The notes: generated from the letters alone by a model not told the origin. DNA of 46,589 bases from Fibrobacter sp. (GCA_017530965.1 JAFXLS010000062.1:1-46589); one strand, 5' to 3'; positions 1 to 46,589 are shown, counted from the first letter of the stretch. Numbers and translations are program-made.

Positions 1-141
1 GATTGCCGAGGTGACGAAGGCCCAGAAGGAGAAGGAAGTCGCCATTCTCCAGGCGCAGAAGGAACAAGAAGTGGCCCGGCTTGAAGCCCTGAAAGCCTTG
101 GAAGTGGCAAAGAAAATCAAGGCCGAGAAGGAAGCCGAAGC
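1..141. repeat. Direct terminal repeat, left copy (circular overlap)
   Basis: These 141 bases are identical to 46449-46589 and lie inside the SPFH gene. Joining the copies restores one open reading frame. An exact 141-base overlap is what a de Bruijn assembler leaves on a circular molecule, so this is probably the opening point of a circular contig of about 46,448 bp and not a biological end. Confidence 0.93.
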
Positions 142-367
142 AGCCGCCAACCGTGCACTTGTCAACGCAGGCCTCACACCGCAGGAACGTGCCGAATGGG
201 AATACAAGACCAAGGTCGGCGTAGCTGAGGCCCTGGCAAAATCCTCGCACCCGCTCGTCCCGGAAATTATGATGGCAGGCGACTCCAAGGGCGGTGCCGG
301 GAATGCAATGGATGCCGTGGGATTGAACATGCTCATGGATTTGACCAACAAGCTGTCCAGCAAGTGA
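1..367 (+). CDS. SPFH/band-7 (stomatin-prohibitin-like) protein, C-terminal part
   Basis: This is the end of the protein that starts at 45532; the frame continues across the circular junction (codons start at base 2). The visible part is the end of an Ala/Lys/Glu-rich coiled coil, then a conserved-looking tail beginning AGLTPQERAEWEYKTK and ending LTNKLSSK. Tails of the form AGLTP..K...KT..GVAEAL are common in bacterial SPFH proteins. Base 367 ends the stop codon. The next gene starts 221 bases later, behind a tRNA-like element. See 45532-46589 for the N-terminal part. Confidence 0.85.
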   Translation, partial: IAEVTKAQKEKEVAILQAQKEQEVARLEALKALEVAKKIKAEKEAEAAANRALVNAGLTPQERAEWEYKTKVGVAEALAKSSHPLVPEIMMAGDSKGGAGNAMDAVGLNMLMDLTNKLSSK

Positions 368-444
368 AAGGGCAAGCCCACGGAAGACACCGTGAGGATT
401 CCAGAAACATCAAACCAGTCGGCGTTAGTCTTAAAATAGGAAAA

Positions 445-560
445 TCGGTTGTAGCCTAGTGGTCAGGCAGCACGGCATTGAATGGAAGCAATGCGAGCGT
501 GTCCCGTTCCCACTTCCATAAAGGGGCGGCTTTGACGCGGGTTCGAGTCCCGCCAGCCGA
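445..560 (+). tRNA. tRNA-like RNA with an oversized central region; anticodon not assignable
   Basis: The ends fold as a tRNA. The acceptor strand 445-451 pairs with 554-560 over 7 bp with one G-U. A D-arm uses GCC 454-456 and GGC 466-468. A perfect T-arm has stem 537-541/549-553 and loop TTCGAGT. Between the D- and T-arms lie 68 nt where a normal tRNA has about 22. They can form GCACG 470-474 with CGTGT 498-502, an inner 6-bp stem GCATTG 475-480/CAATGC 489-494 with an 8-nt loop, and a hairpin at about 504-529. I cannot place a normal 7-nt anticodon loop with U33. It may be an atypical tRNA, a tRNA with an insertion, or a tRNA mimic. Confidence 0.5.
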
Positions 561-588
561 GATACTTTAACCATAGGAGAAATGAGAA

Positions 589-966
589 ATGGATAAAATA
601 ATGGACGTTTTGTCGAGCATGTCCGCCATGGTCGCTGTCAAAGACCACGCCCCATCAAGCGAGGAAGAACGTTGCAGCGAACGTGTTCTGGAACTAGCGA
701 AAAAACTTGATGAGCTAAAAATCCCGTACAAGAAAAGAAACCTGTTCGGTTGCGTGGACCAGCTGACGTTCGAGTGGGGCGGCGGGTCCGACATTGTCTG
801 CCACATCGGAAGCTACGGACATGAGCAGGGACTTTTCGAAGTCATGGGCAAAGACCTCATGACGAAAGAGGAACTGGAATGCGACACCGTTGCCGGAAAC
901 ATCAAAATGGAAGATGCCGTTGCAAGAATCAAGAAGGCTTACGAAAAATCCAAGGAGCAGGAATGA
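589..966 (+). CDS. Hypothetical protein (125 aa)
   Basis: I do not recognise the family. The ATG at 589 follows a clear AGGAG-type ribosome site; a second ATG at 601 is possible. The protein is acidic and soluble with a helical N-terminal half, a Gly-rich stretch WGGGSD near residue 65 and a charged C-terminal helix. Its stop overlaps the start of the ASCH gene (ATGA), so the two are translationally coupled and may act together. It begins the last section of the rightward operon before the integrase. Confidence 0.65.
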   Translation: MDKIMDVLSSMSAMVAVKDHAPSSEEERCSERVLELAKKLDELKIPYKKRNLFGCVDQLTFEWGGGSDIVCHIGSYGHEQGLFEVMGKDLMTKEELECDTVAGNIKMEDAVARIKKAYEKSKEQE

Positions 967-1367
967 ACATCATTTTATCCATCCACCCGAAGTGGGCTAA
1001 CCTGATATACGACGGCAAGAAGACTATTGAGTTGCGAAAGGACCTGCCGCATCGAATGTGCCCCGTCAAGCTGCGCGACGGAAATCCCGACTTTAAGGTC
1101 TACCTATACGAGACGACACCCGTTCGCAAGATAACCGGATTCTTTTATTGGGGAGGCGTAAAAATAATCGATTCTCGAGGAATGAAAGAAGACAATCCTT
1201 ATTTGGTTGCCGGACAAGCAAGCCTTAAAGAATTGCAAAAATACCAAGGCGAAAATTGCAGCATTTGCGCCTGGCATATTGACAAGCCGCAAAAGTTCAG
1301 GGACCCGCTACCCATAGACCTATTTGGAATGAAACGTCCACCGCAAAGCTGGCGCTACATAGATTAA
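963..1367 (+). CDS. ASCH-domain protein
   Basis: The 134-residue product opens with LSIHPKWANLIYDGKKTIELRK, the first strand-helix of ASCH (PUA-like) domains, where the G-K-K-T-x-E-x-R pattern lines the putative RNA- or nucleotide-binding cleft. Family knowledge: ASCH proteins are small beta-barrels linked to RNA binding or modified-nucleoside chemistry and are common in phages. The length matches a single domain. The ATG overlaps the preceding stop by 4 bases. Substrate and role here are unknown. Confidence 0.8.
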   Translation: MNIILSIHPKWANLIYDGKKTIELRKDLPHRMCPVKLRDGNPDFKVYLYETTPVRKITGFFYWGGVKIIDSRGMKEDNPYLVAGQASLKELQKYQGENCSICAWHIDKPQKFRDPLPIDLFGMKRPPQSWRYID

Positions 1368-1382
1368 AATAATGGAGGACGC

Positions 1383-1601
1383 ATGAAAAATATCGCAGGG
1401 ACAGACTGTCTAAGCGTCAAAGAACTCGTCGATTTTTCCGGGTTCTCTCGCTCGTACATTGAAACGCTCGTCGCATTGACAAAGGAAGGGAAACTTTCTC
1501 CGCCTCTGCCCTTCTACGATTTCGTGACTAAAAAACGCCACAAGTATTACTTCAGCGTTAAAGCCTTCAATTCTTGGCTCGATGCCAGAAGTTCCGTATA
1601 G
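1383..1601 (+). CDS. Excisionase/AlpA-like small HTH protein
   Basis: The 72-residue protein has a winged-helix (MerR/AlpA-type) layout: CLSVKELVDFSGFSRSYIETL is the helix-turn-helix, followed by a wing and a C-terminal FNSWLDAR helix typical of AlpA/excisionase proteins. It has an ATG with GGAGG 4 bases upstream. It sits directly before and overlaps the longest integrase reading frame, the usual xis-int order. Inferred role: directing excision and perhaps regulating int. Family placement is from pattern, so plain regulation is possible. Confidence 0.65.
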   Translation: MKNIAGTDCLSVKELVDFSGFSRSYIETLVALTKEGKLSPPLPFYDFVTKKRHKYYFSVKAFNSWLDARSSV

Positions 1602-1611
1602 GAAAATCAAA

Positions 1612-2631
1612 ATGAAAAGATATAGTATCTTTCAAAAGCATAAGCGTAAAGGCAACATGACCTGGTATGGCCGGATTTCTGAAAACGGCCTTTTCCACGT
1701 CATTTCGCTCGGCACAAAAAAAAAGGCCGACGCCATCGCCTGGCTCGATCTGATGAATGCGCAAAAGTTTCTTCCGGAAGGATTCGCGAGCGACAAGCCC
1801 GACGCGCACCTGGTCGAGCTCAAGAATAAGTTCGTCGATTCCATCGAGGTCGCCAACTCCGCGAGCGACGCAACCGTCCGCGCTTACCAGCTCAGGCTTT
1901 CGTATTTCCTCGAGTGGGCCGCATCGAGAGGCAAGAAACTTGTTTCACAGGTCAGCGACAAGGACGCCGTTGAATTCTCGACCGTCATCGCCACCAAGTA
2001 CGCCCCGAAGACCGCAAGCGAGATCCTGAAGCTCACCAAGGCCATGTTCTCTTTCTCGCAACGCATCTACAAGACCATCGGGAACCCGTTCGAATACGTG
2101 CGCCGACCGAAGCTCAAAAGGACCGCAAAAGGTTTTTGGACTCCGGAAGAAATCAATGCAATCCTGGCATCAGCGCCAAGCACTTCTTTCCGCAAGTTTT
2201 GGGCCCTCATGGCATTCGCCGGGCTCCGCTATTTCGAGGCCCGCGATTTGCGCTGGAAAAACGTCGCTGACGGCAAAATCACGCTCATCGGCAAGGGCGA
2301 CAAGCTGGCCACCGTTCCGGTCTCCGAACGCCTCAAAAACGAGCTTGGCGAGCCTGGGAACCCGGACGAAACCATCGTGGCCGCAGGCACATTCGCCAAC
2401 AACACAACGAGCATCCGCGCTCTCCGCGACGCCGTTATCAAGGCGGGCTTGGATCCCGAAGGCGCAAACAATCACAAGTTCAGGCACAGCTTCGCCAGCA
2501 ACCTCATAAGGTCAGGCGTGAACGTCAAGGCTGTCCAGCAGCTGATGCGCCACGAATCCATCGACATCACCCTGAATACTTATTCGCACCTGATGCAGGA
2601 CGACCTCAAGGATGCCATCAACGCGATTTAG
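1612..2631 (+). CDS. int: Tyrosine-family phage integrase
   Basis: This site-specific recombinase joins attP to the host tRNA-Lys attB. From ATG 1612 it is 339 aa. Residues 1-60 form an arm-binding-like basic domain, about 65-165 a core-binding SAM-like domain, and about 175-339 the catalytic domain. The full catalytic set is visible: R206 (GLRYFEA), K231 (GKGDK), H288 and R291 (HKFRH), H314 (LMRHES) and nucleophile Y324 (NTYSH). ATG 1612 has AGGA upstream; an in-frame ATG at 1582 inside the excisionase gene would add 10 residues. The attP core lies 1.2 kb downstream. Confidence 0.95.
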   Translation: MKRYSIFQKHKRKGNMTWYGRISENGLFHVISLGTKKKADAIAWLDLMNAQKFLPEGFASDKPDAHLVELKNKFVDSIEVANSASDATVRAYQLRLSYFLEWAASRGKKLVSQVSDKDAVEFSTVIATKYAPKTASEILKLTKAMFSFSQRIYKTIGNPFEYVRRPKLKRTAKGFWTPEEINAILASAPSTSFRKFWALMAFAGLRYFEARDLRWKNVADGKITLIGKGDKLATVPVSERLKNELGEPGNPDETIVAAGTFANNTTSIRALRDAVIKAGLDPEGANNHKFRHSFASNLIRSGVNVKAVQQLMRHESIDITLNTYSHLMQDDLKDAINAI

Positions 2632-2653
2632 TATATTATTGAACGAGGAATAC

Positions 2654-3097
2654 ATGATGGACAAAAAATCACAATACACAACATTCAATTCTAAATCCCA
2701 GAAGATCGAAGGACTACTAAACCCTGTTGTCGTAAAAAACGAACCTGAAAAAGATGATTCAAACATGACCATATTTGGAATCATGGATAATATTTTCGAC
2801 AATTTTAAAAATGAAAAAATTTCCGAAGTTATTCTTGACCGAATTCACGACGCGCTTGAAAATCGTTTAAAGTATAAATTTAACGAATATAAAATAGTAA
2901 CAACCGACGAAGAACGAGAAATTTTAATCAAGGCAATGATTGAAGAATATTTTGGTCTTAAATTTGCTTCACCGATAGTAAATTTACAGGCCGCATTCAT
3001 CAATACTCAATTTATGAAAATTAGTTTTAAAACGCTGAAAGATATTATAAATCCAGCAATCAAAAATGTTAAAGTAGAGGTCAAGATTGATGCCTAA
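2654..3097 (+). CDS. Hypothetical protein, first gene of int-attP cassette
   Basis: The 147-residue protein is not recognised. It starts at ATG 2654 behind GAGG and is preceded by only 22 bases after int. It is mostly helical and rich in Asn, Ile and Lys, with codons clearly more AT-rich than int. It has no membrane segment or Cys cluster. Its end overlaps the next gene by 8 bases, so the two form a coupled pair. Composition and position between integrase and attachment site fit a recently acquired accessory cassette. Confidence 0.6.
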   Translation: MMDKKSQYTTFNSKSQKIEGLLNPVVVKNEPEKDDSNMTIFGIMDNIFDNFKNEKISEVILDRIHDALENRLKYKFNEYKIVTTDEEREILIKAMIEEYFGLKFASPIVNLQAAFINTQFMKISFKTLKDIINPAIKNVKVEVKIDA

Positions 3098-3605
3098 AAC
3101 CTACCTGAGCGCCGACGAAAATGACCGCCACAATATTCGCGGAGGCCCTTTAAGACATTTTCCGGACGAAATGGACTTTGACCCAGTGTTCAAAGTCAAT
3201 CTCGAAGAATTTTCTAAACGCTTAATTCCGCAGCGCAAACCTAATGGCGGTTACGATTTCAACAAATGTTTTCATTCCGTCGAAAACCTTGAAGACACTT
3301 TTTTCAAGCTGATTCTGAAAGTCGAAAAAGAATCCGAAAAGCGTCTCAAGGCGATGATGTGGTTTCATCAAGATTACAACCCGAAACACTACAGATTTAC
3401 GGTCCATCCATCCAACATTATTCGTGGCGACAACGGACAACGATTTGAAATCAGCAGAACCCTCGAATACCATCCGCCAAAACGCAACGGACACCGCCGC
3501 AATCACGCCCCAAGCGAGCTCTACAAAGATTTTTTCGACAAGGCTGCACAAGAAGACATCGAAAAAAAAATTTGCCCGTCCAGACGCCATTTAAAGAAAA
3601 ATTAA
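3090..3605 (+). CDS. Hypothetical protein, second gene of int-attP cassette
   Basis: The 171-residue protein is not recognised. ATG 3090 overlaps the previous gene. It has an Asp/Asn-rich N-terminus, a middle with NKCFHSVENLEDTFFKLI and several His/Arg-rich stretches (WFHQDYNPKHYRF, PPKRNGHRRNH) that would suit nucleic-acid or metal binding, but no catalytic motif I can name. It is the last gene before attP, so in the prophage it lies next to the host chromosome. Inferred role: lysogenic conversion, immunity or defence; no direct evidence. Confidence 0.6.
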   Translation: MPKTYLSADENDRHNIRGGPLRHFPDEMDFDPVFKVNLEEFSKRLIPQRKPNGGYDFNKCFHSVENLEDTFFKLILKVEKESEKRLKAMMWFHQDYNPKHYRFTVHPSNIIRGDNGQRFEISRTLEYHPPKRNGHRRNHAPSELYKDFFDKAAQEDIEKKICPSRRHLKKN

Positions 3606-3810
3606 AATGAATTTATAAAAACAACCCTAAAAACACAAACTTCACAAGCGTGTTTATTTTGGTTTTTAGGTGGTTACAAAATGGTGACTACATCCACACG
3701 CAACCAAAAAAAACGGCAAAATTACACCAAAAACAGCAAATAGTGAATTTTGCGTATTTTTGCGAAAATCGGCATTTTTCCAGGCGCAAAAACCAGCCGA
3801 AATTATAAAA

Positions 3811-3843
3811 AAAGTGCCGAAATCTTGACGAAATCGGCACTTT
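3811..3843 (-). terminator. Intrinsic terminator abutting attP (serves tRNA-Lys on the minus strand)
   Basis: A perfect 10-bp inverted repeat, AAAGTGCCGA 3811-3820 and TCGGCACTTT 3834-3843, is followed on the minus strand by a run of T. It starts 2 bases past the tRNA-Lys 3' end, exactly where a tRNA terminator belongs. Read on the plus strand it can also end the int operon. The upstream stretch 3606-3810 has no gene; it is AT-rich and probably holds integrase arm sites I could not define. Confidence 0.8.
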
Positions 3844-3845
3844 AG

Positions 3846-3894
3846 TGGATGATGCAGGGGTCGAACCTGCGACCCGCTGATTAAGAGTCAGCTG
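3846..3894 (-). other. attP core: 3' half of a tRNA-Lys(CTT) gene
   Basis: On the minus strand these 49 bases are the anticodon arm to 3' end of a tRNA: anticodon stem 3888-3892/3876-3880 with loop CTCTTAA (anticodon CTT, U33 and A37 present), variable region 3871-3875, T-arm 3866-3870/3854-3858 with loop TTCGACC, the acceptor 3' strand 3847-3853 and discriminator A at 3846. The 5' half is missing: beyond 3894 the sequence turns to AT-rich DNA. Phages that integrate in tRNA genes carry such a segment so the host gene is rebuilt after recombination. Confidence 0.88.
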
Positions 3895-3989
3895 ATGTTT
3901 TATTTTGAGACAACAAAAGGCTTATACAGACTATGGTCATTTTTTGGTTACAATCAAAAAAAATATTATTTTAACAAAGGAAATAAATA

Positions 3990-4199
3990 ATGAAAAAATT
4001 AATTGAAAAAACTCTACCCGCTCTACCCGGTTACGCAGAAATGAAAAGCGCTCCAGACAACATGCACACATGCGCAGTATGTAAATTTTGGTATCCTAAT
4101 GCAGAAATGACCTACGGCCATTGCGTTGCAGATTTAAGAATATCACGTGGCACCAACGGAGACGGATATTGCGACAACTTTAAATACAGAGGACGTTAA
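3990..4199 (+). CDS. Small Cys-rich (zinc-binding-like) protein
   Basis: The 69-residue protein contains HTCAVCKFWY, then HCVADLRISR, then GYCDNFKYR: four cysteines spaced like small phage zinc-knuckle proteins of the C-x2-C...C...C type. It starts at ATG 3990 with AAAGGA upstream and is followed 3 bases later by the next gene. It is the first gene past attP, so in the integrated prophage it lies at the edge opposite int. The 95 bases before it (3895-3989) are AT-rich and probably contain its promoter, but no clear -35/-10 pair was found. Function unknown. Confidence 0.65.
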   Translation: MKKLIEKTLPALPGYAEMKSAPDNMHTCAVCKFWYPNAEMTYGHCVADLRISRGTNGDGYCDNFKYRGR

Positions 4200-4202
4200 A
4201 AA

Positions 4203-4763
4203 ATGAACGACAAATTGAGAACACTAAAAGACCTGCACGAAAAAGCAATAACAGAAATTTTAAACGACGGTTTGATAAAAGATTTGGACAAAATGTTGAC
4301 AAAATTCGGAGAGCAGAACGGCTATCCAGTAATTTTTGTCGTCACAGCAAAAACATTTGACCCACCAAAAGAAGACATCGCCCACAGCGCAATCATCACG
4401 GATCAACTTGACGTCAAGTGTTTCAAAAGTAACGAGATGCACGAAGCGGCCGACTACGCCCAAAAAATCTCAGGCGTTCTTGGCGCATTCGATCCGCGGC
4501 CACGAATAGATTCCAAAGAATTCCAAAAACAACTCGACAAGCAAAAACGCTTTCAAACAGTCCAAAACAACGCCATGATTGAACATTTCAACAAAATGGT
4601 CAAAAAATACAAGCTCCAGGACTTGGTAACGCAAGTTGAAGCAACGGGACAAAACGAGTTTACCGCCATTTTACCGTTCATAACCGCCCCTGAAGATCTG
4701 CAATACTACTACAACAACGTCATCTGTCATCTTCAGCAATGCCGTCAACACAACTTAAGCTAA
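4203..4763 (+). CDS. Hypothetical protein (186 aa)
   Basis: I do not recognise it. The ATG lies 3 bases after the preceding stop with AGAGGA 12 bases upstream. The sequence is soluble and mixed alpha/beta, with a hydrophobic strand YPVIFVVTAKTF near residue 45 and a long Lys/Gln-rich helix around residues 105-150. A strong terminator follows immediately. Together with 3990-4199 it forms a short rightward unit at the prophage edge, separate from the leftward virion genes. A role in lysogeny is inference from position only. Confidence 0.65.
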   Translation: MNDKLRTLKDLHEKAITEILNDGLIKDLDKMLTKFGEQNGYPVIFVVTAKTFDPPKEDIAHSAIITDQLDVKCFKSNEMHEAADYAQKISGVLGAFDPRPRIDSKEFQKQLDKQKRFQTVQNNAMIEHFNKMVKKYKLQDLVTQVEATGQNEFTAILPFITAPEDLQYYYNNVICHLQQCRQHNLS

Positions 4764-4766
4764 AGA

Positions 4767-4801
4767 AAGCGGCCCGGAATCATCCAGGCCGCTTCTTTTT
4801 T
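4767..4801. terminator. Bidirectional terminator between convergent units
   Basis: The stem AAGCGGCC 4767-4774 pairs with GGCCGCTT 4787-4794, followed on the plus strand by C and six or more T; on the minus strand the flanking AAAGA gives a weaker T tract. It separates the rightward gene ending at 4763 from the leftward virion operon ending at 4815. Confidence 0.85.
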
Positions 4802-4814
4802 AGCGCACCACGGA

Positions 4815-5048
4815 CTACTTTGCCACGGCCGCCGAAGCAACAGTCGGCTTCGGGGCTTCGGCATTGTCAGCCATAGACATGATTTCTTCACGGCACTTGA
4901 TGGACTTGAGACAGTCCTTGATGCCATCGAGAGTCATGTGGTCCTTGATGCGGCCGCCATCCTGATCAACCTGGTCATTCAGGTCTTCAAGGTGACGGCA
5001 GAGCGTCTTTTCGGTGCGCTCCAGAACCGCTTTCATGCGTTCGGTCAT
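4815..5048 (-). CDS. Hypothetical small protein, last gene of the late region
   Basis: The 77-residue protein starts at ATG 5048, overlapping the preceding stop (ATGA). It is helical and acidic, with one Cys pair region (LCRHLEDLND, SIKCREEIM) and an Ala/Pro-rich tail. Its length and helical pattern would suit a coiled-coil oligomer. It is coupled to 5045-5386 and 5400-5897, the three genes past the fibres. I cannot name a function; a virion accessory or lysis-timing role is possible. Confidence 0.6.
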   Translation of the reverse strand: MTERMKAVLERTEKTLCRHLEDLNDQVDQDGGRIKDHMTLDGIKDCLKSIKCREEIMSMADNAEAPKPTVASAAVAK

Positions 5049-5386
5049 TGCGTAACCTCCATTTCGGCGGCACCCTGCATCTTCGCAAGAAGGGCCGGGA
5101 CATCTTCGCTGGTAAACGAGAATCCGAAATAGGACACCTTCGGCACGTTGGAAAACGCCAGGTCGAGAGCGGCCTTTGCGGAATCCAAATTTACCATGTC
5201 GTTGGCAAGAACGCCGAACATTTCCATCCATGGTTTGATTTTGGAAACGAGTGCTCCAGGATTACTCTTGAGCGCCCCGAGAGCTGCAAATCCAAGAAAA
5301 CGGTCGCCCATTTTCTGAATTGTTGCCACCTGGTCGGCCATGAAGCCAATGAAGCCGTCTACGGCTTTATCAAGCGAAATCTGCAT
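5045..5386 (-). CDS. Hypothetical protein (113 aa)
   Basis: Not recognised. It starts at ATG 5386 with GAGG upstream and overlaps the next start. The middle is Gly/Ala/Leu-rich (RFLGFAALGALKSNPGAL) and moderately hydrophobic, possibly amphipathic helices instead of true membrane segments. It lies between a Gly-rich structural-looking protein and a small helical protein, downstream of the tail fibres, where lysis or tail accessory genes are usual. Nothing in it resembles a known holin closely enough to claim one. Confidence 0.55.
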   Translation of the reverse strand: MQISLDKAVDGFIGFMADQVATIQKMGDRFLGFAALGALKSNPGALVSKIKPWMEMFGVLANDMVNLDSAKAALDLAFSNVPKVSYFGFSFTSEDVPALLAKMQGAAEMEVTQ

Positions 5387-5399
5387 AGGCTACCTCTTT

Positions 5400-5897
5400 T
5401 TACGCGGCCTGCGACGTGCCGGAGGAAGAGGTGGCAGGGGTAACGGTGCCGCTACCGGCTGCGACGGGCGGAGCGGGCGGAAACGGGGACACGAAAGCGG
5501 GCCCCCAGCCCGGAGCCACGGCGTAGTTCGGCACGAACGGAGCGCTGATGCGGTTCACGATGTTCTGCAGGCCCGCAATGCGGTCGCCAAGGATCTGGTC
5601 GCGCAGCGGGTCGGTCTTTTCGTCGGCCAGGACGCGGGCTTCAAGATTCGACACACGTTCGGTCAGGACGGCGATCTTGTTGTCGGAATACTGCTGAGCC
5701 TTGAGCAAAGCAATTTCGTTGTCCTTCTGGGCCAACTGGTAAACCGGGCTCGTAGCCGGATTCTGGTTGCCGAAGAGGCCACCGAGACCGTTGCCGTTGC
5801 GCCCGCCGCTGGCAAGCGCCGTGCCGATGACGCCGAGCGTGAGACCGGCAGTTCCAACGCCCTTGGAGGCGTAATCGTTGTTTTCGTAAGTAGCCAT
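5400..5897 (-). CDS. Gly-rich hypothetical phage protein (165 aa)
   Basis: The start is ATG 5897, with GGAG 8 bases upstream, not the longer frame to 5936. The N-terminal 60 residues are Gly/Ala/Leu-rich (VGTAGLTLGVIGTALASGG, then GLGGLFGNQN); a coiled coil follows (DNEIALLKAQQYSDNKIAVLTERVSNLEARVL) and then a Pro/Ala/Ser tail. The layout recalls small phage structural proteins with a buried glycine-rich helix, and the first segment could insert in a membrane. A terminator hairpin lies directly upstream of its ribosome site, which is unusual. Confidence 0.6.
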   Translation of the reverse strand: MATYENNDYASKGVGTAGLTLGVIGTALASGGRNGNGLGGLFGNQNPATSPVYQLAQKDNEIALLKAQQYSDNKIAVLTERVSNLEARVLADEKTDPLRDQILGDRIAGLQNIVNRISAPFVPNYAVAPGWGPAFVSPFPPAPPVAAGSGTVTPATSSSGTSQAA

Positions 5898-5924
5898 AAA
5901 ACTATCTCCTTTGGTTTGGAAAAC

Positions 5925-5950
5925 AAAAAACCGCACGGATTCCCGTGCGG
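5925..5950 (-). terminator. Terminator after the tail-fibre genes, directly ahead of gene 5400-5897
   Basis: An 8-bp perfect stem, CCGCACGG 5931-5938 and CCGTGCGG 5943-5950, is followed on the minus strand by TTTTTTGTTTT. It is flanked by TTTGGAAA and TTTCCAAA, which can extend the pairing. It ends the fibre transcript, yet the next gene's Shine-Dalgarno starts only about 17 bases beyond it, so transcription of 5400-5897 must rely on read-through or release of this hairpin. Confidence 0.8.
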
Positions 5951-6039
5951 CATTTCCAAATCTACGGAGATAGTCTCGCCTAATGGCGATTTTGAAAAAT
6001 TCTTATAAATTTAGTTTGTACACGTTCCTTTTAAATTTT

Positions 6040-6861
6040 TTACGTCCCACGGATCTGGACCACCGTCTCAACGCGCAGTTCGGACGAGTCGTTGTAACTA
6101 TTGCGAATCATAGACGACCCGTCGTGGATACGAAGCACCGGATCGCCTATCCATTGCGTCCCGTTGGTCGCCCTGTACGTACCAGCCCACACCATCAAGT
6201 CACCGAACTTGACGGAAGAGCTACCCGCCGCGGTGATTCTCTTCTTCATATTCAACGAGAGCAGCCTCGCTGAACCGTTCCCCTCGAAGAACGGGACATA
6301 CACCCCGCGCATGTTAGTCGCCATAGCATCTGCTACTTGAAGGTCATTGCTGTGGATGCACACCGTAACGCCCCAGTCATAGCATCCCGTCGCCTCGACA
6401 CCTCGTGTCCAGCCATCTTCCAAATACAAGTCCGAATGTACGGCCGACTCGGCAGGAAGCCCTCCGTTACCAACAACGTCCATGTCGGATACAGACGACG
6501 TTCGTTTCGGGAACAGCCATAACTCGTCGTTATCGTCGTTGGGAAAGTTCGTCATCATGGATGTCGCTAAACCATAATCTGAAGTGTCGGAATCCTGCCC
6601 AAGCCACCATTGTCCGTGGTGACCCACACGGAACACGCTGTAGTTCTCGTTGCACTCGTAACCAAGAGTTCCGCTTATCTTTTTTACCTTGAACGGTACG
6701 TAGTGTTCACTGCGCAGACACGTCCCAATAGCAACGGCAGAAAGCCCTAGCGAACGCCCCGGCTGGAGGAAACGCGTCCCGTTCCGTCCGATGATGCAAA
6801 AAACCCTGTCGGCGGTGATGTGCCTCGTCATTATGGCGTCAAACCCGTTAACCTTCGGCAT
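6040..6861 (-). CDS. Putative tail-tip/receptor-binding protein (273 aa)
   Basis: It starts at ATG 6861, 5 bases after the long fibre gene; the longer frame to 6924 overlaps that gene. The protein is beta-rich, with many Gly, Asp and Trp residues (HGQWWLGQDSD, NDELWLFPKR, RGVYVPFFEG) and no recognised enzyme motif. As the last fibre gene after two large fibre proteins it probably forms the distal adhesin or a fibre-bound tip. This is inferred from position and composition. Confidence 0.6.
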   Translation of the reverse strand: MPKVNGFDAIMTRHITADRVFCIIGRNGTRFLQPGRSLGLSAVAIGTCLRSEHYVPFKVKKISGTLGYECNENYSVFRVGHHGQWWLGQDSDTSDYGLATSMMTNFPNDDNDELWLFPKRTSSVSDMDVVGNGGLPAESAVHSDLYLEDGWTRGVEATGCYDWGVTVCIHSNDLQVADAMATNMRGVYVPFFEGNGSARLLSLNMKKRITAAGSSSVKFGDLMVWAGTYRATNGTQWIGDPVLRIHDGSSMIRNSYNDSSELRVETVVQIRGT

Positions 6862-6866
6862 GATGG

Positions 6867-9143
6867 CTACCCCAAGTAGAAGGTGTTCGCGTCGCTTCCG
6901 ATCGTCCCGCTGAAGTCGAAGCACTTGTCGGAGATGTAGACCTTGTCGGTGGACTTGCCCACTTTGATGTCACCATCCTTCGTCTTGCGTATAATCCAAG
7001 TCTCGTCTCCGTCGTAGTCGTTTCCACCGTAGTCGTATATGCCCCTAGAACCGGAGTTAGTGACCTCGAGGGAAATCCTGTACACTTTGTTGCCGTTGTC
7101 CGCGGCAGTGCGCTTGACAAAGAAGCCGCTGTACGTGCCGGAGGAAGAGTCGGAGTTCACCTCCGCTGCGGTGAATTTCTTGGTCCCGGAGATGGTCTCG
7201 GATCCGCTCTTGTGGACATAGGCGGAATCGTCGGCCAGAGCGTCGGCCGTGCCTGCATTAGACGCCTTGCCGTTGAAGAAGTATTCCGTCCCTCCGTTGA
7301 AAGTGTGGATGATGCTCTTCTCGGAGGTCGGGGAGTTCGTCCTTCCACCTGCCAGTTCTCTCAGTAACAAGTTACCGGCGCTACTAATACCGAGGGAGAG
7401 CAACTTGAATGAATTGCCTATCCTCAAGTCGTTGTACGATGACCGAGTTCTGTCGTCTATCCACTGCGGCTCGGTGAACTTGCTCGATCCAGCGAGCTTC
7501 TTGTAGGTCGTGTTGATGGCGCTGCCGTCTGCATCCTGCGTGGCCTTCGTGGCGGTGGCGGCGTTACCCCCGATGTTCACGTCGGAACCGGAGAGCTTGG
7601 ACTTGATGTATTTCCAGAGATTGAGAGCGGTGCGGCGCACGAACGTGGATGCGCTGATAGTGGATGCGTCCACATGGTCGGAACCGACAACGAAATCGCC
7701 GTCAACGAAGTTGGCGTAGTTGGATGCGTTGCTCTTGTCGTCGAGGCTGGAGAGAACGTTGGAGCCGACCTCCTTCGGGGTCTTCTCCACCATGGCGGAA
7801 GTCCCGGCGCCCACCACGTAATTGCCAGCCGTGACCGAGGCCTTGCCGGTTCCTCCGTTTCCAACTCCGAGCGTACCCGTCGTCTTGATGTTGGTCTCGT
7901 CCGCGCTTCCGTCGAACGAAGTGTCTGTAGATGTATTCGACAGCGATACGGCCAGTTTCCTTGCGGTCTTGAACTTGCCCTCGAAAGTGGGAGCCTTAAC
8001 GTTTGCAGGGAACGTCACCGAGCCGTCATAGGCAATGGCACACGGGAGGCCGGACCTCTGCATTTCCGGGCTCAATCCTGAAGCGGTCCACATGATATGA
8101 TTGAGCGCCACTATTCCCATGACTCTGCAGCATCCCGTTTGGGATGCTGCTGGCGTTGGCGACATCGATTCCGCCCAGAAGGTAAAGCGCATGGTATATA
8201 TGTTGCTATTCTGCGTCCAACCGCCTCCAAAATTGCTAGAGACGGGAATCGAGTTCCATCCGCTATCACCGGACAAAGCAAATGTTCCTAAATCTTCCCA
8301 TACGTCATCGTTCGACTTGTAACGCGTACCGGTCTGTTTCTCGACCTTGACCTTCATGTCTCTCGACGATGAGGTTGCGACATAAATCAATATACGCCGC
8401 AAGAACGAATAACACCAATTATCAGTGTCTACGTCCCTCGTAGAAAGAGAACGGCAACATATCGTAACACGTACGCCTTGGTCCGGTTCCATCTCCGGAG
8501 TCAAGTCTTTTGCCGCAGTCGTTGTCCCTGTATATCCAGGATGCACATGGGTTGCTTTTCCTGCCGTCATAGCGACGGACACATCCGTCCCACTGAATAA
8601 TTTTTGCTTTTGGACGTCGGTCAACCCGTAATCGGTCCATGTCGGATTGTCGGCAGTTAGGTTGGTCGTGTATTCGGCATACACCGCACTGGGCTTGGGC
8701 CCGAACCATGCGTTCTGCCTTGTGAACGTTTCAATCGGGGCCTTCGAACCACTTCTTGCAGTTCCTCCCCAGTCAACGTCTGCTTCAAGGACCTGTTCGA
8801 AGGTCCCGTTCCTGGAAAGAAACCTGTTCTTCGTGGCCGCGTCAAACGTGACACCGGACATCCTCTTGATTTTTCCGCTGTCGCTGACGTCGGAGAAAAG
8901 CAACTTGTCACCATTGGCCACTACGGCGTCTGTCGTGATTGCACCGGGAGCCATCTTGTCCAGCTCCGTCCTCACGGCCTTCTCGGTTGGATAGTTGGTG
9001 TCAGTAGCGGAGGACGCGGCGCGGATGCTCGTGACCCTGTCGGCCACGGGCTGGAACGTGGACTTGATCTTCGTCCACAGAGCACTGATGGAAGACGAAA
9101 GCTTCCTCGCGGTCACTTCATTAGTCGATGTAGGTGCAGCCAT
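6867..9143 (-). CDS. Large tail fibre protein (758 aa)
   Basis: This is the long host-contact fibre. The N-terminus PTSTNEVTARKLSSSISALWTK matches the start of the neighbouring fibre protein (9153-10535), so both may attach to the same site on the baseplate. The rest is Gly/Ser/Thr-rich and low in Cys, with repeated motifs such as TTGTLGVGNGGTGKA, a classic fibre shaft element, and SGSETISGTKKFT. These are fibre-like beta-structured repeats. No chaperone domain is obvious at the C-terminus. It is preceded by GGAG and lies 9 bases after the other fibre gene. Confidence 0.85.
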   Translation of the reverse strand: MAAPTSTNEVTARKLSSSISALWTKIKSTFQPVADRVTSIRAASSATDTNYPTEKAVRTELDKMAPGAITTDAVVANGDKLLFSDVSDSGKIKRMSGVTFDAATKNRFLSRNGTFEQVLEADVDWGGTARSGSKAPIETFTRQNAWFGPKPSAVYAEYTTNLTADNPTWTDYGLTDVQKQKLFSGTDVSVAMTAGKATHVHPGYTGTTTAAKDLTPEMEPDQGVRVTICCRSLSTRDVDTDNWCYSFLRRILIYVATSSSRDMKVKVEKQTGTRYKSNDDVWEDLGTFALSGDSGWNSIPVSSNFGGGWTQNSNIYTMRFTFWAESMSPTPAASQTGCCRVMGIVALNHIMWTASGLSPEMQRSGLPCAIAYDGSVTFPANVKAPTFEGKFKTARKLAVSLSNTSTDTSFDGSADETNIKTTGTLGVGNGGTGKASVTAGNYVVGAGTSAMVEKTPKEVGSNVLSSLDDKSNASNYANFVDGDFVVGSDHVDASTISASTFVRRTALNLWKYIKSKLSGSDVNIGGNAATATKATQDADGSAINTTYKKLAGSSKFTEPQWIDDRTRSSYNDLRIGNSFKLLSLGISSAGNLLLRELAGGRTNSPTSEKSIIHTFNGGTEYFFNGKASNAGTADALADDSAYVHKSGSETISGTKKFTAAEVNSDSSSGTYSGFFVKRTAADNGNKVYRISLEVTNSGSRGIYDYGGNDYDGDETWIIRKTKDGDIKVGKSTDKVYISDKCFDFSGTIGSDANTFYLG

Positions 9144-9152
9144 GCACAGCTC

Positions 9153-10535
9153 CTAAGTCAACGCATCGATGAGATCGGTCACTTCCTGGTCGGTCATTTC
9201 CTGGACACTGCGGTCAGCGCCAAGAAGCTGATACCTTGTACCGTCATACTGCATTACAGCGGTATCGTTCTGCTGGATGACTCCGGCAGTAATTTTCGCA
9301 CCCTTCCAATAGATATCCTTTGCCCCTGTGCCATTCACATTGAGCGTCGCGTTCGCAGGGACATTGGCAGAGAATTTGATGGCAATGATACCGCCATTGC
9401 CGCCGTTCAAAGTATAATTCGAAATTGCGGCCGTGAACGCAGGAGACGTGCCGGACGTCGACGACGCGTACCCGTGTCCAAGCTTCGGATTCGTGTACGT
9501 CGTATTGTTGTCGGGAGGCGTCTTAAAAATAACAGTCGTCCCGCCCGCAGTAAGTGCGTATGTCGTATTAGCGGTCAGCGTCACAGCAGGAGTTCCACTG
9601 TCGGCCGCGATGCCGGTCGTGTGAGTATGCGCGGCATCCGCGAAATCGGAAGCTTTCTTGCCGGAGTCCTTGAGGTTGCCGTTGGCATCGAGCGCGGCAA
9701 AATTGTTGTTCGTCGCTCCGGAAACCTTGTCCGCCTTCTTGTTGAGTTCAGTGTAGGCACCGCCGGTCGTGAATTTTTCCGTCCCGCCGCTTACTGGAGT
9801 AGCGCTGTCACCTGTATTGGCCACATTTCCGAGGCCGACGTCTTCTTTGGTGACGTTGTGCGGGTTGCCGCTCGTCATCTGGCTATGGTCGTATGCAGTC
9901 TTGCCACGGTCGCCACGGTAGGCCGTCGAGCTCGTTTCACCGAGCGCCAACGTGTCAGATATAACGACATAGGCCGTTCCGCCCCAACGGTACGTCTTGT
10001 TCGTCGGCAAGTCGACATAGATGATGCCTGCAGCCGGCGTGATTTCCTCCGTATGTCCGGAATCGCGGTAGAACTTCGAATTGTAGTAATAGCCTTCGAT
10101 AACATCATCGACAAACGACGGAAGCTGCGCGGAAGGAACCTTACCGTCACTGCCAAGAGTGGCCACACCGTTCGCCACACCCATTTCGGAACGTTTCACC
10201 TGGGCGTCGTTGGTCACGTTGCCAAGGCCAAGTCCCGACTTGGTCACGTCCACGACATTATTCGAGTCGGGAGTCAATGCGGATCCGTTGACCTTCACTC
10301 CCTGGATAGCAGAATCCGCCTTGGATCCTTGCGTCGACGAGGCGTAATCCGAATGCTTGTGACCGCTATCCTTGAGGTTGCCGTTAGCATCGAGCGCCGC
10401 AAAATTGTTGTTCGTCGCTCCGGAAACCTTGTCAGCTTTGCCAGAAAGCGCGGTCGTGATTTTGTTCCAGATCCCCTGGAGCGTGGAAGACAGCTTTCGA
10501 ACTGTCACGTTATTTGTCGAGGTCGGTAATGCCAT
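9153..10535 (-). CDS. Tail fibre/collar protein with internal repeats (460 aa)
   Basis: The N-terminus PTSTNNVTVRKLSSTLQGIW is shared with the 758-residue fibre. A module reading KADKVSGATNNNFAALDAN, then GNLKDSG, occurs twice (about residues 52 and 266), and GLGLGNVTNDAQ / VGLGNVANTGD repeats mark fibre shafts. A carbohydrate-module-like stretch with YYYNSKFYRDSGHTEEITP and TYRWGGTAYV resembles the small domains that phage fibres use as decoration. The C-terminus EMTDQEVTDLIDAL recurs in the protein encoded at 10546-11232. Confidence 0.85.
   Translation of the reverse strand: MALPTSTNNVTVRKLSSTLQGIWNKITTALSGKADKVSGATNNNFAALDANGNLKDSGHKHSDYASSTQGSKADSAIQGVKVNGSALTPDSNNVVDVTKSGLGLGNVTNDAQVKRSEMGVANGVATLGSDGKVPSAQLPSFVDDVIEGYYYNSKFYRDSGHTEEITPAAGIIYVDLPTNKTYRWGGTAYVVISDTLALGETSSTAYRGDRGKTAYDHSQMTSGNPHNVTKEDVGLGNVANTGDSATPVSGGTEKFTTGGAYTELNKKADKVSGATNNNFAALDANGNLKDSGKKASDFADAAHTHTTGIAADSGTPAVTLTANTTYALTAGGTTVIFKTPPDNNTTYTNPKLGHGYASSTSGTSPAFTAAISNYTLNGGNGGIIAIKFSANVPANATLNVNGTGAKDIYWKGAKITAGVIQQNDTAVMQYDGTRYQLLGADRSVQEMTDQEVTDLIDALT
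9667..9731. repeat. 65-bp intragenic direct repeat, copy 1
   Basis: This segment of the fibre gene is identical to 10369-10433 except at two positions. It encodes the duplicated KADKVSGATNNN...LKDSG module. Near-identity at DNA level, beyond what protein conservation needs, suggests recent duplication or gene conversion and could let module number change by recombination. Confidence 0.9.
10369..10433. repeat. 65-bp intragenic direct repeat, copy 2
   Basis: The second copy of the repeat at 9667-9731, in the same orientation about 700 bp away, within the N-terminal half of the fibre gene. Confidence 0.9.
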
Positions 10536-10545
10536 CTGGTTATCC

Positions 10546-11232
10546 TCACAAAGAGTTGATTAAATCGTTTACTTCCTGGTCGGTCATCTCTGTCAGCTGA
10601 TCCTGCTTGCCATCAAGAGCTCCAGCGACAGCCCTGTTTTCGACAGGATTCGTGCTCGACGAATCAAGATTTTTGTCCACGTCGATGCGGTTGGCGTCAA
10701 TCTGTTGCTGCAGGGCGTCGTCAGCATTCCCACGAATAGTCGCTTCAGCGCCAACGGCCGTATCGACATAAGACGGCGTCGCAGCCCCTACCTGGGCAGC
10801 TGTAACCTGATGCGGATTGTCAGTTCTGTTAGCATGAGAATCAATAGATGCCTGAACTGCAGCTATTGCAGCGGCCAATTCGGCATCCGTCACATATCCG
10901 GTAAGGTCGATGTGCAAGAACCGCACCCATCGCTCTCCGTCCCACCTGACAAGGTCGCCAGCCGTTACCTCCACCGTCGTCTCGTCCGAATTGGTAATCG
11001 TGCCAGCGTCAGTCACGGCCCACGTGTCGCCGTCTTCCATGTCCTGCATCGCGTTTATTTCCGCGACCGTCGCCGTGCCCTTGATGGAAAAGTCGACGCC
11101 GTCACAGATAGCCCTAGCTATCGGCTCGGCAATTCGCTCCATCGCCTCGTCGGAGTCGGCCGCATTGAAATTTTCGCGGCCGGCAGCCTGAAGCCCATCG
11201 ACAAGCTCGGCAAGGATGGCATCGTAACTCAC
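10546..11232 (-). CDS. Tail-fibre-associated protein (228 aa)
   Basis: The N-terminal part is helical and acidic. It is followed by a small beta domain (GDTWAVTDAGTITNSDETTV...GDLVRWDGERWVRF) seen in phage fibre proteins, then a coiled fibre stretch (SHANRTDNPHQVTAAQVGA, a standard fibre motif) and a C-terminus EMTDQEVNDLINSL, nearly the same as that of the adjacent 460-residue fibre. The start is ATG 11232, overlapping the membrane-anchored protein upstream. It is probably a connector or short fibre in the same assembly. Confidence 0.75.
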   Translation of the reverse strand: MSYDAILAELVDGLQAAGRENFNAADSDEAMERIAEPIARAICDGVDFSIKGTATVAEINAMQDMEDGDTWAVTDAGTITNSDETTVEVTAGDLVRWDGERWVRFLHIDLTGYVTDAELAAAIAAVQASIDSHANRTDNPHQVTAAQVGAATPSYVDTAVGAEATIRGNADDALQQQIDANRIDVDKNLDSSSTNPVENRAVAGALDGKQDQLTEMTDQEVNDLINSL

Positions 11233-11513
11233 TTGGACGCCTCCATCTTACCACGGATAAAAGCCACATCAGACCGGACATCAGACAACAGGACCCTAAA
11301 ATTGTCAAAGTAACCGTCGAACTTTTCGATATGCAGGTCCTGAGTGTCATCATGCTTGTTGTTGGCGGTCATCTGGACTTCGAGCGCCGCCACACGCGTA
11401 TCGACATCGCCGCTGTCGTGACGCTGCAAATAGAACGTCGCCGCCGACATCAAGGCGACAAGCCCCACAACAACCGGCTTCAAGTAGTCCATCCATTTCT
11501 GCTGCCTATCCAT
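11229..11513 (-). CDS. Membrane-anchored coiled-coil protein (holin/spanin-like position)
   Basis: The 94-residue protein has a short basic N-terminus, one membrane helix (VVVGLVALMSAATFYLQ, about residues 13-29), then a charged helical tail with heptad-like spacing (RVAALEVQMTANN...FRVLLSDVRSDVAFIRGKM). This resembles XhlA-type lysis proteins or phage TM-plus-coiled-coil proteins. ATG 11513 is preferred over an upstream TTG at 11531. It is the only such protein between fibre genes, so it is a candidate lysis component, but no endolysin adjoins it. Confidence 0.6.
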   Translation of the reverse strand: MDRQQKWMDYLKPVVVGLVALMSAATFYLQRHDSGDVDTRVAALEVQMTANNKHDDTQDLHIEKFDGYFDNFRVLLSDVRSDVAFIRGKMEASK

Positions 11514-11527
11514 ACCGCACTCACCAA

Positions 11528-12349
11528 TCAAGCATACACAAGACCATCGATAGATACTGTCGGAGTCCAGCCCGTAACAATTGACGGATGGTTCATGTAC
11601 AGCACCAGCATGCCAGAAGCCAAAGCCTTTCCAACCATTCTTTTACTAAAAGATCCAGAAAAAGCCCCACCACCATTAACATCCCATGTCGACAAAACAT
11701 TACCAGAACCATCTTCTATCGTAAACGACACCTGACTTGGATTAAATCCGCTTCCATCGTAAGCCGCAACCACAGTAATATCGACAAGACCACTTACATT
11801 AGCAGAATGCAAATCAGCTACCTTAGTTTTAGTAGTTTGGCTCGCCGCACTAGGAGCAACAACCGTCGAAACTACCGAAGCAGACAAATGCTTTCCAAGG
11901 ATCGCGCCAGCCTCAACATGATTCGACAAGACAGACCTATCAGCAAGTTCATTTTCGCCCACGGCACCAGGAGCAATTTTTTCACGAGTAACTTCACCAT
12001 TACCAATGACAGGAAACAGCATCTTGCCGCCTTGAGTTTGCCGAACAATAAAATATATTTCCCGAGGTCCTGAATAATTTTCTGACGGAAACTTAAAAAT
12101 CAAATGGCCCGGATTGTCCCCAATATCAACAGATACTTTAAAAAGACTTGCAGCGAGCGCAGCTCCAAGTTCATCCATCGAGACAGCACCCGTCGGGTCG
12201 TTACCGGTAATCGCCTTGATAGCATTGCACAGCTCTTCCTGGACATTATTGCACCATTCCGCGTCGAACTGCGTAGCCTTGCGGCCAATAGACGGATTTC
12301 CGTCCACGAATTTACCGCTGGATGCTGTCGGCGTATTAATTCTCTTCAT
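11528..12349 (-). CDS. Tail fibre-like protein (273 aa)
   Basis: The N-terminus KRINTPTASSGKFVDGNPS, then GRKATQFDAEWCNNVQEEL and AI.AITGNDP, is the standard baseplate-attachment start of many Mu/P2-type tail fibres. The remainder is beta-rich with no repeats or enzyme motif. It directly follows the gp48-like baseplate gene, 10 bases apart, which is where Mu places its first fibre gene (S). It probably links the baseplate to the longer fibres downstream. Confidence 0.8.
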   Translation of the reverse strand: MKRINTPTASSGKFVDGNPSIGRKATQFDAEWCNNVQEELCNAIKAITGNDPTGAVSMDELGAALAASLFKVSVDIGDNPGHLIFKFPSENYSGPREIYFIVRQTQGGKMLFPVIGNGEVTREKIAPGAVGENELADRSVLSNHVEAGAILGKHLSASVVSTVVAPSAASQTTKTKVADLHSANVSGLVDITVVAAYDGSGFNPSQVSFTIEDGSGNVLSTWDVNGGGAFSGSFSKRMVGKALASGMLVLYMNHPSIVTGWTPTVSIDGLVYA

Positions 12350-12359
12350 AAATCCTCCA

Positions 12360-13229
12360 TCAATCTGACACAGTGTAACCGAATACCAGCTTCGTATGCG
12401 CCGGCTTAATCAGTTGTATCATTGATTCAACAGGTACATTCCACCACCACTGCAGATAGTCGTTGCACGTATCGTTGCAAGTGCAATAATGCCAATCGTC
12501 TTCAGCAGCTGCCAGTTCGACCATCCAGTAGAAATTAGGATCGTCGTCGCCAAACTCGACATCAGAAAATTTTTCCGGATTTTTCCAGTATTCGTAAATT
12601 TCCGCATCAAGCCCAAAAAGAGCTATAACACTCTTGAAATACGGGATAGTACAACCACCGCGCCGACAAGCCTTCCAATATATTCTCAGGAGCCTTTTTT
12701 TTGCAACCTCGGCATCAGTGCCGGACAAGTCAATACCCGACTGCAATTCAGATTCCCACTCATCCAATGACGGCGTATGCGACGGAGACACATTAATACG
12801 AAACGAGCGTACAAGCCGATACAATTCAGCAACAGCATACGCAATACCGTTCATCAGCTTATAAAAGATACCATCACGACCCTTGTACCAAGCGAAACCT
12901 CGCGGCAACAGCCCAAGTAGCATTTCGCATACGGAACTCCTGGAATGCTCTGCAGGTTTATACAGATGCAAGTCAGACACGTCTACAACGACAGTTATCT
13001 CACCGACCGAAATCTTGTCTAACGAGGACTCCCCCAAATAAAGGGAATAATCGCCTGGATTAGGTCCGGCCGAAACTTCAATTACACCGTCTTCATAATC
13101 ATTAACAACAGCTTCCGATTCGCCTATCCACGCCTTCGTAGAAGCGGAAAAACCGGAACCGTAAACTCTCACGGTTCCTCCAGTAGCCACGGTCCTTCCG
13201 GAATAATTCCTAACGATAAACCCAGGCAT
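12360..13229 (-). CDS. Baseplate protein, Mu gp48/YmfQ-like, with N-terminal Ig-like domain
   Basis: Residues from about 95 on read as the YmfQ/gp48 family: LLPRGFAWYK, then a long helix with LYRLVRSFRINVSPSHTPSLDEWESELQ and a C-terminal beta part. Family proteins join the baseplate to fibres. The first ~85 residues form an extra domain (RTVATGGTVRVYGSGFSAS...AWIGESEAVV...GDYSLYLGES) matching the IPT/TIG Ig-like pattern, which Mu gp48 lacks. ATG 13229 has GGTGGA upstream; GTG 13241 is an alternative. It follows the gp47-like gene with slight overlap. Confidence 0.75.
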   Translation of the reverse strand: MPGFIVRNYSGRTVATGGTVRVYGSGFSASTKAWIGESEAVVNDYEDGVIEVSAGPNPGDYSLYLGESSLDKISVGEITVVVDVSDLHLYKPAEHSRSSVCEMLLGLLPRGFAWYKGRDGIFYKLMNGIAYAVAELYRLVRSFRINVSPSHTPSLDEWESELQSGIDLSGTDAEVAKKRLLRIYWKACRRGGCTIPYFKSVIALFGLDAEIYEYWKNPEKFSDVEFGDDDPNFYWMVELAAAEDDWHYCTCNDTCNDYLQWWWNVPVESMIQLIKPAHTKLVFGYTVSD

Positions 13230-13231
13230 AA

Positions 13232-14350
13232 TCAAGTCCACCCTACATCGCCAACAACCGGCAGTTCATGGTTAGGTTTCGACAATGTCACCGAATCGGA
13301 TCCATTCACGGACGTAACGTTCACATAGTCAACGTTCGTCGCGGAAACTTTAATCGCCACCGTCAAATCAGACGCCCTGATCACATCTCCAGGCACATAC
13401 GACCGGAACGCCATGTTGAGCGCATCCATAACAGACTGGCGAACTTCCGGCGTATTGCTCGAAAGATAAATCGACAAATTGATAGACTTCGCGGAACACG
13501 AAACAACCGCAACGTTTGCCGTTATCGGCCTTCGAACTTCAGACTTGATATACGCCTCAACTTCAGCAACATTGGTCGAATTAAGCGTTATATCATCACC
13601 ATGATAATTCGCCAACACACACGTCACGGCTCCAGACGTAGGATAGTTTTCTTCAGGGATACATCTCGACACGCTCGAAAAACGTTCCGCCCACGTCTTA
13701 TAATCGGCATCACACCCGCCATGCGGTTGATTTCTTCGATAGTTCAAAAGTCGAGTTCTATATTCTTCAACGGTCTCGCCCCACTTATCGACATTGCCAT
13801 TGACAGTCACATCGACGACAAAACCGCCATCAAGACCTTCAGAATCAACTACGATTTCTTCGCCAAGACCTTCAGGAACTCCATCCCGGAAAGAAAGCTC
13901 TGTACCAGCCGAACAATTACCATTAGCGCCAGACGCAAGAGCAATAACGCCAACGGGCGTTCCATCAGATCCCTCGGCGATAGTCGTATCGGCAACAACT
14001 TCGAATTCGACATCGTCATTGGTAATAAGCACCGTCCCCTGGGAAAGCACGGTCGAAGCCGAAGACGCCTTGACAATAACCCGACCTTTAGAAAAGCTTT
14101 CTGGCTTATTAGGCAAATCAAAATCGACTCCAAAGTCTTTCAACGTTTCAACATCACACGTCGTGAGAAACACATTCTTCCACATTTTCTTGAGAAGAAG
14201 AACCACCAGAAAAGCAACGCCGGCAAAAACCCTGGCAAGTACCTTCAGCACGCTCTTGCGCAAGACCGACGACTCGCCGTAAAACGCCGTAGACAAGCCG
14301 TTTTCGCTTATACGGACAAAATCGTTCAATGTCGGTGTTTCAAAAGCCAT
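13232..14350 (-). CDS. Baseplate J-like protein (Mu gp47 family)
   Basis: This 372-residue wedge protein forms the baseplate ring in contractile tails. The start ATG 14350 overlaps the gp46-like stop. Family signs are the GTVLITNDDVEFEVVADTTIAEG strand region, GANGNCSAGTELSF, the ETVEEYRTRLLNYRRNQPHGG helix (a J-domain hallmark) and the C-terminal GDVIRASDLTVAI. An N-terminal hydrophobic stretch (GVAFLVVLLLKKM) is buried in family members and not a membrane segment. Order gp46-gp47-gp48 matches phage Mu. Confidence 0.9.
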   Translation of the reverse strand: MAFETPTLNDFVRISENGLSTAFYGESSVLRKSVLKVLARVFAGVAFLVVLLLKKMWKNVFLTTCDVETLKDFGVDFDLPNKPESFSKGRVIVKASSASTVLSQGTVLITNDDVEFEVVADTTIAEGSDGTPVGVIALASGANGNCSAGTELSFRDGVPEGLGEEIVVDSEGLDGGFVVDVTVNGNVDKWGETVEEYRTRLLNYRRNQPHGGCDADYKTWAERFSSVSRCIPEENYPTSGAVTCVLANYHGDDITLNSTNVAEVEAYIKSEVRRPITANVAVVSCSAKSINLSIYLSSNTPEVRQSVMDALNMAFRSYVPGDVIRASDLTVAIKVSATNVDYVNVTSVNGSDSVTLSKPNHELPVVGDVGWT

Positions 14351-14784
14351 CAGGCAACCTCGCTCCACAAAAATTCATATCTATACTTTTTTTCTTCGCC
14401 GCCCTTGGTTATTGCGATTTCCATAGCCAACGCATTGTTCGTACTAGCAGCATCAACGCGCACAGATTTCGCAACCCCATCATCGACAAGCCACCTCAAA
14501 GAATCTTCCGCATATTGTTTCGCCAGAAGAATCATATTTGGATCATCTTTCTTTTTAAAGATCGTATGAAGCAGACTACCCCATCGATCGCCTTCAAACG
14601 TCGGTTCACCCCACCAGCCGTCATCCTGAAGTTCATTCCGGAAAGATTTTTCAGCGACGCGGGCGTCAGATCCTAAAGAAATCAATACAGAATTTTCCAA
14701 CGACTTGCCCATCTGCAAGTCGCCATTTTCAAAAGACAGGTCGTAGGTTCCGTCCCCACGAGGGACTAAACGCAAATCGCTCAT
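14350..14784 (-). CDS. Baseplate protein, Mu gp46-like
   Basis: The 144-residue protein matches the Gp46 family: DLSFENGDLQMGKSLENSVLISL, then DGWWGEP, GSLLHTIFKKK and a helix AEDSLRWLVDDGVAKSV; gp25-like wedge proteins share this fold. The start at ATG 14784 has no Shine-Dalgarno. A TAATAT hexamer lies 8 bases upstream and a TGTTACCGAA motif 26 bp before that, so this gene probably heads its own late transcript. The stop overlaps the gp47-like start. Confidence 0.85.
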   Translation of the reverse strand: MSDLRLVPRGDGTYDLSFENGDLQMGKSLENSVLISLGSDARVAEKSFRNELQDDGWWGEPTFEGDRWGSLLHTIFKKKDDPNMILLAKQYAEDSLRWLVDDGVAKSVRVDAASTNNALAMEIAITKGGEEKKYRYEFLWSEVA

Positions 14785-14792
14785 ATAAGGAT

Positions 14793-14834
14793 ATATTACA
14801 TAAAAAACGCCATGTACACGCCGTTTCGGTAACA
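14793..14834 (-). promoter_or_regulatory. Putative late promoter 4 (gp46-gp48-fibre unit)
   Basis: The minus-strand motif TGTTACCGAA (14825-14834) is followed after 26 bp by TAATAT (14793-14798). The same motif-to-hexamer spacing occurs at 17696, 28238 and 31926. It lies in the 58-bp gap after the gp45-like gene. Confidence 0.6.
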
Positions 14835-14842
14835 CCTTTTTT

Positions 14843-15388
14843 TTACGATCCAGGAGAAGGGGGGCTCGTAGGACCGACTGCGGAATTGTGCGAATGAGAA
14901 CTCAAATGAACGGCCGGAGGCGTATCCATAAGGCCCACTTGCGGAACATCCGTACACTTCGCCGCGATTTCGTCCGTCGACAGCACTTTACCGACAACAT
15001 GGACATCACCCTCGACGCGCAACGGCTTCCCGGTGTTAGTTTTAATCATGACAGAACCGTCTTTTTTCAAGATAATGCTCGAACCAAACGAAGAATGCAT
15101 GGCTACTTCGCCAGGCTCAAGGGATATCCCCATATCGTCGTCTTCGCCACGGCTCGCCACGACAACGCCGTTATCACGAGATCCGCCGACGAAAAGAGCA
15201 ACAGCACCGACAGAACCCTTCGGACGACTCGAAAAGCCATATTGCTGGAAAAAATCGACATCTTCACGGGATTCACCGGCAAGCAAGTCGATTTTCACAT
15301 GCTTATCTTTGCACGCGACGACAACGGCCCTGGCAATCATCAACCTGAGCCTCGACTTTATCGGGGAAAGCAAACGGTCAAAATTCAC
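14843..15388 (-). CDS. Baseplate spike/assembly protein, Mu gp45-like
   Basis: The 181-residue protein has an N-terminal OB-like half (IKSRLRLMIARAVVVACKD...VKIDLLAGE...FQQYGFSSRPKG) and a beta-helical C-terminal half with GSSIILKKDGSVMIKTN, ending in a His/Ser/Pro-rich tip (VHLSSHSHN). That is the spike plan of Mu gp45 and P2 V, in which tip residues bind iron. The preferred start is GTG 15388, which overlaps the preceding stop (GTGA); an ATG at 15433 lies deep in the upstream gene. Confidence 0.85.
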   Translation of the reverse strand: MNFDRLLSPIKSRLRLMIARAVVVACKDKHVKIDLLAGESREDVDFFQQYGFSSRPKGSVGAVALFVGGSRDNGVVVASRGEDDDMGISLEPGEVAMHSSFGSSIILKKDGSVMIKTNTGKPLRVEGDVHVVGKVLSTDEIAAKCTDVPQVGLMDTPPAVHLSSHSHNSAVGPTSPPSPGS

Positions 15389-16452
15389 TTTTTCGCCCCC
15401 GAAGCCTTCGTCTTCGCCTCGATGCCGTCCCACGGGTTGGCCTTCGACTTAACCTTGCCTTTGTGCTCAGGCGGCTGTGTATAATAATCCTTACGGACAA
15501 GTTCAAGAACAGCCACGGACCCAGAAGAATCATAAGACAATTCGACCGAATTCAAAAGCAAAGTCTCGACGAAATCACCGAAAAACGCAGGAATCAGGCA
15601 ATCCACCAAAAGACCTGGCCGCCAAAGCTTGCCGTTATTTCGCTTCCATCCATTCAATGTAACAGACAGCGTCGTAGACTTTGCAGAACGAGACAGAACC
15701 TCAAAAGATGCCCGTTTCCCGGCCGTTTCTACAGTCCCGTAGCCTTCGTCTACAAGGACAAGGCACCGTTTGCGCTTGATTTCACCATCGCTCGACTTGC
15801 CCTTTCTTTTAGTTTTAGGATCGCTCGAACAAAGAACAATACAATCGGAAAAACGTTCAGAATTGTCGTAAGACACAGACGCCGAAACGACATTGACGCC
15901 TTGCCGCAAAAAATCTTCGGCATACTCGAACTTACTTTCGTTGATAAAACGAACCGTGCCATCGCCGTCAGAGGTACACACAACGCACTTTTGATGGCAG
16001 ACATCCTGAATGACATCAAAACCAGTACATCCTGGATCAGGCACAAACTTTGCGATTTGACCATTATCCGGCAAGCCATTGGCGGTAAACACGAGCCCAA
16101 AGTCTTGACAAACCTCCCCCACAATTTGCGACACAGTCTTATTTTTCCAGGACTTTCCAAATTCTTCAATAGCACAATCCACCAAGTCGCAAGTTTTTTC
16201 ACGGCCGCTGACATCGATAGAATGATCGCTCGAAGAGAATGAAGACTGCATCGAGTCGACATATCCGTCAACCAGCAGCTCATCGTCAACTTCAATACGG
16301 ACGGCATCACCTGGAAAAAGAACCGGAGAACTAAAATCGTCGGCGACAAACTGCGACAAATTAAAGCCGTCACAAACCGTCGAAAGAGACAGCCTGACAC
16401 TAACAGACTTCCATCCCTTGACCTCAACGCCATCTTTGATCACCTTAATCAT
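15385..16452 (-). CDS. Baseplate hub protein, Mu gp44 (P)-like
   Basis: The 355-residue hub protein is of the Mu gp44/P2 gpD/T4 gp27 type and forms the ring from which the spike projects. Visible signs are an N-terminal beta barrel (KGWKSVSVRLSLSTVCDGFNLS), SSSDHSIDVSGREKTCDLVDCAI, the helix of the middle domain (KTVSQIVGEVCQDFGL) and a C-terminal barrel. It starts at ATG 16452, overlapping the N-like gene by 8 bases. It is unusually Cys-rich for the family. Gene order N-P-gp45 is that of Mu. Confidence 0.85.
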   Translation of the reverse strand: MIKVIKDGVEVKGWKSVSVRLSLSTVCDGFNLSQFVADDFSSPVLFPGDAVRIEVDDELLVDGYVDSMQSSFSSSDHSIDVSGREKTCDLVDCAIEEFGKSWKNKTVSQIVGEVCQDFGLVFTANGLPDNGQIAKFVPDPGCTGFDVIQDVCHQKCVVCTSDGDGTVRFINESKFEYAEDFLRQGVNVVSASVSYDNSERFSDCIVLCSSDPKTKRKGKSSDGEIKRKRCLVLVDEGYGTVETAGKRASFEVLSRSAKSTTLSVTLNGWKRNNGKLWRPGLLVDCLIPAFFGDFVETLLLNSVELSYDSSGSVAVLELVRKDYYTQPPEHKGKVKSKANPWDGIEAKTKASGAKK

Positions 16453-17665
16453 TGCAAAGCACCAAAAGTTTATCGGACGGCTTGACGAACAACGGATCCC
16501 TATAACCGTTTCTTTCGAGTACAGAGTCAAATTCGTCCAGGTTCCCATATACACCGTAAACCAGTGAGAGCAGATTATTCGTTTCCGGAAGCGATACCTC
16601 GACCTCGTAAGGAATACGGCTCAGCTGGTCTCGCAAGTATTTCAAAGATGCCGATTCCAGGGCCTGAGCCTGTTGGTATAAATCAGGATCATCCGTGTCA
16701 GACAGCATCTGGTCGAAAGCAGAGGCGACATTATCCTGGAAGCGCTCCGCTTCGCCAGAATTTGAAAATTCGCAATCGACAAGGTTTTCGGCCACCATCG
16801 ATGCACCCGTCATCCTCACAAGAGACGTCAGCGCGGCACGATTCGCCAACGAATACATGTCAAAAACGCCGTCAGACAAAGCAAAAGCCATCAATGCAAT
16901 CCCATTGGTAACATTGTCCTTCGGGTCAACATCAATACCAAGGATTTCGCCTGCCATCGTGATCAAATTCTGCAACCGAGCGGCAAAATCCGCAGGAGCC
17001 AGCAAAATCGTTTGAAGGTTAGACTTGATACGACCCACTTGCTTGACGAATTCGGACGCCTTTTGGATCGCCTTACGGGAAGAATACACGGCGTCGACAG
17101 CCTTGTACGACATCTCGACAGCCTTAGATAGGACTGATTTGCCCTTATTCGCCGTTTTCAGGTTTTTCGAAGCCTTGTCTAGAGACGTATTTCTCAATGC
17201 AACGGCTTTTTTCTTTACCAATCCGGAAAGAGATACAACAGAATTCTTCAGCTCGAAGTCATTTTCCGGAACGAATGTTACGGAGCCGGTAATGTATTCC
17301 TGGTAGTCGCCGTAAGAAAGATTGATCGGACCGCTGGAACGCGCCTTGAAAACCCCGAAATACGGGTGAACCAACTCGCCAGGGCCATCCTCGTTGCAGA
17401 CGCGCAGGAAATCATTTTTCTGATTTTCGGCATCTTCGCCGACAAAATAGATGTTGAACGAATACTTCGGGACATTTATGCCCGTATCCTCGTTCACGTG
17501 GTCGTTCGAAAACGGGATGCTGTTGGTCTGGACATTGCGCCCGCCGCCCGAAAACTCGGTCGATTCAAAGAAAAAAGGCACGCCCTTGAAAGAGCCCGCA
17601 ATGCATTCAACGGGCTCACCGCGTACCGGGATGGTCACTTTCTGGAGGGTATCGATATAAGCCAA
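16445..17665 (-). CDS. Tail/DNA circularisation protein, Mu gp43 (N)-like
   Basis: The 406-residue protein opens with the DNA_circ_N domain: PVRGEPVECIAGSFKGVPFFFES, GGGRNVQTNSIPFSNDHVNEDTG and PKYSFNIYFVGEDAE. In Mu this is the N protein, a hub-side tail component also called DNA circulation protein. The C-terminal two thirds are helical. ATG 17665 starts a unit preceded by a late-type promoter. It overlaps the P-like gene. Confidence 0.88.
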   Translation of the reverse strand: MAYIDTLQKVTIPVRGEPVECIAGSFKGVPFFFESTEFSGGGRNVQTNSIPFSNDHVNEDTGINVPKYSFNIYFVGEDAENQKNDFLRVCNEDGPGELVHPYFGVFKARSSGPINLSYGDYQEYITGSVTFVPENDFELKNSVVSLSGLVKKKAVALRNTSLDKASKNLKTANKGKSVLSKAVEMSYKAVDAVYSSRKAIQKASEFVKQVGRIKSNLQTILLAPADFAARLQNLITMAGEILGIDVDPKDNVTNGIALMAFALSDGVFDMYSLANRAALTSLVRMTGASMVAENLVDCEFSNSGEAERFQDNVASAFDQMLSDTDDPDLYQQAQALESASLKYLRDQLSRIPYEVEVSLPETNNLLSLVYGVYGNLDEFDSVLERNGYRDPLFVKPSDKLLVLCND

Positions 17666-17695
17666 AGCGGACCGCCTGTCTAACTATTCCAGTTA

Positions 17696-17737
17696 AACAT
17701 ACGATATTTGGCAATTATAAAGGGATGTTTGGTAACA
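17696..17737 (-). promoter_or_regulatory. Putative late promoter 3 (baseplate hub unit)
   Basis: TGTTACCAAA (minus strand, 17728-17737) is followed after 26 bp by TATGTT (17696-17701), the spacing seen at the other three late units. A better consensus -10, TATAAT at 17714-17719, lies between them and is an alternative. Confidence 0.55.
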
Positions 17738-17744
17738 GGAAATT

Positions 17745-18047
17745 TTAGCGAAATGACACGTTCAGGAATGGAACAATAGACCTAAAGTGCTCACCGTCGG
17801 CCATGCTTGCGGGAAAGGATAAAGAAAAGTAAACTGACAAGACCAAGAATAAAGTCGACACTATAATTACAGCTACATTGCGAGATTTACTTGAAGTTAG
17901 CTCGTAATGGCCAAAAATAAACGACACAATCGCAGCAACAGCTATAAGCGCAAAAGGAACAACAACCACAGAAACTATGTCCCAGAATATAACCAAGACA
18001 AAAGCTAACGCTGCCATCACGCCAATAATTGTACTTATAAGAACCAT
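17745..18047 (-). CDS. Small membrane protein (100 aa), moron-like
   Basis: The protein is almost wholly hydrophobic: helices at about residues 4-25, 27-48 and 58-80, then a short polar tail. It interrupts the Mu-like order between tape measure and N-like genes, has AT-rich flanks on both sides and its own promoter (18054-18082) whose predicted start is the A of the ATG; there is no Shine-Dalgarno. Such independently expressed inserts in late operons are typical lysogenic-conversion genes, often superinfection exclusion. The function is inference. Confidence 0.65.
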   Translation of the reverse strand: MVLISTIIGVMAALAFVLVIFWDIVSVVVVPFALIAVAAIVSFIFGHYELTSSKSRNVAVIIVSTLFLVLSVYFSLSFPASMADGEHFRSIVPFLNVSFR

Positions 18048-18053
18048 ACTATA

Positions 18054-18082
18054 AATATAATTTAAAATTTACAAAAAAGCAA
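18054..18082 (-). promoter_or_regulatory. Promoter for leaderless gene 17745-18047
   Basis: TTGCTT (18077-18082), a 17-bp spacer and TATATT (18054-18059) on the minus strand, then 6 bp to the ATG at 18047. The geometry is the same as at 28338-28366. Confidence 0.65.
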
Positions 18083-18089
18083 ATTTTTA

Positions 18090-19868
18090 TTAAAATGCAG
18101 GACTCATAGAAAAGCCGAACATTGAAGGATCGTCGAATCCTCTACGTTTAATAGTGGCATTTTTCGGCACATTATTGAAATTCACGTCAATCGTGCTATG
18201 ATGATTATTATTGACAGTCTTTGTCGATGTCACCGCCCTAAACAAATCAGAATCTTCCAAGTCGCCCATAGAAGAGGACAAATCAGCAACACCGGACTTT
18301 TCAAAATCGACCTTATCCACGCTTAAATTTTCAAGACCCTTTACAAGGCTTCCAAAAATTGGAATATCTTCGATTACGTCAAGCGAAACACGGAGTCCCT
18401 TGCTAAAACCTGACATATTTTTATAACGTTCGTCATTTTTGTCCGTAAGTTTTTCAAAAGCTTCTGCTGCCGCCCATGCAGCAGTCAAAGCTCCAGCCAT
18501 TTTCTTTGACGACATAATCGCAGAGTTCCCAGACTGTTCTAGCCCAACTTTCGCCTTTTTTGCAGACACCCCCAATTTATCGTACCCTGCAGCCGTTCTT
18601 TTCAAGGCATTCAGCAAACGACTCAACCGAGATTCCGTCTTTTGCGTAGCAACAGCAGTTTCACTTATTTTTTTATTAACCCCAGCGGTATCGGCCGTTG
18701 CCTTTTTCGCCGAGCTCGAAAACGACGTTTTAAAGAAATAAGCAACGCGCCAAATAGTATTCGCAAACAGTAGCATTGATTTCACCGCCGAATAAACCAT
18801 TACTACAAGTGGAAGTCCGACTCCAGAAAAAACAGTCAGCAGCACAGGCCACTTTACACCGATATAATCCACAACGGTCTTTACCGTACTGGCGACATCC
18901 ATAAATGCGTCAATAATTCCAGGCAAAGCGCCCGTAAAGACCTCAACCATTTCAGGAATCTTATTGATAAACGGCTGAATAGACTTGACCAATGTTTCAC
19001 GATTACTTTTCAAATACCACGTCAAATACTTGACAGATTCAGTCATTGGCCCAAACAAATCAGATGCCACCGAAATCGATAAATAATCTATTGCGCGTTT
19101 TAATTTTCCAACTTCATCTCGATACACCGCGCTTTTTTTAGCCTGATCTTCATCAATTATCCCAAGCGCAACCAGTTCATCCATTTGCTCTTTAATAGCT
19201 GCAGATCCCTGGTTTAAAACCGTAATCATATCGGCACCAGATTTTCCGAGAAGCTTTTGAGCCGCATAGATTTTTTGGCTAGCAGAAAGTTCACCTTTTC
19301 CAGTCACAGCAAAACGATCCGCCATCGCCAAAAGCAATTCCTGACTAGACTTTATAGATCCATCTGTATTTTTGACAGATATTCCCAAAGCTTTAAATGC
19401 TTTAACCTGCTCTTTCGTTCCTCCAGCAGCCTCTACTGATGCCTCAGAAAGTTTTTTCACCCCCTTTACAAAGGTTTCTGAGCTAACGCCAGCCAAATCG
19501 GCTACATACTCAAATTTCTGAAGTTCTTCTACTGTAAATCCAAGACGTTCCGAAAGCTTAGCTAGGTCATCTCCTTTTGCAGTAACCTTATCTAAAAGAT
19601 TGAATACGCCTACAACAGCATAACGGACATAGCCAAAACTTTCGCCAATATTTCGAATATTAAAAAAGAATTCCGTTGAACTTTTTTTCAACAAATTCAA
19701 ACTTTGGCCAAGGTCCTTAAACTGGAACGCCTTGCCTAATTTGTCAAGCGATTTATTGAGATTATTTACTGGTTTAAGCAAGTCATACAGTTTTTTTTCG
19801 AAAACCATCGTAGTCTTCGAAAACTTGTCCGTCATCGAAATAGTTGTCTCAAGTTTTTGTCCAGCCAT
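18090..19868 (-). CDS. Tail tape measure protein (592 aa)
   Basis: It sets tail length. The protein has a helical N-terminus (ISMTDKFSKTTMVFEKKLYDLLKPVNNLNKSLDKLG), a middle with FGYVRYAVVGVFNLLDK, a phage TMP-type helical domain (KLSERLGFTVEELQKFEYVADLAG, FKALGISVKNTDGSI) and two hydrophobic segments near residues 310-375, as in most tape measures. Short for the family, it predicts a short contractile tail. ATG 19868 overlaps the stop of the frameshifted chaperone (TAATG), the standard arrangement. Confidence 0.9.
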   Translation of the reverse strand: MAGQKLETTISMTDKFSKTTMVFEKKLYDLLKPVNNLNKSLDKLGKAFQFKDLGQSLNLLKKSSTEFFFNIRNIGESFGYVRYAVVGVFNLLDKVTAKGDDLAKLSERLGFTVEELQKFEYVADLAGVSSETFVKGVKKLSEASVEAAGGTKEQVKAFKALGISVKNTDGSIKSSQELLLAMADRFAVTGKGELSASQKIYAAQKLLGKSGADMITVLNQGSAAIKEQMDELVALGIIDEDQAKKSAVYRDEVGKLKRAIDYLSISVASDLFGPMTESVKYLTWYLKSNRETLVKSIQPFINKIPEMVEVFTGALPGIIDAFMDVASTVKTVVDYIGVKWPVLLTVFSGVGLPLVVMVYSAVKSMLLFANTIWRVAYFFKTSFSSSAKKATADTAGVNKKISETAVATQKTESRLSRLLNALKRTAAGYDKLGVSAKKAKVGLEQSGNSAIMSSKKMAGALTAAWAAAEAFEKLTDKNDERYKNMSGFSKGLRVSLDVIEDIPIFGSLVKGLENLSVDKVDFEKSGVADLSSSMGDLEDSDLFRAVTSTKTVNNNHHSTIDVNFNNVPKNATIKRRGFDDPSMFGFSMSPAF

Positions 19869-20256
19869 TACAGTAATCTCCTAAGACCACGCTTCAACAT
19901 TTCTTTTGCACTTTCAGACCAAAAAGAAAATTCGGAAACAGTCATCTTATAAACTTCAGATGGCTGCACTCCGAATCCTAGCACAAGAATTGCTACGTTT
20001 CCTCTCCATCCTTTTGGCCAAGATTGATAAAATTTCCTACAATCTCAGCAAGAGCGACACCATCAGCCATGGAAATCTTAGAAACCTTCGGCAAGGGCCA
20101 CCCAGTCGCAGCAGCAAGCATAGCACCAGTCTTGTCACCATCACCTTTCGCATTAGCAATTCGAATCATGTCGCCAACATCGAACTCTTCCCTGAGTTCA
20201 ACCGATTCGATAGTTTCTTCGCCGAACTTGAACGGCTTCTTGAATTTGTATTGCAT
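19868..20256 (-). CDS. Tail assembly chaperone, -1 frameshift product (129 aa)
   Basis: The 87-residue upstream frame can pass into the -1 frame at a slippery CAA-AAG (20016-20011) and continue for 47 codons, ending at 19868. The extension reads GWRGNVAILVLGFGV, then QPSEVYKMTVSEFSFW, then a helical tail, which matches the T-like extension of Mu gp41/P2 E-E' chaperones. The new stop overlaps the tape-measure ATG. There is no start codon suited to separate translation. The shift site is inferred from frame geometry. Confidence 0.7.
19993..20256 (-). CDS. Tail assembly chaperone, Mu gp41-like (87 aa)
   Basis: The unshifted product starts at ATG 20256 with a good GGAG upstream. YKFKKPFKFGEETIESVELREEFDVGDM is the usual opening of the Mu gp41/TAC family (all-beta start, then helices). 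It lies between tail tube and tape measure, as in all long-tailed phages; these proteins coat the tape measure during tail assembly and are not kept in the virion. Confidence 0.88.
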   Translation of the reverse strand: MQYKFKKPFKFGEETIESVELREEFDVGDMIRIANAKGDGDKTGAMLAAATGWPLPKVSKISMADGVALAEIVGNFINLGQKDGEET

Positions 20257-20343
20257 TTTAGCTCCTTTTGTTGTTTGTTAAAAAAAAATGCGGAAGCCCA
20301 AGGACGCGGGGATTTCTCCCCACGCCCAGGAGCTAGGGCATCA

Positions 20344-20721
20344 TCAAGACATGATTTCGGTCGCCTTGTCGCCCTGGAACTCGAACGAAACTTCGCCTTC
20401 AGCTCCGCTTACGGTCGGGTCGCCAGTGAACGAGCAGTGCGGGAAACTGACCACCTTGCCATTCGGGCAATACAGCGTAATCGTGGCGTCCTTCGTTTCG
20501 CGAAGGGCCTCGATATCGAGTTCGGATGTATTCGTTGTGGTTCCGGAAATACGGCTGTTGACCTTTTCGACCTTACAACCGTGAATCTTTCCGTCACCAG
20601 CACCGCGAATAACAGTGCGCTTCGTACCGCCAATATCAAACTCAGGGTCGCCCTTGAGCAGGAATTCAAGCTTGTCGACATACATCGTATAGATGCCGCC
20701 AACGTCATCGAATTGAGACAT
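20344..20721 (-). CDS. Tail tube protein, Mu gp40 (M)-like
   Basis: The 125-residue protein forms the inner tube. Its order, small beta-sandwich size and motifs (YVDKLEFLLKGDPEFDIGG, KIHGCKVEKVNSRISG, CSFTGDPTVSGAEGEVSFEF) match the Mu M family. The start is ATG 20721 with GGAGG 6 bases upstream. It lies 12 bases after the sheath gene and is followed by an 87-bp gap before the chaperone gene, long enough for a weak terminator that adjusts tube-to-chaperone ratios. Confidence 0.85.
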   Translation of the reverse strand: MSQFDDVGGIYTMYVDKLEFLLKGDPEFDIGGTKRTVIRGAGDGKIHGCKVEKVNSRISGTTTNTSELDIEALRETKDATITLYCPNGKVVSFPHCSFTGDPTVSGAEGEVSFEFQGDKATEIMS

Positions 20722-20733
20722 TTCACAACCTCC

Positions 20734-22293
20734 TTATTCGAACTGCAAGAGGGTCTTGCTGATAAAGAACTGTTTAATCAGGTTTGCAGGCGCGAGGAAC
20801 AGCAGCGCGTTCGGATCGTTCTGGTCAAGTTCAACCACGACATTCTGCCTGAACAAGTCGAAGTTCTGAACGAGGCCCATCTTCATCCAGTCCTGGTAAC
20901 GGGTGAGCAATTCGGACATACCCTTCTTCGGGGTCATCACGACCTGGCCAGGACCGAATTCATTACCGTCAGCAGCAAGCTTCGCACGCGGATACTTGCC
21001 AGACAAGTAGTTATTCCAGTCCCAGCGAAGGAAAGACAAGGTGAACACCGTTTCGAGCTGACGGTAACTGATGTCGCTTGCACCGTTTGCCTTGTACTTG
21101 TAGGTCGTCACGGTTCTGTTCAGATACACCGTACCGTCGTCGCCGACGAACAGCGCTGCAACACCCGCCTTCAGGATAGCGTTGCGGCTGGTGACTCCAA
21201 GGCGTTTGGCACGCTTGGGAGCAACCACGCCCTTCACAGCGACATTCGAGAGAGGCAGAGCCGGATCGTTAAGAGCAGACACCGCACAGGCACCCATCAC
21301 GGCAGCTGCGATATTGCACGGAGCAGTCGGGGAATCCGGGAGACCAGGCAAACAGATTACCTGGGAATTACGCGCATTGCCCGCAGTAATTTCGGCGGTC
21401 ATGTCGCCACCGACGCAGTAGAACAGGACACCCGTCTGCTGCTTCATGGCAGTCCAGCGTTCATCAAGTTTATCCTTGATGTAGGCCACGTTGCCGGTAG
21501 TGGTGTTGTCGCCCTGGTTGATGGCAATCGCATTGAACCAGGTTCCTTCGATAAGGTTGCCGACATTCTCTGCAGAGAATTCGGTATCACCCGAACCGCC
21601 GGAAAGATGCACGACATCCGTGCTTGCAAATTCGGTAATCGACACCCCGTTGGGAGTTTTTTCGCCTTCGTTGAAATTCAGGAAAATTGCAATGTCGTTT
21701 CCGGCCGCACCCTTGTTTTTCGCTGTAAGCGTGACAACACTGGAGGACACTGTTGCGACGACGGGCAAGTCGACCATGGAGTCAATCTTGGCTTTCAAGT
21801 TGCCAGCAATCGTGGCGGCAGTGTCAGTGTCAATCACGGTAACAGTAACCGCCTGACCGGCAATATTGAGATAGAGAGGTCCGCTTTCAGCAGCAGTGCC
21901 CACGAACGTGAGAGTTTTAGTCGCCTTGCCAGCGTCTGCAGACTGTCCGGATTCGACCAGTTCATCGGCAAGAGCAAGACAGTAAAGTTCCATGTAGGGA
22001 GCGTTCTTGAGGAAGTTCTTCGCCATAAGGGCAATCTGCGAACCCCTGCCAAACAAGGAGTCAGCCTGGTCGCCTTCCATGACGCGAACGAGCTTGCCGG
22101 TATTGTCGGTATTCGGACGCCACTTCTTTTCGGCATCAGGCGTAGATCCCGTGATAGCTCCGACAGCCTGGCCAATCAAAAGGTTTTTCCACGGCATCGG
22201 GCCAGACTTCGATGCACGTTCGTTGTTGATTTCCACGGCAAAAATCGGAACAAGGTTGTCCGCCGGGATTTCGCTGAACGGGATGGTAGACAT
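20734..22293 (-). CDS. Contractile tail sheath protein, Mu gp39 (L)-like
   Basis: The 519-residue sheath subunit drives contraction. Family signs are the N-terminus PFSEIPADNLVPIFAVEINN, the early helix domain (KNLLIGQAVG, ...FGRGSQIALMAKNFLKNAP) and the C-terminal region (FLRWDWNNYLSGKYPRAKLAADG, ELDQNDPNALLFLAPANLIKQF) that makes the inter-subunit mesh. Residues about 127-207 form an inserted Ig-like domain, common in Mu-type sheaths and here similar to one in the head decoration protein. ATG 22293 is preceded by GGAGG. Confidence 0.93.
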   Translation of the reverse strand: MSTIPFSEIPADNLVPIFAVEINNERASKSGPMPWKNLLIGQAVGAITGSTPDAEKKWRPNTDNTGKLVRVMEGDQADSLFGRGSQIALMAKNFLKNAPYMELYCLALADELVESGQSADAGKATKTLTFVGTAAESGPLYLNIAGQAVTVTVIDTDTAATIAGNLKAKIDSMVDLPVVATVSSSVVTLTAKNKGAAGNDIAIFLNFNEGEKTPNGVSITEFASTDVVHLSGGSGDTEFSAENVGNLIEGTWFNAIAINQGDNTTTGNVAYIKDKLDERWTAMKQQTGVLFYCVGGDMTAEITAGNARNSQVICLPGLPDSPTAPCNIAAAVMGACAVSALNDPALPLSNVAVKGVVAPKRAKRLGVTSRNAILKAGVAALFVGDDGTVYLNRTVTTYKYKANGASDISYRQLETVFTLSFLRWDWNNYLSGKYPRAKLAADGNEFGPGQVVMTPKKGMSELLTRYQDWMKMGLVQNFDLFRQNVVVELDQNDPNALLFLAPANLIKQFFISKTLLQFE

Positions 22294-22500
22294 TTACCGT
22301 TCCTCCTTGCTGTTTGTTTTCGCGGTATTCGGTTTCTGCTGCTTGTTTTCGGGAACCGCAACAAGCGCCCCCTCGGACATGCAGCGTTCCACAAAGGAGT
22401 CAACCACGACCTCTTCTCCTTGCGGGAAAATATTGCGCCCACGGGTCGGCAAAAACACCACAACCCCTTCAGCGGGCTTCAAGAAAATTTTTCTAGGCAT
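22294..22500 (-). CDS. Mu gp38-like small protein (DUF2635 type)
   Basis: The 68-residue protein reads KIFLKPAEGVVVFLPTRGR, then FPQGEEVVVDSFVERCMSEGAL, the pattern of Mu gp38. That family sits between gp37 and the sheath gene in Mu-like tails, exactly as here, and has no firm function. The C-terminus is a short Lys/Gln/Asn tail. It overlaps the upstream gene by 8 bases and abuts the sheath gene. Confidence 0.8.
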   Translation of the reverse strand: MPRKIFLKPAEGVVVFLPTRGRNIFPQGEEVVVDSFVERCMSEGALVAVPENKQQKPNTAKTNSKEER

Positions 22501-23053
22501 TGCTTGGCCTCACGTTGGTTACAAATTCCTGTTTTAAGTCTTCGCTATCACCCGCCCGGATAGTAGTCTTTGCACGCAAGAAATCGTTTACAGGACCACC
22601 AACAGGCAACGGGACACCGAACATCGTCTCAAACGTTATTCGTTGCAATCCACGACTCATTTCACCCGCTTCAGAAAGGTTGTTTTCGACATTTGTCACA
22701 ACAAAACGTTTCGTAAGACCGTCAAAGAAACCGCCTGCAGGCATTGGCGGCTGAAGAGCCGTAATTACCGCGACGGCTGCATCGTCAAGAGTATCGTTGA
22801 CATTATCGCCTTCGCTTTGGCAAATCACATCTACCACAACGTTGACAGTCACGACATACTCTTTCGGGCTGGTACGTTTGTCCTCGAACCTGACGGAGTC
22901 CGTGTAGACGACCGCGACAAGCCCCTCTTCCGGCCAAAGGTTTTCGCGCCTGGCCTCGTACACATTCTCGCCAATGCCTTCGATATCGGCAGCAACAAGA
23001 GCATTTACGACCGCATGGCGCAATTCCTTGATTGTCGAAAGAGTCAAACTCAT
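22493..23053 (-). CDS. Mu gp37-like tail completion/terminator protein
   Basis: The 186-residue protein fits the DUF1834/Mu gp37 family: helix LSTIKELRHAVVNALVAAD, EGLVAVVYTDSVRFEDK, and a beta region ending FVVTNVENNLSEAGEMSRGLQRITFETMFGVPLP. Family members are thought to terminate the tail tube or join it to the head. ATG 23053 overlaps the head-tail joining gene. Position between head and sheath genes supports the role. Confidence 0.75.
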   Translation of the reverse strand: MSLTLSTIKELRHAVVNALVAADIEGIGENVYEARRENLWPEEGLVAVVYTDSVRFEDKRTSPKEYVVTVNVVVDVICQSEGDNVNDTLDDAAVAVITALQPPMPAGGFFDGLTKRFVVTNVENNLSEAGEMSRGLQRITFETMFGVPLPVGGPVNDFLRAKTTIRAGDSEDLKQEFVTNVRPSNA

Positions 23054-23397
23054 GCACGGTCCTTCAGGTAATAGACAACAACACCATCTTTGGGATACTC
23101 AAAATCTTTCGCAACGATTCTGCGTTCAGGATGAAATTCATTGGCACTCAATACAAACAAATCGCCTTTACGGGGCGCACCTCCAGGCAAATCGGAGGCA
23201 GAAACAAAAAGGCGGGGATTGTGCGAAATCGCATCGACGTTTCCACCCAACCCCTCGCCATTCAGCGGGAGTTCGTCATAGAGCCCCTTCATCGCATAGG
23301 TGGAGCCGTTACGCACCAGCGTAACGGTCTCGCCAAAATCATCCGTATTCAGGAAGACTTTTTGCAAGTCATCCACCATTTGCGACTTGAAGCTCAC
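23050..23397 (-). CDS. Head-tail joining protein (lambda FII/gifsy-2 type)
   Basis: The 115-residue beta protein has DFGETVTLVRNGSTYAMKGLYD, RLFVSASDLPGGAPRKGDLFVL and RIVAKDFEYPKDGVVVYYL. These correspond to the small head-tail connectors that follow the capsid gene in lambda-like heads. It starts at ATG 23397, 9 bases after the capsid gene, and overlaps the gp37-like gene (ATGA), so the lambda-type head and Mu-type tail modules meet here. Confidence 0.78.
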   Translation of the reverse strand: MSFKSQMVDDLQKVFLNTDDFGETVTLVRNGSTYAMKGLYDELPLNGEGLGGNVDAISHNPRLFVSASDLPGGAPRKGDLFVLSANEFHPERRIVAKDFEYPKDGVVVYYLKDRA

Positions 23398-23406
23398 GAC
23401 AACCTC

Positions 23407-24444
23407 TTACACCACCTTACGGGAAATGATGCCGCCACCGACGTTCGGTACGAACAGCGGGCAGGATTCTTCCTCGATAATCTTGGACTTGCCGTCCTTG
23501 ATCCAGGTATAGGCGTAGGCCTGACACACGTTCAGCGAGCCGTCGGTACCGTCGGCGATTGCACCGTAGTGCATCTTGAAGCCTGCACCTGCACCGATAA
23601 GGGTGATCTTGTCCTTCGGATACATCTCGATATCCTTCTTCTCCGATTCGGAGTAGAAGAAATCGTCGTAGGTGACGATGTCCATGCCGATGATGTGAGC
23701 CATGCGGGTCACGTAGTCGGTGTCCATCTCGCCCGGTTCGATTTCGCCGAAGTTCATGCGGCGATTGTCCATGTATTCCTTCACGGCCTTGTTCTGGATA
23801 AAGGCTTCATAGGCATCGGAGCCCATGACGCAAAGGAAACCGCGACCGCCACCGTTCTTGGCGAGAAGACGCTTCTGCGCAAGGAGGTAGGTAATCGGGT
23901 TGGAGTTTTCGGCATCGAACTTGTCACCGGCAGCGGCAGCGGTCAGGTTGCCTGCAGGGATGTTCAGGTTGATAGTGCGCTTGCCAGCGTCGAAAATCAC
24001 TTCCACCTTGCCGGTAGTCATGGCTTCGATAATCTGCTGCTCTTCGCGGCGTTCGATGGACTGGCGAAGTTCAAGACCGTCCTTCATCAGCTTCTGGAAC
24101 TGGATCTTCTCGGCAGAAGAACCGCCGTTGTCGTAGGTGAACACCATTTCGGCGTTTGCAGCGACTTCGACATCGCGACGGGTCAGGTTGCGCTTCGGGT
24201 GCAGCGTCGGCACAGTCACGACCAGGCGTTCGTAGCCGTCGCGGCCAATCACCTTGCCATCTTCGTCGTCATCGGAGACATACGGAGCGATAAGGCGCGT
24301 CTGCTTTTCCTGCTGGAGGATGAGATTCTTGGTCTTGTGCAAGTCCGTCGCGCACATCTTGCGGAAGAACTGAGAGGGTTTGAAGTTCTCGTTGACGAGT
24401 TTCGTGAGCTCGTGACGATCTTCGAGAGTAATTGCTTCAGGCAT
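23407..24444 (-). CDS. Major capsid protein E (lambda gpE family)
   Basis: At 345 residues the length matches lambda E (341). Signs are the N-terminus ITLEDRHELTKLVNENFKPSQFFRKM, RLVVTVPTLHPKRNLTRRDVE, FQKLMKDGLELRQSIERREEQQIIEAMTTGKV (the spine helix and E-loop area) and a DNRRMNFGEIEPGEMDTDYV region near the A-domain. There is a strong GGAG site before ATG 24444. It is flanked by decoration and joining proteins as in lambda. Confidence 0.93.
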   Translation of the reverse strand: MPEAITLEDRHELTKLVNENFKPSQFFRKMCATDLHKTKNLILQQEKQTRLIAPYVSDDDEDGKVIGRDGYERLVVTVPTLHPKRNLTRRDVEVAANAEMVFTYDNGGSSAEKIQFQKLMKDGLELRQSIERREEQQIIEAMTTGKVEVIFDAGKRTINLNIPAGNLTAAAAGDKFDAENSNPITYLLAQKRLLAKNGGGRGFLCVMGSDAYEAFIQNKAVKEYMDNRRMNFGEIEPGEMDTDYVTRMAHIIGMDIVTYDDFFYSESEKKDIEMYPKDKITLIGAGAGFKMHYGAIADGTDGSLNVCQAYAYTWIKDGKSKIIEEESCPLFVPNVGGGIISRKVV

Positions 24445-24462
24445 TGTTTACACTCCTTTTGG

Positions 24463-25137
24463 TTAGTCCTTGACAGCGGCCACGCCCTTGAAGAAAAGGC
24501 AACGTGCGGCAAGCTTGTCCTTGACGGTTTTTGCATCGATGTTTTCGTCGATGATGGCGGCGGCATCGGCAAAGCAGCCGGTGCGTGCCATATCGGCATA
24601 GCCCGCTTCAGCAGCAGCGGTCTTGATGTCCTTGAGAAGGTAGCCGACAGGTTCCTCGGTTGCGTCGGCAATCGGGAAAAAGCCACCTTCGACGGCGTCT
24701 GCACCCTTGACATCTTCGGACTTATTGCCGATGGTGAGGGTCGCAGTCGTTTCGAGCGTGATGGTGGTGGAATCGGTACCAACAGCCTTGGCTTCGAGAA
24801 CCAACTTGCCGTTCGTAGTGTCGGCAGTCACGGTGAACTTCGTGTCGGCGGCTGCAGCGGTCACGACCTTTCCAAGCACGGCCGCAACAGTCGCGTCAGT
24901 GGAACTGACGTTGGCGACATAACTCGAAGAGCCAATCGTGAGAGTCACGGTCTTGTCGTCGGCGGCAGAGTAGGCAGACAGGGCGAAGGAATACTTAGCC
25001 TTTGCACCATCGCTCTCGACGTGTTCGACAAGGATGGTTCCGCGCTTGAGGTTCTGGTTCTTCCCGATTTTTACAGTTTCGCGCTGGATCGGGAATTCAC
25101 CAGCGATGTCGTTGTCAAATTTGAGTTCGTTGCTCAT
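24463..25137 (-). CDS. Head decoration protein D-like with inserted Ig-like domain
   Basis: The 224-residue protein is twice the usual ~110. Residues 1-48 (FPIQRETVKIGKNQNLKRGTILVEH) and 148-224 (GGFFPIADATEEPVGYLLKDI...CFADAAAIIDENIDAK...CLFFKGVAA) make up the lambda D-type trimeric decoration fold that stabilises the capsid. Residues about 50-147 are an inserted Ser/Thr/Ala-rich beta domain similar to the one in the tail sheath. The insertion would be displayed on the capsid surface. ATG 25137 follows the protease-scaffold gene by 3 bases. Confidence 0.85.
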   Translation of the reverse strand: MSNELKFDNDIAGEFPIQRETVKIGKNQNLKRGTILVEHVESDGAKAKYSFALSAYSAADDKTVTLTIGSSSYVANVSSTDATVAAVLGKVVTAAAADTKFTVTADTTNGKLVLEAKAVGTDSTTITLETTATLTIGNKSEDVKGADAVEGGFFPIADATEEPVGYLLKDIKTAAAEAGYADMARTGCFADAAAIIDENIDAKTVKDKLAARCLFFKGVAAVKD

Positions 25138-25140
25138 GAC

Positions 25141-25590
25141 TTACCCCTTGTTGAAAATTTTGGCGCTTACTTCAGCAGCCCATTCGGCATGCTTTTTAGA
25201 TTCGTCGGAAGCGGACGTATCAGAACCGCCGTGAACGGAATTCTGCGCAGCATTGCTCTTTTCAAGCGCTTCGATAGCGCGTTCCGTTTCGCTGGCTCCG
25301 GCAGGCTTTTTCTTGGCTTCGTCAAGTTCGGCTTTGACCTTCACAAGGTCTTCGGCCAGGGCCTTGATTTTTTCCTTGGCTTTCGCGAGCGCGAAAGCCG
25401 TCGCTTCGGCGACAGTCTTGTCGCCGTCGACGAATCCGGCCTTTTCTTCGCCGGTAATTTCGAGACCAGCAAAGACATCTTCGATGGAAGCAACACGGGC
25501 CTTGTAATCGGCGACAGCCTGGGCCTTGACGGCTTCCATATCCATAGCCTCGGGCTTTCCAGCTTCGGCTCCTTTATTGTTAGTTGCCAT
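25141..25590 (-). CDS. Scaffold protein from internal start (lambda Nu3-like, 149 aa)
   Basis: In-frame ATG 25590 is preceded by GGAGG with 7-nt spacing, better than most gene starts here. The product would be residues 282-430 of the protease frame, MATNNKGAEAG..., a helical, charged coiled-coil protein without the protease. In lambda, Nu3 is made exactly this way from within C and acts as the head assembly scaffold. Separate translation is inferred from the ribosome site. Confidence 0.7.
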   Translation of the reverse strand: MATNNKGAEAGKPEAMDMEAVKAQAVADYKARVASIEDVFAGLEITGEEKAGFVDGDKTVAEATAFALAKAKEKIKALAEDLVKVKAELDEAKKKPAGASETERAIEALEKSNAAQNSVHGGSDTSASDESKKHAEWAAEVSAKIFNKG

Positions 25591-26433
25591 AAAGGCACCT
25601 CCATTACTGATCCCTTGTCGTTTCATTTCTTCACAGACGTCATCAAGGGACATAACGCCGTCCGCAAGGTTAGCAGCGACAGCCTTGTCGCCGATAAACA
25701 CGCCTCCCTGGCCAAAATTCTTCTTTACATCTTCCGCAGTCGTGCCACGGTTACGGGCAACGGCGTCGATGAAAACTTCGGCAAGAGAGTTCAATTCTTC
25801 CTTAATCAGTTTCAGTCCTTCCGGGTCGTTCGGGTCCGGAGCCTTGTTCGGGCTCAAGTCAGAGACAACGACGGTCGTCTCGACGATAGACTTGCTGAAA
25901 TTCATGAATGCGCAAAGGACGCCGATAGAGCCGAGCGTTCCGTTGCTTGCCGTAAAAACTTTCTCGCAACTGGAACCCAGCCAGTAGGCGGCAGAGCACA
26001 TCATCCCGCCGGTGCGGGCGACAATGCCGTAAGGTTTCGATCCACGAGCATTGAAAATCTTGTCGGAAAGGTCGGAACACCCGCTTACTTCTCCACCCGG
26101 GCTGTTGATGTCGAAGAGGATTCCCTTTACCGATTCGTCGGCAAGGCATTCATCAAAAGCGGCCTCGATGCTGTTGTAGGTATCCTCATCGAAGTAATAA
26201 GACAGCCAGTTGCTACGGTAAGAAAGCGCACCGTCGACATGAATGACCGCAATGCCGTCATCGCGACGGGTGATGTTGTTTACCAGGTCGAGTTCGCCAT
26301 CGGGCTTCATTGCACCTTTCCAGTGTCCTTCGTCATCCACGAATTTTAGGTTCGTGGACGCAACGACATCGGCATCTTCCTTGCGGATAGCCAGGCGGGC
26401 GCTTAAAATTCGATTTAACATACTCTTCTTCAT
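25141..26433 (-). CDS. Capsid maturation protease (S49/lambda C-like) with scaffold tail
   Basis: The 430-residue protein carries an S49 (SppA-like) protease in residues ~55-275 with catalytic S147 (GGMMCSAAYWLG), catalytic K197 (SPNKAPDP), and the SPGGEV oxyanion/substrate strand at 111-116. The C-terminal ~150 residues are Lys/Glu/Ala-rich helix, the scaffold. Family: lambda gpC cleaves scaffold and portal in proheads. The whole layout, including an internal scaffold start at 25590, copies lambda C/Nu3. Confidence 0.92.
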   Translation of the reverse strand: MKKSMLNRILSARLAIRKEDADVVASTNLKFVDDEGHWKGAMKPDGELDLVNNITRRDDGIAVIHVDGALSYRSNWLSYYFDEDTYNSIEAAFDECLADESVKGILFDINSPGGEVSGCSDLSDKIFNARGSKPYGIVARTGGMMCSAAYWLGSSCEKVFTASNGTLGSIGVLCAFMNFSKSIVETTVVVSDLSPNKAPDPNDPEGLKLIKEELNSLAEVFIDAVARNRGTTAEDVKKNFGQGGVFIGDKAVAANLADGVMSLDDVCEEMKRQGISNGGAFMATNNKGAEAGKPEAMDMEAVKAQAVADYKARVASIEDVFAGLEITGEEKAGFVDGDKTVAEATAFALAKAKEKIKALAEDLVKVKAELDEAKKKPAGASETERAIEALEKSNAAQNSVHGGSDTSASDESKKHAEWAAEVSAKIFNKG

Positions 26434-26441
26434 TTTTTTAC

Positions 26442-27998
26442 CTACTGCAAAGCAGACTGTTCAGGATCATCGCTAGTAACACTGAAATTTTCCGTCTTGG
26501 ACACAGATCCAGGTTCGCCGATTCCGAGTTCCTTGCGCAAGGCAAGTTCGCTCGCATGGCCTTCGGCAACCGTCCTGTAATCGCCACCGTTAACCATTGC
26601 ACAAGCCATATCTCTGGAAATCAGCTGCTCGTCAATCTGCATCTTGATGGCCTCGGTTTCCTTTTTCGGATCGAGAAGGAACGCTGCATCGCCAATCCAG
26701 AGACACTGGCTCCACAACTTTCTCTTAATCGGATCATCGAAGAAACCCGGAGCGTCAATAATTCCCAGGAGCACGGCATTCGCAAGCCACTTTTCATAGA
26801 CAGGCTTGCAGAAATCAGCGACAAAGTTCATGCACATTTTCTTGAAAGTCTTCTGGCTTTCGAGAAGGGCCGCACGAACGGCGTTGTAACTGTTGTTGAA
26901 CTTACGGAGCACGACCTCGAAACTCACGCCAACAGCGGCCGCAGCCTCAGCAAAAATGCTTTCGACGAACGGCTGATAGTTGACATTCGGGCGCTGAGGA
27001 TTCAAACTGCTAATCTTTTGGCCCTGAGCTAAAGACCAAATTGCACCAGGTTTCATCTCCAAAGACGGCCGAGTGGCATCCGGAATTACGTTTCCGTAAC
27101 TATCAGTCCGTGTCTTTTCGACCCGCTCTTCTTCGGGAACATTCCCGTACAGCTCTTCGGCTTCGTCTGGCACGTTGTTTTCCAGGACAGCGGTAAAGCA
27201 TGCACTGATGACGGCCGCCATGAGTTCGGCATCCTGATAGCGCTCCTGTTGCTTGAGTTGGCAAATCACAGGAGCAAGAAGCGGAACGCCGCGACGCTGA
27301 TCCGTGCGGTCAGAGGTGAAAACGTGGATAACGTTCGGGTTACCAAACGCATCGAACGCAGGAACCCGAACGGAATCCACAAAATCGGTATAGTCATCAA
27401 AACTCCAAACAGGCTTCTGCGTAAAGTAGTAAGCCAGCGGAGCGTGATTCTTGTCGACCTCGATACCTTCGGCAAGCGCATCGGAATTCATCTGCCCGAG
27501 CGGGTTCTGGACGCGTTCGCCTTCGAGCAGTTTGATGTTCATTCCGTATGGAGCAAAATTCTTGTCGAAGCAAGAAAGCGCGAAGCAGTCGCCACCCAGC
27601 AGCGCTGTTTTCAGCGCGAGGTCCTGCAGCTGGAAAAAGTTGTTTGTCTTTTCGGCATCGCACTTCTTGTCGGTCGCCCAGAGGTTGAACAGGACCTTCG
27701 TCTTATTCGCCCACTTTTCAGCATCTTCACTTGTGAGCCCGAGCATTTCAGGCAGCATCAGGTTCGGCCGTGCCTTGATTCCAGTTCCGACGACATTCGT
27801 GTCAAAACTTGAAATCATCGCACGGCTAAACGTATTGTTCTGGAAGAGTTGACGGCTACGGCGACGCAAAATATCAAGGTCGGCAGAAATGTCGCGGTCG
27901 GCAGAACCATGCGGAGCATAGAACGCCCGGAGAGCTTCCGTTACAATCGAAGCTCCTTTCCAAGCAATTCCATAAGCACCAACAAGATTCTTTGCCAT
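26442..27998 (-). CDS. Portal protein (lambda gpB family, 518 aa)
   Basis: It forms the dodecameric DNA channel at one capsid vertex. Signs are AFYAPHGSADRDISADLDILRRRSRQLFQNNTFSRAMISSFDTNVVGTGIKA at the N-terminus, the EGERVQNP and GNPNVIHVFTSDRTDQRRGVPLLAPV core, and a helix (LRKFNNSYNAVRAALLESQKTFK) near residue 360. The length matches lambda B (533). ATG 27998 lies 5 bases after the W gene; the frame runs upstream to 28100 but would overlap W. Confidence 0.93.
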   Translation of the reverse strand: MAKNLVGAYGIAWKGASIVTEALRAFYAPHGSADRDISADLDILRRRSRQLFQNNTFSRAMISSFDTNVVGTGIKARPNLMLPEMLGLTSEDAEKWANKTKVLFNLWATDKKCDAEKTNNFFQLQDLALKTALLGGDCFALSCFDKNFAPYGMNIKLLEGERVQNPLGQMNSDALAEGIEVDKNHAPLAYYFTQKPVWSFDDYTDFVDSVRVPAFDAFGNPNVIHVFTSDRTDQRRGVPLLAPVICQLKQQERYQDAELMAAVISACFTAVLENNVPDEAEELYGNVPEEERVEKTRTDSYGNVIPDATRPSLEMKPGAIWSLAQGQKISSLNPQRPNVNYQPFVESIFAEAAAAVGVSFEVVLRKFNNSYNAVRAALLESQKTFKKMCMNFVADFCKPVYEKWLANAVLLGIIDAPGFFDDPIKRKLWSQCLWIGDAAFLLDPKKETEAIKMQIDEQLISRDMACAMVNGGDYRTVAEGHASELALRKELGIGEPGSVSKTENFSVTSDDPEQSALQ

Positions 27999-28003
27999 AA
28001 GCC

Positions 28004-28231
28004 CTAATGCGGAATCGACGCGACACAAAACGCCTTGCCACGACGTAAACCCTTCGCCGTGGCAAGACGACCTAACCACAAGTCCAACTGTTTCTGACAA
28101 CTATCCACAGACGCCCTGCTCAAGGAACGACCACCAATGGAATAACTCTGCGCTTCCAACGCTTTAGCAAGAGCCGCCTTAGCAGAAGCGACCATTTCTT
28201 CGCAGAGTTCGACAGGGTACAATTGAGCCAT
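28004..28231 (-). CDS. Head-tail joining protein gpW-like (75 aa)
   Basis: The small helical-hairpin protein has the W pattern: LCEEMVASAKAALAKALEAQSYSIGGRSLSRASVDSCQKQLDLWLGRL. In lambda, W fits between A and B and seals the portal. Here it lies next to the portal gene but is separated from terminase by two other genes. A TATTTT hexamer ends 6 bases before its ATG 28231, with the late motif upstream, so it heads a late transcript and may be leaderless; GGTG close to the ATG is a weak ribosome site. Confidence 0.8.
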   Translation of the reverse strand: MAQLYPVELCEEMVASAKAALAKALEAQSYSIGGRSLSRASVDSCQKQLDLWLGRLATAKGLRRGKAFCVASIPH

Positions 28232-28237
28232 AGCACC

Positions 28238-28279
28238 AAAATAGCCTTAATGCAATAGCTAACGGCGTTTTTGGTAACA
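28238..28279 (-). promoter_or_regulatory. Putative late promoter 2 (W-portal-capsid unit)
   Basis: TGTTACCAAA (28270-28279, minus strand) is followed after 26 bp by TATTTT (28238-28243). It lies in the 141-bp gap between the W gene and the divergent membrane-protein gene. Confidence 0.6.
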
Positions 28280-28337
28280 CAATAATTTCAATGCGTCAAC
28301 CGGCAAAACCTTACTTTAACTTGGATTAACTTTTTAT

Positions 28338-28366
28338 TTGCCTTTTTGGTTAATTTTGGTTATATT
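28338..28366 (+). promoter_or_regulatory. Promoter for leaderless gene 28373-28672
   Basis: TTGCCT 28338-28343, a 17-bp spacer and TATATT 28361-28366, followed by 6 bp and the ATG at 28373. The predicted transcript starts on the A of that ATG. Confidence 0.7.
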
Positions 28367-28372
28367 ATGGGT

Positions 28373-28672
28373 ATGGAAAAGCAGAATAAAAGGCTCTTAT
28401 CGAAAGAAACCCTTTTTACCGAATGGGTGTTTTTCTGCGCTTACTGGGGAACATTTGCCATTGCCTGGCATTTTGCGTCGTATATCGAAACAATGGTTCC
28501 CGGGAAATCCATTCTTTACGAATCAAACTGGCTAGTTCCAATCGCGTCAATATACATGTATTTCATGGGCGCTTACGTCGTGTTCATGGACAAAGCACCA
28601 GACCGAATACCCGTCATTTCTCGGTTTGCAAAGCTTTTTTGTAAGCCGAAAAAAACGCCCCCGCAATGTTAG
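28373..28672 (+). CDS. Two-helix membrane protein (99 aa), moron-like, against the late operon
   Basis: This is the only rightward gene inside 27 kb of leftward virion genes. Two membrane helices are visible: FTEWVFFCAYWGTFAIAWHFAS (about residues 15-36) and VPIASIYMYFMGAYVVFM (about 54-72), with a basic C-terminal tail (RFAKLFCKPKKTPP). It has its own sigma70-like promoter and predicted leaderless mRNA. ATG 28367 two codons earlier would be upstream of the transcript start. Its 3' end overlaps the convergent gene 28614-29312 by 59 bp. Likely expressed in the lysogen; superinfection exclusion is a guess. Confidence 0.7.
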   Translation: MEKQNKRLLSKETLFTEWVFFCAYWGTFAIAWHFASYIETMVPGKSILYESNWLVPIASIYMYFMGAYVVFMDKAPDRIPVISRFAKLFCKPKKTPPQC

Positions 28673-29312
28673 CCTTGCAAATCTGGCGGACAAGTTTCTG
28701 CCATCCCCATCGCGCCGGAACGACCACTTTCGGATAAAGTGCGTACAGCCATTCCAGATCGCGCGTCCCTGCGATGTGACGGGCGATAAAGCGCACGCCA
28801 TCGGTGCGCTCCATCTCGAACGGATGGTATTTCGAAGCGCTCTTGCGGGCAGACGGCCTGTTTTCCGCGTATCTACGGCCATTGCGAACCCTGGAACGGC
28901 GCTTGTTCTTTTTGGCATCAGCAATCAGCGCCGAAACATAGTAGCCCGGTTTCACCGACCCCTTCGATGTCAACCCGCCCTTCTCGGTAACGCCAGGGCG
29001 CGGCACCGCGACACCCTTTCCCGGCTTTGCAACCTTGTCGCCACCATATTCCTGTCGGGCCATGAACAGTTTGTCCATGTAAATCGACGCGAACTGCTTG
29101 TTCTTTTCCGCCTTATCGATGCGGATGAGGTTCGGCAACCCCTTTGAGCGCATTGTGAACTTTTTCGGGTAGTCTTCGATAAGGGCCTTGCGCGCCTTGA
29201 ACGCGACAGAGTTTATCGCTTCCTTCATGGCATACGGCAGTTGCTTCTCACGAACATCGCGCACTCCTTTTAGCAGCTTATCGACATTGCACGTCACATG
29301 AAAATCCATCAT
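28614..29312 (-). CDS. Putative minor tail/tail-completion protein (gpZ-like)
   Basis: The 232-residue basic protein has KQLPYAMKEAINSVAFKARKALIEDYPKKF, a helix pattern shared by phage tail-completion proteins of the gpZ/HK97-gp10 kind, and a Lys/Arg-rich middle (KKNKRRSRVRNGRRYAENRPS). ATG 29312 overlaps the terminase stop. In lambda the Z gene follows FII; here the gene lies between large terminase and W. The name is tentative; a packaging accessory is an alternative. Confidence 0.55.
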   Translation of the reverse strand: MMDFHVTCNVDKLLKGVRDVREKQLPYAMKEAINSVAFKARKALIEDYPKKFTMRSKGLPNLIRIDKAEKNKQFASIYMDKLFMARQEYGGDKVAKPGKGVAVPRPGVTEKGGLTSKGSVKPGYYVSALIADAKKNKRRSRVRNGRRYAENRPSARKSASKYHPFEMERTDGVRFIARHIAGTRDLEWLYALYPKVVVPARWGWQKLVRQICKANIAGAFFSAYKKALQTEK

Positions 29313-31195
29313 AGTTTCACTCCTTGGCTCACCACAAAGCCTTTTCGGATAGGAATCTTCTTTGCCGGATTCCTGGTATAGCTCTTTCCGGAATCGGCCA
29401 GCTTGTCAACATCTATCCCGACCAGGTTGATTGCCGCACGGGCATACACTCGACAGTCGAGCGGCTCGTTTCTATCATATATTTTTTCGTAGGAATAAGT
29501 CAAGAACCCGCGACTCATGTGTGACTTTTTCACTTCGGATTCGGCGAGCTGCTTGAAATGTTCCTGATTGTAGGCATCTTTCATCGGGAAATGGCAATAT
29601 CCGGGGCCCGGTTTTTCGAACGTAAGCACATTGAAGAACCAGTCCTTGATTGTATCGGTACCAACGGTAATCAGCTTCGCATTCTCTGCAGAGGACTTTT
29701 TCGTGGATCCGGGGCGACTAATAACGGGACTGTTAGGGCCACGCGCACCGATGCTCGCATATATACGCCGCCATTCCCGCTTTGCGCAATACTTGTACAC
29801 GGCCGTGGTCTTGTGGCCGCCCGAGTCCACAAGGGCCGCAGCCACATACAGCCGCGTACCGTCAGCCTTGGCATAGCTCGCGTTAATCAGGATGTCGTCA
29901 AGAGTTTCCCACACGTCATCCTGGTTCGGGTTGCCCGGAATAATCATGTAGTCGATGCTCCAGCTTTCGAGCCCACGGCCCCACCCTACAATTTCGCATT
30001 CCAGGCGGTCATCCTGCGTATCGACACCCGCAGTCAAGATTACCGCACCGTCAGGGACCTCGCAACCGTAATTTTCACGACGCAGGAGCAGTTCGGAGAA
30101 ATCGTGGCGGACCTGGTTTTCTTCGTCCCAGGCACGGCCTTCCACGTTGTTGGTCCACACCTTCAGCTTTTGCGGGTCGCCCTGCGCTTCCAAAAAATCG
30201 ATAACGATTTCTTCCCAAGAATACCACCCGAGCGGGCTATAGAACGCGCCCAAATGGTAGCTCGGGTAAGCCCCATTCGGGTTAGTGGGCACCCACTGCC
30301 CCTGTGCCATCAGTTCCGTCTTTCGCCATTCCTGGTATTCGCCACCGCAATGCGGACACTTCATGCGCACGGTAAACGGCAAGTGGTTTCCGGAAGAATC
30401 CTTGTCCCACACCATGTTCTTTAATTCCCACACGTGAAGCTCACCGCAATGCGGGCATGGCACGTTGTAGTAGCGCTGGTCGCCTGTCTCGAACTTCTTG
30501 GTGATGCGGCACTTGCCCTTGATGGTCGGCGTCGAGTTCCAGAAGCGCTTTCGGCGCGGAAAGTTCGTCGTTCTGCGCTTCACCAGGTCGCACGGGTCGC
30601 CTTCGCCGTTGCAGTCCAGCGGCCAACCCGAGATTTCGTCACAAAGAACAACCTGCAGGGGCTTCGAGCGCAGCTGCGAAGCGGATCCACCTGAACCGAG
30701 AAAGAAGATGCCACCCGGATACTCCTTGCAGCCGGCCGTGTCGCCCGTAAAATACTGGTCCATCTTCATCGCGGTAAATGTCGGAGCCAATCTTTGGCGT
30801 TCGAAATCTGCGGCGGCATCGTCAGTAGTCTGGTAAAGGCCAATCGGGCACGGGCTTTGCAGCATGTAGTAGAGAGCCGTGTTAATCATGCATTCCGTTC
30901 CGCCGACCTGCGAGCCTTTCATAAAGGCCACATCGCTGCAGGGGCTCTGCGGGCTAAGCATGTCCATGATTTCGACCAGGTAAGGCGTGCGCTCATTGGT
31001 CCACTTGCCCTTCGAAGCGGACGCCTCGCCCGCCAAGAGTCGGTTTTCTGCAGCCCACTGGCTAATCGTCTGATCTTTGGGCGGCGTGAGCCCCTGAATC
31101 AACCCGCCAAGGCAGAAATCCACGTTGCCTGTATAAGGCAGCGTGTTCTCGAATTTTTGCGCAACGGCAGTCGGTTCTGTCAGCTGTTCAGACAT
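29309..31195 (-). CDS. Terminase large subunit (lambda GpA family)
   Basis: The 628-residue packaging ATPase-nuclease is close to lambda A (641). The Walker-A-like loop is KGSQVGGT at residues 93-100, in the GpA style without a classical GKT. SGWPLDCNGEGDPCDLVKRRTTNF, the Cys4 zinc-like pair CPHCGELH and CPHCGGEY, and the nuclease start TAGVDTQDDRLECEIVGWG are present. Family members cut at cos. The gene overlaps the small subunit by 1 base. Confidence 0.95.
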   Translation of the reverse strand: MSEQLTEPTAVAQKFENTLPYTGNVDFCLGGLIQGLTPPKDQTISQWAAENRLLAGEASASKGKWTNERTPYLVEIMDMLSPQSPCSDVAFMKGSQVGGTECMINTALYYMLQSPCPIGLYQTTDDAAADFERQRLAPTFTAMKMDQYFTGDTAGCKEYPGGIFFLGSGGSASQLRSKPLQVVLCDEISGWPLDCNGEGDPCDLVKRRTTNFPRRKRFWNSTPTIKGKCRITKKFETGDQRYYNVPCPHCGELHVWELKNMVWDKDSSGNHLPFTVRMKCPHCGGEYQEWRKTELMAQGQWVPTNPNGAYPSYHLGAFYSPLGWYSWEEIVIDFLEAQGDPQKLKVWTNNVEGRAWDEENQVRHDFSELLLRRENYGCEVPDGAVILTAGVDTQDDRLECEIVGWGRGLESWSIDYMIIPGNPNQDDVWETLDDILINASYAKADGTRLYVAAALVDSGGHKTTAVYKYCAKREWRRIYASIGARGPNSPVISRPGSTKKSSAENAKLITVGTDTIKDWFFNVLTFEKPGPGYCHFPMKDAYNQEHFKQLAESEVKKSHMSRGFLTYSYEKIYDRNEPLDCRVYARAAINLVGIDVDKLADSGKSYTRNPAKKIPIRKGFVVSQGVKL

Positions 31196-31908
31196 CAGTC
31201 TAAAAAGTTCTCCGGAGTGCGGTCGCTCAAGTCCTTGAGCACCGTAATCGATTCCTTACGGATGATTTCACCGATTTCGTGGTTAGAGTCCTTCATGGCC
31301 ACGCGCAGCTTTTCAGCCTCGATTCCGGACATGCTTAACTGCTCCTGGATATGGCCAACAATCTTCGGAGCAAGCTGCACGTACATGTTCATGACCTTTT
31401 CCTGGATCATGGCTCCAATCTGGTAGGCCTTCAGGAACACCGTCTGCTTGTCGACAAGGCGACCTTCAAGTTCGTCGGCCTTAAACTTGGCGACTCTGGC
31501 GTTATGGAACTCTTTTTCCGCTCTCGAAACTTCAAATTCCTGGCGTTCCTGCATCACGGATCCGAAATCAATTCCCTGGACAGGAGCCGAAACGGGCTTC
31601 GGGGCCTGCGGATTCTCGTTGCCAAGGATGTGGGCAGTCGCCTGGGCATCGATGTTGTCGTAACCGGCGGCCATTTGCCCGCGAGTCGGAGTAGTGACCT
31701 TGCTGCGGTCCTTCTTGAGCGTCCACTGCTGCGCCGAAACCACCTTGTGGTAGCACTTTTCACCACGCGAATTCCGGAAAGTGTCGAGCCGTCCCTTGGC
31801 GGTCGCCTTCGATACTGCCGCACCAGAGACACCGATCTGTTTGGCAAACTGGGCCCCTGTTTCAAGTTCTTCGTCCGTGTATGAATGTTTGTGGCGTTGG
31901 TAGTCCAT
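31195..31908 (-). CDS. Terminase small subunit (Nu1-like)
   Basis: The 237-residue DNA-recognition subunit has residues 15-60 as a winged helix (GAQFAKQIGVSGAAVSKATAKGRLDTFRNSRGEKCYH), then a linker, and a long helix (QERQEFEVSRAEKEFHNARVAKFKADELEGRLVD) for oligomer and large-subunit contact, the plan of lambda Nu1. ATG 31908 has AGAGG upstream. Repeated TTAACC motifs begin 2 bases upstream and extend 450 bp, a good candidate for its binding region. Confidence 0.88.
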   Translation of the reverse strand: MDYQRHKHSYTDEELETGAQFAKQIGVSGAAVSKATAKGRLDTFRNSRGEKCYHKVVSAQQWTLKKDRSKVTTPTRGQMAAGYDNIDAQATAHILGNENPQAPKPVSAPVQGIDFGSVMQERQEFEVSRAEKEFHNARVAKFKADELEGRLVDKQTVFLKAYQIGAMIQEKVMNMYVQLAPKIVGHIQEQLSMSGIEAEKLRVAMKDSNHEIGEIIRKESITVLKDLSDRTPENFLD

Positions 31909-31909
31909 T

Positions 31910-32359
31910 GTTAACCTCTAAACCAAGATTAACCGAAAACGCCGTTAAAGAGTTAATTTTGGTAACACGAAAAAATCACCCGGCAACCCGGGACCCCGTT
32001 AACCCACCCGAAAATCTCAAAAAGTTGGATTCAAAGTCGCGCGCGCCCCCCCATTGGAGCTCCGCAAGCTGGAGCAACCCTTTTTGACGGGGGGCCTGGG
32101 GCGGGGGCGGGCGCCCCTGGACTTGATTAACTTTGAGCTTAACCGATTAACCAACGCAAAGCGGAGAGACCCGCCCACGTACCGCCGAAGCACGCGCAAA
32201 AGCGCACAGTTGAACGGCTTGCGACGATTAACCACGCACGACCCATAAACCGCACGGACGGTTAAGATAGAGGTTTACAGCGCACGCGACGACGCCGGAA
32301 CAACGGCGTTAACCCACACGAACGGGGTTGGGGCCCACCCCTGCGTTAACTTGTTAACC
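31910..32359. repeat. Cluster of TTAAC[C/T] repeats
   Basis: Copies of [ACG]TTAAC[C/T] start at 31910, 31928, 31998, 32125, 32138, 32145, 32226, 32308, 32345 and 32353, against a GC-rich background. Two are extended as CGTTAACCCAC followed by a CGAA (31997 and 32307). Five contain the palindrome GTTAAC. They probably bind a phage protein; small terminase (cosB), ParB-like protein or replication initiator are the candidates. Confidence 0.65.
31926..31967 (-). promoter_or_regulatory. Putative late promoter 1 (terminase unit)
   Basis: TGTTACCAAA (31958-31967, minus strand) is followed after 26 bp by TAATCT (31926-31931), about 18 bp before the small-terminase ATG. It shares spacing with the promoters at 28238, 17696 and 14793. 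Confidence 0.6.
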
Positions 32360-32876
32360 GCGAAATTTGCGCTAATTTGGCCACTTGCCCACCCGGGCGC
32401 GGGCACCTTGCAGGCACGGCCACGGCCGCACGGCGCGGCCCACAGCGCCCTCTTTTGCCCGCCCGCATACGTTGACGCCCACGACGCGGGAACGGGCCCA
32501 GGACGCGCGTAGAAGCCATCAATCTACCAAGAGCATTGATGGTGCCCGCAACCACGAAAGACGATCCAGAGGCACGCCATGCGCGACGACGGCCATGATG
32601 TGCGCCGACGATGATGCAGCTCCGTACACACGGAAATCCGCCGAATTTGCGAAGCGTGCGTGTTTTGATATGAAAAGAAAAAATTTCAACATGTTTATAA
32701 ACTAGGTTTAAAAACAGGGTTTAAAATGGGGGTTGACTCTTATCTATATATCTATAGTAGTAATTAGAATGTATTTATAGATGTAGATTGAAGTGATAAT
32801 TACCACTTTTCTTTTTTTGGTACTTTTTTTCTTTTAAGCGCGGAAATTACATTTTGGAACCGCGAAGGAGGTTGCT

Positions 32877-33077
32877 ATGGACGCAGTCAGGAAACCGAGC
32901 GTGGAAACGCTCGTAAAAATCGGGAAATTCGAATTGACGGTTGTTGCCTACAGGGCAATCACCAGGGCCGAAGCCGACATGGCGGCAAGGCAATACCTGC
33001 TAAACACGAAACGCCGGGCTTTTCCAAAGACCGGCAAGGGCAAAATAGTGACGATTATCGGGCACGACGGACTCTAG
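32877..33077 (+). CDS. Hypothetical protein (66 aa)
   Basis: The start ATG 32877 has a strong GGAGG 5 bases upstream. The product is basic and mixed alpha/beta (GKFELTVVAYRAITRAEADMAARQYL, then GKIVTIIGHDGL) and unrecognised. It runs rightward away from the cos region, with an AT-rich promoter-like stretch at 32700-32870 ahead of it, although no clear -35/-10 pair could be fixed. Its stop shares the palindrome CTAG with the convergent gene's stop. Confidence 0.6.
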   Translation: MDAVRKPSVETLVKIGKFELTVVAYRAITRAEADMAARQYLLNTKRRAFPKTGKGKIVTIIGHDGL

Positions 33078-33247
33078 GCTCTCCAGCCGAAAAGCGCCTT
33101 CGAGATGAGCTTCATCGCGTTCAGGGATGCTTCCTGGGCCTTGAGCGTCTCGCGGACGATTTCTTCGAACTCCGCTTGCTCGATCGTGTGGTAAGTCGGG
33201 CCGGGTTCTACCGGCTGCTCGATTGTCTTGATAATTTTCTTGGGCAT
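33074..33247 (-). CDS. Small hypothetical protein (57 aa), predicted leaderless
   Basis: Translation from ATG 33247 gives MPKKIIKTIEQPVEPGP, then TYHTIEQAEFEEIVRETLKAQ and a helix ending ALFGWRA, a clean compact helical protein. TATATT (33254-33259) lies exactly 6 bp before the ATG and no Shine-Dalgarno is present, matching the leaderless pattern of the regulators, although its -35 is poor. It ends tail-to-tail with the gene at 32877. Function unknown. Confidence 0.6.
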   Translation of the reverse strand: MPKKIIKTIEQPVEPGPTYHTIEQAEFEEIVRETLKAQEASLNAMKLISKALFGWRA

Positions 33248-33310
33248 GCCATAAATATAGGTTCATTGGCGGAGCCGCGCACGAAAATGTAACAACTTAT
33301 TTTTACTGGC

Positions 33311-33336
33311 AAAAAAGAAAGCCGCCCGGAGGCGGC
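33311..33336 (-). terminator. Terminator after the NYN gene
   Basis: GCCGCC 33321-33326 and GGCGGC 33331-33336 form a 6-bp GC stem with a tetraloop, followed on the minus strand by TTTCTTTTTT. It lies 10 bases after the NYN stop. Confidence 0.88.
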
Positions 33337-33346
33337 TAGAGGATAG

Positions 33347-34039
33347 TTAAACCTTTATTTCTGGCTTGTCAAAGTACGCTTCAGCGGCAGCATGCCTGCG
33401 ACGCCATTTATCCGGAATGGTAAAAGTCTCCACGGCATCTGGCATTTTAGACCGATGGAATCTGTCAATGTTTTTGGCCAGTTCCTTCAACTTGACATTG
33501 TTTTTCATATAAACAAAATCCCTTATTCCACGGCTATCGTTAGAAGGCGGAAAATAAATCTTTATCTTCACATCCGGGAAATTGTTTGATATGAATTCTA
33601 GCGGAGGAACCAAATCAGTGTCAGCGCTTATAAGCGCCAACGAATCCACCTTCTTTTGAACGCAATCGCCAATCATTCGCACGGATATGTTTACATCCGT
33701 CTTTTTCTCTTCCGGTTTACGGATTGGCTTTCCGCACAACGGACAATTAAATTCGTTAACCAGAAACTCTCCGCGAACGACTTCGAACAGATCACCATTT
33801 AAAGCTTTGTTAGCGTTCAAAAAAGCACCTTGGAGCACGCTCTTTTCTTCATTCAATGGAGACGCCGTAAAATAAACAACTTTTACGAGTTCCTGACCTT
33901 CAGAAAGAAAGCTTTTACAGAACTTAACGACATCAATCCAATAAGCGCATCCCCATTTAGTGCCGTTGGACGACTCAAACATGCGCTTGATTCCGAAATA
34001 GAAATTAAAACCATCAATGTAAAAGGCTACTTTCGACAT
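33347..34039 (-). CDS. NYN-domain (PIN-like) putative ribonuclease
   Basis: The 230-residue protein begins KVAFYIDGFNFYFGIKRM, the NYN signature with the first acidic residue in DGFN. A Cys4 site (CPLCGKPIRKPEEK) interrupts the fold near residue 110. KTDVNISVRMIGDC and ALISADTDLVPPLEFI carry the further acidic residues (D, D, D) expected of the metal site. Family: LabA/NYN proteins, RNases or scaffold proteins, some of them toxins or defence effectors. ATG 34039 has GGAG upstream. The gene has its own strong promoter and a hairpin leader. Confidence 0.82.
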   Translation of the reverse strand: MSKVAFYIDGFNFYFGIKRMFESSNGTKWGCAYWIDVVKFCKSFLSEGQELVKVVYFTASPLNEEKSVLQGAFLNANKALNGDLFEVVRGEFLVNEFNCPLCGKPIRKPEEKKTDVNISVRMIGDCVQKKVDSLALISADTDLVPPLEFISNNFPDVKIKIYFPPSNDSRGIRDFVYMKNNVKLKELAKNIDRFHRSKMPDAVETFTIPDKWRRRHAAAEAYFDKPEIKV

Positions 34040-34104
34040 CGTGAACTCCAAAAAAAAATGCCTCCCGTAGGAGGCCAGTCTCTGAAAGAAATCAGAGCGT
34101 TGCT
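34040..34104 (-). ncRNA. Attenuator-like leader or small RNA upstream of the NYN gene
   Basis: From the predicted start at about 34104 the RNA forms hairpin CTCTGA/TCAGAG (34080-34097), then a GC-rich terminator hairpin GCCTCC/GGAGGC (34060-34075) followed by A and nine T. The Shine-Dalgarno of the NYN gene begins directly after the T tract. It is either a riboswitch/attenuator-type leader or a ~55-nt small RNA whose read-through expresses the NYN protein. Confidence 0.6.
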
Positions 34105-34110
34105 ATGGAA

Positions 34111-34139
34111 AATATACACAATTCCTCGTCAACTGTCAA
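34111..34139 (-). promoter_or_regulatory. Strong sigma70-type promoter for NYN leader
   Basis: TTGACA (34134-34139), a 17-bp spacer and TATATT (34111-34116) on the minus strand. This is the best consensus promoter in the genome. Confidence 0.8.
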
Positions 34140-34209
34140 TAGATATTTTTAAAAATCTTTAAATTTAATCAAATTTTTTAAAGAATTTTAAAAAATGTAA
34201 CATCTTTTT

Positions 34210-34530
34210 TTAAACGTGTTTGCAGGGGCTTTTCCAGCCGGCGGAGCGCACGAACCAGAACGCCCAAACGGGCACGTCCTTGACCTTGCAATCGGGCTGG
34301 CGGGCACACTCGATCATCCACTGCACGTAATCCTGGTAGTAGATGCGGAAGTTCCCGAGGTCGCCCTGGCGCATGGCGGGGAGCCCGGCCTTGAGCCACT
34401 GGTAGACGCGGGTCGTCGATACGTTTTCCTTGGAGGCCAGCTCCTTGGGGCTGTAGCAGCCGAGGTCAGGCTTTGCGCTGGCGGCATCGGCAATGCTTGC
34501 GACGATGCAATAGAGCGGTCTCGTGTTCAT
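34210..34530 (-). CDS. HTH DNA-binding protein (106 aa)
   Basis: Residues ~25-70 read YSPKELASKENVSTTRVYQWLKAGLPAMRQGDLGNFRIYYQDYVQWM, a winged helix of the AlpA/Nu1/MerR type. The rest has a Cys/Trp-rich C-terminus. ATG 34530 overlaps the preceding stop (ATGA), making a three-gene unit with 34527-34826 and the XRE regulator. A lysogeny-side regulator is likely; the DNA target is unknown. Confidence 0.65.
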   Translation of the reverse strand: MNTRPLYCIVASIADAASAKPDLGCYSPKELASKENVSTTRVYQWLKAGLPAMRQGDLGNFRIYYQDYVQWMIECARQPDCKVKDVPVWAFWFVRSAGWKSPCKHV

Positions 34531-34826
34531 CCGGCTTCTGCAACAGCCTCACCCGCACCGGCTTCGCCGCCCACACCGTCCACGACCAGTTTCGGCTTTT
34601 CTTCCCGCTCCGAAAGCAGTTCGGCACCGCCGTCGAGGTCATTGGTAATCTCGATTTCGGCCTTGGTCATGGCTGCAATCGTGAGCTTCTGCACCTGTTC
34701 GCTGGTAAGGCCAAGCTTTACCGCCTCGTTCGCAATCGCGATATGTTCGCGCAACCACATCCTGAACGACTTCATGCACGTGCGCCGGGCCTTGCAATAG
34801 GCGACTTCCATTTCTTCAGCTGTCAT
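34527..34826 (-). CDS. Hypothetical protein (99 aa) in regulator operon
   Basis: ATG 34826 (not the longer frame to 35018) overlaps the XRE stop. The protein is helical: MEVAYCKARRTCMKSFRMWLREHIAIANEAVKLGLTSEQVQKLTIAAMTKAE, followed by an acidic, low-complexity Gly/Ala/Glu tail. It has no recognised domain. Tight coupling on both sides implies joint function with the two DNA-binding proteins, perhaps as a partner or modulator. Confidence 0.6.
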   Translation of the reverse strand: MTAEEMEVAYCKARRTCMKSFRMWLREHIAIANEAVKLGLTSEQVQKLTIAAMTKAEIEITNDLDGGAELLSEREEKPKLVVDGVGGEAGAGEAVAEAG

Positions 34827-35116
34827 AGTTCTTCCTTCTTCATGTTGGTTTTTATTCCGAGGTCTTCGAGGAACCTGTTGGTCGCCATCGCGACGCGACG
34901 CTTGTAAAACTCCTCCTGTTCTGCGAACGTCTCGCCGAACAGCTCGTAGTCCGTTGCCCCCATCTTCTTGAGCAGATAGATGATATCGTAGACCGGCGTA
35001 TTTGAGCCGGAAGCCCACTTGTAGACGGTCTCCGGCTTCACGTTCAGCTTATCGGCAAGTTCCTTCTGCGTGATTCCGATGCGGGCCACAAACTCTTTGA
35101 TTCTAAATTTTGGCAT
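34823..35116 (-). CDS. XRE-family (Cro/CI-type) regulator
   Basis: The 97-residue protein has a clear five-helix HTH: RIKEFVARIGITQKELADKLNVKPETVYKWASGSNTPVYDIIYLLKKMG (residues 5-53), then a helical tail. It has no protease or long dimer domain. ATG 35116 has no Shine-Dalgarno; TATATT lies exactly 6 bp upstream with TTGTAT 18 bp further, so the mRNA is predicted leaderless. It heads the three-gene leftward unit. Confidence 0.85.
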   Translation of the reverse strand: MPKFRIKEFVARIGITQKELADKLNVKPETVYKWASGSNTPVYDIIYLLKKMGATDYELFGETFAEQEEFYKRRVAMATNRFLEDLGIKTNMKKEEL

Positions 35117-35248
35117 GTATATAATATAACAAAACTTTCATAAAAAATACAACTTTTTTATAATTTTTATAAAAAAAATACCAAAATTAATATAAAAAGT
35201 ATTATATTTACAAAAAACATACAAAAACGATAGGCAAAAGGGCGAAGC
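35117..35248. promoter_or_regulatory. Divergent, very AT-rich control region
   Basis: It holds the leftward promoter TTGTAT 35147-35152 / TATATT 35123-35128 for the XRE gene and, rightward, TATTAT/TATATT-like hexamers before the 34-residue gene. A 9-bp inverted repeat TTTTTTATA 35154-35162 / TATAAAAAA 35168-35176 could be a regulator site. Confidence 0.55.
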
Positions 35249-35353
35249 ATGAAAACAATTGGACGCATCTACGCAGTTTTACTTGAATGCTTTACCGAAC
35301 GCATCAGCGCCGAAGAGGCCATCGAGACCATCCGGAAAATCCTGATGATGTAA
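35249..35353 (+). CDS. Very small protein (34 aa)
   Basis: The predicted protein, MKTIGRIYAVLLECFTERI followed by SAEEAIETIRKILMM, is a compact two-helix sequence with normal codon use. It lies between a divergent promoter and a strong terminator 8 bases past its stop, so it would be a stand-alone transcript. The upstream GGGCGAAG is a weak ribosome site. The context, next to an XRE regulator, recalls small Cro/antirepressor-type or toxin peptides, but no family is recognisable. Confidence 0.5.
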   Translation: MKTIGRIYAVLLECFTERISAEEAIETIRKILMM

Positions 35354-35382
35354 AAAAAAGACCCGGATCACTCCGGGCTTTT
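35352..35382. terminator. Bidirectional terminator
   Basis: CCCGGA 35362-35367 and TCCGGG 35372-35377 form a stem with a 4-nt loop. The minus strand continues TCTTTTTTTT and the plus strand CTTTTC. It ends both the 34-residue gene and the leftward membrane-protein gene. Confidence 0.87.
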
Positions 35383-35403
35383 CAGGCAAACCGCCACCGG
35401 CGG

Positions 35404-36006
35404 TCACTCCCCTTGCAAAACCTTATACGAAGGTCTTTTCCAGGGAAAAATAAATCTAGTAATCCATTTAAACCATCCAATTTCAACATTATAGCTTTCG
35501 CTACATCCCATTTGTCCTGAAGCTTCATTGTAAGCAGCCGCACGAACAATTTCCGGCCGCTTAGGTTCATCAACGCTGGCATCGACAAGCCTTCTTTCAA
35601 TGTCTTCCAGATGAGTTAAATCTTTTGCCTGCTTGATCTCGGCAAGAAGTTTGTCATACACCAGCCTTCGGTTGGACTCCGAAAAACTTTTTGCACCAAA
35701 CCCGACGACCAGAGAAGTTACGCTCAATGCAGAAACAAAAATGGAAACAGCTGCGTAGACGTAGTTCAAGCCAATAAAAACCGATACGAACGTATATGTA
35801 CCGAACAAGGCCACAACAGACGAGCAAGCCTTGTCGCAGAACGAATAAAACCCTGCACAGTCATCGCATACAGCAGAATTATAGCGTGCGTTCCATTCAA
35901 GTTCGCTACGCTTTTCTTCTACTTTATTGTCCGGCTCGGGCTTGGAGGGAACGGCGGGTGCGGCGCAGGAGGAGTCCCGGCCCCCGGTTTCGACAGATTC
36001 TTGCAT
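35404..36006 (-). CDS. Two-TM SLATT-like membrane protein (200 aa)
   Basis: After a Pro/Glu-rich start, a Cys-containing helix (RYNSAVCDDCAGFYSFCDKACSSV) leads into two adjacent membrane helices (ALFGTYTFVSVFIGLNYVYAAV and SIFVSALSVTSLVVGFGA, about residues 67-105). A cytosolic helical region follows, with LAEIKQAKDLTHLEDIERRL and DEPKRPEIVRAAAYNEASGQ. This is the SLATT plan, whose members are predicted pore-forming immunity effectors and also occur in phages. ATG 36006 has AGGA upstream. It lies next to the repressor, so exclusion or an immunity function is plausible. Confidence 0.55.
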   Translation of the reverse strand: MQESVETGGRDSSCAAPAVPSKPEPDNKVEEKRSELEWNARYNSAVCDDCAGFYSFCDKACSSVVALFGTYTFVSVFIGLNYVYAAVSIFVSALSVTSLVVGFGAKSFSESNRRLVYDKLLAEIKQAKDLTHLEDIERRLVDASVDEPKRPEIVRAAAYNEASGQMGCSESYNVEIGWFKWITRFIFPWKRPSYKVLQGE

Positions 36007-36081
36007 ACGGATTTTCCTTTCATGGTTAATTTCCTTTAATTTAAGTTAATTCGGTTAAGCAATCAATAGGAATGTAACAAC

Positions 36082-36495
36082 TTAAATTTTGGGGTCGGTT
36101 TTGCCGGGGAGCAGGCGGTCGATTTCCTGGCGGACGATGTCGCGGATATTGTCCTCGGAGAAGATTCCCCTTTTCTTGAGGTCGGCAATGAGCTGTTCCT
36201 GGAGGCCTTCGAGCAGGTCCGGGTGAGCCGCAATAAAATCCGGCGACGGGACGGCGGGCGCGGTCTGCTTGGGCTTGTAGTCGACGCCGAAAAGCGTTTC
36301 GACTGTAGCTCCAGCCTGAAACAAACGGACAAAGGCATTATAGTTCGGCCGCGCTCCATCGGGCTTGCTTTGCGCCCATTTGCCGAGATTCTTCGCTGTC
36401 TTTATACCAGCCAACTTTGCAACTTCTTCAGCAGACAATCCAGTGTCTTCGGATATCTTTTTGATGCTGATTTTGTGCAAATAATCGTTTTCCAT
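36082..36495 (-). CDS. HTH repressor-like protein (137 aa)
   Basis: Residues ~10-55 (KISIKKISEDTGLSAEEVAKLAGIKTAKNLGKWAQSKPDG) form a HTH, with a C-terminal helical region (PDLLEGLQEQLIADLKKRGIFSEDNIRDIVRQEIDRLL) for oligomerisation. It is transcribed away from the early operon across a region packed with AATCTAA/TTAGATT elements, the layout of a CI-type repressor. ATG 36495 has no Shine-Dalgarno and TATTTT lies 6 bp upstream, as in leaderless lambda cI from PRM. No LexA-type autoprotease motif is seen. Confidence 0.75.
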   Translation of the reverse strand: MENDYLHKISIKKISEDTGLSAEEVAKLAGIKTAKNLGKWAQSKPDGARPNYNAFVRLFQAGATVETLFGVDYKPKQTAPAVPSPDFIAAHPDLLEGLQEQLIADLKKRGIFSEDNIRDIVRQEIDRLLPGKTDPKI

Positions 36496-36501
36496 ACACG
36501 A

Positions 36502-36529
36502 AAAATAGAAAACAACATACCAATTCCAA
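36502..36529 (-). promoter_or_regulatory. Repressor-maintenance-type promoter (leaderless)
   Basis: TTGGAA (36524-36529), a 16-bp spacer and TATTTT (36502-36507) on the minus strand, then 6 bp to the ATG at 36495. One AATCTAA element lies 6 bp upstream of the -35, in an activation-like position. Confidence 0.5.
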
Positions 36530-36534
36530 AAAAA

Positions 36535-36625
36535 AATCTAAAAAAAATAGACAAAAAGTATTGACAATCTAAGAAAGTTAGATTAGATTTCTAGTAAAAT
36601 TAGATTTCAGTCTAAAAATCTTAGA
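36535..36625. promoter_or_regulatory. Early promoter with operator array
   Basis: Rightward TTGACA 36561-36566, a 17-bp spacer and TAGATT 36584-36589. Operator-like elements are AATCTAA 36535-36541, the inverted pair AATCTAA 36566-36572 / TTAGATT 36578-36584, TTAGATT 36583-36589 and 36600-36606, TCTAA 36611-36615 and TTAGA 36621-36625. Repressor binding would cover both promoter hexamers. Confidence 0.7.
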
Positions 36626-36634
36626 GGAAACAAT

Positions 36635-36811
36635 ATGCCAGCAGAATGCGTTCAAGTAAAACTACCGCCTGAAATGACTCAGATGTTTGACGAAATCAGA
36701 GCTGTTCGCGCCGCACGCTTTGAAGCATTAAGCAACAAATCAATCGTCATCGACGCAGTAAAGGAAATGCACTCCAGACTCAATGAGTCGCAACATGGCA
36801 CGCAGGCGTAA
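36635..36811 (+). CDS. Small ribbon-helix-helix-like protein (58 aa)
   Basis: The protein reads VQVKLPPEMTQMFDEIRAVRAARFEALSNKSIVIDAVKEMHSRL: one strand and two helices, the Arc/MetJ-type ribbon-helix-helix length and pattern. ATG 36635 has GAGGAAA upstream. It is the first gene of the early operon, under the operator array, and its end overlaps the replication gene by 29 bp. A Cro-like or early regulatory role is likely. Confidence 0.6.
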   Translation: MPAECVQVKLPPEMTQMFDEIRAVRAARFEALSNKSIVIDAVKEMHSRLNESQHGTQA

Positions 36812-37784
36812 CACCATCGCACAATACGTGAGCTTCGATATGACGGCAATGGCGACACACATTCAAGGCATGACGGACGCGCAGCTCGGCGCGTGGTGCC
36901 GCAAGATGGTCATCGACTGCTGTTCCGGCTGCCTCGATCCGAACACCGACCCGTTCGTCCGCAACTTTTACAACAGATCACACGCCAAAATGCTTGAAGT
37001 ACAAGACCATAACGCCAACATGTACCAGAACCGCCTTCGCCGCAACGCGGAAATTTATGGCCAGGAAACGGCCGAGGCTACCACACCCGACAAGGAAGGC
37101 GCAAGCAAGGCCTGTAATACGCCAACGGAGGCGTCCGAAACCTCCGGGCCCAAAACGGACACAAGTGTAGCTGAAAGCGCAGTGCGCACCTCAGAGGCCG
37201 ACAAGGCCTTGGCAGATGGGGACTTCCGCGAGGGGTCCCGGGACTTGAGCGACGGCAGCGATGCCGCCACGATGGGATCGGGGAGATCTGCCAAAACTTT
37301 GGCCCTAGACACGCGCACGGGGGGCGACTCCCTGAGAGGTTGTGACTCAAAGCCGGCTAGCCATTCCGGCAAGTCTCCCGTGCGCAACGAGCTTTCGCTG
37401 TTGCCGCCGCCCGAAAAGAAGGCCTACGGCACCTGCAAGAACGTGCTGCTCACCGACGCCGACGGCCACCACCTCCGCGAGGTGTACGGGCCCGACCTCC
37501 CGACCGCCATCGAAATACTCGATTCCGCGCTCGAGAACAACCCGAAGCTCAAGAAAAAGTACTGCAACCACGCGGCCGTGCTCCGTTACGGCAACTGGGT
37601 ATGGCAGGAAGTCCAGAAGATCAAGGAAAGGAAGGTCCGCCTGGAAACAGCCGAAATCAACAAGAAGAACGCGCAGCAACGCGCCGCCAACGGCGACGGC
37701 CGCACATTCAAGCAGAAGGACAGCGACGACCGCAACGAATGGCTCCGCACGTCCATGTTCACAAACGAGGCCGCAAATGAGTAA
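36783..37784 (+). CDS. Putative phage replication initiator/organiser (333 aa)
   Basis: The N-terminal domain (YVSFDMTAMATHIQGMTDAQLGAWCRKMVIDCC...) resembles the first domain of phage replication proteins with DnaD/YdaU-like architecture. A low-complexity, hydrophilic linker spans about residues 100-205. The C-terminal domain GTCKNVLLTDADGHHLREVYG...AIEILDSALENNPKLKKKYCNHAAVLRYGNW corresponds to the 'KYKSHYATIRNW' domain of phage replisome organisers. ATG 36783 is used; ATG 36795 is possible. As with lambda O, the origin may lie within the linker DNA. First large early gene. Confidence 0.6.
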   Translation: MSRNMARRRNTIAQYVSFDMTAMATHIQGMTDAQLGAWCRKMVIDCCSGCLDPNTDPFVRNFYNRSHAKMLEVQDHNANMYQNRLRRNAEIYGQETAEATTPDKEGASKACNTPTEASETSGPKTDTSVAESAVRTSEADKALADGDFREGSRDLSDGSDAATMGSGRSAKTLALDTRTGGDSLRGCDSKPASHSGKSPVRNELSLLPPPEKKAYGTCKNVLLTDADGHHLREVYGPDLPTAIEILDSALENNPKLKKKYCNHAAVLRYGNWVWQEVQKIKERKVRLETAEINKKNAQQRAANGDGRTFKQKDSDDRNEWLRTSMFTNEAANE

Positions 37785-38112
37785 GATAAAAAAATTCTTT
37801 TGGAAGCTGAACAACAAGAAAAAGCGCCTGGTTGCAAACGTTTGCACATGGATATTGACAAGACAGTCCAAGGCTTTCATGAAGCGGATGGGCTTCAGGA
37901 ATATCCGCCGCGATCTTGGCAAGCATAACGACCTTTTTGTAGTCGCCTATATCTGCACCGACTATCCGTTCTACAAGGGAAAATTGAATGTTGCCGCAGA
38001 CAACGTAATAGATATCATCAAGCCTCAAAATCCTTGCGATGCGAATCAAGAAGATGTTGACAAGTGTCGTGGTCCCTATTCCAATAAAGTGCAAGATACT
38101 CAGATTCACTGA
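37777..38112 (+). CDS. Hypothetical basic protein (111 aa)
   Basis: ATG 37777 overlaps the preceding stop by 8 bases. The N-terminal half is strongly basic (KIKKFFWKLNNKKKRLVANVCTWILTRQSKAFMKRM), followed by NDLFVVAYICTDYPFYKGKLNVAADNVIDII, which looks like a beta-alpha fold. The last ~30 codons overlap the antisense gene 38018-38227, and their composition is less protein-like, so the 3' end may have been recently extended. Function unknown. Confidence 0.5.
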   Translation: MSKIKKFFWKLNNKKKRLVANVCTWILTRQSKAFMKRMGFRNIRRDLGKHNDLFVVAYICTDYPFYKGKLNVAADNVIDIIKPQNPCDANQEDVDKCRGPYSNKVQDTQIH

Positions 38113-38227
38113 CATCGTGAATCACGTAATGCCCGCCATCTTTATAAAGGAAAAGTTCATGCTCATCGTACTCCGCCTGAAAGAACTCCGGACTGTCAAT
38201 GTCGGTAATAATGTTGTCAATAATCAT
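38018..38227 (-). CDS. Antisense small acidic protein (69 aa) inside early operon
   Basis: From ATG 38227, with AGAGG 13 bases upstream, the frame reads MIIDNIITDIDSPEFFQAE, then YDEHELFLYKDGGHYVIHDVSES and ends in a His/Asp-rich helix. It looks like a genuine compact acidic protein. It runs against the early operon, overlaps the previous gene's tail by 95 bp, and its start codon overlaps the rightward start at 38226 head to head (CATG). It may be a leftover or lysogeny-expressed gene. Confidence 0.5.
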   Translation of the reverse strand: MIIDNIITDIDSPEFFQAEYDEHELFLYKDGGHYVIHDVSESEYLALYWNRDHDTCQHLLDSHRKDFEA

Positions 38228-38759
38228 GCCTTTAACCTCTAACAAAAGAATAGAAAAAGAATTTACGGAAAACATCCAGGAACAGGTCAACAGGCTTTCG
38301 AAGGCGCTTAGGCTCCAGGTCATCGAGACGCTGGTGAAAATCGACCGCGTGAAGTACGGTGCCCAGAAAATCGACGGCGAGGAAATGGTCTTCACCGTCA
38401 GGTGCATCGACGCCCTCCCCTGTTGCACGGCGCAGCTCCGCAACCTGTTCAACGACGCGCACGACTACCACGAGGATATCGGCATGTTTCCGCACGCCGC
38501 GACCATCGCCGACCTGGAATACTGCTGCAAGAAGCGCTCGATAGGCTACCGCAGCACGCAGGACGTGTCGCATTATTGGCTCCCGAAGAAGGAAGACGGC
38601 GACCTCCGCACATTGCCCGCGTTCCGGCAGCTTGCGGCCGTGTATCGCCCGCTCGTCGCCGCCGGCAAGAAGATTTTGCCGCCGATGGACCACAACGCGG
38701 TCGTGAGCGAAGCGACCGCCATCGTCAACGAACTTACTACCCACCTGATTGGAGGATAA
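38226..38759 (+). CDS. Hypothetical early protein (177 aa)
   Basis: The protein from ATG 38226 (or ATG 38199) has an N-terminal helical part (KRIEKEFTENIQEQVNRLSKALRLQVIETLVKIDRVKYG) and a middle with HDYHEDIGMFPHAATIADLEYCCKKRSIGY, then a helical C-terminus. No family was recognised. Neither start has a strong ribosome site. Its stop directly precedes ssb (TAA-ATG), so it belongs to the replication block; a recombination or replication accessory role is possible. Confidence 0.6.
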   Translation: MPLTSNKRIEKEFTENIQEQVNRLSKALRLQVIETLVKIDRVKYGAQKIDGEEMVFTVRCIDALPCCTAQLRNLFNDAHDYHEDIGMFPHAATIADLEYCCKKRSIGYRSTQDVSHYWLPKKEDGDLRTLPAFRQLAAVYRPLVAAGKKILPPMDHNAVVSEATAIVNELTTHLIGG

Positions 38760-39167
38760 ATGTCAACGAATATATGCGTTTTTATTGGCCGTCTCGCCAA
38801 GAACCCCGAAATCACCACACTCCCCAACGGCAACGAGCGCACCCGTTTCTCCATCGCCGTCGATCGCGATTACAAGAACGAAGACGGTTCCCGCACCACC
38901 GACTGGCACAACGTGGTCATCTGGGGCAGCGCGAATTACATCCGCAAGGTTCACCTGGGACAGGGCGACAAGGTATGCGTCTCGGGCCGCATGGAAAACA
39001 ACGAGTGGGTCGACAACGACGGTATCGCGCACCGCGAAAAGGTGCTGAACTGCAAGAAAATCGAGCTCGTGCAGAAGAAGCGCAGCGACAAGGACGCCGC
39101 CGCCGAAGATACCGCAGCGGCCATGCAGCAGGGCACCATTCCCGAAGACGACGATTTGCCGTTCTAG
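38760..39167 (+). CDS. ssb: Single-stranded DNA-binding protein
   Basis: The 135-residue OB-fold protein coats single-stranded DNA during phage replication and recombination. NICVFIGRLAKNPEITTLPNGNERTRFSIAVDR, TDWHNVVIWG and HLGQGDKVCVSGRMENNEW are the canonical SSB strands. After a short Lys/Ala linker the tail ends DDDLPF, the acidic tip that recruits host repair and replication proteins. GGAGG is at the start, and it is followed by a string of small early genes. Confidence 0.97.
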   Translation: MSTNICVFIGRLAKNPEITTLPNGNERTRFSIAVDRDYKNEDGSRTTDWHNVVIWGSANYIRKVHLGQGDKVCVSGRMENNEWVDNDGIAHREKVLNCKKIELVQKKRSDKDAAAEDTAAAMQQGTIPEDDDLPF

Positions 39168-39176
39168 GAGGCGACA

Positions 39177-39344
39177 ATGGAAAAGCTTTTCTACTTCGAG
39201 ATGAAAAACAGCAAGGGCGAATTCGAGCCGTTAGGCGTCATGACCCCAAGAGAAGCGGCACGGATGTCGTGGACGAACGGGCACGCCGCAATCATGAGCA
39301 AACGAGTCCGGGGCATTAACGCCGCAGGGACTTCAATCCGTTAA
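39177..39344 (+). CDS. Small hypothetical protein (55 aa)
   Basis: ATG 39177 follows GGAGG, 9 bases after the ssb stop. The product reads EKLFYFEMKNSKGEFEPLGV, then MTPREAARMSWTNGHAAIMSKR, a strand-helix protein with a basic end. No family assigned. The good ribosome site and tight packing support expression. Confidence 0.55.
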   Translation: MEKLFYFEMKNSKGEFEPLGVMTPREAARMSWTNGHAAIMSKRVRGINAAGTSIR

Positions 39345-39354
39345 GGAGCAGACA

Positions 39355-39663
39355 ATGGTCAAGCGCAGGAAGGATTCGTTCAGCATCACGCCCGACATGG
39401 CAGCACGCGCCGTGCGCCGCAGTAACTTCTGGAAGGCGTTCGAGAAGCTGTGCGAACGCCTCGGCCGCAGGAACGACTTTTTCCGCCTGATCCGCCGCCG
39501 GGACGCGGACGCGACCATCGGCGAAATCACCGAGTTCCGCCGCAAGATGACCAGGCTCCTGGCTTTCAACTACGACGTCCACAGGTGCCCGGACCCTTGC
39601 TGCAACAAGAAACTTTTTGGAACAGAACCACTCAGATATCCGCCCGAATGGAGGCAAGCATGA
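39355..39663 (+). CDS. Small basic protein with Cys cluster (102 aa)
   Basis: ATG 39355 has AAGGAG upstream. The protein is Arg-rich (ITPDMAARAVRRSNFWKAFEKLCERLGRRNDFFRLIRRRD) with a C-terminal HRCPDPCCNKKLFG cluster that could bind zinc. It is likely nucleic-acid binding by composition. It overlaps the next gene (ATGA). Confidence 0.6.
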   Translation: MVKRRKDSFSITPDMAARAVRRSNFWKAFEKLCERLGRRNDFFRLIRRRDADATIGEITEFRRKMTRLLAFNYDVHRCPDPCCNKKLFGTEPLRYPPEWRQA

Positions 39664-39893
39664 CCGTAATCAAGGCTAAAAACTCAGGAAGACCTTACAC
39701 ACTGAAACTCGAAAAGATCGGGGACCAGATCGGGAAAGTGACGATCGAAGGAATCGCGCCGAAATGGATTGCCGCAAAGGCGGAAACTTTCAGCATCACC
39801 CACCCGGACTTCAACAACGCGGTCACGCTGATTACGGCCGAACTCATCCGCAACGGGGAAATCGTAAGCATCGTCAATATACAAAGGAGCTAA
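39660..39893 (+). CDS. Small hypothetical beta-rich protein (77 aa)
   Basis: ATG 39660 overlaps the preceding stop. The product has alternating strands and helices (YTLKLEKIGDQIGKVTIEGI, KWIAAKAETFSITHPDFNNAVTLITAELI). It is unrecognised. It is coupled to 39355-39663 and sits 4 bases before the exonuclease-like gene, which suggests a shared unit. Confidence 0.55.
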   Translation: MTVIKAKNSGRPYTLKLEKIGDQIGKVTIEGIAPKWIAAKAETFSITHPDFNNAVTLITAELIRNGEIVSIVNIQRS

Positions 39894-39897
39894 AAGA

Positions 39898-40443
39898 ATG
39901 AAAAACGAACTCATGATCAATATCGAAACGACAGGGCAGAATCCGGGATGCAAGGTGTTGAGCATTGGCGCGGCCGGGTTCAACATGCGCAGGGAATACG
40001 TCGAATTTTACCGACGCTTTGACCATTCCAAGATGGGCGAAGCTGGACTTATCGACGAAGAGGACACCGTCAACTGGTGGGCCACCCAGAGCGTAACCGC
40101 ACGCGCCGAGGCGTTTGGCGGGAAAGACGACCCCGCCGAAGGAATCCGTGATTTCAAGCTCTGGTTCTACGAAAATTTCAGCACTGACAGGTACGACGAT
40201 TTCCGCGTCTGGTGCTGCGGGCTGGATTTCGACTTCCCGATCCTCAAGGAATTTTCAAGGCGTTTCGGGTTCAAGTTCCCGTGGAAATTCTGGACACAAT
40301 TCGACTACAGGACCGTCAAGAATATTTTCCCGGAAATCAAGAATGCCGAGAAAAACACCGGCAAGCACACGGCGCTCGAAGATTCCAAGGCACAGCTTCG
40401 CGGACTTCGCGCTTTCTACGAGCTCATTGAAAAAGTCGCATAG
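39898..40443 (+). CDS. DEDDh 3'-5' exonuclease-like protein with altered first motif
   Basis: The 181-residue RNase-T/Rv2179c-type fold has motif I INIETTG (N8, E10), motif II LDFDFP (D112) and motif III HTALED (H157, D162). The family normally has Asp where N8 stands, one of the two-metal ligands; the codon is AAT, one change from GAT. The other four catalytic positions are intact, so the enzyme may be weak, regulatory or use a different ligand. It starts at ATG 39898 behind AGGAG. Role in DNA or RNA end processing inferred from family. Confidence 0.75.
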   Translation: MKNELMINIETTGQNPGCKVLSIGAAGFNMRREYVEFYRRFDHSKMGEAGLIDEEDTVNWWATQSVTARAEAFGGKDDPAEGIRDFKLWFYENFSTDRYDDFRVWCCGLDFDFPILKEFSRRFGFKFPWKFWTQFDYRTVKNIFPEIKNAEKNTGKHTALEDSKAQLRGLRAFYELIEKVA

Positions 40444-40455
40444 AGGAGCCGGAAA

Positions 40456-42246
40456 GTGTCGAAGAATTCCAGACCGTGGATGAACAGCGACCTTGCAGTG
40501 CTCCGCGCAGGACGACAGCCCACCGGACGCACGTACCGCGCTTGCCTGATGTTCTGCCGCCGGCACTGCATCCCGTTTCCAGGAAAAAAATCCTTCGAAG
40601 AAAACAAGGAACTCGAAAAAAAATTCACACAACCACAAGGCATCATCATGACAAAACCACAACCCAAGAAAACCACCCCGGCCAGCGCCAACGGCGCGAA
40701 AACTGCGGCAAAGGCCAAGGCCGCCCCCGACGCCGTGAAGGCCACGAAGCAGGACTCCACGAAGTCTGAAGAACGTTCGTACAGCTTCCGCACCATCGAC
40801 GTAGACAAGATTCTCGGCAATGGCGACAACGTCCGCGAAGTCAACGACATCGAAGATCTCGTCAGCTCGATCCAGGCGCACGGCATCATCAACCCCATCA
40901 CCGTCACGCAAGACGTCGGCATGGCTACTTACTATCGCGTTATCGCTGGTTTCCGCAGGCTTGCGGCCGCAAAGCAGCTCAAGCTGAAGAAGGTCCCGTG
41001 CCACGTGGTAAGCAAGGACGCCGAAGGCTTCGACGAAATCCCGCTTTCCGAGAACGTTTCCCGCATGGGCATGACACCCTATGAAGAATGCATTGCAGTC
41101 AAATCCCTTTCCAACAAGAAAAAGACTCCAGGCGTAATCGCCAAGCATTTCGGCCGCACGCTCCGCTGGGTCCTGGTGCGCAAGAAGCTCGCAGACGCGG
41201 GCGACAAGGTGCTGAAGAAGGTCAAGGAAGGCGTCATCGAGCTTTCCCAGGCTGCGAAGATCGCAGACCTCCCGGACAACGTATTCAAGCGCGAGCTCGA
41301 AGGTTGCTACCGCACGGACAAGTATTTCATCGACTTGGTTCTGGAACGCTATCACAAGGACCTAAGCAAGGCACCGTTCGAGCACGAAGCCTGCCTGCAG
41401 TGCGAAAAGTGCAGCGCATGCCAGGCGGACCTGTTCGAGAACGAACCGAAGGCGTATTGCCTTGACCCGGCTTGCTGGGCACGGAAAGCCAAGAAGGCTG
41501 CAGAAGCCAAGGTGAAGAAACTCCAGGAAGAAGGCAGAAATGCACGCCTCGGCAAGTTCTCCGGCAAATGCATCAGCTACAGCGACGAAGCCGACAAGTA
41601 CGATATCAACTCCTGGGACACCAAGGGCCAGGAGAAGGCCAAGGAAGCAGGCATCCAGAAGCGAATCCTTGTCGATGCGGCAACCGGCAAGACGCTCGAA
41701 TACTACGACAAGCGCGACCTGCCCGACTACCACGAAGAAACCGAAGAGGAACGGGAGGCTGAAGTAGAAAAAGAAAGAAAGGATCGGCAATTCCGAAGCA
41801 CCAAGGAAGACATGACTAAGTCACGCATCCGCAAAGCAATCAAGGCAAAGATTGAAAAAGACGGAGATAAGGACGACATCATTGCACTGCTTTTATTCTG
41901 CGTTTACGACCTCGACGACACCATTCACGAATCGCAATTCGATGTTTTGGGAATCAAGAAAAACATAGATGAATGCATAGGCTTTTCCGACATTGACAAC
42001 CAAGTAAGGCCTTGCGATATCCACGACGCCATTCTCGGAAGTGTCGAGCACATTCTCGGAAGAATGTACGACATAGACACACTCCGGAAAATGTACTCCA
42101 TCATCACGTACGGAAATCCGAAAGACGCGGAACCCGTAGACGATGAGGTCGAAGACGAAATCAAGCGCATTCACGAAAAGAAAAACGAAGAAAACAACGA
42201 AGACAGCAACGAAGATTCCGAAAACAAGGAGGTCGATAATGAGTAA
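40456..42246 (+). CDS. ParB/Srx-like nuclease-domain protein with zinc cluster and SANT-like N-terminus
   Basis: From GTG 40456 the protein has 596 residues. Residues 5-45 (PWMNSDLAVLRAGRQPTGRT...) resemble a Myb/SANT-like HTH. About 105-200 is the ParB N-terminal domain (VREVNDIEDLVSSIQAHGIINPITV, RVIAGFRRLAAAK, ENVSRMGMTPYEE), and about 215-265 is a ParB HTH. A Cys cluster (CLQCEKCSACQ...YCLDPACW) follows, then a long acidic helical C-terminus. ATG 40648 would remove the first module. Family roles range from partition to DNA nicking. The arginines of the CTP motif are kept, but Glu of GERR is Phe. Confidence 0.75.
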   Translation: MSKNSRPWMNSDLAVLRAGRQPTGRTYRACLMFCRRHCIPFPGKKSFEENKELEKKFTQPQGIIMTKPQPKKTTPASANGAKTAAKAKAAPDAVKATKQDSTKSEERSYSFRTIDVDKILGNGDNVREVNDIEDLVSSIQAHGIINPITVTQDVGMATYYRVIAGFRRLAAAKQLKLKKVPCHVVSKDAEGFDEIPLSENVSRMGMTPYEECIAVKSLSNKKKTPGVIAKHFGRTLRWVLVRKKLADAGDKVLKKVKEGVIELSQAAKIADLPDNVFKRELEGCYRTDKYFIDLVLERYHKDLSKAPFEHEACLQCEKCSACQADLFENEPKAYCLDPACWARKAKKAAEAKVKKLQEEGRNARLGKFSGKCISYSDEADKYDINSWDTKGQEKAKEAGIQKRILVDAATGKTLEYYDKRDLPDYHEETEEEREAEVEKERKDRQFRSTKEDMTKSRIRKAIKAKIEKDGDKDDIIALLLFCVYDLDDTIHESQFDVLGIKKNIDECIGFSDIDNQVRPCDIHDAILGSVEHILGRMYDIDTLRKMYSIITYGNPKDAEPVDDEVEDEIKRIHEKKNEENNEDSNEDSENKEVDNE

Positions 42247-42562
42247 CGAAAAATCGACCTCCCCCATGTTCCAGGCAACCTCGATGATGCTCGAAGCCAT
42301 GCGCGACCTCAAGGAAAAGAAGATTTCACCGCAGGAGGCGAATTCCATTGCTCTGCTCGGCAAGGGTATCACCGACATGGCCCGCGAAGCGACCAACTTC
42401 GTCCGCACAACCGGGATGATCCCGGTCGACAGCGCTTTCGGTTCCACCTTCCGCGACATCGAGCCGCACGCGAGCCGCGAAGCTCTTGCCGAACAGAAGG
42501 CTCGACTGGAAGCGCGCGGATGTACTTTGCTGCCCGCAAAACGTGCGAACGGGGACGCCTGA
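42239..42562 (+). CDS. Hypothetical protein (107 aa)
   Basis: ATG 42239 with AGGAGG upstream overlaps the ParB-like stop by 8 bases. The product is helical (FQATSMMLEAMRDLKEKKISPQEANSIALLGKGITDMAREATNFV) and unrecognised, with a polar C-terminus. It is coupled to both neighbours, so it may partner the ParB-like or HNH-like protein. Confidence 0.6.
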   Translation: MSNEKSTSPMFQATSMMLEAMRDLKEKKISPQEANSIALLGKGITDMAREATNFVRTTGMIPVDSAFGSTFRDIEPHASREALAEQKARLEARGCTLLPAKRANGDA

Positions 42563-43245
42563 TGAAAAACAAGTGGACAGAAGACGAAATCGCCATGCTG
42601 CGCAACAACATCCTTCCTCCGGGAAGGACACTCCACAGCGCGTACACCAAGGCATTCAGACTGGACTTCTGCTTCTGCCCGGTTCTCAAGAAATCGTTCA
42701 AGGTCCAGCGCAACCGCACCAAGTTTGTCACCGGCTCTGTAATCAAGGAACTGCAGAAAACCGGAAAGGTGCGGGCCACTGCCAGGAAGTATGGGATTTC
42801 CTACACCACGGTAATGGAAATCGCGCGGAAACACGGAATCCAGGTCAATCCGGATTCCAAAAAGAAGCGCAACGAGACCATCGTGTTCGAAAGCAAAAAC
42901 TACGCCTGGAGTAAATCCGGTTTCTACTGGCGCTGCACTTCGGGCAAGCGTGAAAGCCTCGCACGTCTGATCTACGAACGCGCCCACGGTCCTATCGACG
43001 GCCGGATGGTCGTCATATTCAAGGACGGCAACAAGTACAATCTCGACATCGAGAACCTTGTATGCGTCACGCCGCAAGAGCAGGGACGCCAGCACTACGC
43101 AAACGACCCGCTATACCGTGCGCAATGCCTTGCGGCCCTCACTCTGGGACGGTTGAACACACAAATCAACGAGGCGATAGACCCGGAACGGAAAAGAAAA
43201 AGAATCGAAAAAACATGGACAACCAGGAGAAACAGAAATGTCTAA
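42562..43245 (+). CDS. HNH-endonuclease-like DNA-binding protein
   Basis: The 227-residue protein has an N-terminal Myb/SANT-like motif (WTEDEIAMLRNNILPPGRT), a middle HTH (TARKYGISYTTVMEIARKHGI) and a C-terminal HNH_3-like domain: SLARLIYERAHGPIDGRMVVIFKDGNKYNLDIENL. The N and second-strand layout is kept, but the His of the usual 'V.H.DG' is Phe (VIFKDGN) and the leading HR is AR, as in phage relatives thought to bind DNA without cutting. ATG 42562 overlaps the previous stop. Activity as a nuclease is doubtful. Confidence 0.7.
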   Translation: MKNKWTEDEIAMLRNNILPPGRTLHSAYTKAFRLDFCFCPVLKKSFKVQRNRTKFVTGSVIKELQKTGKVRATARKYGISYTTVMEIARKHGIQVNPDSKKKRNETIVFESKNYAWSKSGFYWRCTSGKRESLARLIYERAHGPIDGRMVVIFKDGNKYNLDIENLVCVTPQEQGRQHYANDPLYRAQCLAALTLGRLNTQINEAIDPERKRKRIEKTWTTRRNRNV

Positions 43246-43969
43246 GGAAAAATCCCCATTTCAGAAGACGGCCGCCGCGCTGAAAATCATGGGCAAGAAG
43301 ATTGCCGAAAAGAAAAATGGAGTCGGCAACGCACTGCAATGCGTGTGGATCACCAACGCACTCAGCCACGCAGTTGCAAGCGATGGAAAAGTCTGCATCA
43401 TTCTCGACTTGAATTACTGGGGCCCGCTCGGCAAGGTCGGCGTCATCGAAGAACTCGCCTTCTATGCCGACATGCAGGCAATCAGCTACATCAATGGTTA
43501 CGCACTCATCACCGCCGACAAGAAGGAAGAATTCGTCAAGCAATACGGGCACGGCATGAGCGTCGAAGGGCTTGTCGAAAATAAGGACGACAAACCTGTT
43601 CCATACCCCGATTTTAAGTCGGTTCTTCCGAACCCAGAAAGCATCCAGCACGTCTCCAAGACCGGAGCCGCATTCTACCCGGGTCAGCTCGGAGTCCTGG
43701 ACACGGTAATCGATGCTTTCGGCGTTTCCTACGCGCACCCGACCGTCGCAAACAAGCTTTATGGCAACGACGCCGCCTCGGCACACATCGCCATCTATCC
43801 TGGCATCCTCGCAATGGCCATGCCCATCAAGACGGATTCCGACGACGTCGCTGTCGTGCCGTCCGCAAGCGAAATCGGCAAGTTTTTCGAGAAGACGAAA
43901 CACGCCCAGGAAGAAATGAATTTCGAAGGCGAAGAAAAGGCTGAAGAAAACAGCGAGGATTCCGAATGA
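43238..43969 (+). CDS. Possible phage sliding-clamp (DnaN-like) protein
   Basis: The 243-residue protein has pieces resembling the last two beta-clamp domains: ISYINGYALITADK, VPYPDFKSVLPNPESI (compare the clamp's 'YPDYxRVIP'), GVLDTVIDAFG, and HIAIYPGILAMAMPIK near the end (compare 'VVMPMRI'). An acidic, low-complexity tail follows. It lies in the replication operon with SSB and an exonuclease-like gene. A short clamp is plausible, but the match is pattern-level only. ATG 43238 overlaps the HNH-like gene by 8 bases. Confidence 0.45.
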   Translation: MSKEKSPFQKTAAALKIMGKKIAEKKNGVGNALQCVWITNALSHAVASDGKVCIILDLNYWGPLGKVGVIEELAFYADMQAISYINGYALITADKKEEFVKQYGHGMSVEGLVENKDDKPVPYPDFKSVLPNPESIQHVSKTGAAFYPGQLGVLDTVIDAFGVSYAHPTVANKLYGNDAASAHIAIYPGILAMAMPIKTDSDDVAVVPSASEIGKFFEKTKHAQEEMNFEGEEKAEENSEDSE

Positions 43970-44064
43970 TTGAAAAGGCATCCATCATCAAGGACGCAAT
44001 CATGACGGCGGCAGTCATCGCCGTCGTCGTGGGTGTGCTTTGCTTCGCAGCCGGAGGCGTGTGA
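43966..44064 (+). CDS. Single-TM mini-protein (32 aa)
   Basis: It overlaps the clamp-like stop (ATGA) and the next start (GTGTGA). The product is a short polar start followed by one membrane helix, IMTAAVIAVVVGVLCFAAGGV. Tight double coupling and normal codons argue that it is real. It is a candidate small inner-membrane modulator; function unknown. Confidence 0.5.
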   Translation: MIEKASIIKDAIMTAAVIAVVVGVLCFAAGGV

Positions 44065-44279
44065 AAGCCGGACGTACAAAGCCAGGTAAGCGCCTGACGA
44101 GAACCGAAGCCAGGCGACGGCTGGAAAGGCTTGACCGGAAAGATTTCGAGCATTACGAGGAATGCAGCGAATGCAGATACCGCAAGTGGTGCGCCGAAAT
44201 TGAAGGCAAGTACGTCTGCACCGCATGCGTAATCAACGGACCGAACGAAAGATTTTTAAAACCAGGATTCAAGCCATGA
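44061..44279 (+). CDS. Zinc-ribbon-like basic protein (72 aa)
   Basis: Preferred start GTG 44061 overlaps the preceding stop. An Arg-rich first half (RTKPGKRLTRTEARRRLERLDRKDFEHY) is followed by ECSECRYRKWC and YVCTACV, giving C-x2-C-x5-C and C-x2-C metal-binding pairs. It is probably a small DNA- or RNA-binding protein. It overlaps the DUF551-like gene. Confidence 0.6.
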   Translation: MKAGRTKPGKRLTRTEARRRLERLDRKDFEHYEECSECRYRKWCAEIEGKYVCTACVINGPNERFLKPGFKP

Positions 44280-44629
44280 CCATCAAACGAATATACCCGA
44301 CACACCCAGGCCATGACATGGTCGAAATCAATCGCGACGAGTACCAGCGACTGCTGAAGGAAAATAAAGCTCTAAAGCAAGAGAACGAAAACCTAAAGAA
44401 ACGCCAGCAATGGCACCGCATGGATAAAGACCTGGCTCCCGTCGATGAATACATCATCTGTTACGGTGGCGACGACTGGAACGGCAAAGGGTATTCGATG
44501 TTAAAGCTCCAAGACAAGAAAGACCAGTTCGGCAACCCGATATGGACAGACGGTAGCGGAGTCCCCATTTGTATTGACGAAATCACGCACTGGATGTACA
44601 TGCCCCAATCCCCGGAGGATGGAGAATGA
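44276..44629 (+). CDS. DUF551-like protein with coiled-coil start (117 aa)
   Basis: ATG 44276 overlaps the preceding gene. Residues 15-45 form a coiled coil (YQRLLKENKALKQENENLKKRQQW). The rest matches DUF551: RMDKDLAPVDEYIICYGG near the start and ITHWMYMPQSPEDGE at the end, like the family's 'W....LP' and 'THWMPLPEPP' ends. DUF551 proteins are common in phages and have no settled function. Confidence 0.7.
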   Translation: MTIKRIYPTHPGHDMVEINRDEYQRLLKENKALKQENENLKKRQQWHRMDKDLAPVDEYIICYGGDDWNGKGYSMLKLQDKKDQFGNPIWTDGSGVPICIDEITHWMYMPQSPEDGE

Positions 44630-44856
44630 GTCAAGACACGAAACTAGATTACAGCGGACACAAAGTCTATTCGAAATTGCCCGAAAAATGCCGCTTCGCA
44701 ATCGGCGCATCGACATGCCATTCCAGGAAGTTTTTGAAAGTCGATTCGTTTGTCAAGCTTCGCGGAACGATTTGCACTCGTTACAAGTGCAAGAAATGCG
44801 GAGCTGACTATTTTGTCGCCGCAACAAGTCCATCTTTTTTGTCCATCCAAAAGTAA
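44626..44856 (+). CDS. Small Cys-rich protein (76 aa), Ogr-like layout
   Basis: ATG 44626 overlaps the previous stop, with GGAGG upstream. Four or more Cys: CRFAIGASTC, then ICTRYKCKKCGADYFVA. Two Cys pairs about 22 residues apart with an aromatic after the last pair recall the P2 Ogr/Delta late-gene activators (72-83 residues). The similarity is only of layout. It is a candidate for the regulator of the TGTTACCRAA late promoters. Confidence 0.5.
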   Translation: MSQDTKLDYSGHKVYSKLPEKCRFAIGASTCHSRKFLKVDSFVKLRGTICTRYKCKKCGADYFVAATSPSFLSIQK

Positions 44857-44869
44857 TCGGAGCCCATCG

Positions 44870-45118
44870 ATGAAAGAATATATAGTTGTCATCAGTTGCG
44901 CACTCTTTGTGCTCGGAGCCGTAATCCTCGGAAGCCACGTTGGCCTGTTCGATGCCGGCCGTGATTCCGGGATGATGCAGCGCATCGAGCTGCTAGGAAT
45001 CGGCATCGTATTCATTGGCGGCATCGGCCTGCTGATTCGCGCAATCTGGCTGCTGATTATCGACTTGATCTTCGAAAGGGACGAGCCGCGTCAAGACAAC
45101 GATTGGCTGAAATTTTGA
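44870..45118 (+). CDS. Two-TM membrane protein (82 aa)
   Basis: ATG 44870 is chosen over the longer frame to 44750, which overlaps the previous gene. Helices EYIVVISCALFVLGAVILGS (about 3-22) and ELLGIGIVFIGGIGLLIRAIWLLIIDLI (about 38-65) flank a short periplasmic loop, with an acidic tail. It has no clear Shine-Dalgarno. Holin-like in size, but the early operon position makes that uncertain. Confidence 0.6.
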   Translation: MKEYIVVISCALFVLGAVILGSHVGLFDAGRDSGMMQRIELLGIGIVFIGGIGLLIRAIWLLIIDLIFERDEPRQDNDWLKF

Positions 45119-45134
45119 GAAAGTGAGAATTACC

Positions 45135-45332
45135 ATGAAGTGCGGAAGATGCCAGAGAGAAATAAAGGACAACGAAAGCGATTCGCTTATATCGTTCACC
45201 AACCTAATTCGAGTGAACACGAAAACCGCAAGACTTTGTGAACGATGCTCGATGGGATTTATCGAATGGTTTAGCAGTGGAAATTATATCCAAAAACAAA
45301 TTAACGCCGAAGAAGCAAAGGAAACAAAATGA
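45135..45332 (+). CDS. Small zinc-finger-like protein (65 aa)
   Basis: It begins MKCGRCQREI and has LCERCSMGF near residue 42: two C-x2-C knuckles about 32 residues apart, typical of a zinc ribbon. ATG 45135 is used; a GTG at 45123 is in frame. It overlaps the next gene (ATGA). Likely DNA- or protein-binding. Confidence 0.6.
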   Translation: MKCGRCQREIKDNESDSLISFTNLIRVNTKTARLCERCSMGFIEWFSSGNYIQKQINAEEAKETK

Positions 45333-45514
45333 AAAAAAACAATCAACAAATGAATCGTGCACAACGAAGGGCAATGATTTTTGGCTGGACACCAGTCACA
45401 GCAAAGAACGACATCGCAAGCGTCGTCAATGGCACACATCACAAAAAGCCTTTCAAGATTAAACTCATCAATAAGCGCCTCGCCAGCAACGGACTGAGGA
45501 CAATCCGCGCATAG
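45329..45514 (+). CDS. Small basic protein (61 aa)
   Basis: Its sequence (NQQMNRAQRRAMIFGWTPVT then KKPFKIKLINKRLASNGL) is Arg/Lys/Asn-rich with an NRAQRRA motif seen in many short phage proteins. ATG 45329 overlaps the preceding stop. The family has no known function. The SPFH gene starts 17 bases later behind AAAGGA. Confidence 0.6.
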   Translation: MKKNNQQMNRAQRRAMIFGWTPVTAKNDIASVVNGTHHKKPFKIKLINKRLASNGLRTIRA

Positions 45515-45531
45515 CGCAAAGGAATAGTAAA

Positions 45532-46589
45532 ATGGAACACATCAAAATTAAAATCAAATTTAAGCATATCGTGATTGCAGCACTCGTTGTGGTCGCTGCG
45601 ATCATGCTTAAATGTCTTTTCGGGTACAATAGCGCGACACAGCTACTAGTCAAGCAGTCGCCCACAGGAACGATGAGCTGCGTAGACCACGCCGGATTCT
45701 ACTTCAAGGGGTTCGCGACCATCTACAGCTATGACCGCACCAAGGACTTCTACTTTAATTCTTCCAACGAGAAAGTCAAGGGAGAAGGTTGGGAAGGCGG
45801 TGACGACGACGAGGACGATGTTTCCGTCACCCTATCCCGCAACGCCAATGCGGACATCAGCGGCTATCTCAAGTACCAGATTCCGACGGATTGTGACGAT
45901 CTCGTAAAAATCCACAAGGAACAGCGTTCCGACAAGAAGCTGAAACACGACCTAGTCCGCAACGCGGTGCTTTCCGCCGTCCGCAAGACCGCCCCGCTTT
46001 TCACGGCTGAAGAAGCCAAGGTCACGAAGATTGCCGAGTTCCGCAGGCTTGCCGAGGACCAGCTTATCGACGGGGAATACCTAACGATGATCCAGACTCT
46101 CCAGGAGAAAGCCGGTGAGGACGAGGTTGACGCGGAAGGCAACGTAATCAAGAAGGCAGAGGTCCAGGAATACAAGGTCACGCAGCTAAAGCTGGACTCC
46201 AACGGAAACCGCATCCTTACCAAGCCATCCGCACTCAAGCAGTACGGCATCAAGGTCCTGCAATTTGAAATCCAGAATGTTAAGCTGGACGAGAAAGCCC
46301 AAAAGCAGCTCGACATTGTCAAGGAACGTGAAATGCAGCGCGTCGCCAACGCAACGGCAGCAGAGACCGCAAAGCAGGCAGCCGTGACCGCCAAGGCAGA
46401 GGGCGACGCCAAGATTGCGGCAGCCAAGGCAGAGCAGGAAGTCGTAAAGATTGCCGAGGTGACGAAGGCCCAGAAGGAGAAGGAAGTCGCCATTCTCCAG
46501 GCGCAGAAGGAACAAGAAGTGGCCCGGCTTGAAGCCCTGAAAGCCTTGGAAGTGGCAAAGAAAATCAAGGCCGAGAAGGAAGCCGAAGC
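45532..46589 (+). CDS. SPFH/band-7 protein, N-terminal part (continues at 1-367)
   Basis: The full product across the circle is 427 aa. It has a basic start, one membrane helix (IVIAALVVVAAIMLKCLFGY, about residues 13-32), an SPFH domain (about 33-250: GTMSCVDHAGFYFKGFATIY, DVSVTLSRNANADISGYLKYQI, LVRNAVLSAVRKTAPLFTAEE) and a long Ala/Lys/Glu coiled coil. SPFH proteins form ring or cage assemblies at membranes and control proteases, as HflKC does with FtsH, which affects lambda lysogeny. It has AAAGGA upstream of ATG 45532. It is the last gene of the early operon. Confidence 0.88.
   Translation, partial: MEHIKIKIKFKHIVIAALVVVAAIMLKCLFGYNSATQLLVKQSPTGTMSCVDHAGFYFKGFATIYSYDRTKDFYFNSSNEKVKGEGWEGGDDDEDDVSVTLSRNANADISGYLKYQIPTDCDDLVKIHKEQRSDKKLKHDLVRNAVLSAVRKTAPLFTAEEAKVTKIAEFRRLAEDQLIDGEYLTMIQTLQEKAGEDEVDAEGNVIKKAEVQEYKVTQLKLDSNGNRILTKPSALKQYGIKVLQFEIQNVKLDEKAQKQLDIVKEREMQRVANATAAETAKQAAVTAKAEGDAKIAAAKAEQEVVKIAEVTKAQKEKEVAILQAQKEQEVARLEALKALEVAKKIKAEKEAE
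46449..46589. repeat. Direct terminal repeat, right copy
   Basis: Identical to 1-141; see that entry. Confidence 0.93.

Follow-up and report, generated by a model that had tools for sequence, protein, structure and literature searches.

In phage Mu, the Pm promoter has a −10 element but no −35, and the Mor site extends from −51 to −36 as a dyad centred at −43.5 (PMC4287176). Mor and C of this phage are each specific for their own related promoters (PMC4287176; PMC4461284). In phage P2, four late promoters are served by a phage activator, Ogr, whose site is TGT-N12-ACA (PMC3931495). A search of the literature on transcription control in phages of Fibrobacter, a rumen bacterium, returned nothing. 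We analysed a stretch of 46,589 nt from Fibrobacter sp. (GCA_017530965.1 JAFXLS010000062.1:1-46589), hereafter the window, which contains a phage. A sequence-only reading of this stretch had proposed that four of its virion transcription units share a recognition word at a fixed distance from a −10-like hexamer, and that an activator acts there in place of a −35 element.

The pattern TGTTACCRAA-N26-TANNNT matched the window four times, on each occasion on the minus strand and 5' of a virion operon (Table 1). In all four sites, the hexamer starts 36 nt past the first T of the word. The positions, the hexamers, their exact spacing and the identities of the downstream genes were confirmed as that reading had given them. 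In the 3.06-Mb genome, the 42-bp pattern occurred at these four sites only, and 100 dinucleotide-preserving shuffles yielded no match. Across 111 genomes of the family, the background was ∼0.2 matches per genome, similar to that of a reversed control pattern, and the four-site set recurred in a single other genome, G053, which carries a close relative of the window phage. When up to two mismatches were allowed, the 10-mer alone was observed 89 times against an expectation of 70; this excess is only slight, and the mismatched 10-mer was rejected as the signal. The signal is the exact word together with the fixed spacing.

Table 1. Late promoters, the genes that they precede and candidate regulatory genes in the window.
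Feature	Coordinates	Strand	Details
Late promoter 1 (terminase unit)	31926..31976	-	A/T tract, TGTTACCAAA 31967-31958, -10 TAATCT 31931-31926
Late promoter 2 (W/portal/capsid/tail unit)	28238..28288	-	TGTTACCAAA 28279-28270, -10 TATTTT 28243-28238
Late promoter 3 (baseplate hub unit)	17696..17746	-	TGTTACCAAA 17737-17728, -10 TATGTT 17701-17696
Late promoter 4 (gp46-like wedge/fibre unit)	14793..14843	-	TGTTACCGAA 14834-14825, -10 TAATAT 14798-14793
Small terminase, first gene of unit 1	31195..31908	-	phrog_57
gpW-like head-tail adaptor, first gene of unit 2	28004..28231	-	phrog_118
Baseplate hub, first gene of unit 3	16445..17665	-	phrog_184
gp46-like baseplate wedge, first gene of unit 4	14350..14784	-	phrog_180
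Accessory membrane-type ORF, directly upstream of late promoter 3	17745..18047	-	G+C 0.40 (low)
f32, small protein whose gene is beside or close to that of M in many phages; second candidate, or a partner of M	39660..39893	+	
M domain, candidate late activator and word reader, three helices	40456..40647	+	GTG start behind GAGGAG; in frame with ParB-like protein
ParB-like protein, in frame downstream of M	40648..42246	+	ParB_N PF02195; internal ATG preceded by AAGG

Homologues of late promoter 1 were found in about 20 phages, and late promoter 3 is missing from phages that have no gap ahead of the hub gene, such as P119. Small accessory ORFs are located just upstream of two of the promoters: the membrane-type ORF listed in Table 1 precedes late promoter 3, and 28346-28672 on the plus strand precedes late promoter 2. 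In relatives, an additional late promoter stands before the tape-measure gene where the accessory gene f38 is inserted. The late promoters seem to re-start the operon downstream of inserted genes.

Near-matches of the form TGTTACA, with TAnnnT 35-36 nt downstream, occur on the minus strand at 36079, 34202 and 33294, upstream of 35404-36006, an NYN-domain gene and 33074-33247. These are possible weaker members of the regulon. The related phage P112 has an exact TGTTACC, 36 nt ahead of a −10, just behind its repressor.

Related phages were gathered by their portal and terminase genes and longer stretches were added; ParB queries for further phages gave no additional records. Names beginning with P denote contig stretches from collections, which in some cases cover a phage only in part. 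The DNA read in these relatives was that upstream of TerS, W, the hub gene and gp46. Across distinct promoters, a TGnnnC word was found 36 nt (35 nt in one class) before TAnnnT in an A/T-rich frame. According to an open scan of offsets 33 to 39, 65 word-hexamer pairs lay at 36 and far fewer at each other offset; the TGGTYC phages (P054 type) use an offset of 35. When 16 phages were each searched with their own word and A/T flanks over offsets 20 to 49, 46 matches were found at 36, with a maximum of seven at any other offset. The related phages preserve the geometry but differ in the word.

We then aligned 62 distinct promoters on the first T of the word. Columns −8 to −2 were 79-100% A/T and column −1 was 87% G/C. 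Within the word, T1 was present in 100%, G2 in 94-100% and C6 in about 90% of promoters, with positions 3-5 and 7 variable; because the word lists consisted of TG-words chosen near TAnnnT, columns inside the word and hexamer are partly so by construction, whereas spacing, flanks and word sharing are independent of how the lists were selected. Columns 8-12 are A/T-rich, a weaker T-rich patch is present at 17-20, and TAnnnT follows at offset 36, with T in 79% at its fifth position and often with TG after it. If the hexamer is taken as −12 to −7, the word is located at −48 to −42, with A/T tracts on either side of it (roughly −56 to −50 and −41 to −37). The site contains no dyad (best complementarity 0.33) and no direct repeat, and a word built on either was rejected.

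The sequence-only reading had also noted that no −35 was evident, and this held across the 62 distinct late promoters: with spacers of 15-19, the mean best match to TTGACA was 2.97 versus 2.91 in shuffled spacers. In 400 kb of a host relative, TTGAC-N15-20-TANNNT was found eight times in upstream regions versus once on the opposite strand, a weak indication that host promoters normally have a −35.

The words could be assigned to the classes TGTTACC (window, P111, P112 and P119), TGTTACCC/TGTAACC (P123), TGTGACG (P115, P116, P118, P052 and P108), TGTGYC (P037, P084, P120 and L141, with P113 and P124 mixed), TGTTYC (P089 and P024), TGGTYM (P054 and P122) and TRAGAC (P088 and G136). The table of classes by phage was nearly diagonal, 52 of the 58 matches being in the main word class of their own phage. 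Within single phages, the words of the TerS, W, hub and gp46 promoters, which lack homology to one another, differed on average at 0.66 of 7 positions. Permuting the words among phages raised this mean to 2.12, and none of 20,000 permutations was as low as the observed value. With near-identical phages removed, the corresponding values were 0.89 and 2.27, and again none of 20,000 permutations was as low. Moreover, in P054, P024 and P124, the additional late promoter that precedes the tape-measure gene carries the word of the phage itself. Set against this, mixed words were present in P113, P124, P024 and L041, which indicates either that specificity is not absolute or that promoters moved recently.

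A second prophage, with the words TGTGCC and TGTGTC, is present in the metagenome-assembled genome from which the window comes. The presence of two prophages with different words in one bacterial genome makes a host factor unlikely, if the binning is right, and a word that varies between phages but hardly within them is expected of a phage-encoded activator. We consider it very probable, from these comparisons, that the word is read by a phage-encoded trans factor. The earlier proposal that an activator would stand in for the −35 is well supported by the conservation of spacing and word across relatives, the variation between phages and the lack of a −35.

In the more distant Fibrobacter phages L158, L159, L160, L162, L165 and L045, TGTCA-N5-TGACA palindromes occur around the TerS and W promoters; their position varies and in some cases is 3' of the −10, an arrangement that looks like repressor control of late genes.

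We screened early gene families for a protein that could read the word. Gene calls came from a codon model that had been trained on structural genes of these phages and were then clustered into families, and a family was excluded if it was near-identical in phages with different words. Most families were removed by this rule, including the exonuclease (96% identical across different-word phages), SSB (97%), f25 (90%), f28 (92%), f29 (88%), f34 (99%), the XRE proteins of the lysogeny region (92%), rep (at least 86% in some different-word pair) and f43, which comprises CxxC zinc proteins (94-98% between TGTGACG and TGGTYC phages). The small Cys-rich proteins, which the sequence-only reading had put forward for gel shift, were dropped as activators as they are either shared by different-word phages or not universal: the product of 45123-45332 has a 95% identical counterpart in a phage that uses another word, and that of 44626-44856 was present in only 2 of the 35 records searched.

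Two near-universal early families passed the exclusion, M and f32. M is the only one that lacks similarity between different-word phages yet is well conserved within the TGTTACC class. The global rank correlation of M distance with word distance was modest, at 0.27 (rho; p 0.02), and that of the M helix region was 0.40 (p 0.008). The late hub gave a rho of 0.51, above M; that the correlation for M does not exceed that for some late genes follows from the relatedness of whole genomes, and the Mantel correlation was rejected as proof because it is too confounded by this relatedness.

M comprises ∼60 amino acids with three predicted helices and a 50-residue ungapped core. In the core, residues W, G, R, C, C and R are invariant, and the variable positions 20, 21, 24, 25, 28 and 30 approximate one face of the second helix in a model of middling confidence (pLDDT 80, pTM 0.58). 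Comparison of M with Pfam, PHROGs and the PDB, by sequence or fold, yielded no significant match; a likeness to Myb/SANT or GcrA domains was seen by eye only and is not claimed. M was detected in 12 of the 111 family genomes, 11 of which also have the portal gene of this phage group, and the rest of the phylum gave one weak match. In the window, P111, P112, P119, P123, P113, P024, P084, P037, P089 and P124, M is fused to the N-terminus of the ParB-like protein, and most of these fusions contain an internal Met where the two parts join. It is a separate small gene in P115, P116, P052 and P054. In the window, the two parts share one open frame (40456-42246, plus strand), in which AAGG lies 8 nt upstream of the ATG where they meet; translation could therefore begin at either of two nested starts and give two products. 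P088 (L117/L118, contig C36 of G088) carries a copy of M and f32 outside the early operon and separate from ParB; this copy immediately precedes the terminase operon and has the late orientation.

The distribution of M sequences was then compared with that of the words. No different-word pair of M proteins was at least 65% identical. Members of the TGTTACC class have M proteins with identities of 82% or above, although identity between the window and P119 falls to 58% in the ParB part. P024 and P119, which use different words, are 68% identical in the ParB part and 44% in M. P037 has a window-like TerS (96%) and portal (88%), window-like head genes and conserved flanks of the TerS promoter, and despite its window-like TerS and portal has TGTGTC words and the M of TGTGYC phages. 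In the bacterial genome with two prophages, each has an M of the class matching its own word. P123 uses nearly the word of the window (TGTTACCC, TGTAACCG) but its M is only ∼30% like that of the window. On balance, these data make M a somewhat probable reader of the word and activator. If M has this role, a phage with the M found on contig C135 of G079, GRSPLACRTFCRRNGVQF, is expected to use TGTT[TC]C, and the early region of L041 is expected to encode a TGTTYC-type M. The chance seems about even that M founds an undescribed family of late activators. In such a family, the hypervariable helix face of a three-helix protein would read the four to five variable bases within an invariant A/T-TG-C frame and the −35 would be replaced at a fixed spacing, with at least six activator-promoter pairs and, in some phages, fusion to a ParB-like protein.

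An HNH_3 nuclease encoded at 42520-43245 on the plus strand begins with an M-like domain (HMM 5e-28) and also contains an HTH_28-like stretch. The M-like head of this nuclease fits a DNA-binding role for M, and the enzyme is perhaps a homing endonuclease that shares the domain of the activator. The early protein of 43238-43969 (plus strand), which is present in 8 of the phages compared, contains the motifs YPDFKSVLP and MAMPIK, which by eye recall the beta sliding clamp. At the other end of the window, 445-561 (plus strand) matched the Rfam tRNA model (39 bits) with ∼46 extra nt in the region of the anticodon arm and was not called by ARAGORN. It lies ∼1 kb from an integrase-like gene (1582-2631) and is possibly an odd tRNA or a remnant of an attachment site.

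The word might be read by other proteins of the early region. The ParB-like protein is near-universal in the early operon, and its own HTH could recognize half-parS-like words as VirB and KorB do, with M as a side domain. Consistent with this, the ParB N-termini of TGTGACG and TGGTYC phages are near-identical while their HTH regions have diverged, and distances between ParB HTH regions correlate with those between words (rho 0.29, p 0.012). Nevertheless, P088, P113 and P123 combine an almost identical HTH with three different words, and P119 and P024 have the HTH in common but not the words, such that the HTH was rejected as the determinant of the word. As the sites also lack a palindrome, and M is encoded separately from ParB in the TGTGACG and TGGTYC phages as well as in P088, reading by ParB is unlikely. 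We judged it similarly improbable that f32, a small beta-rich protein, reads the word, either alone or as an obligate partner of M. This protein adjoins or overlaps M in many phages, accompanies it upstream of TerS in P088 and has no different-word pair at 65% identity or above. However, it is only 42-66% identical among the TGTTACC phages, in which M is far better conserved, and its predicted fold (beta3-alpha2-beta, in the order beta-beta-beta-alpha-alpha-beta; pLDDT 91) gave only insignificant matches, mostly to iron-sulfur scaffold proteins of the IscU/SufU type.

Other explanations dispense with an activator of this kind. A phage alternative sigma factor, or appropriation of sigma, that recognized the word and the −10 together would likewise produce a fixed word and −10 without a −35. 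This is very unlikely, given that the 29 nt between word and −10 are far beyond the span of sigma regions 2 and 4, that the −10 is host-like and that the early products of the window that were scanned include no sigma-like protein. It is also highly doubtful that the words are operators of a repressor or host regulator, or linkers at recombination boundaries between phage modules, even though the sites do occur at module borders and the palindromes near the late promoters of distant Fibrobacter phages resemble repressor operators. A single position in every phage, −48 to −42, together with the lack of a −35, suits activation better than repression; two words in one bacterial genome do not suit a host regulator; and linkers need neither an exact 36-nt spacing to the −10 nor a phage-wide identity of the word.

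Overall, we regard as probable an explanation in which the late promoters of this temperate Fibrobacter phage depend on an activator and M is that activator. Host RNA polymerase would take a normal −10 (TAnnnT) and find no −35. An early protein of the phage would bind TGTTACC at −48 to −42, between the A/T tracts, and recruit polymerase through contacts that we infer, and the terminase, head/tail, hub and baseplate/fibre operons would be switched on together. In the relatives, which share the frame and the 36-nt spacing but use another word, activator specificity and promoters would have diversified together. The activator would be M, which is here the N-terminal part of a fusion with a ParB-like protein and elsewhere the product of a separate gene. 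If correct, this would describe how phages of a dominant cellulose digester switch on their late genes and would offer a compact candidate for orthogonal gene control. It would also provide a natural series of activators and promoters in which word and reader change and the frame is constant, making the evolution of regulatory specificity testable.

The proposed system resembles that of Mu Mor/C in that an early or middle phage product would turn on the next class of genes, and the position of the word, with the site centred near −43, matches that of Mor. However, Mor and C bind a dyad as dimers whereas the site described here is asymmetric, and here one fixed spacing is combined with many words across phages. 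The Mor family (PF08765) had no match in these phages; one match below threshold was on contig C44 of genome G088. With the zinc-finger activators P2 Ogr and P4 Delta, the phage shares four late promoters, a putative phage activator and the same operon logic, but its sites contain neither TGT-N12-ACA nor an inverted repeat. No Ogr_Delta (PF04606) match in the phages was over the cut-off, and the weak matches fell in frames of 644-668 amino acids, not in small proteins. The analogy to Mu C and P2 Ogr drawn from the sequence alone thus stands for the geometry, with its centre near −43, and falls for the protein, as no Mor or Ogr homologue was found, and for the dyad. The half-site of parS is TGTTTC. 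It resembles the TGTTNC of the present words, and a ParB_N protein follows M in frame; unlike the sites of ParB, KorB and VirB, however, those described here lack palindromic symmetry, and the ParB HTH does not track the word. Replacement of the −35 by an activator is a known class of mechanism; the variable code and the protein family would probably be new.
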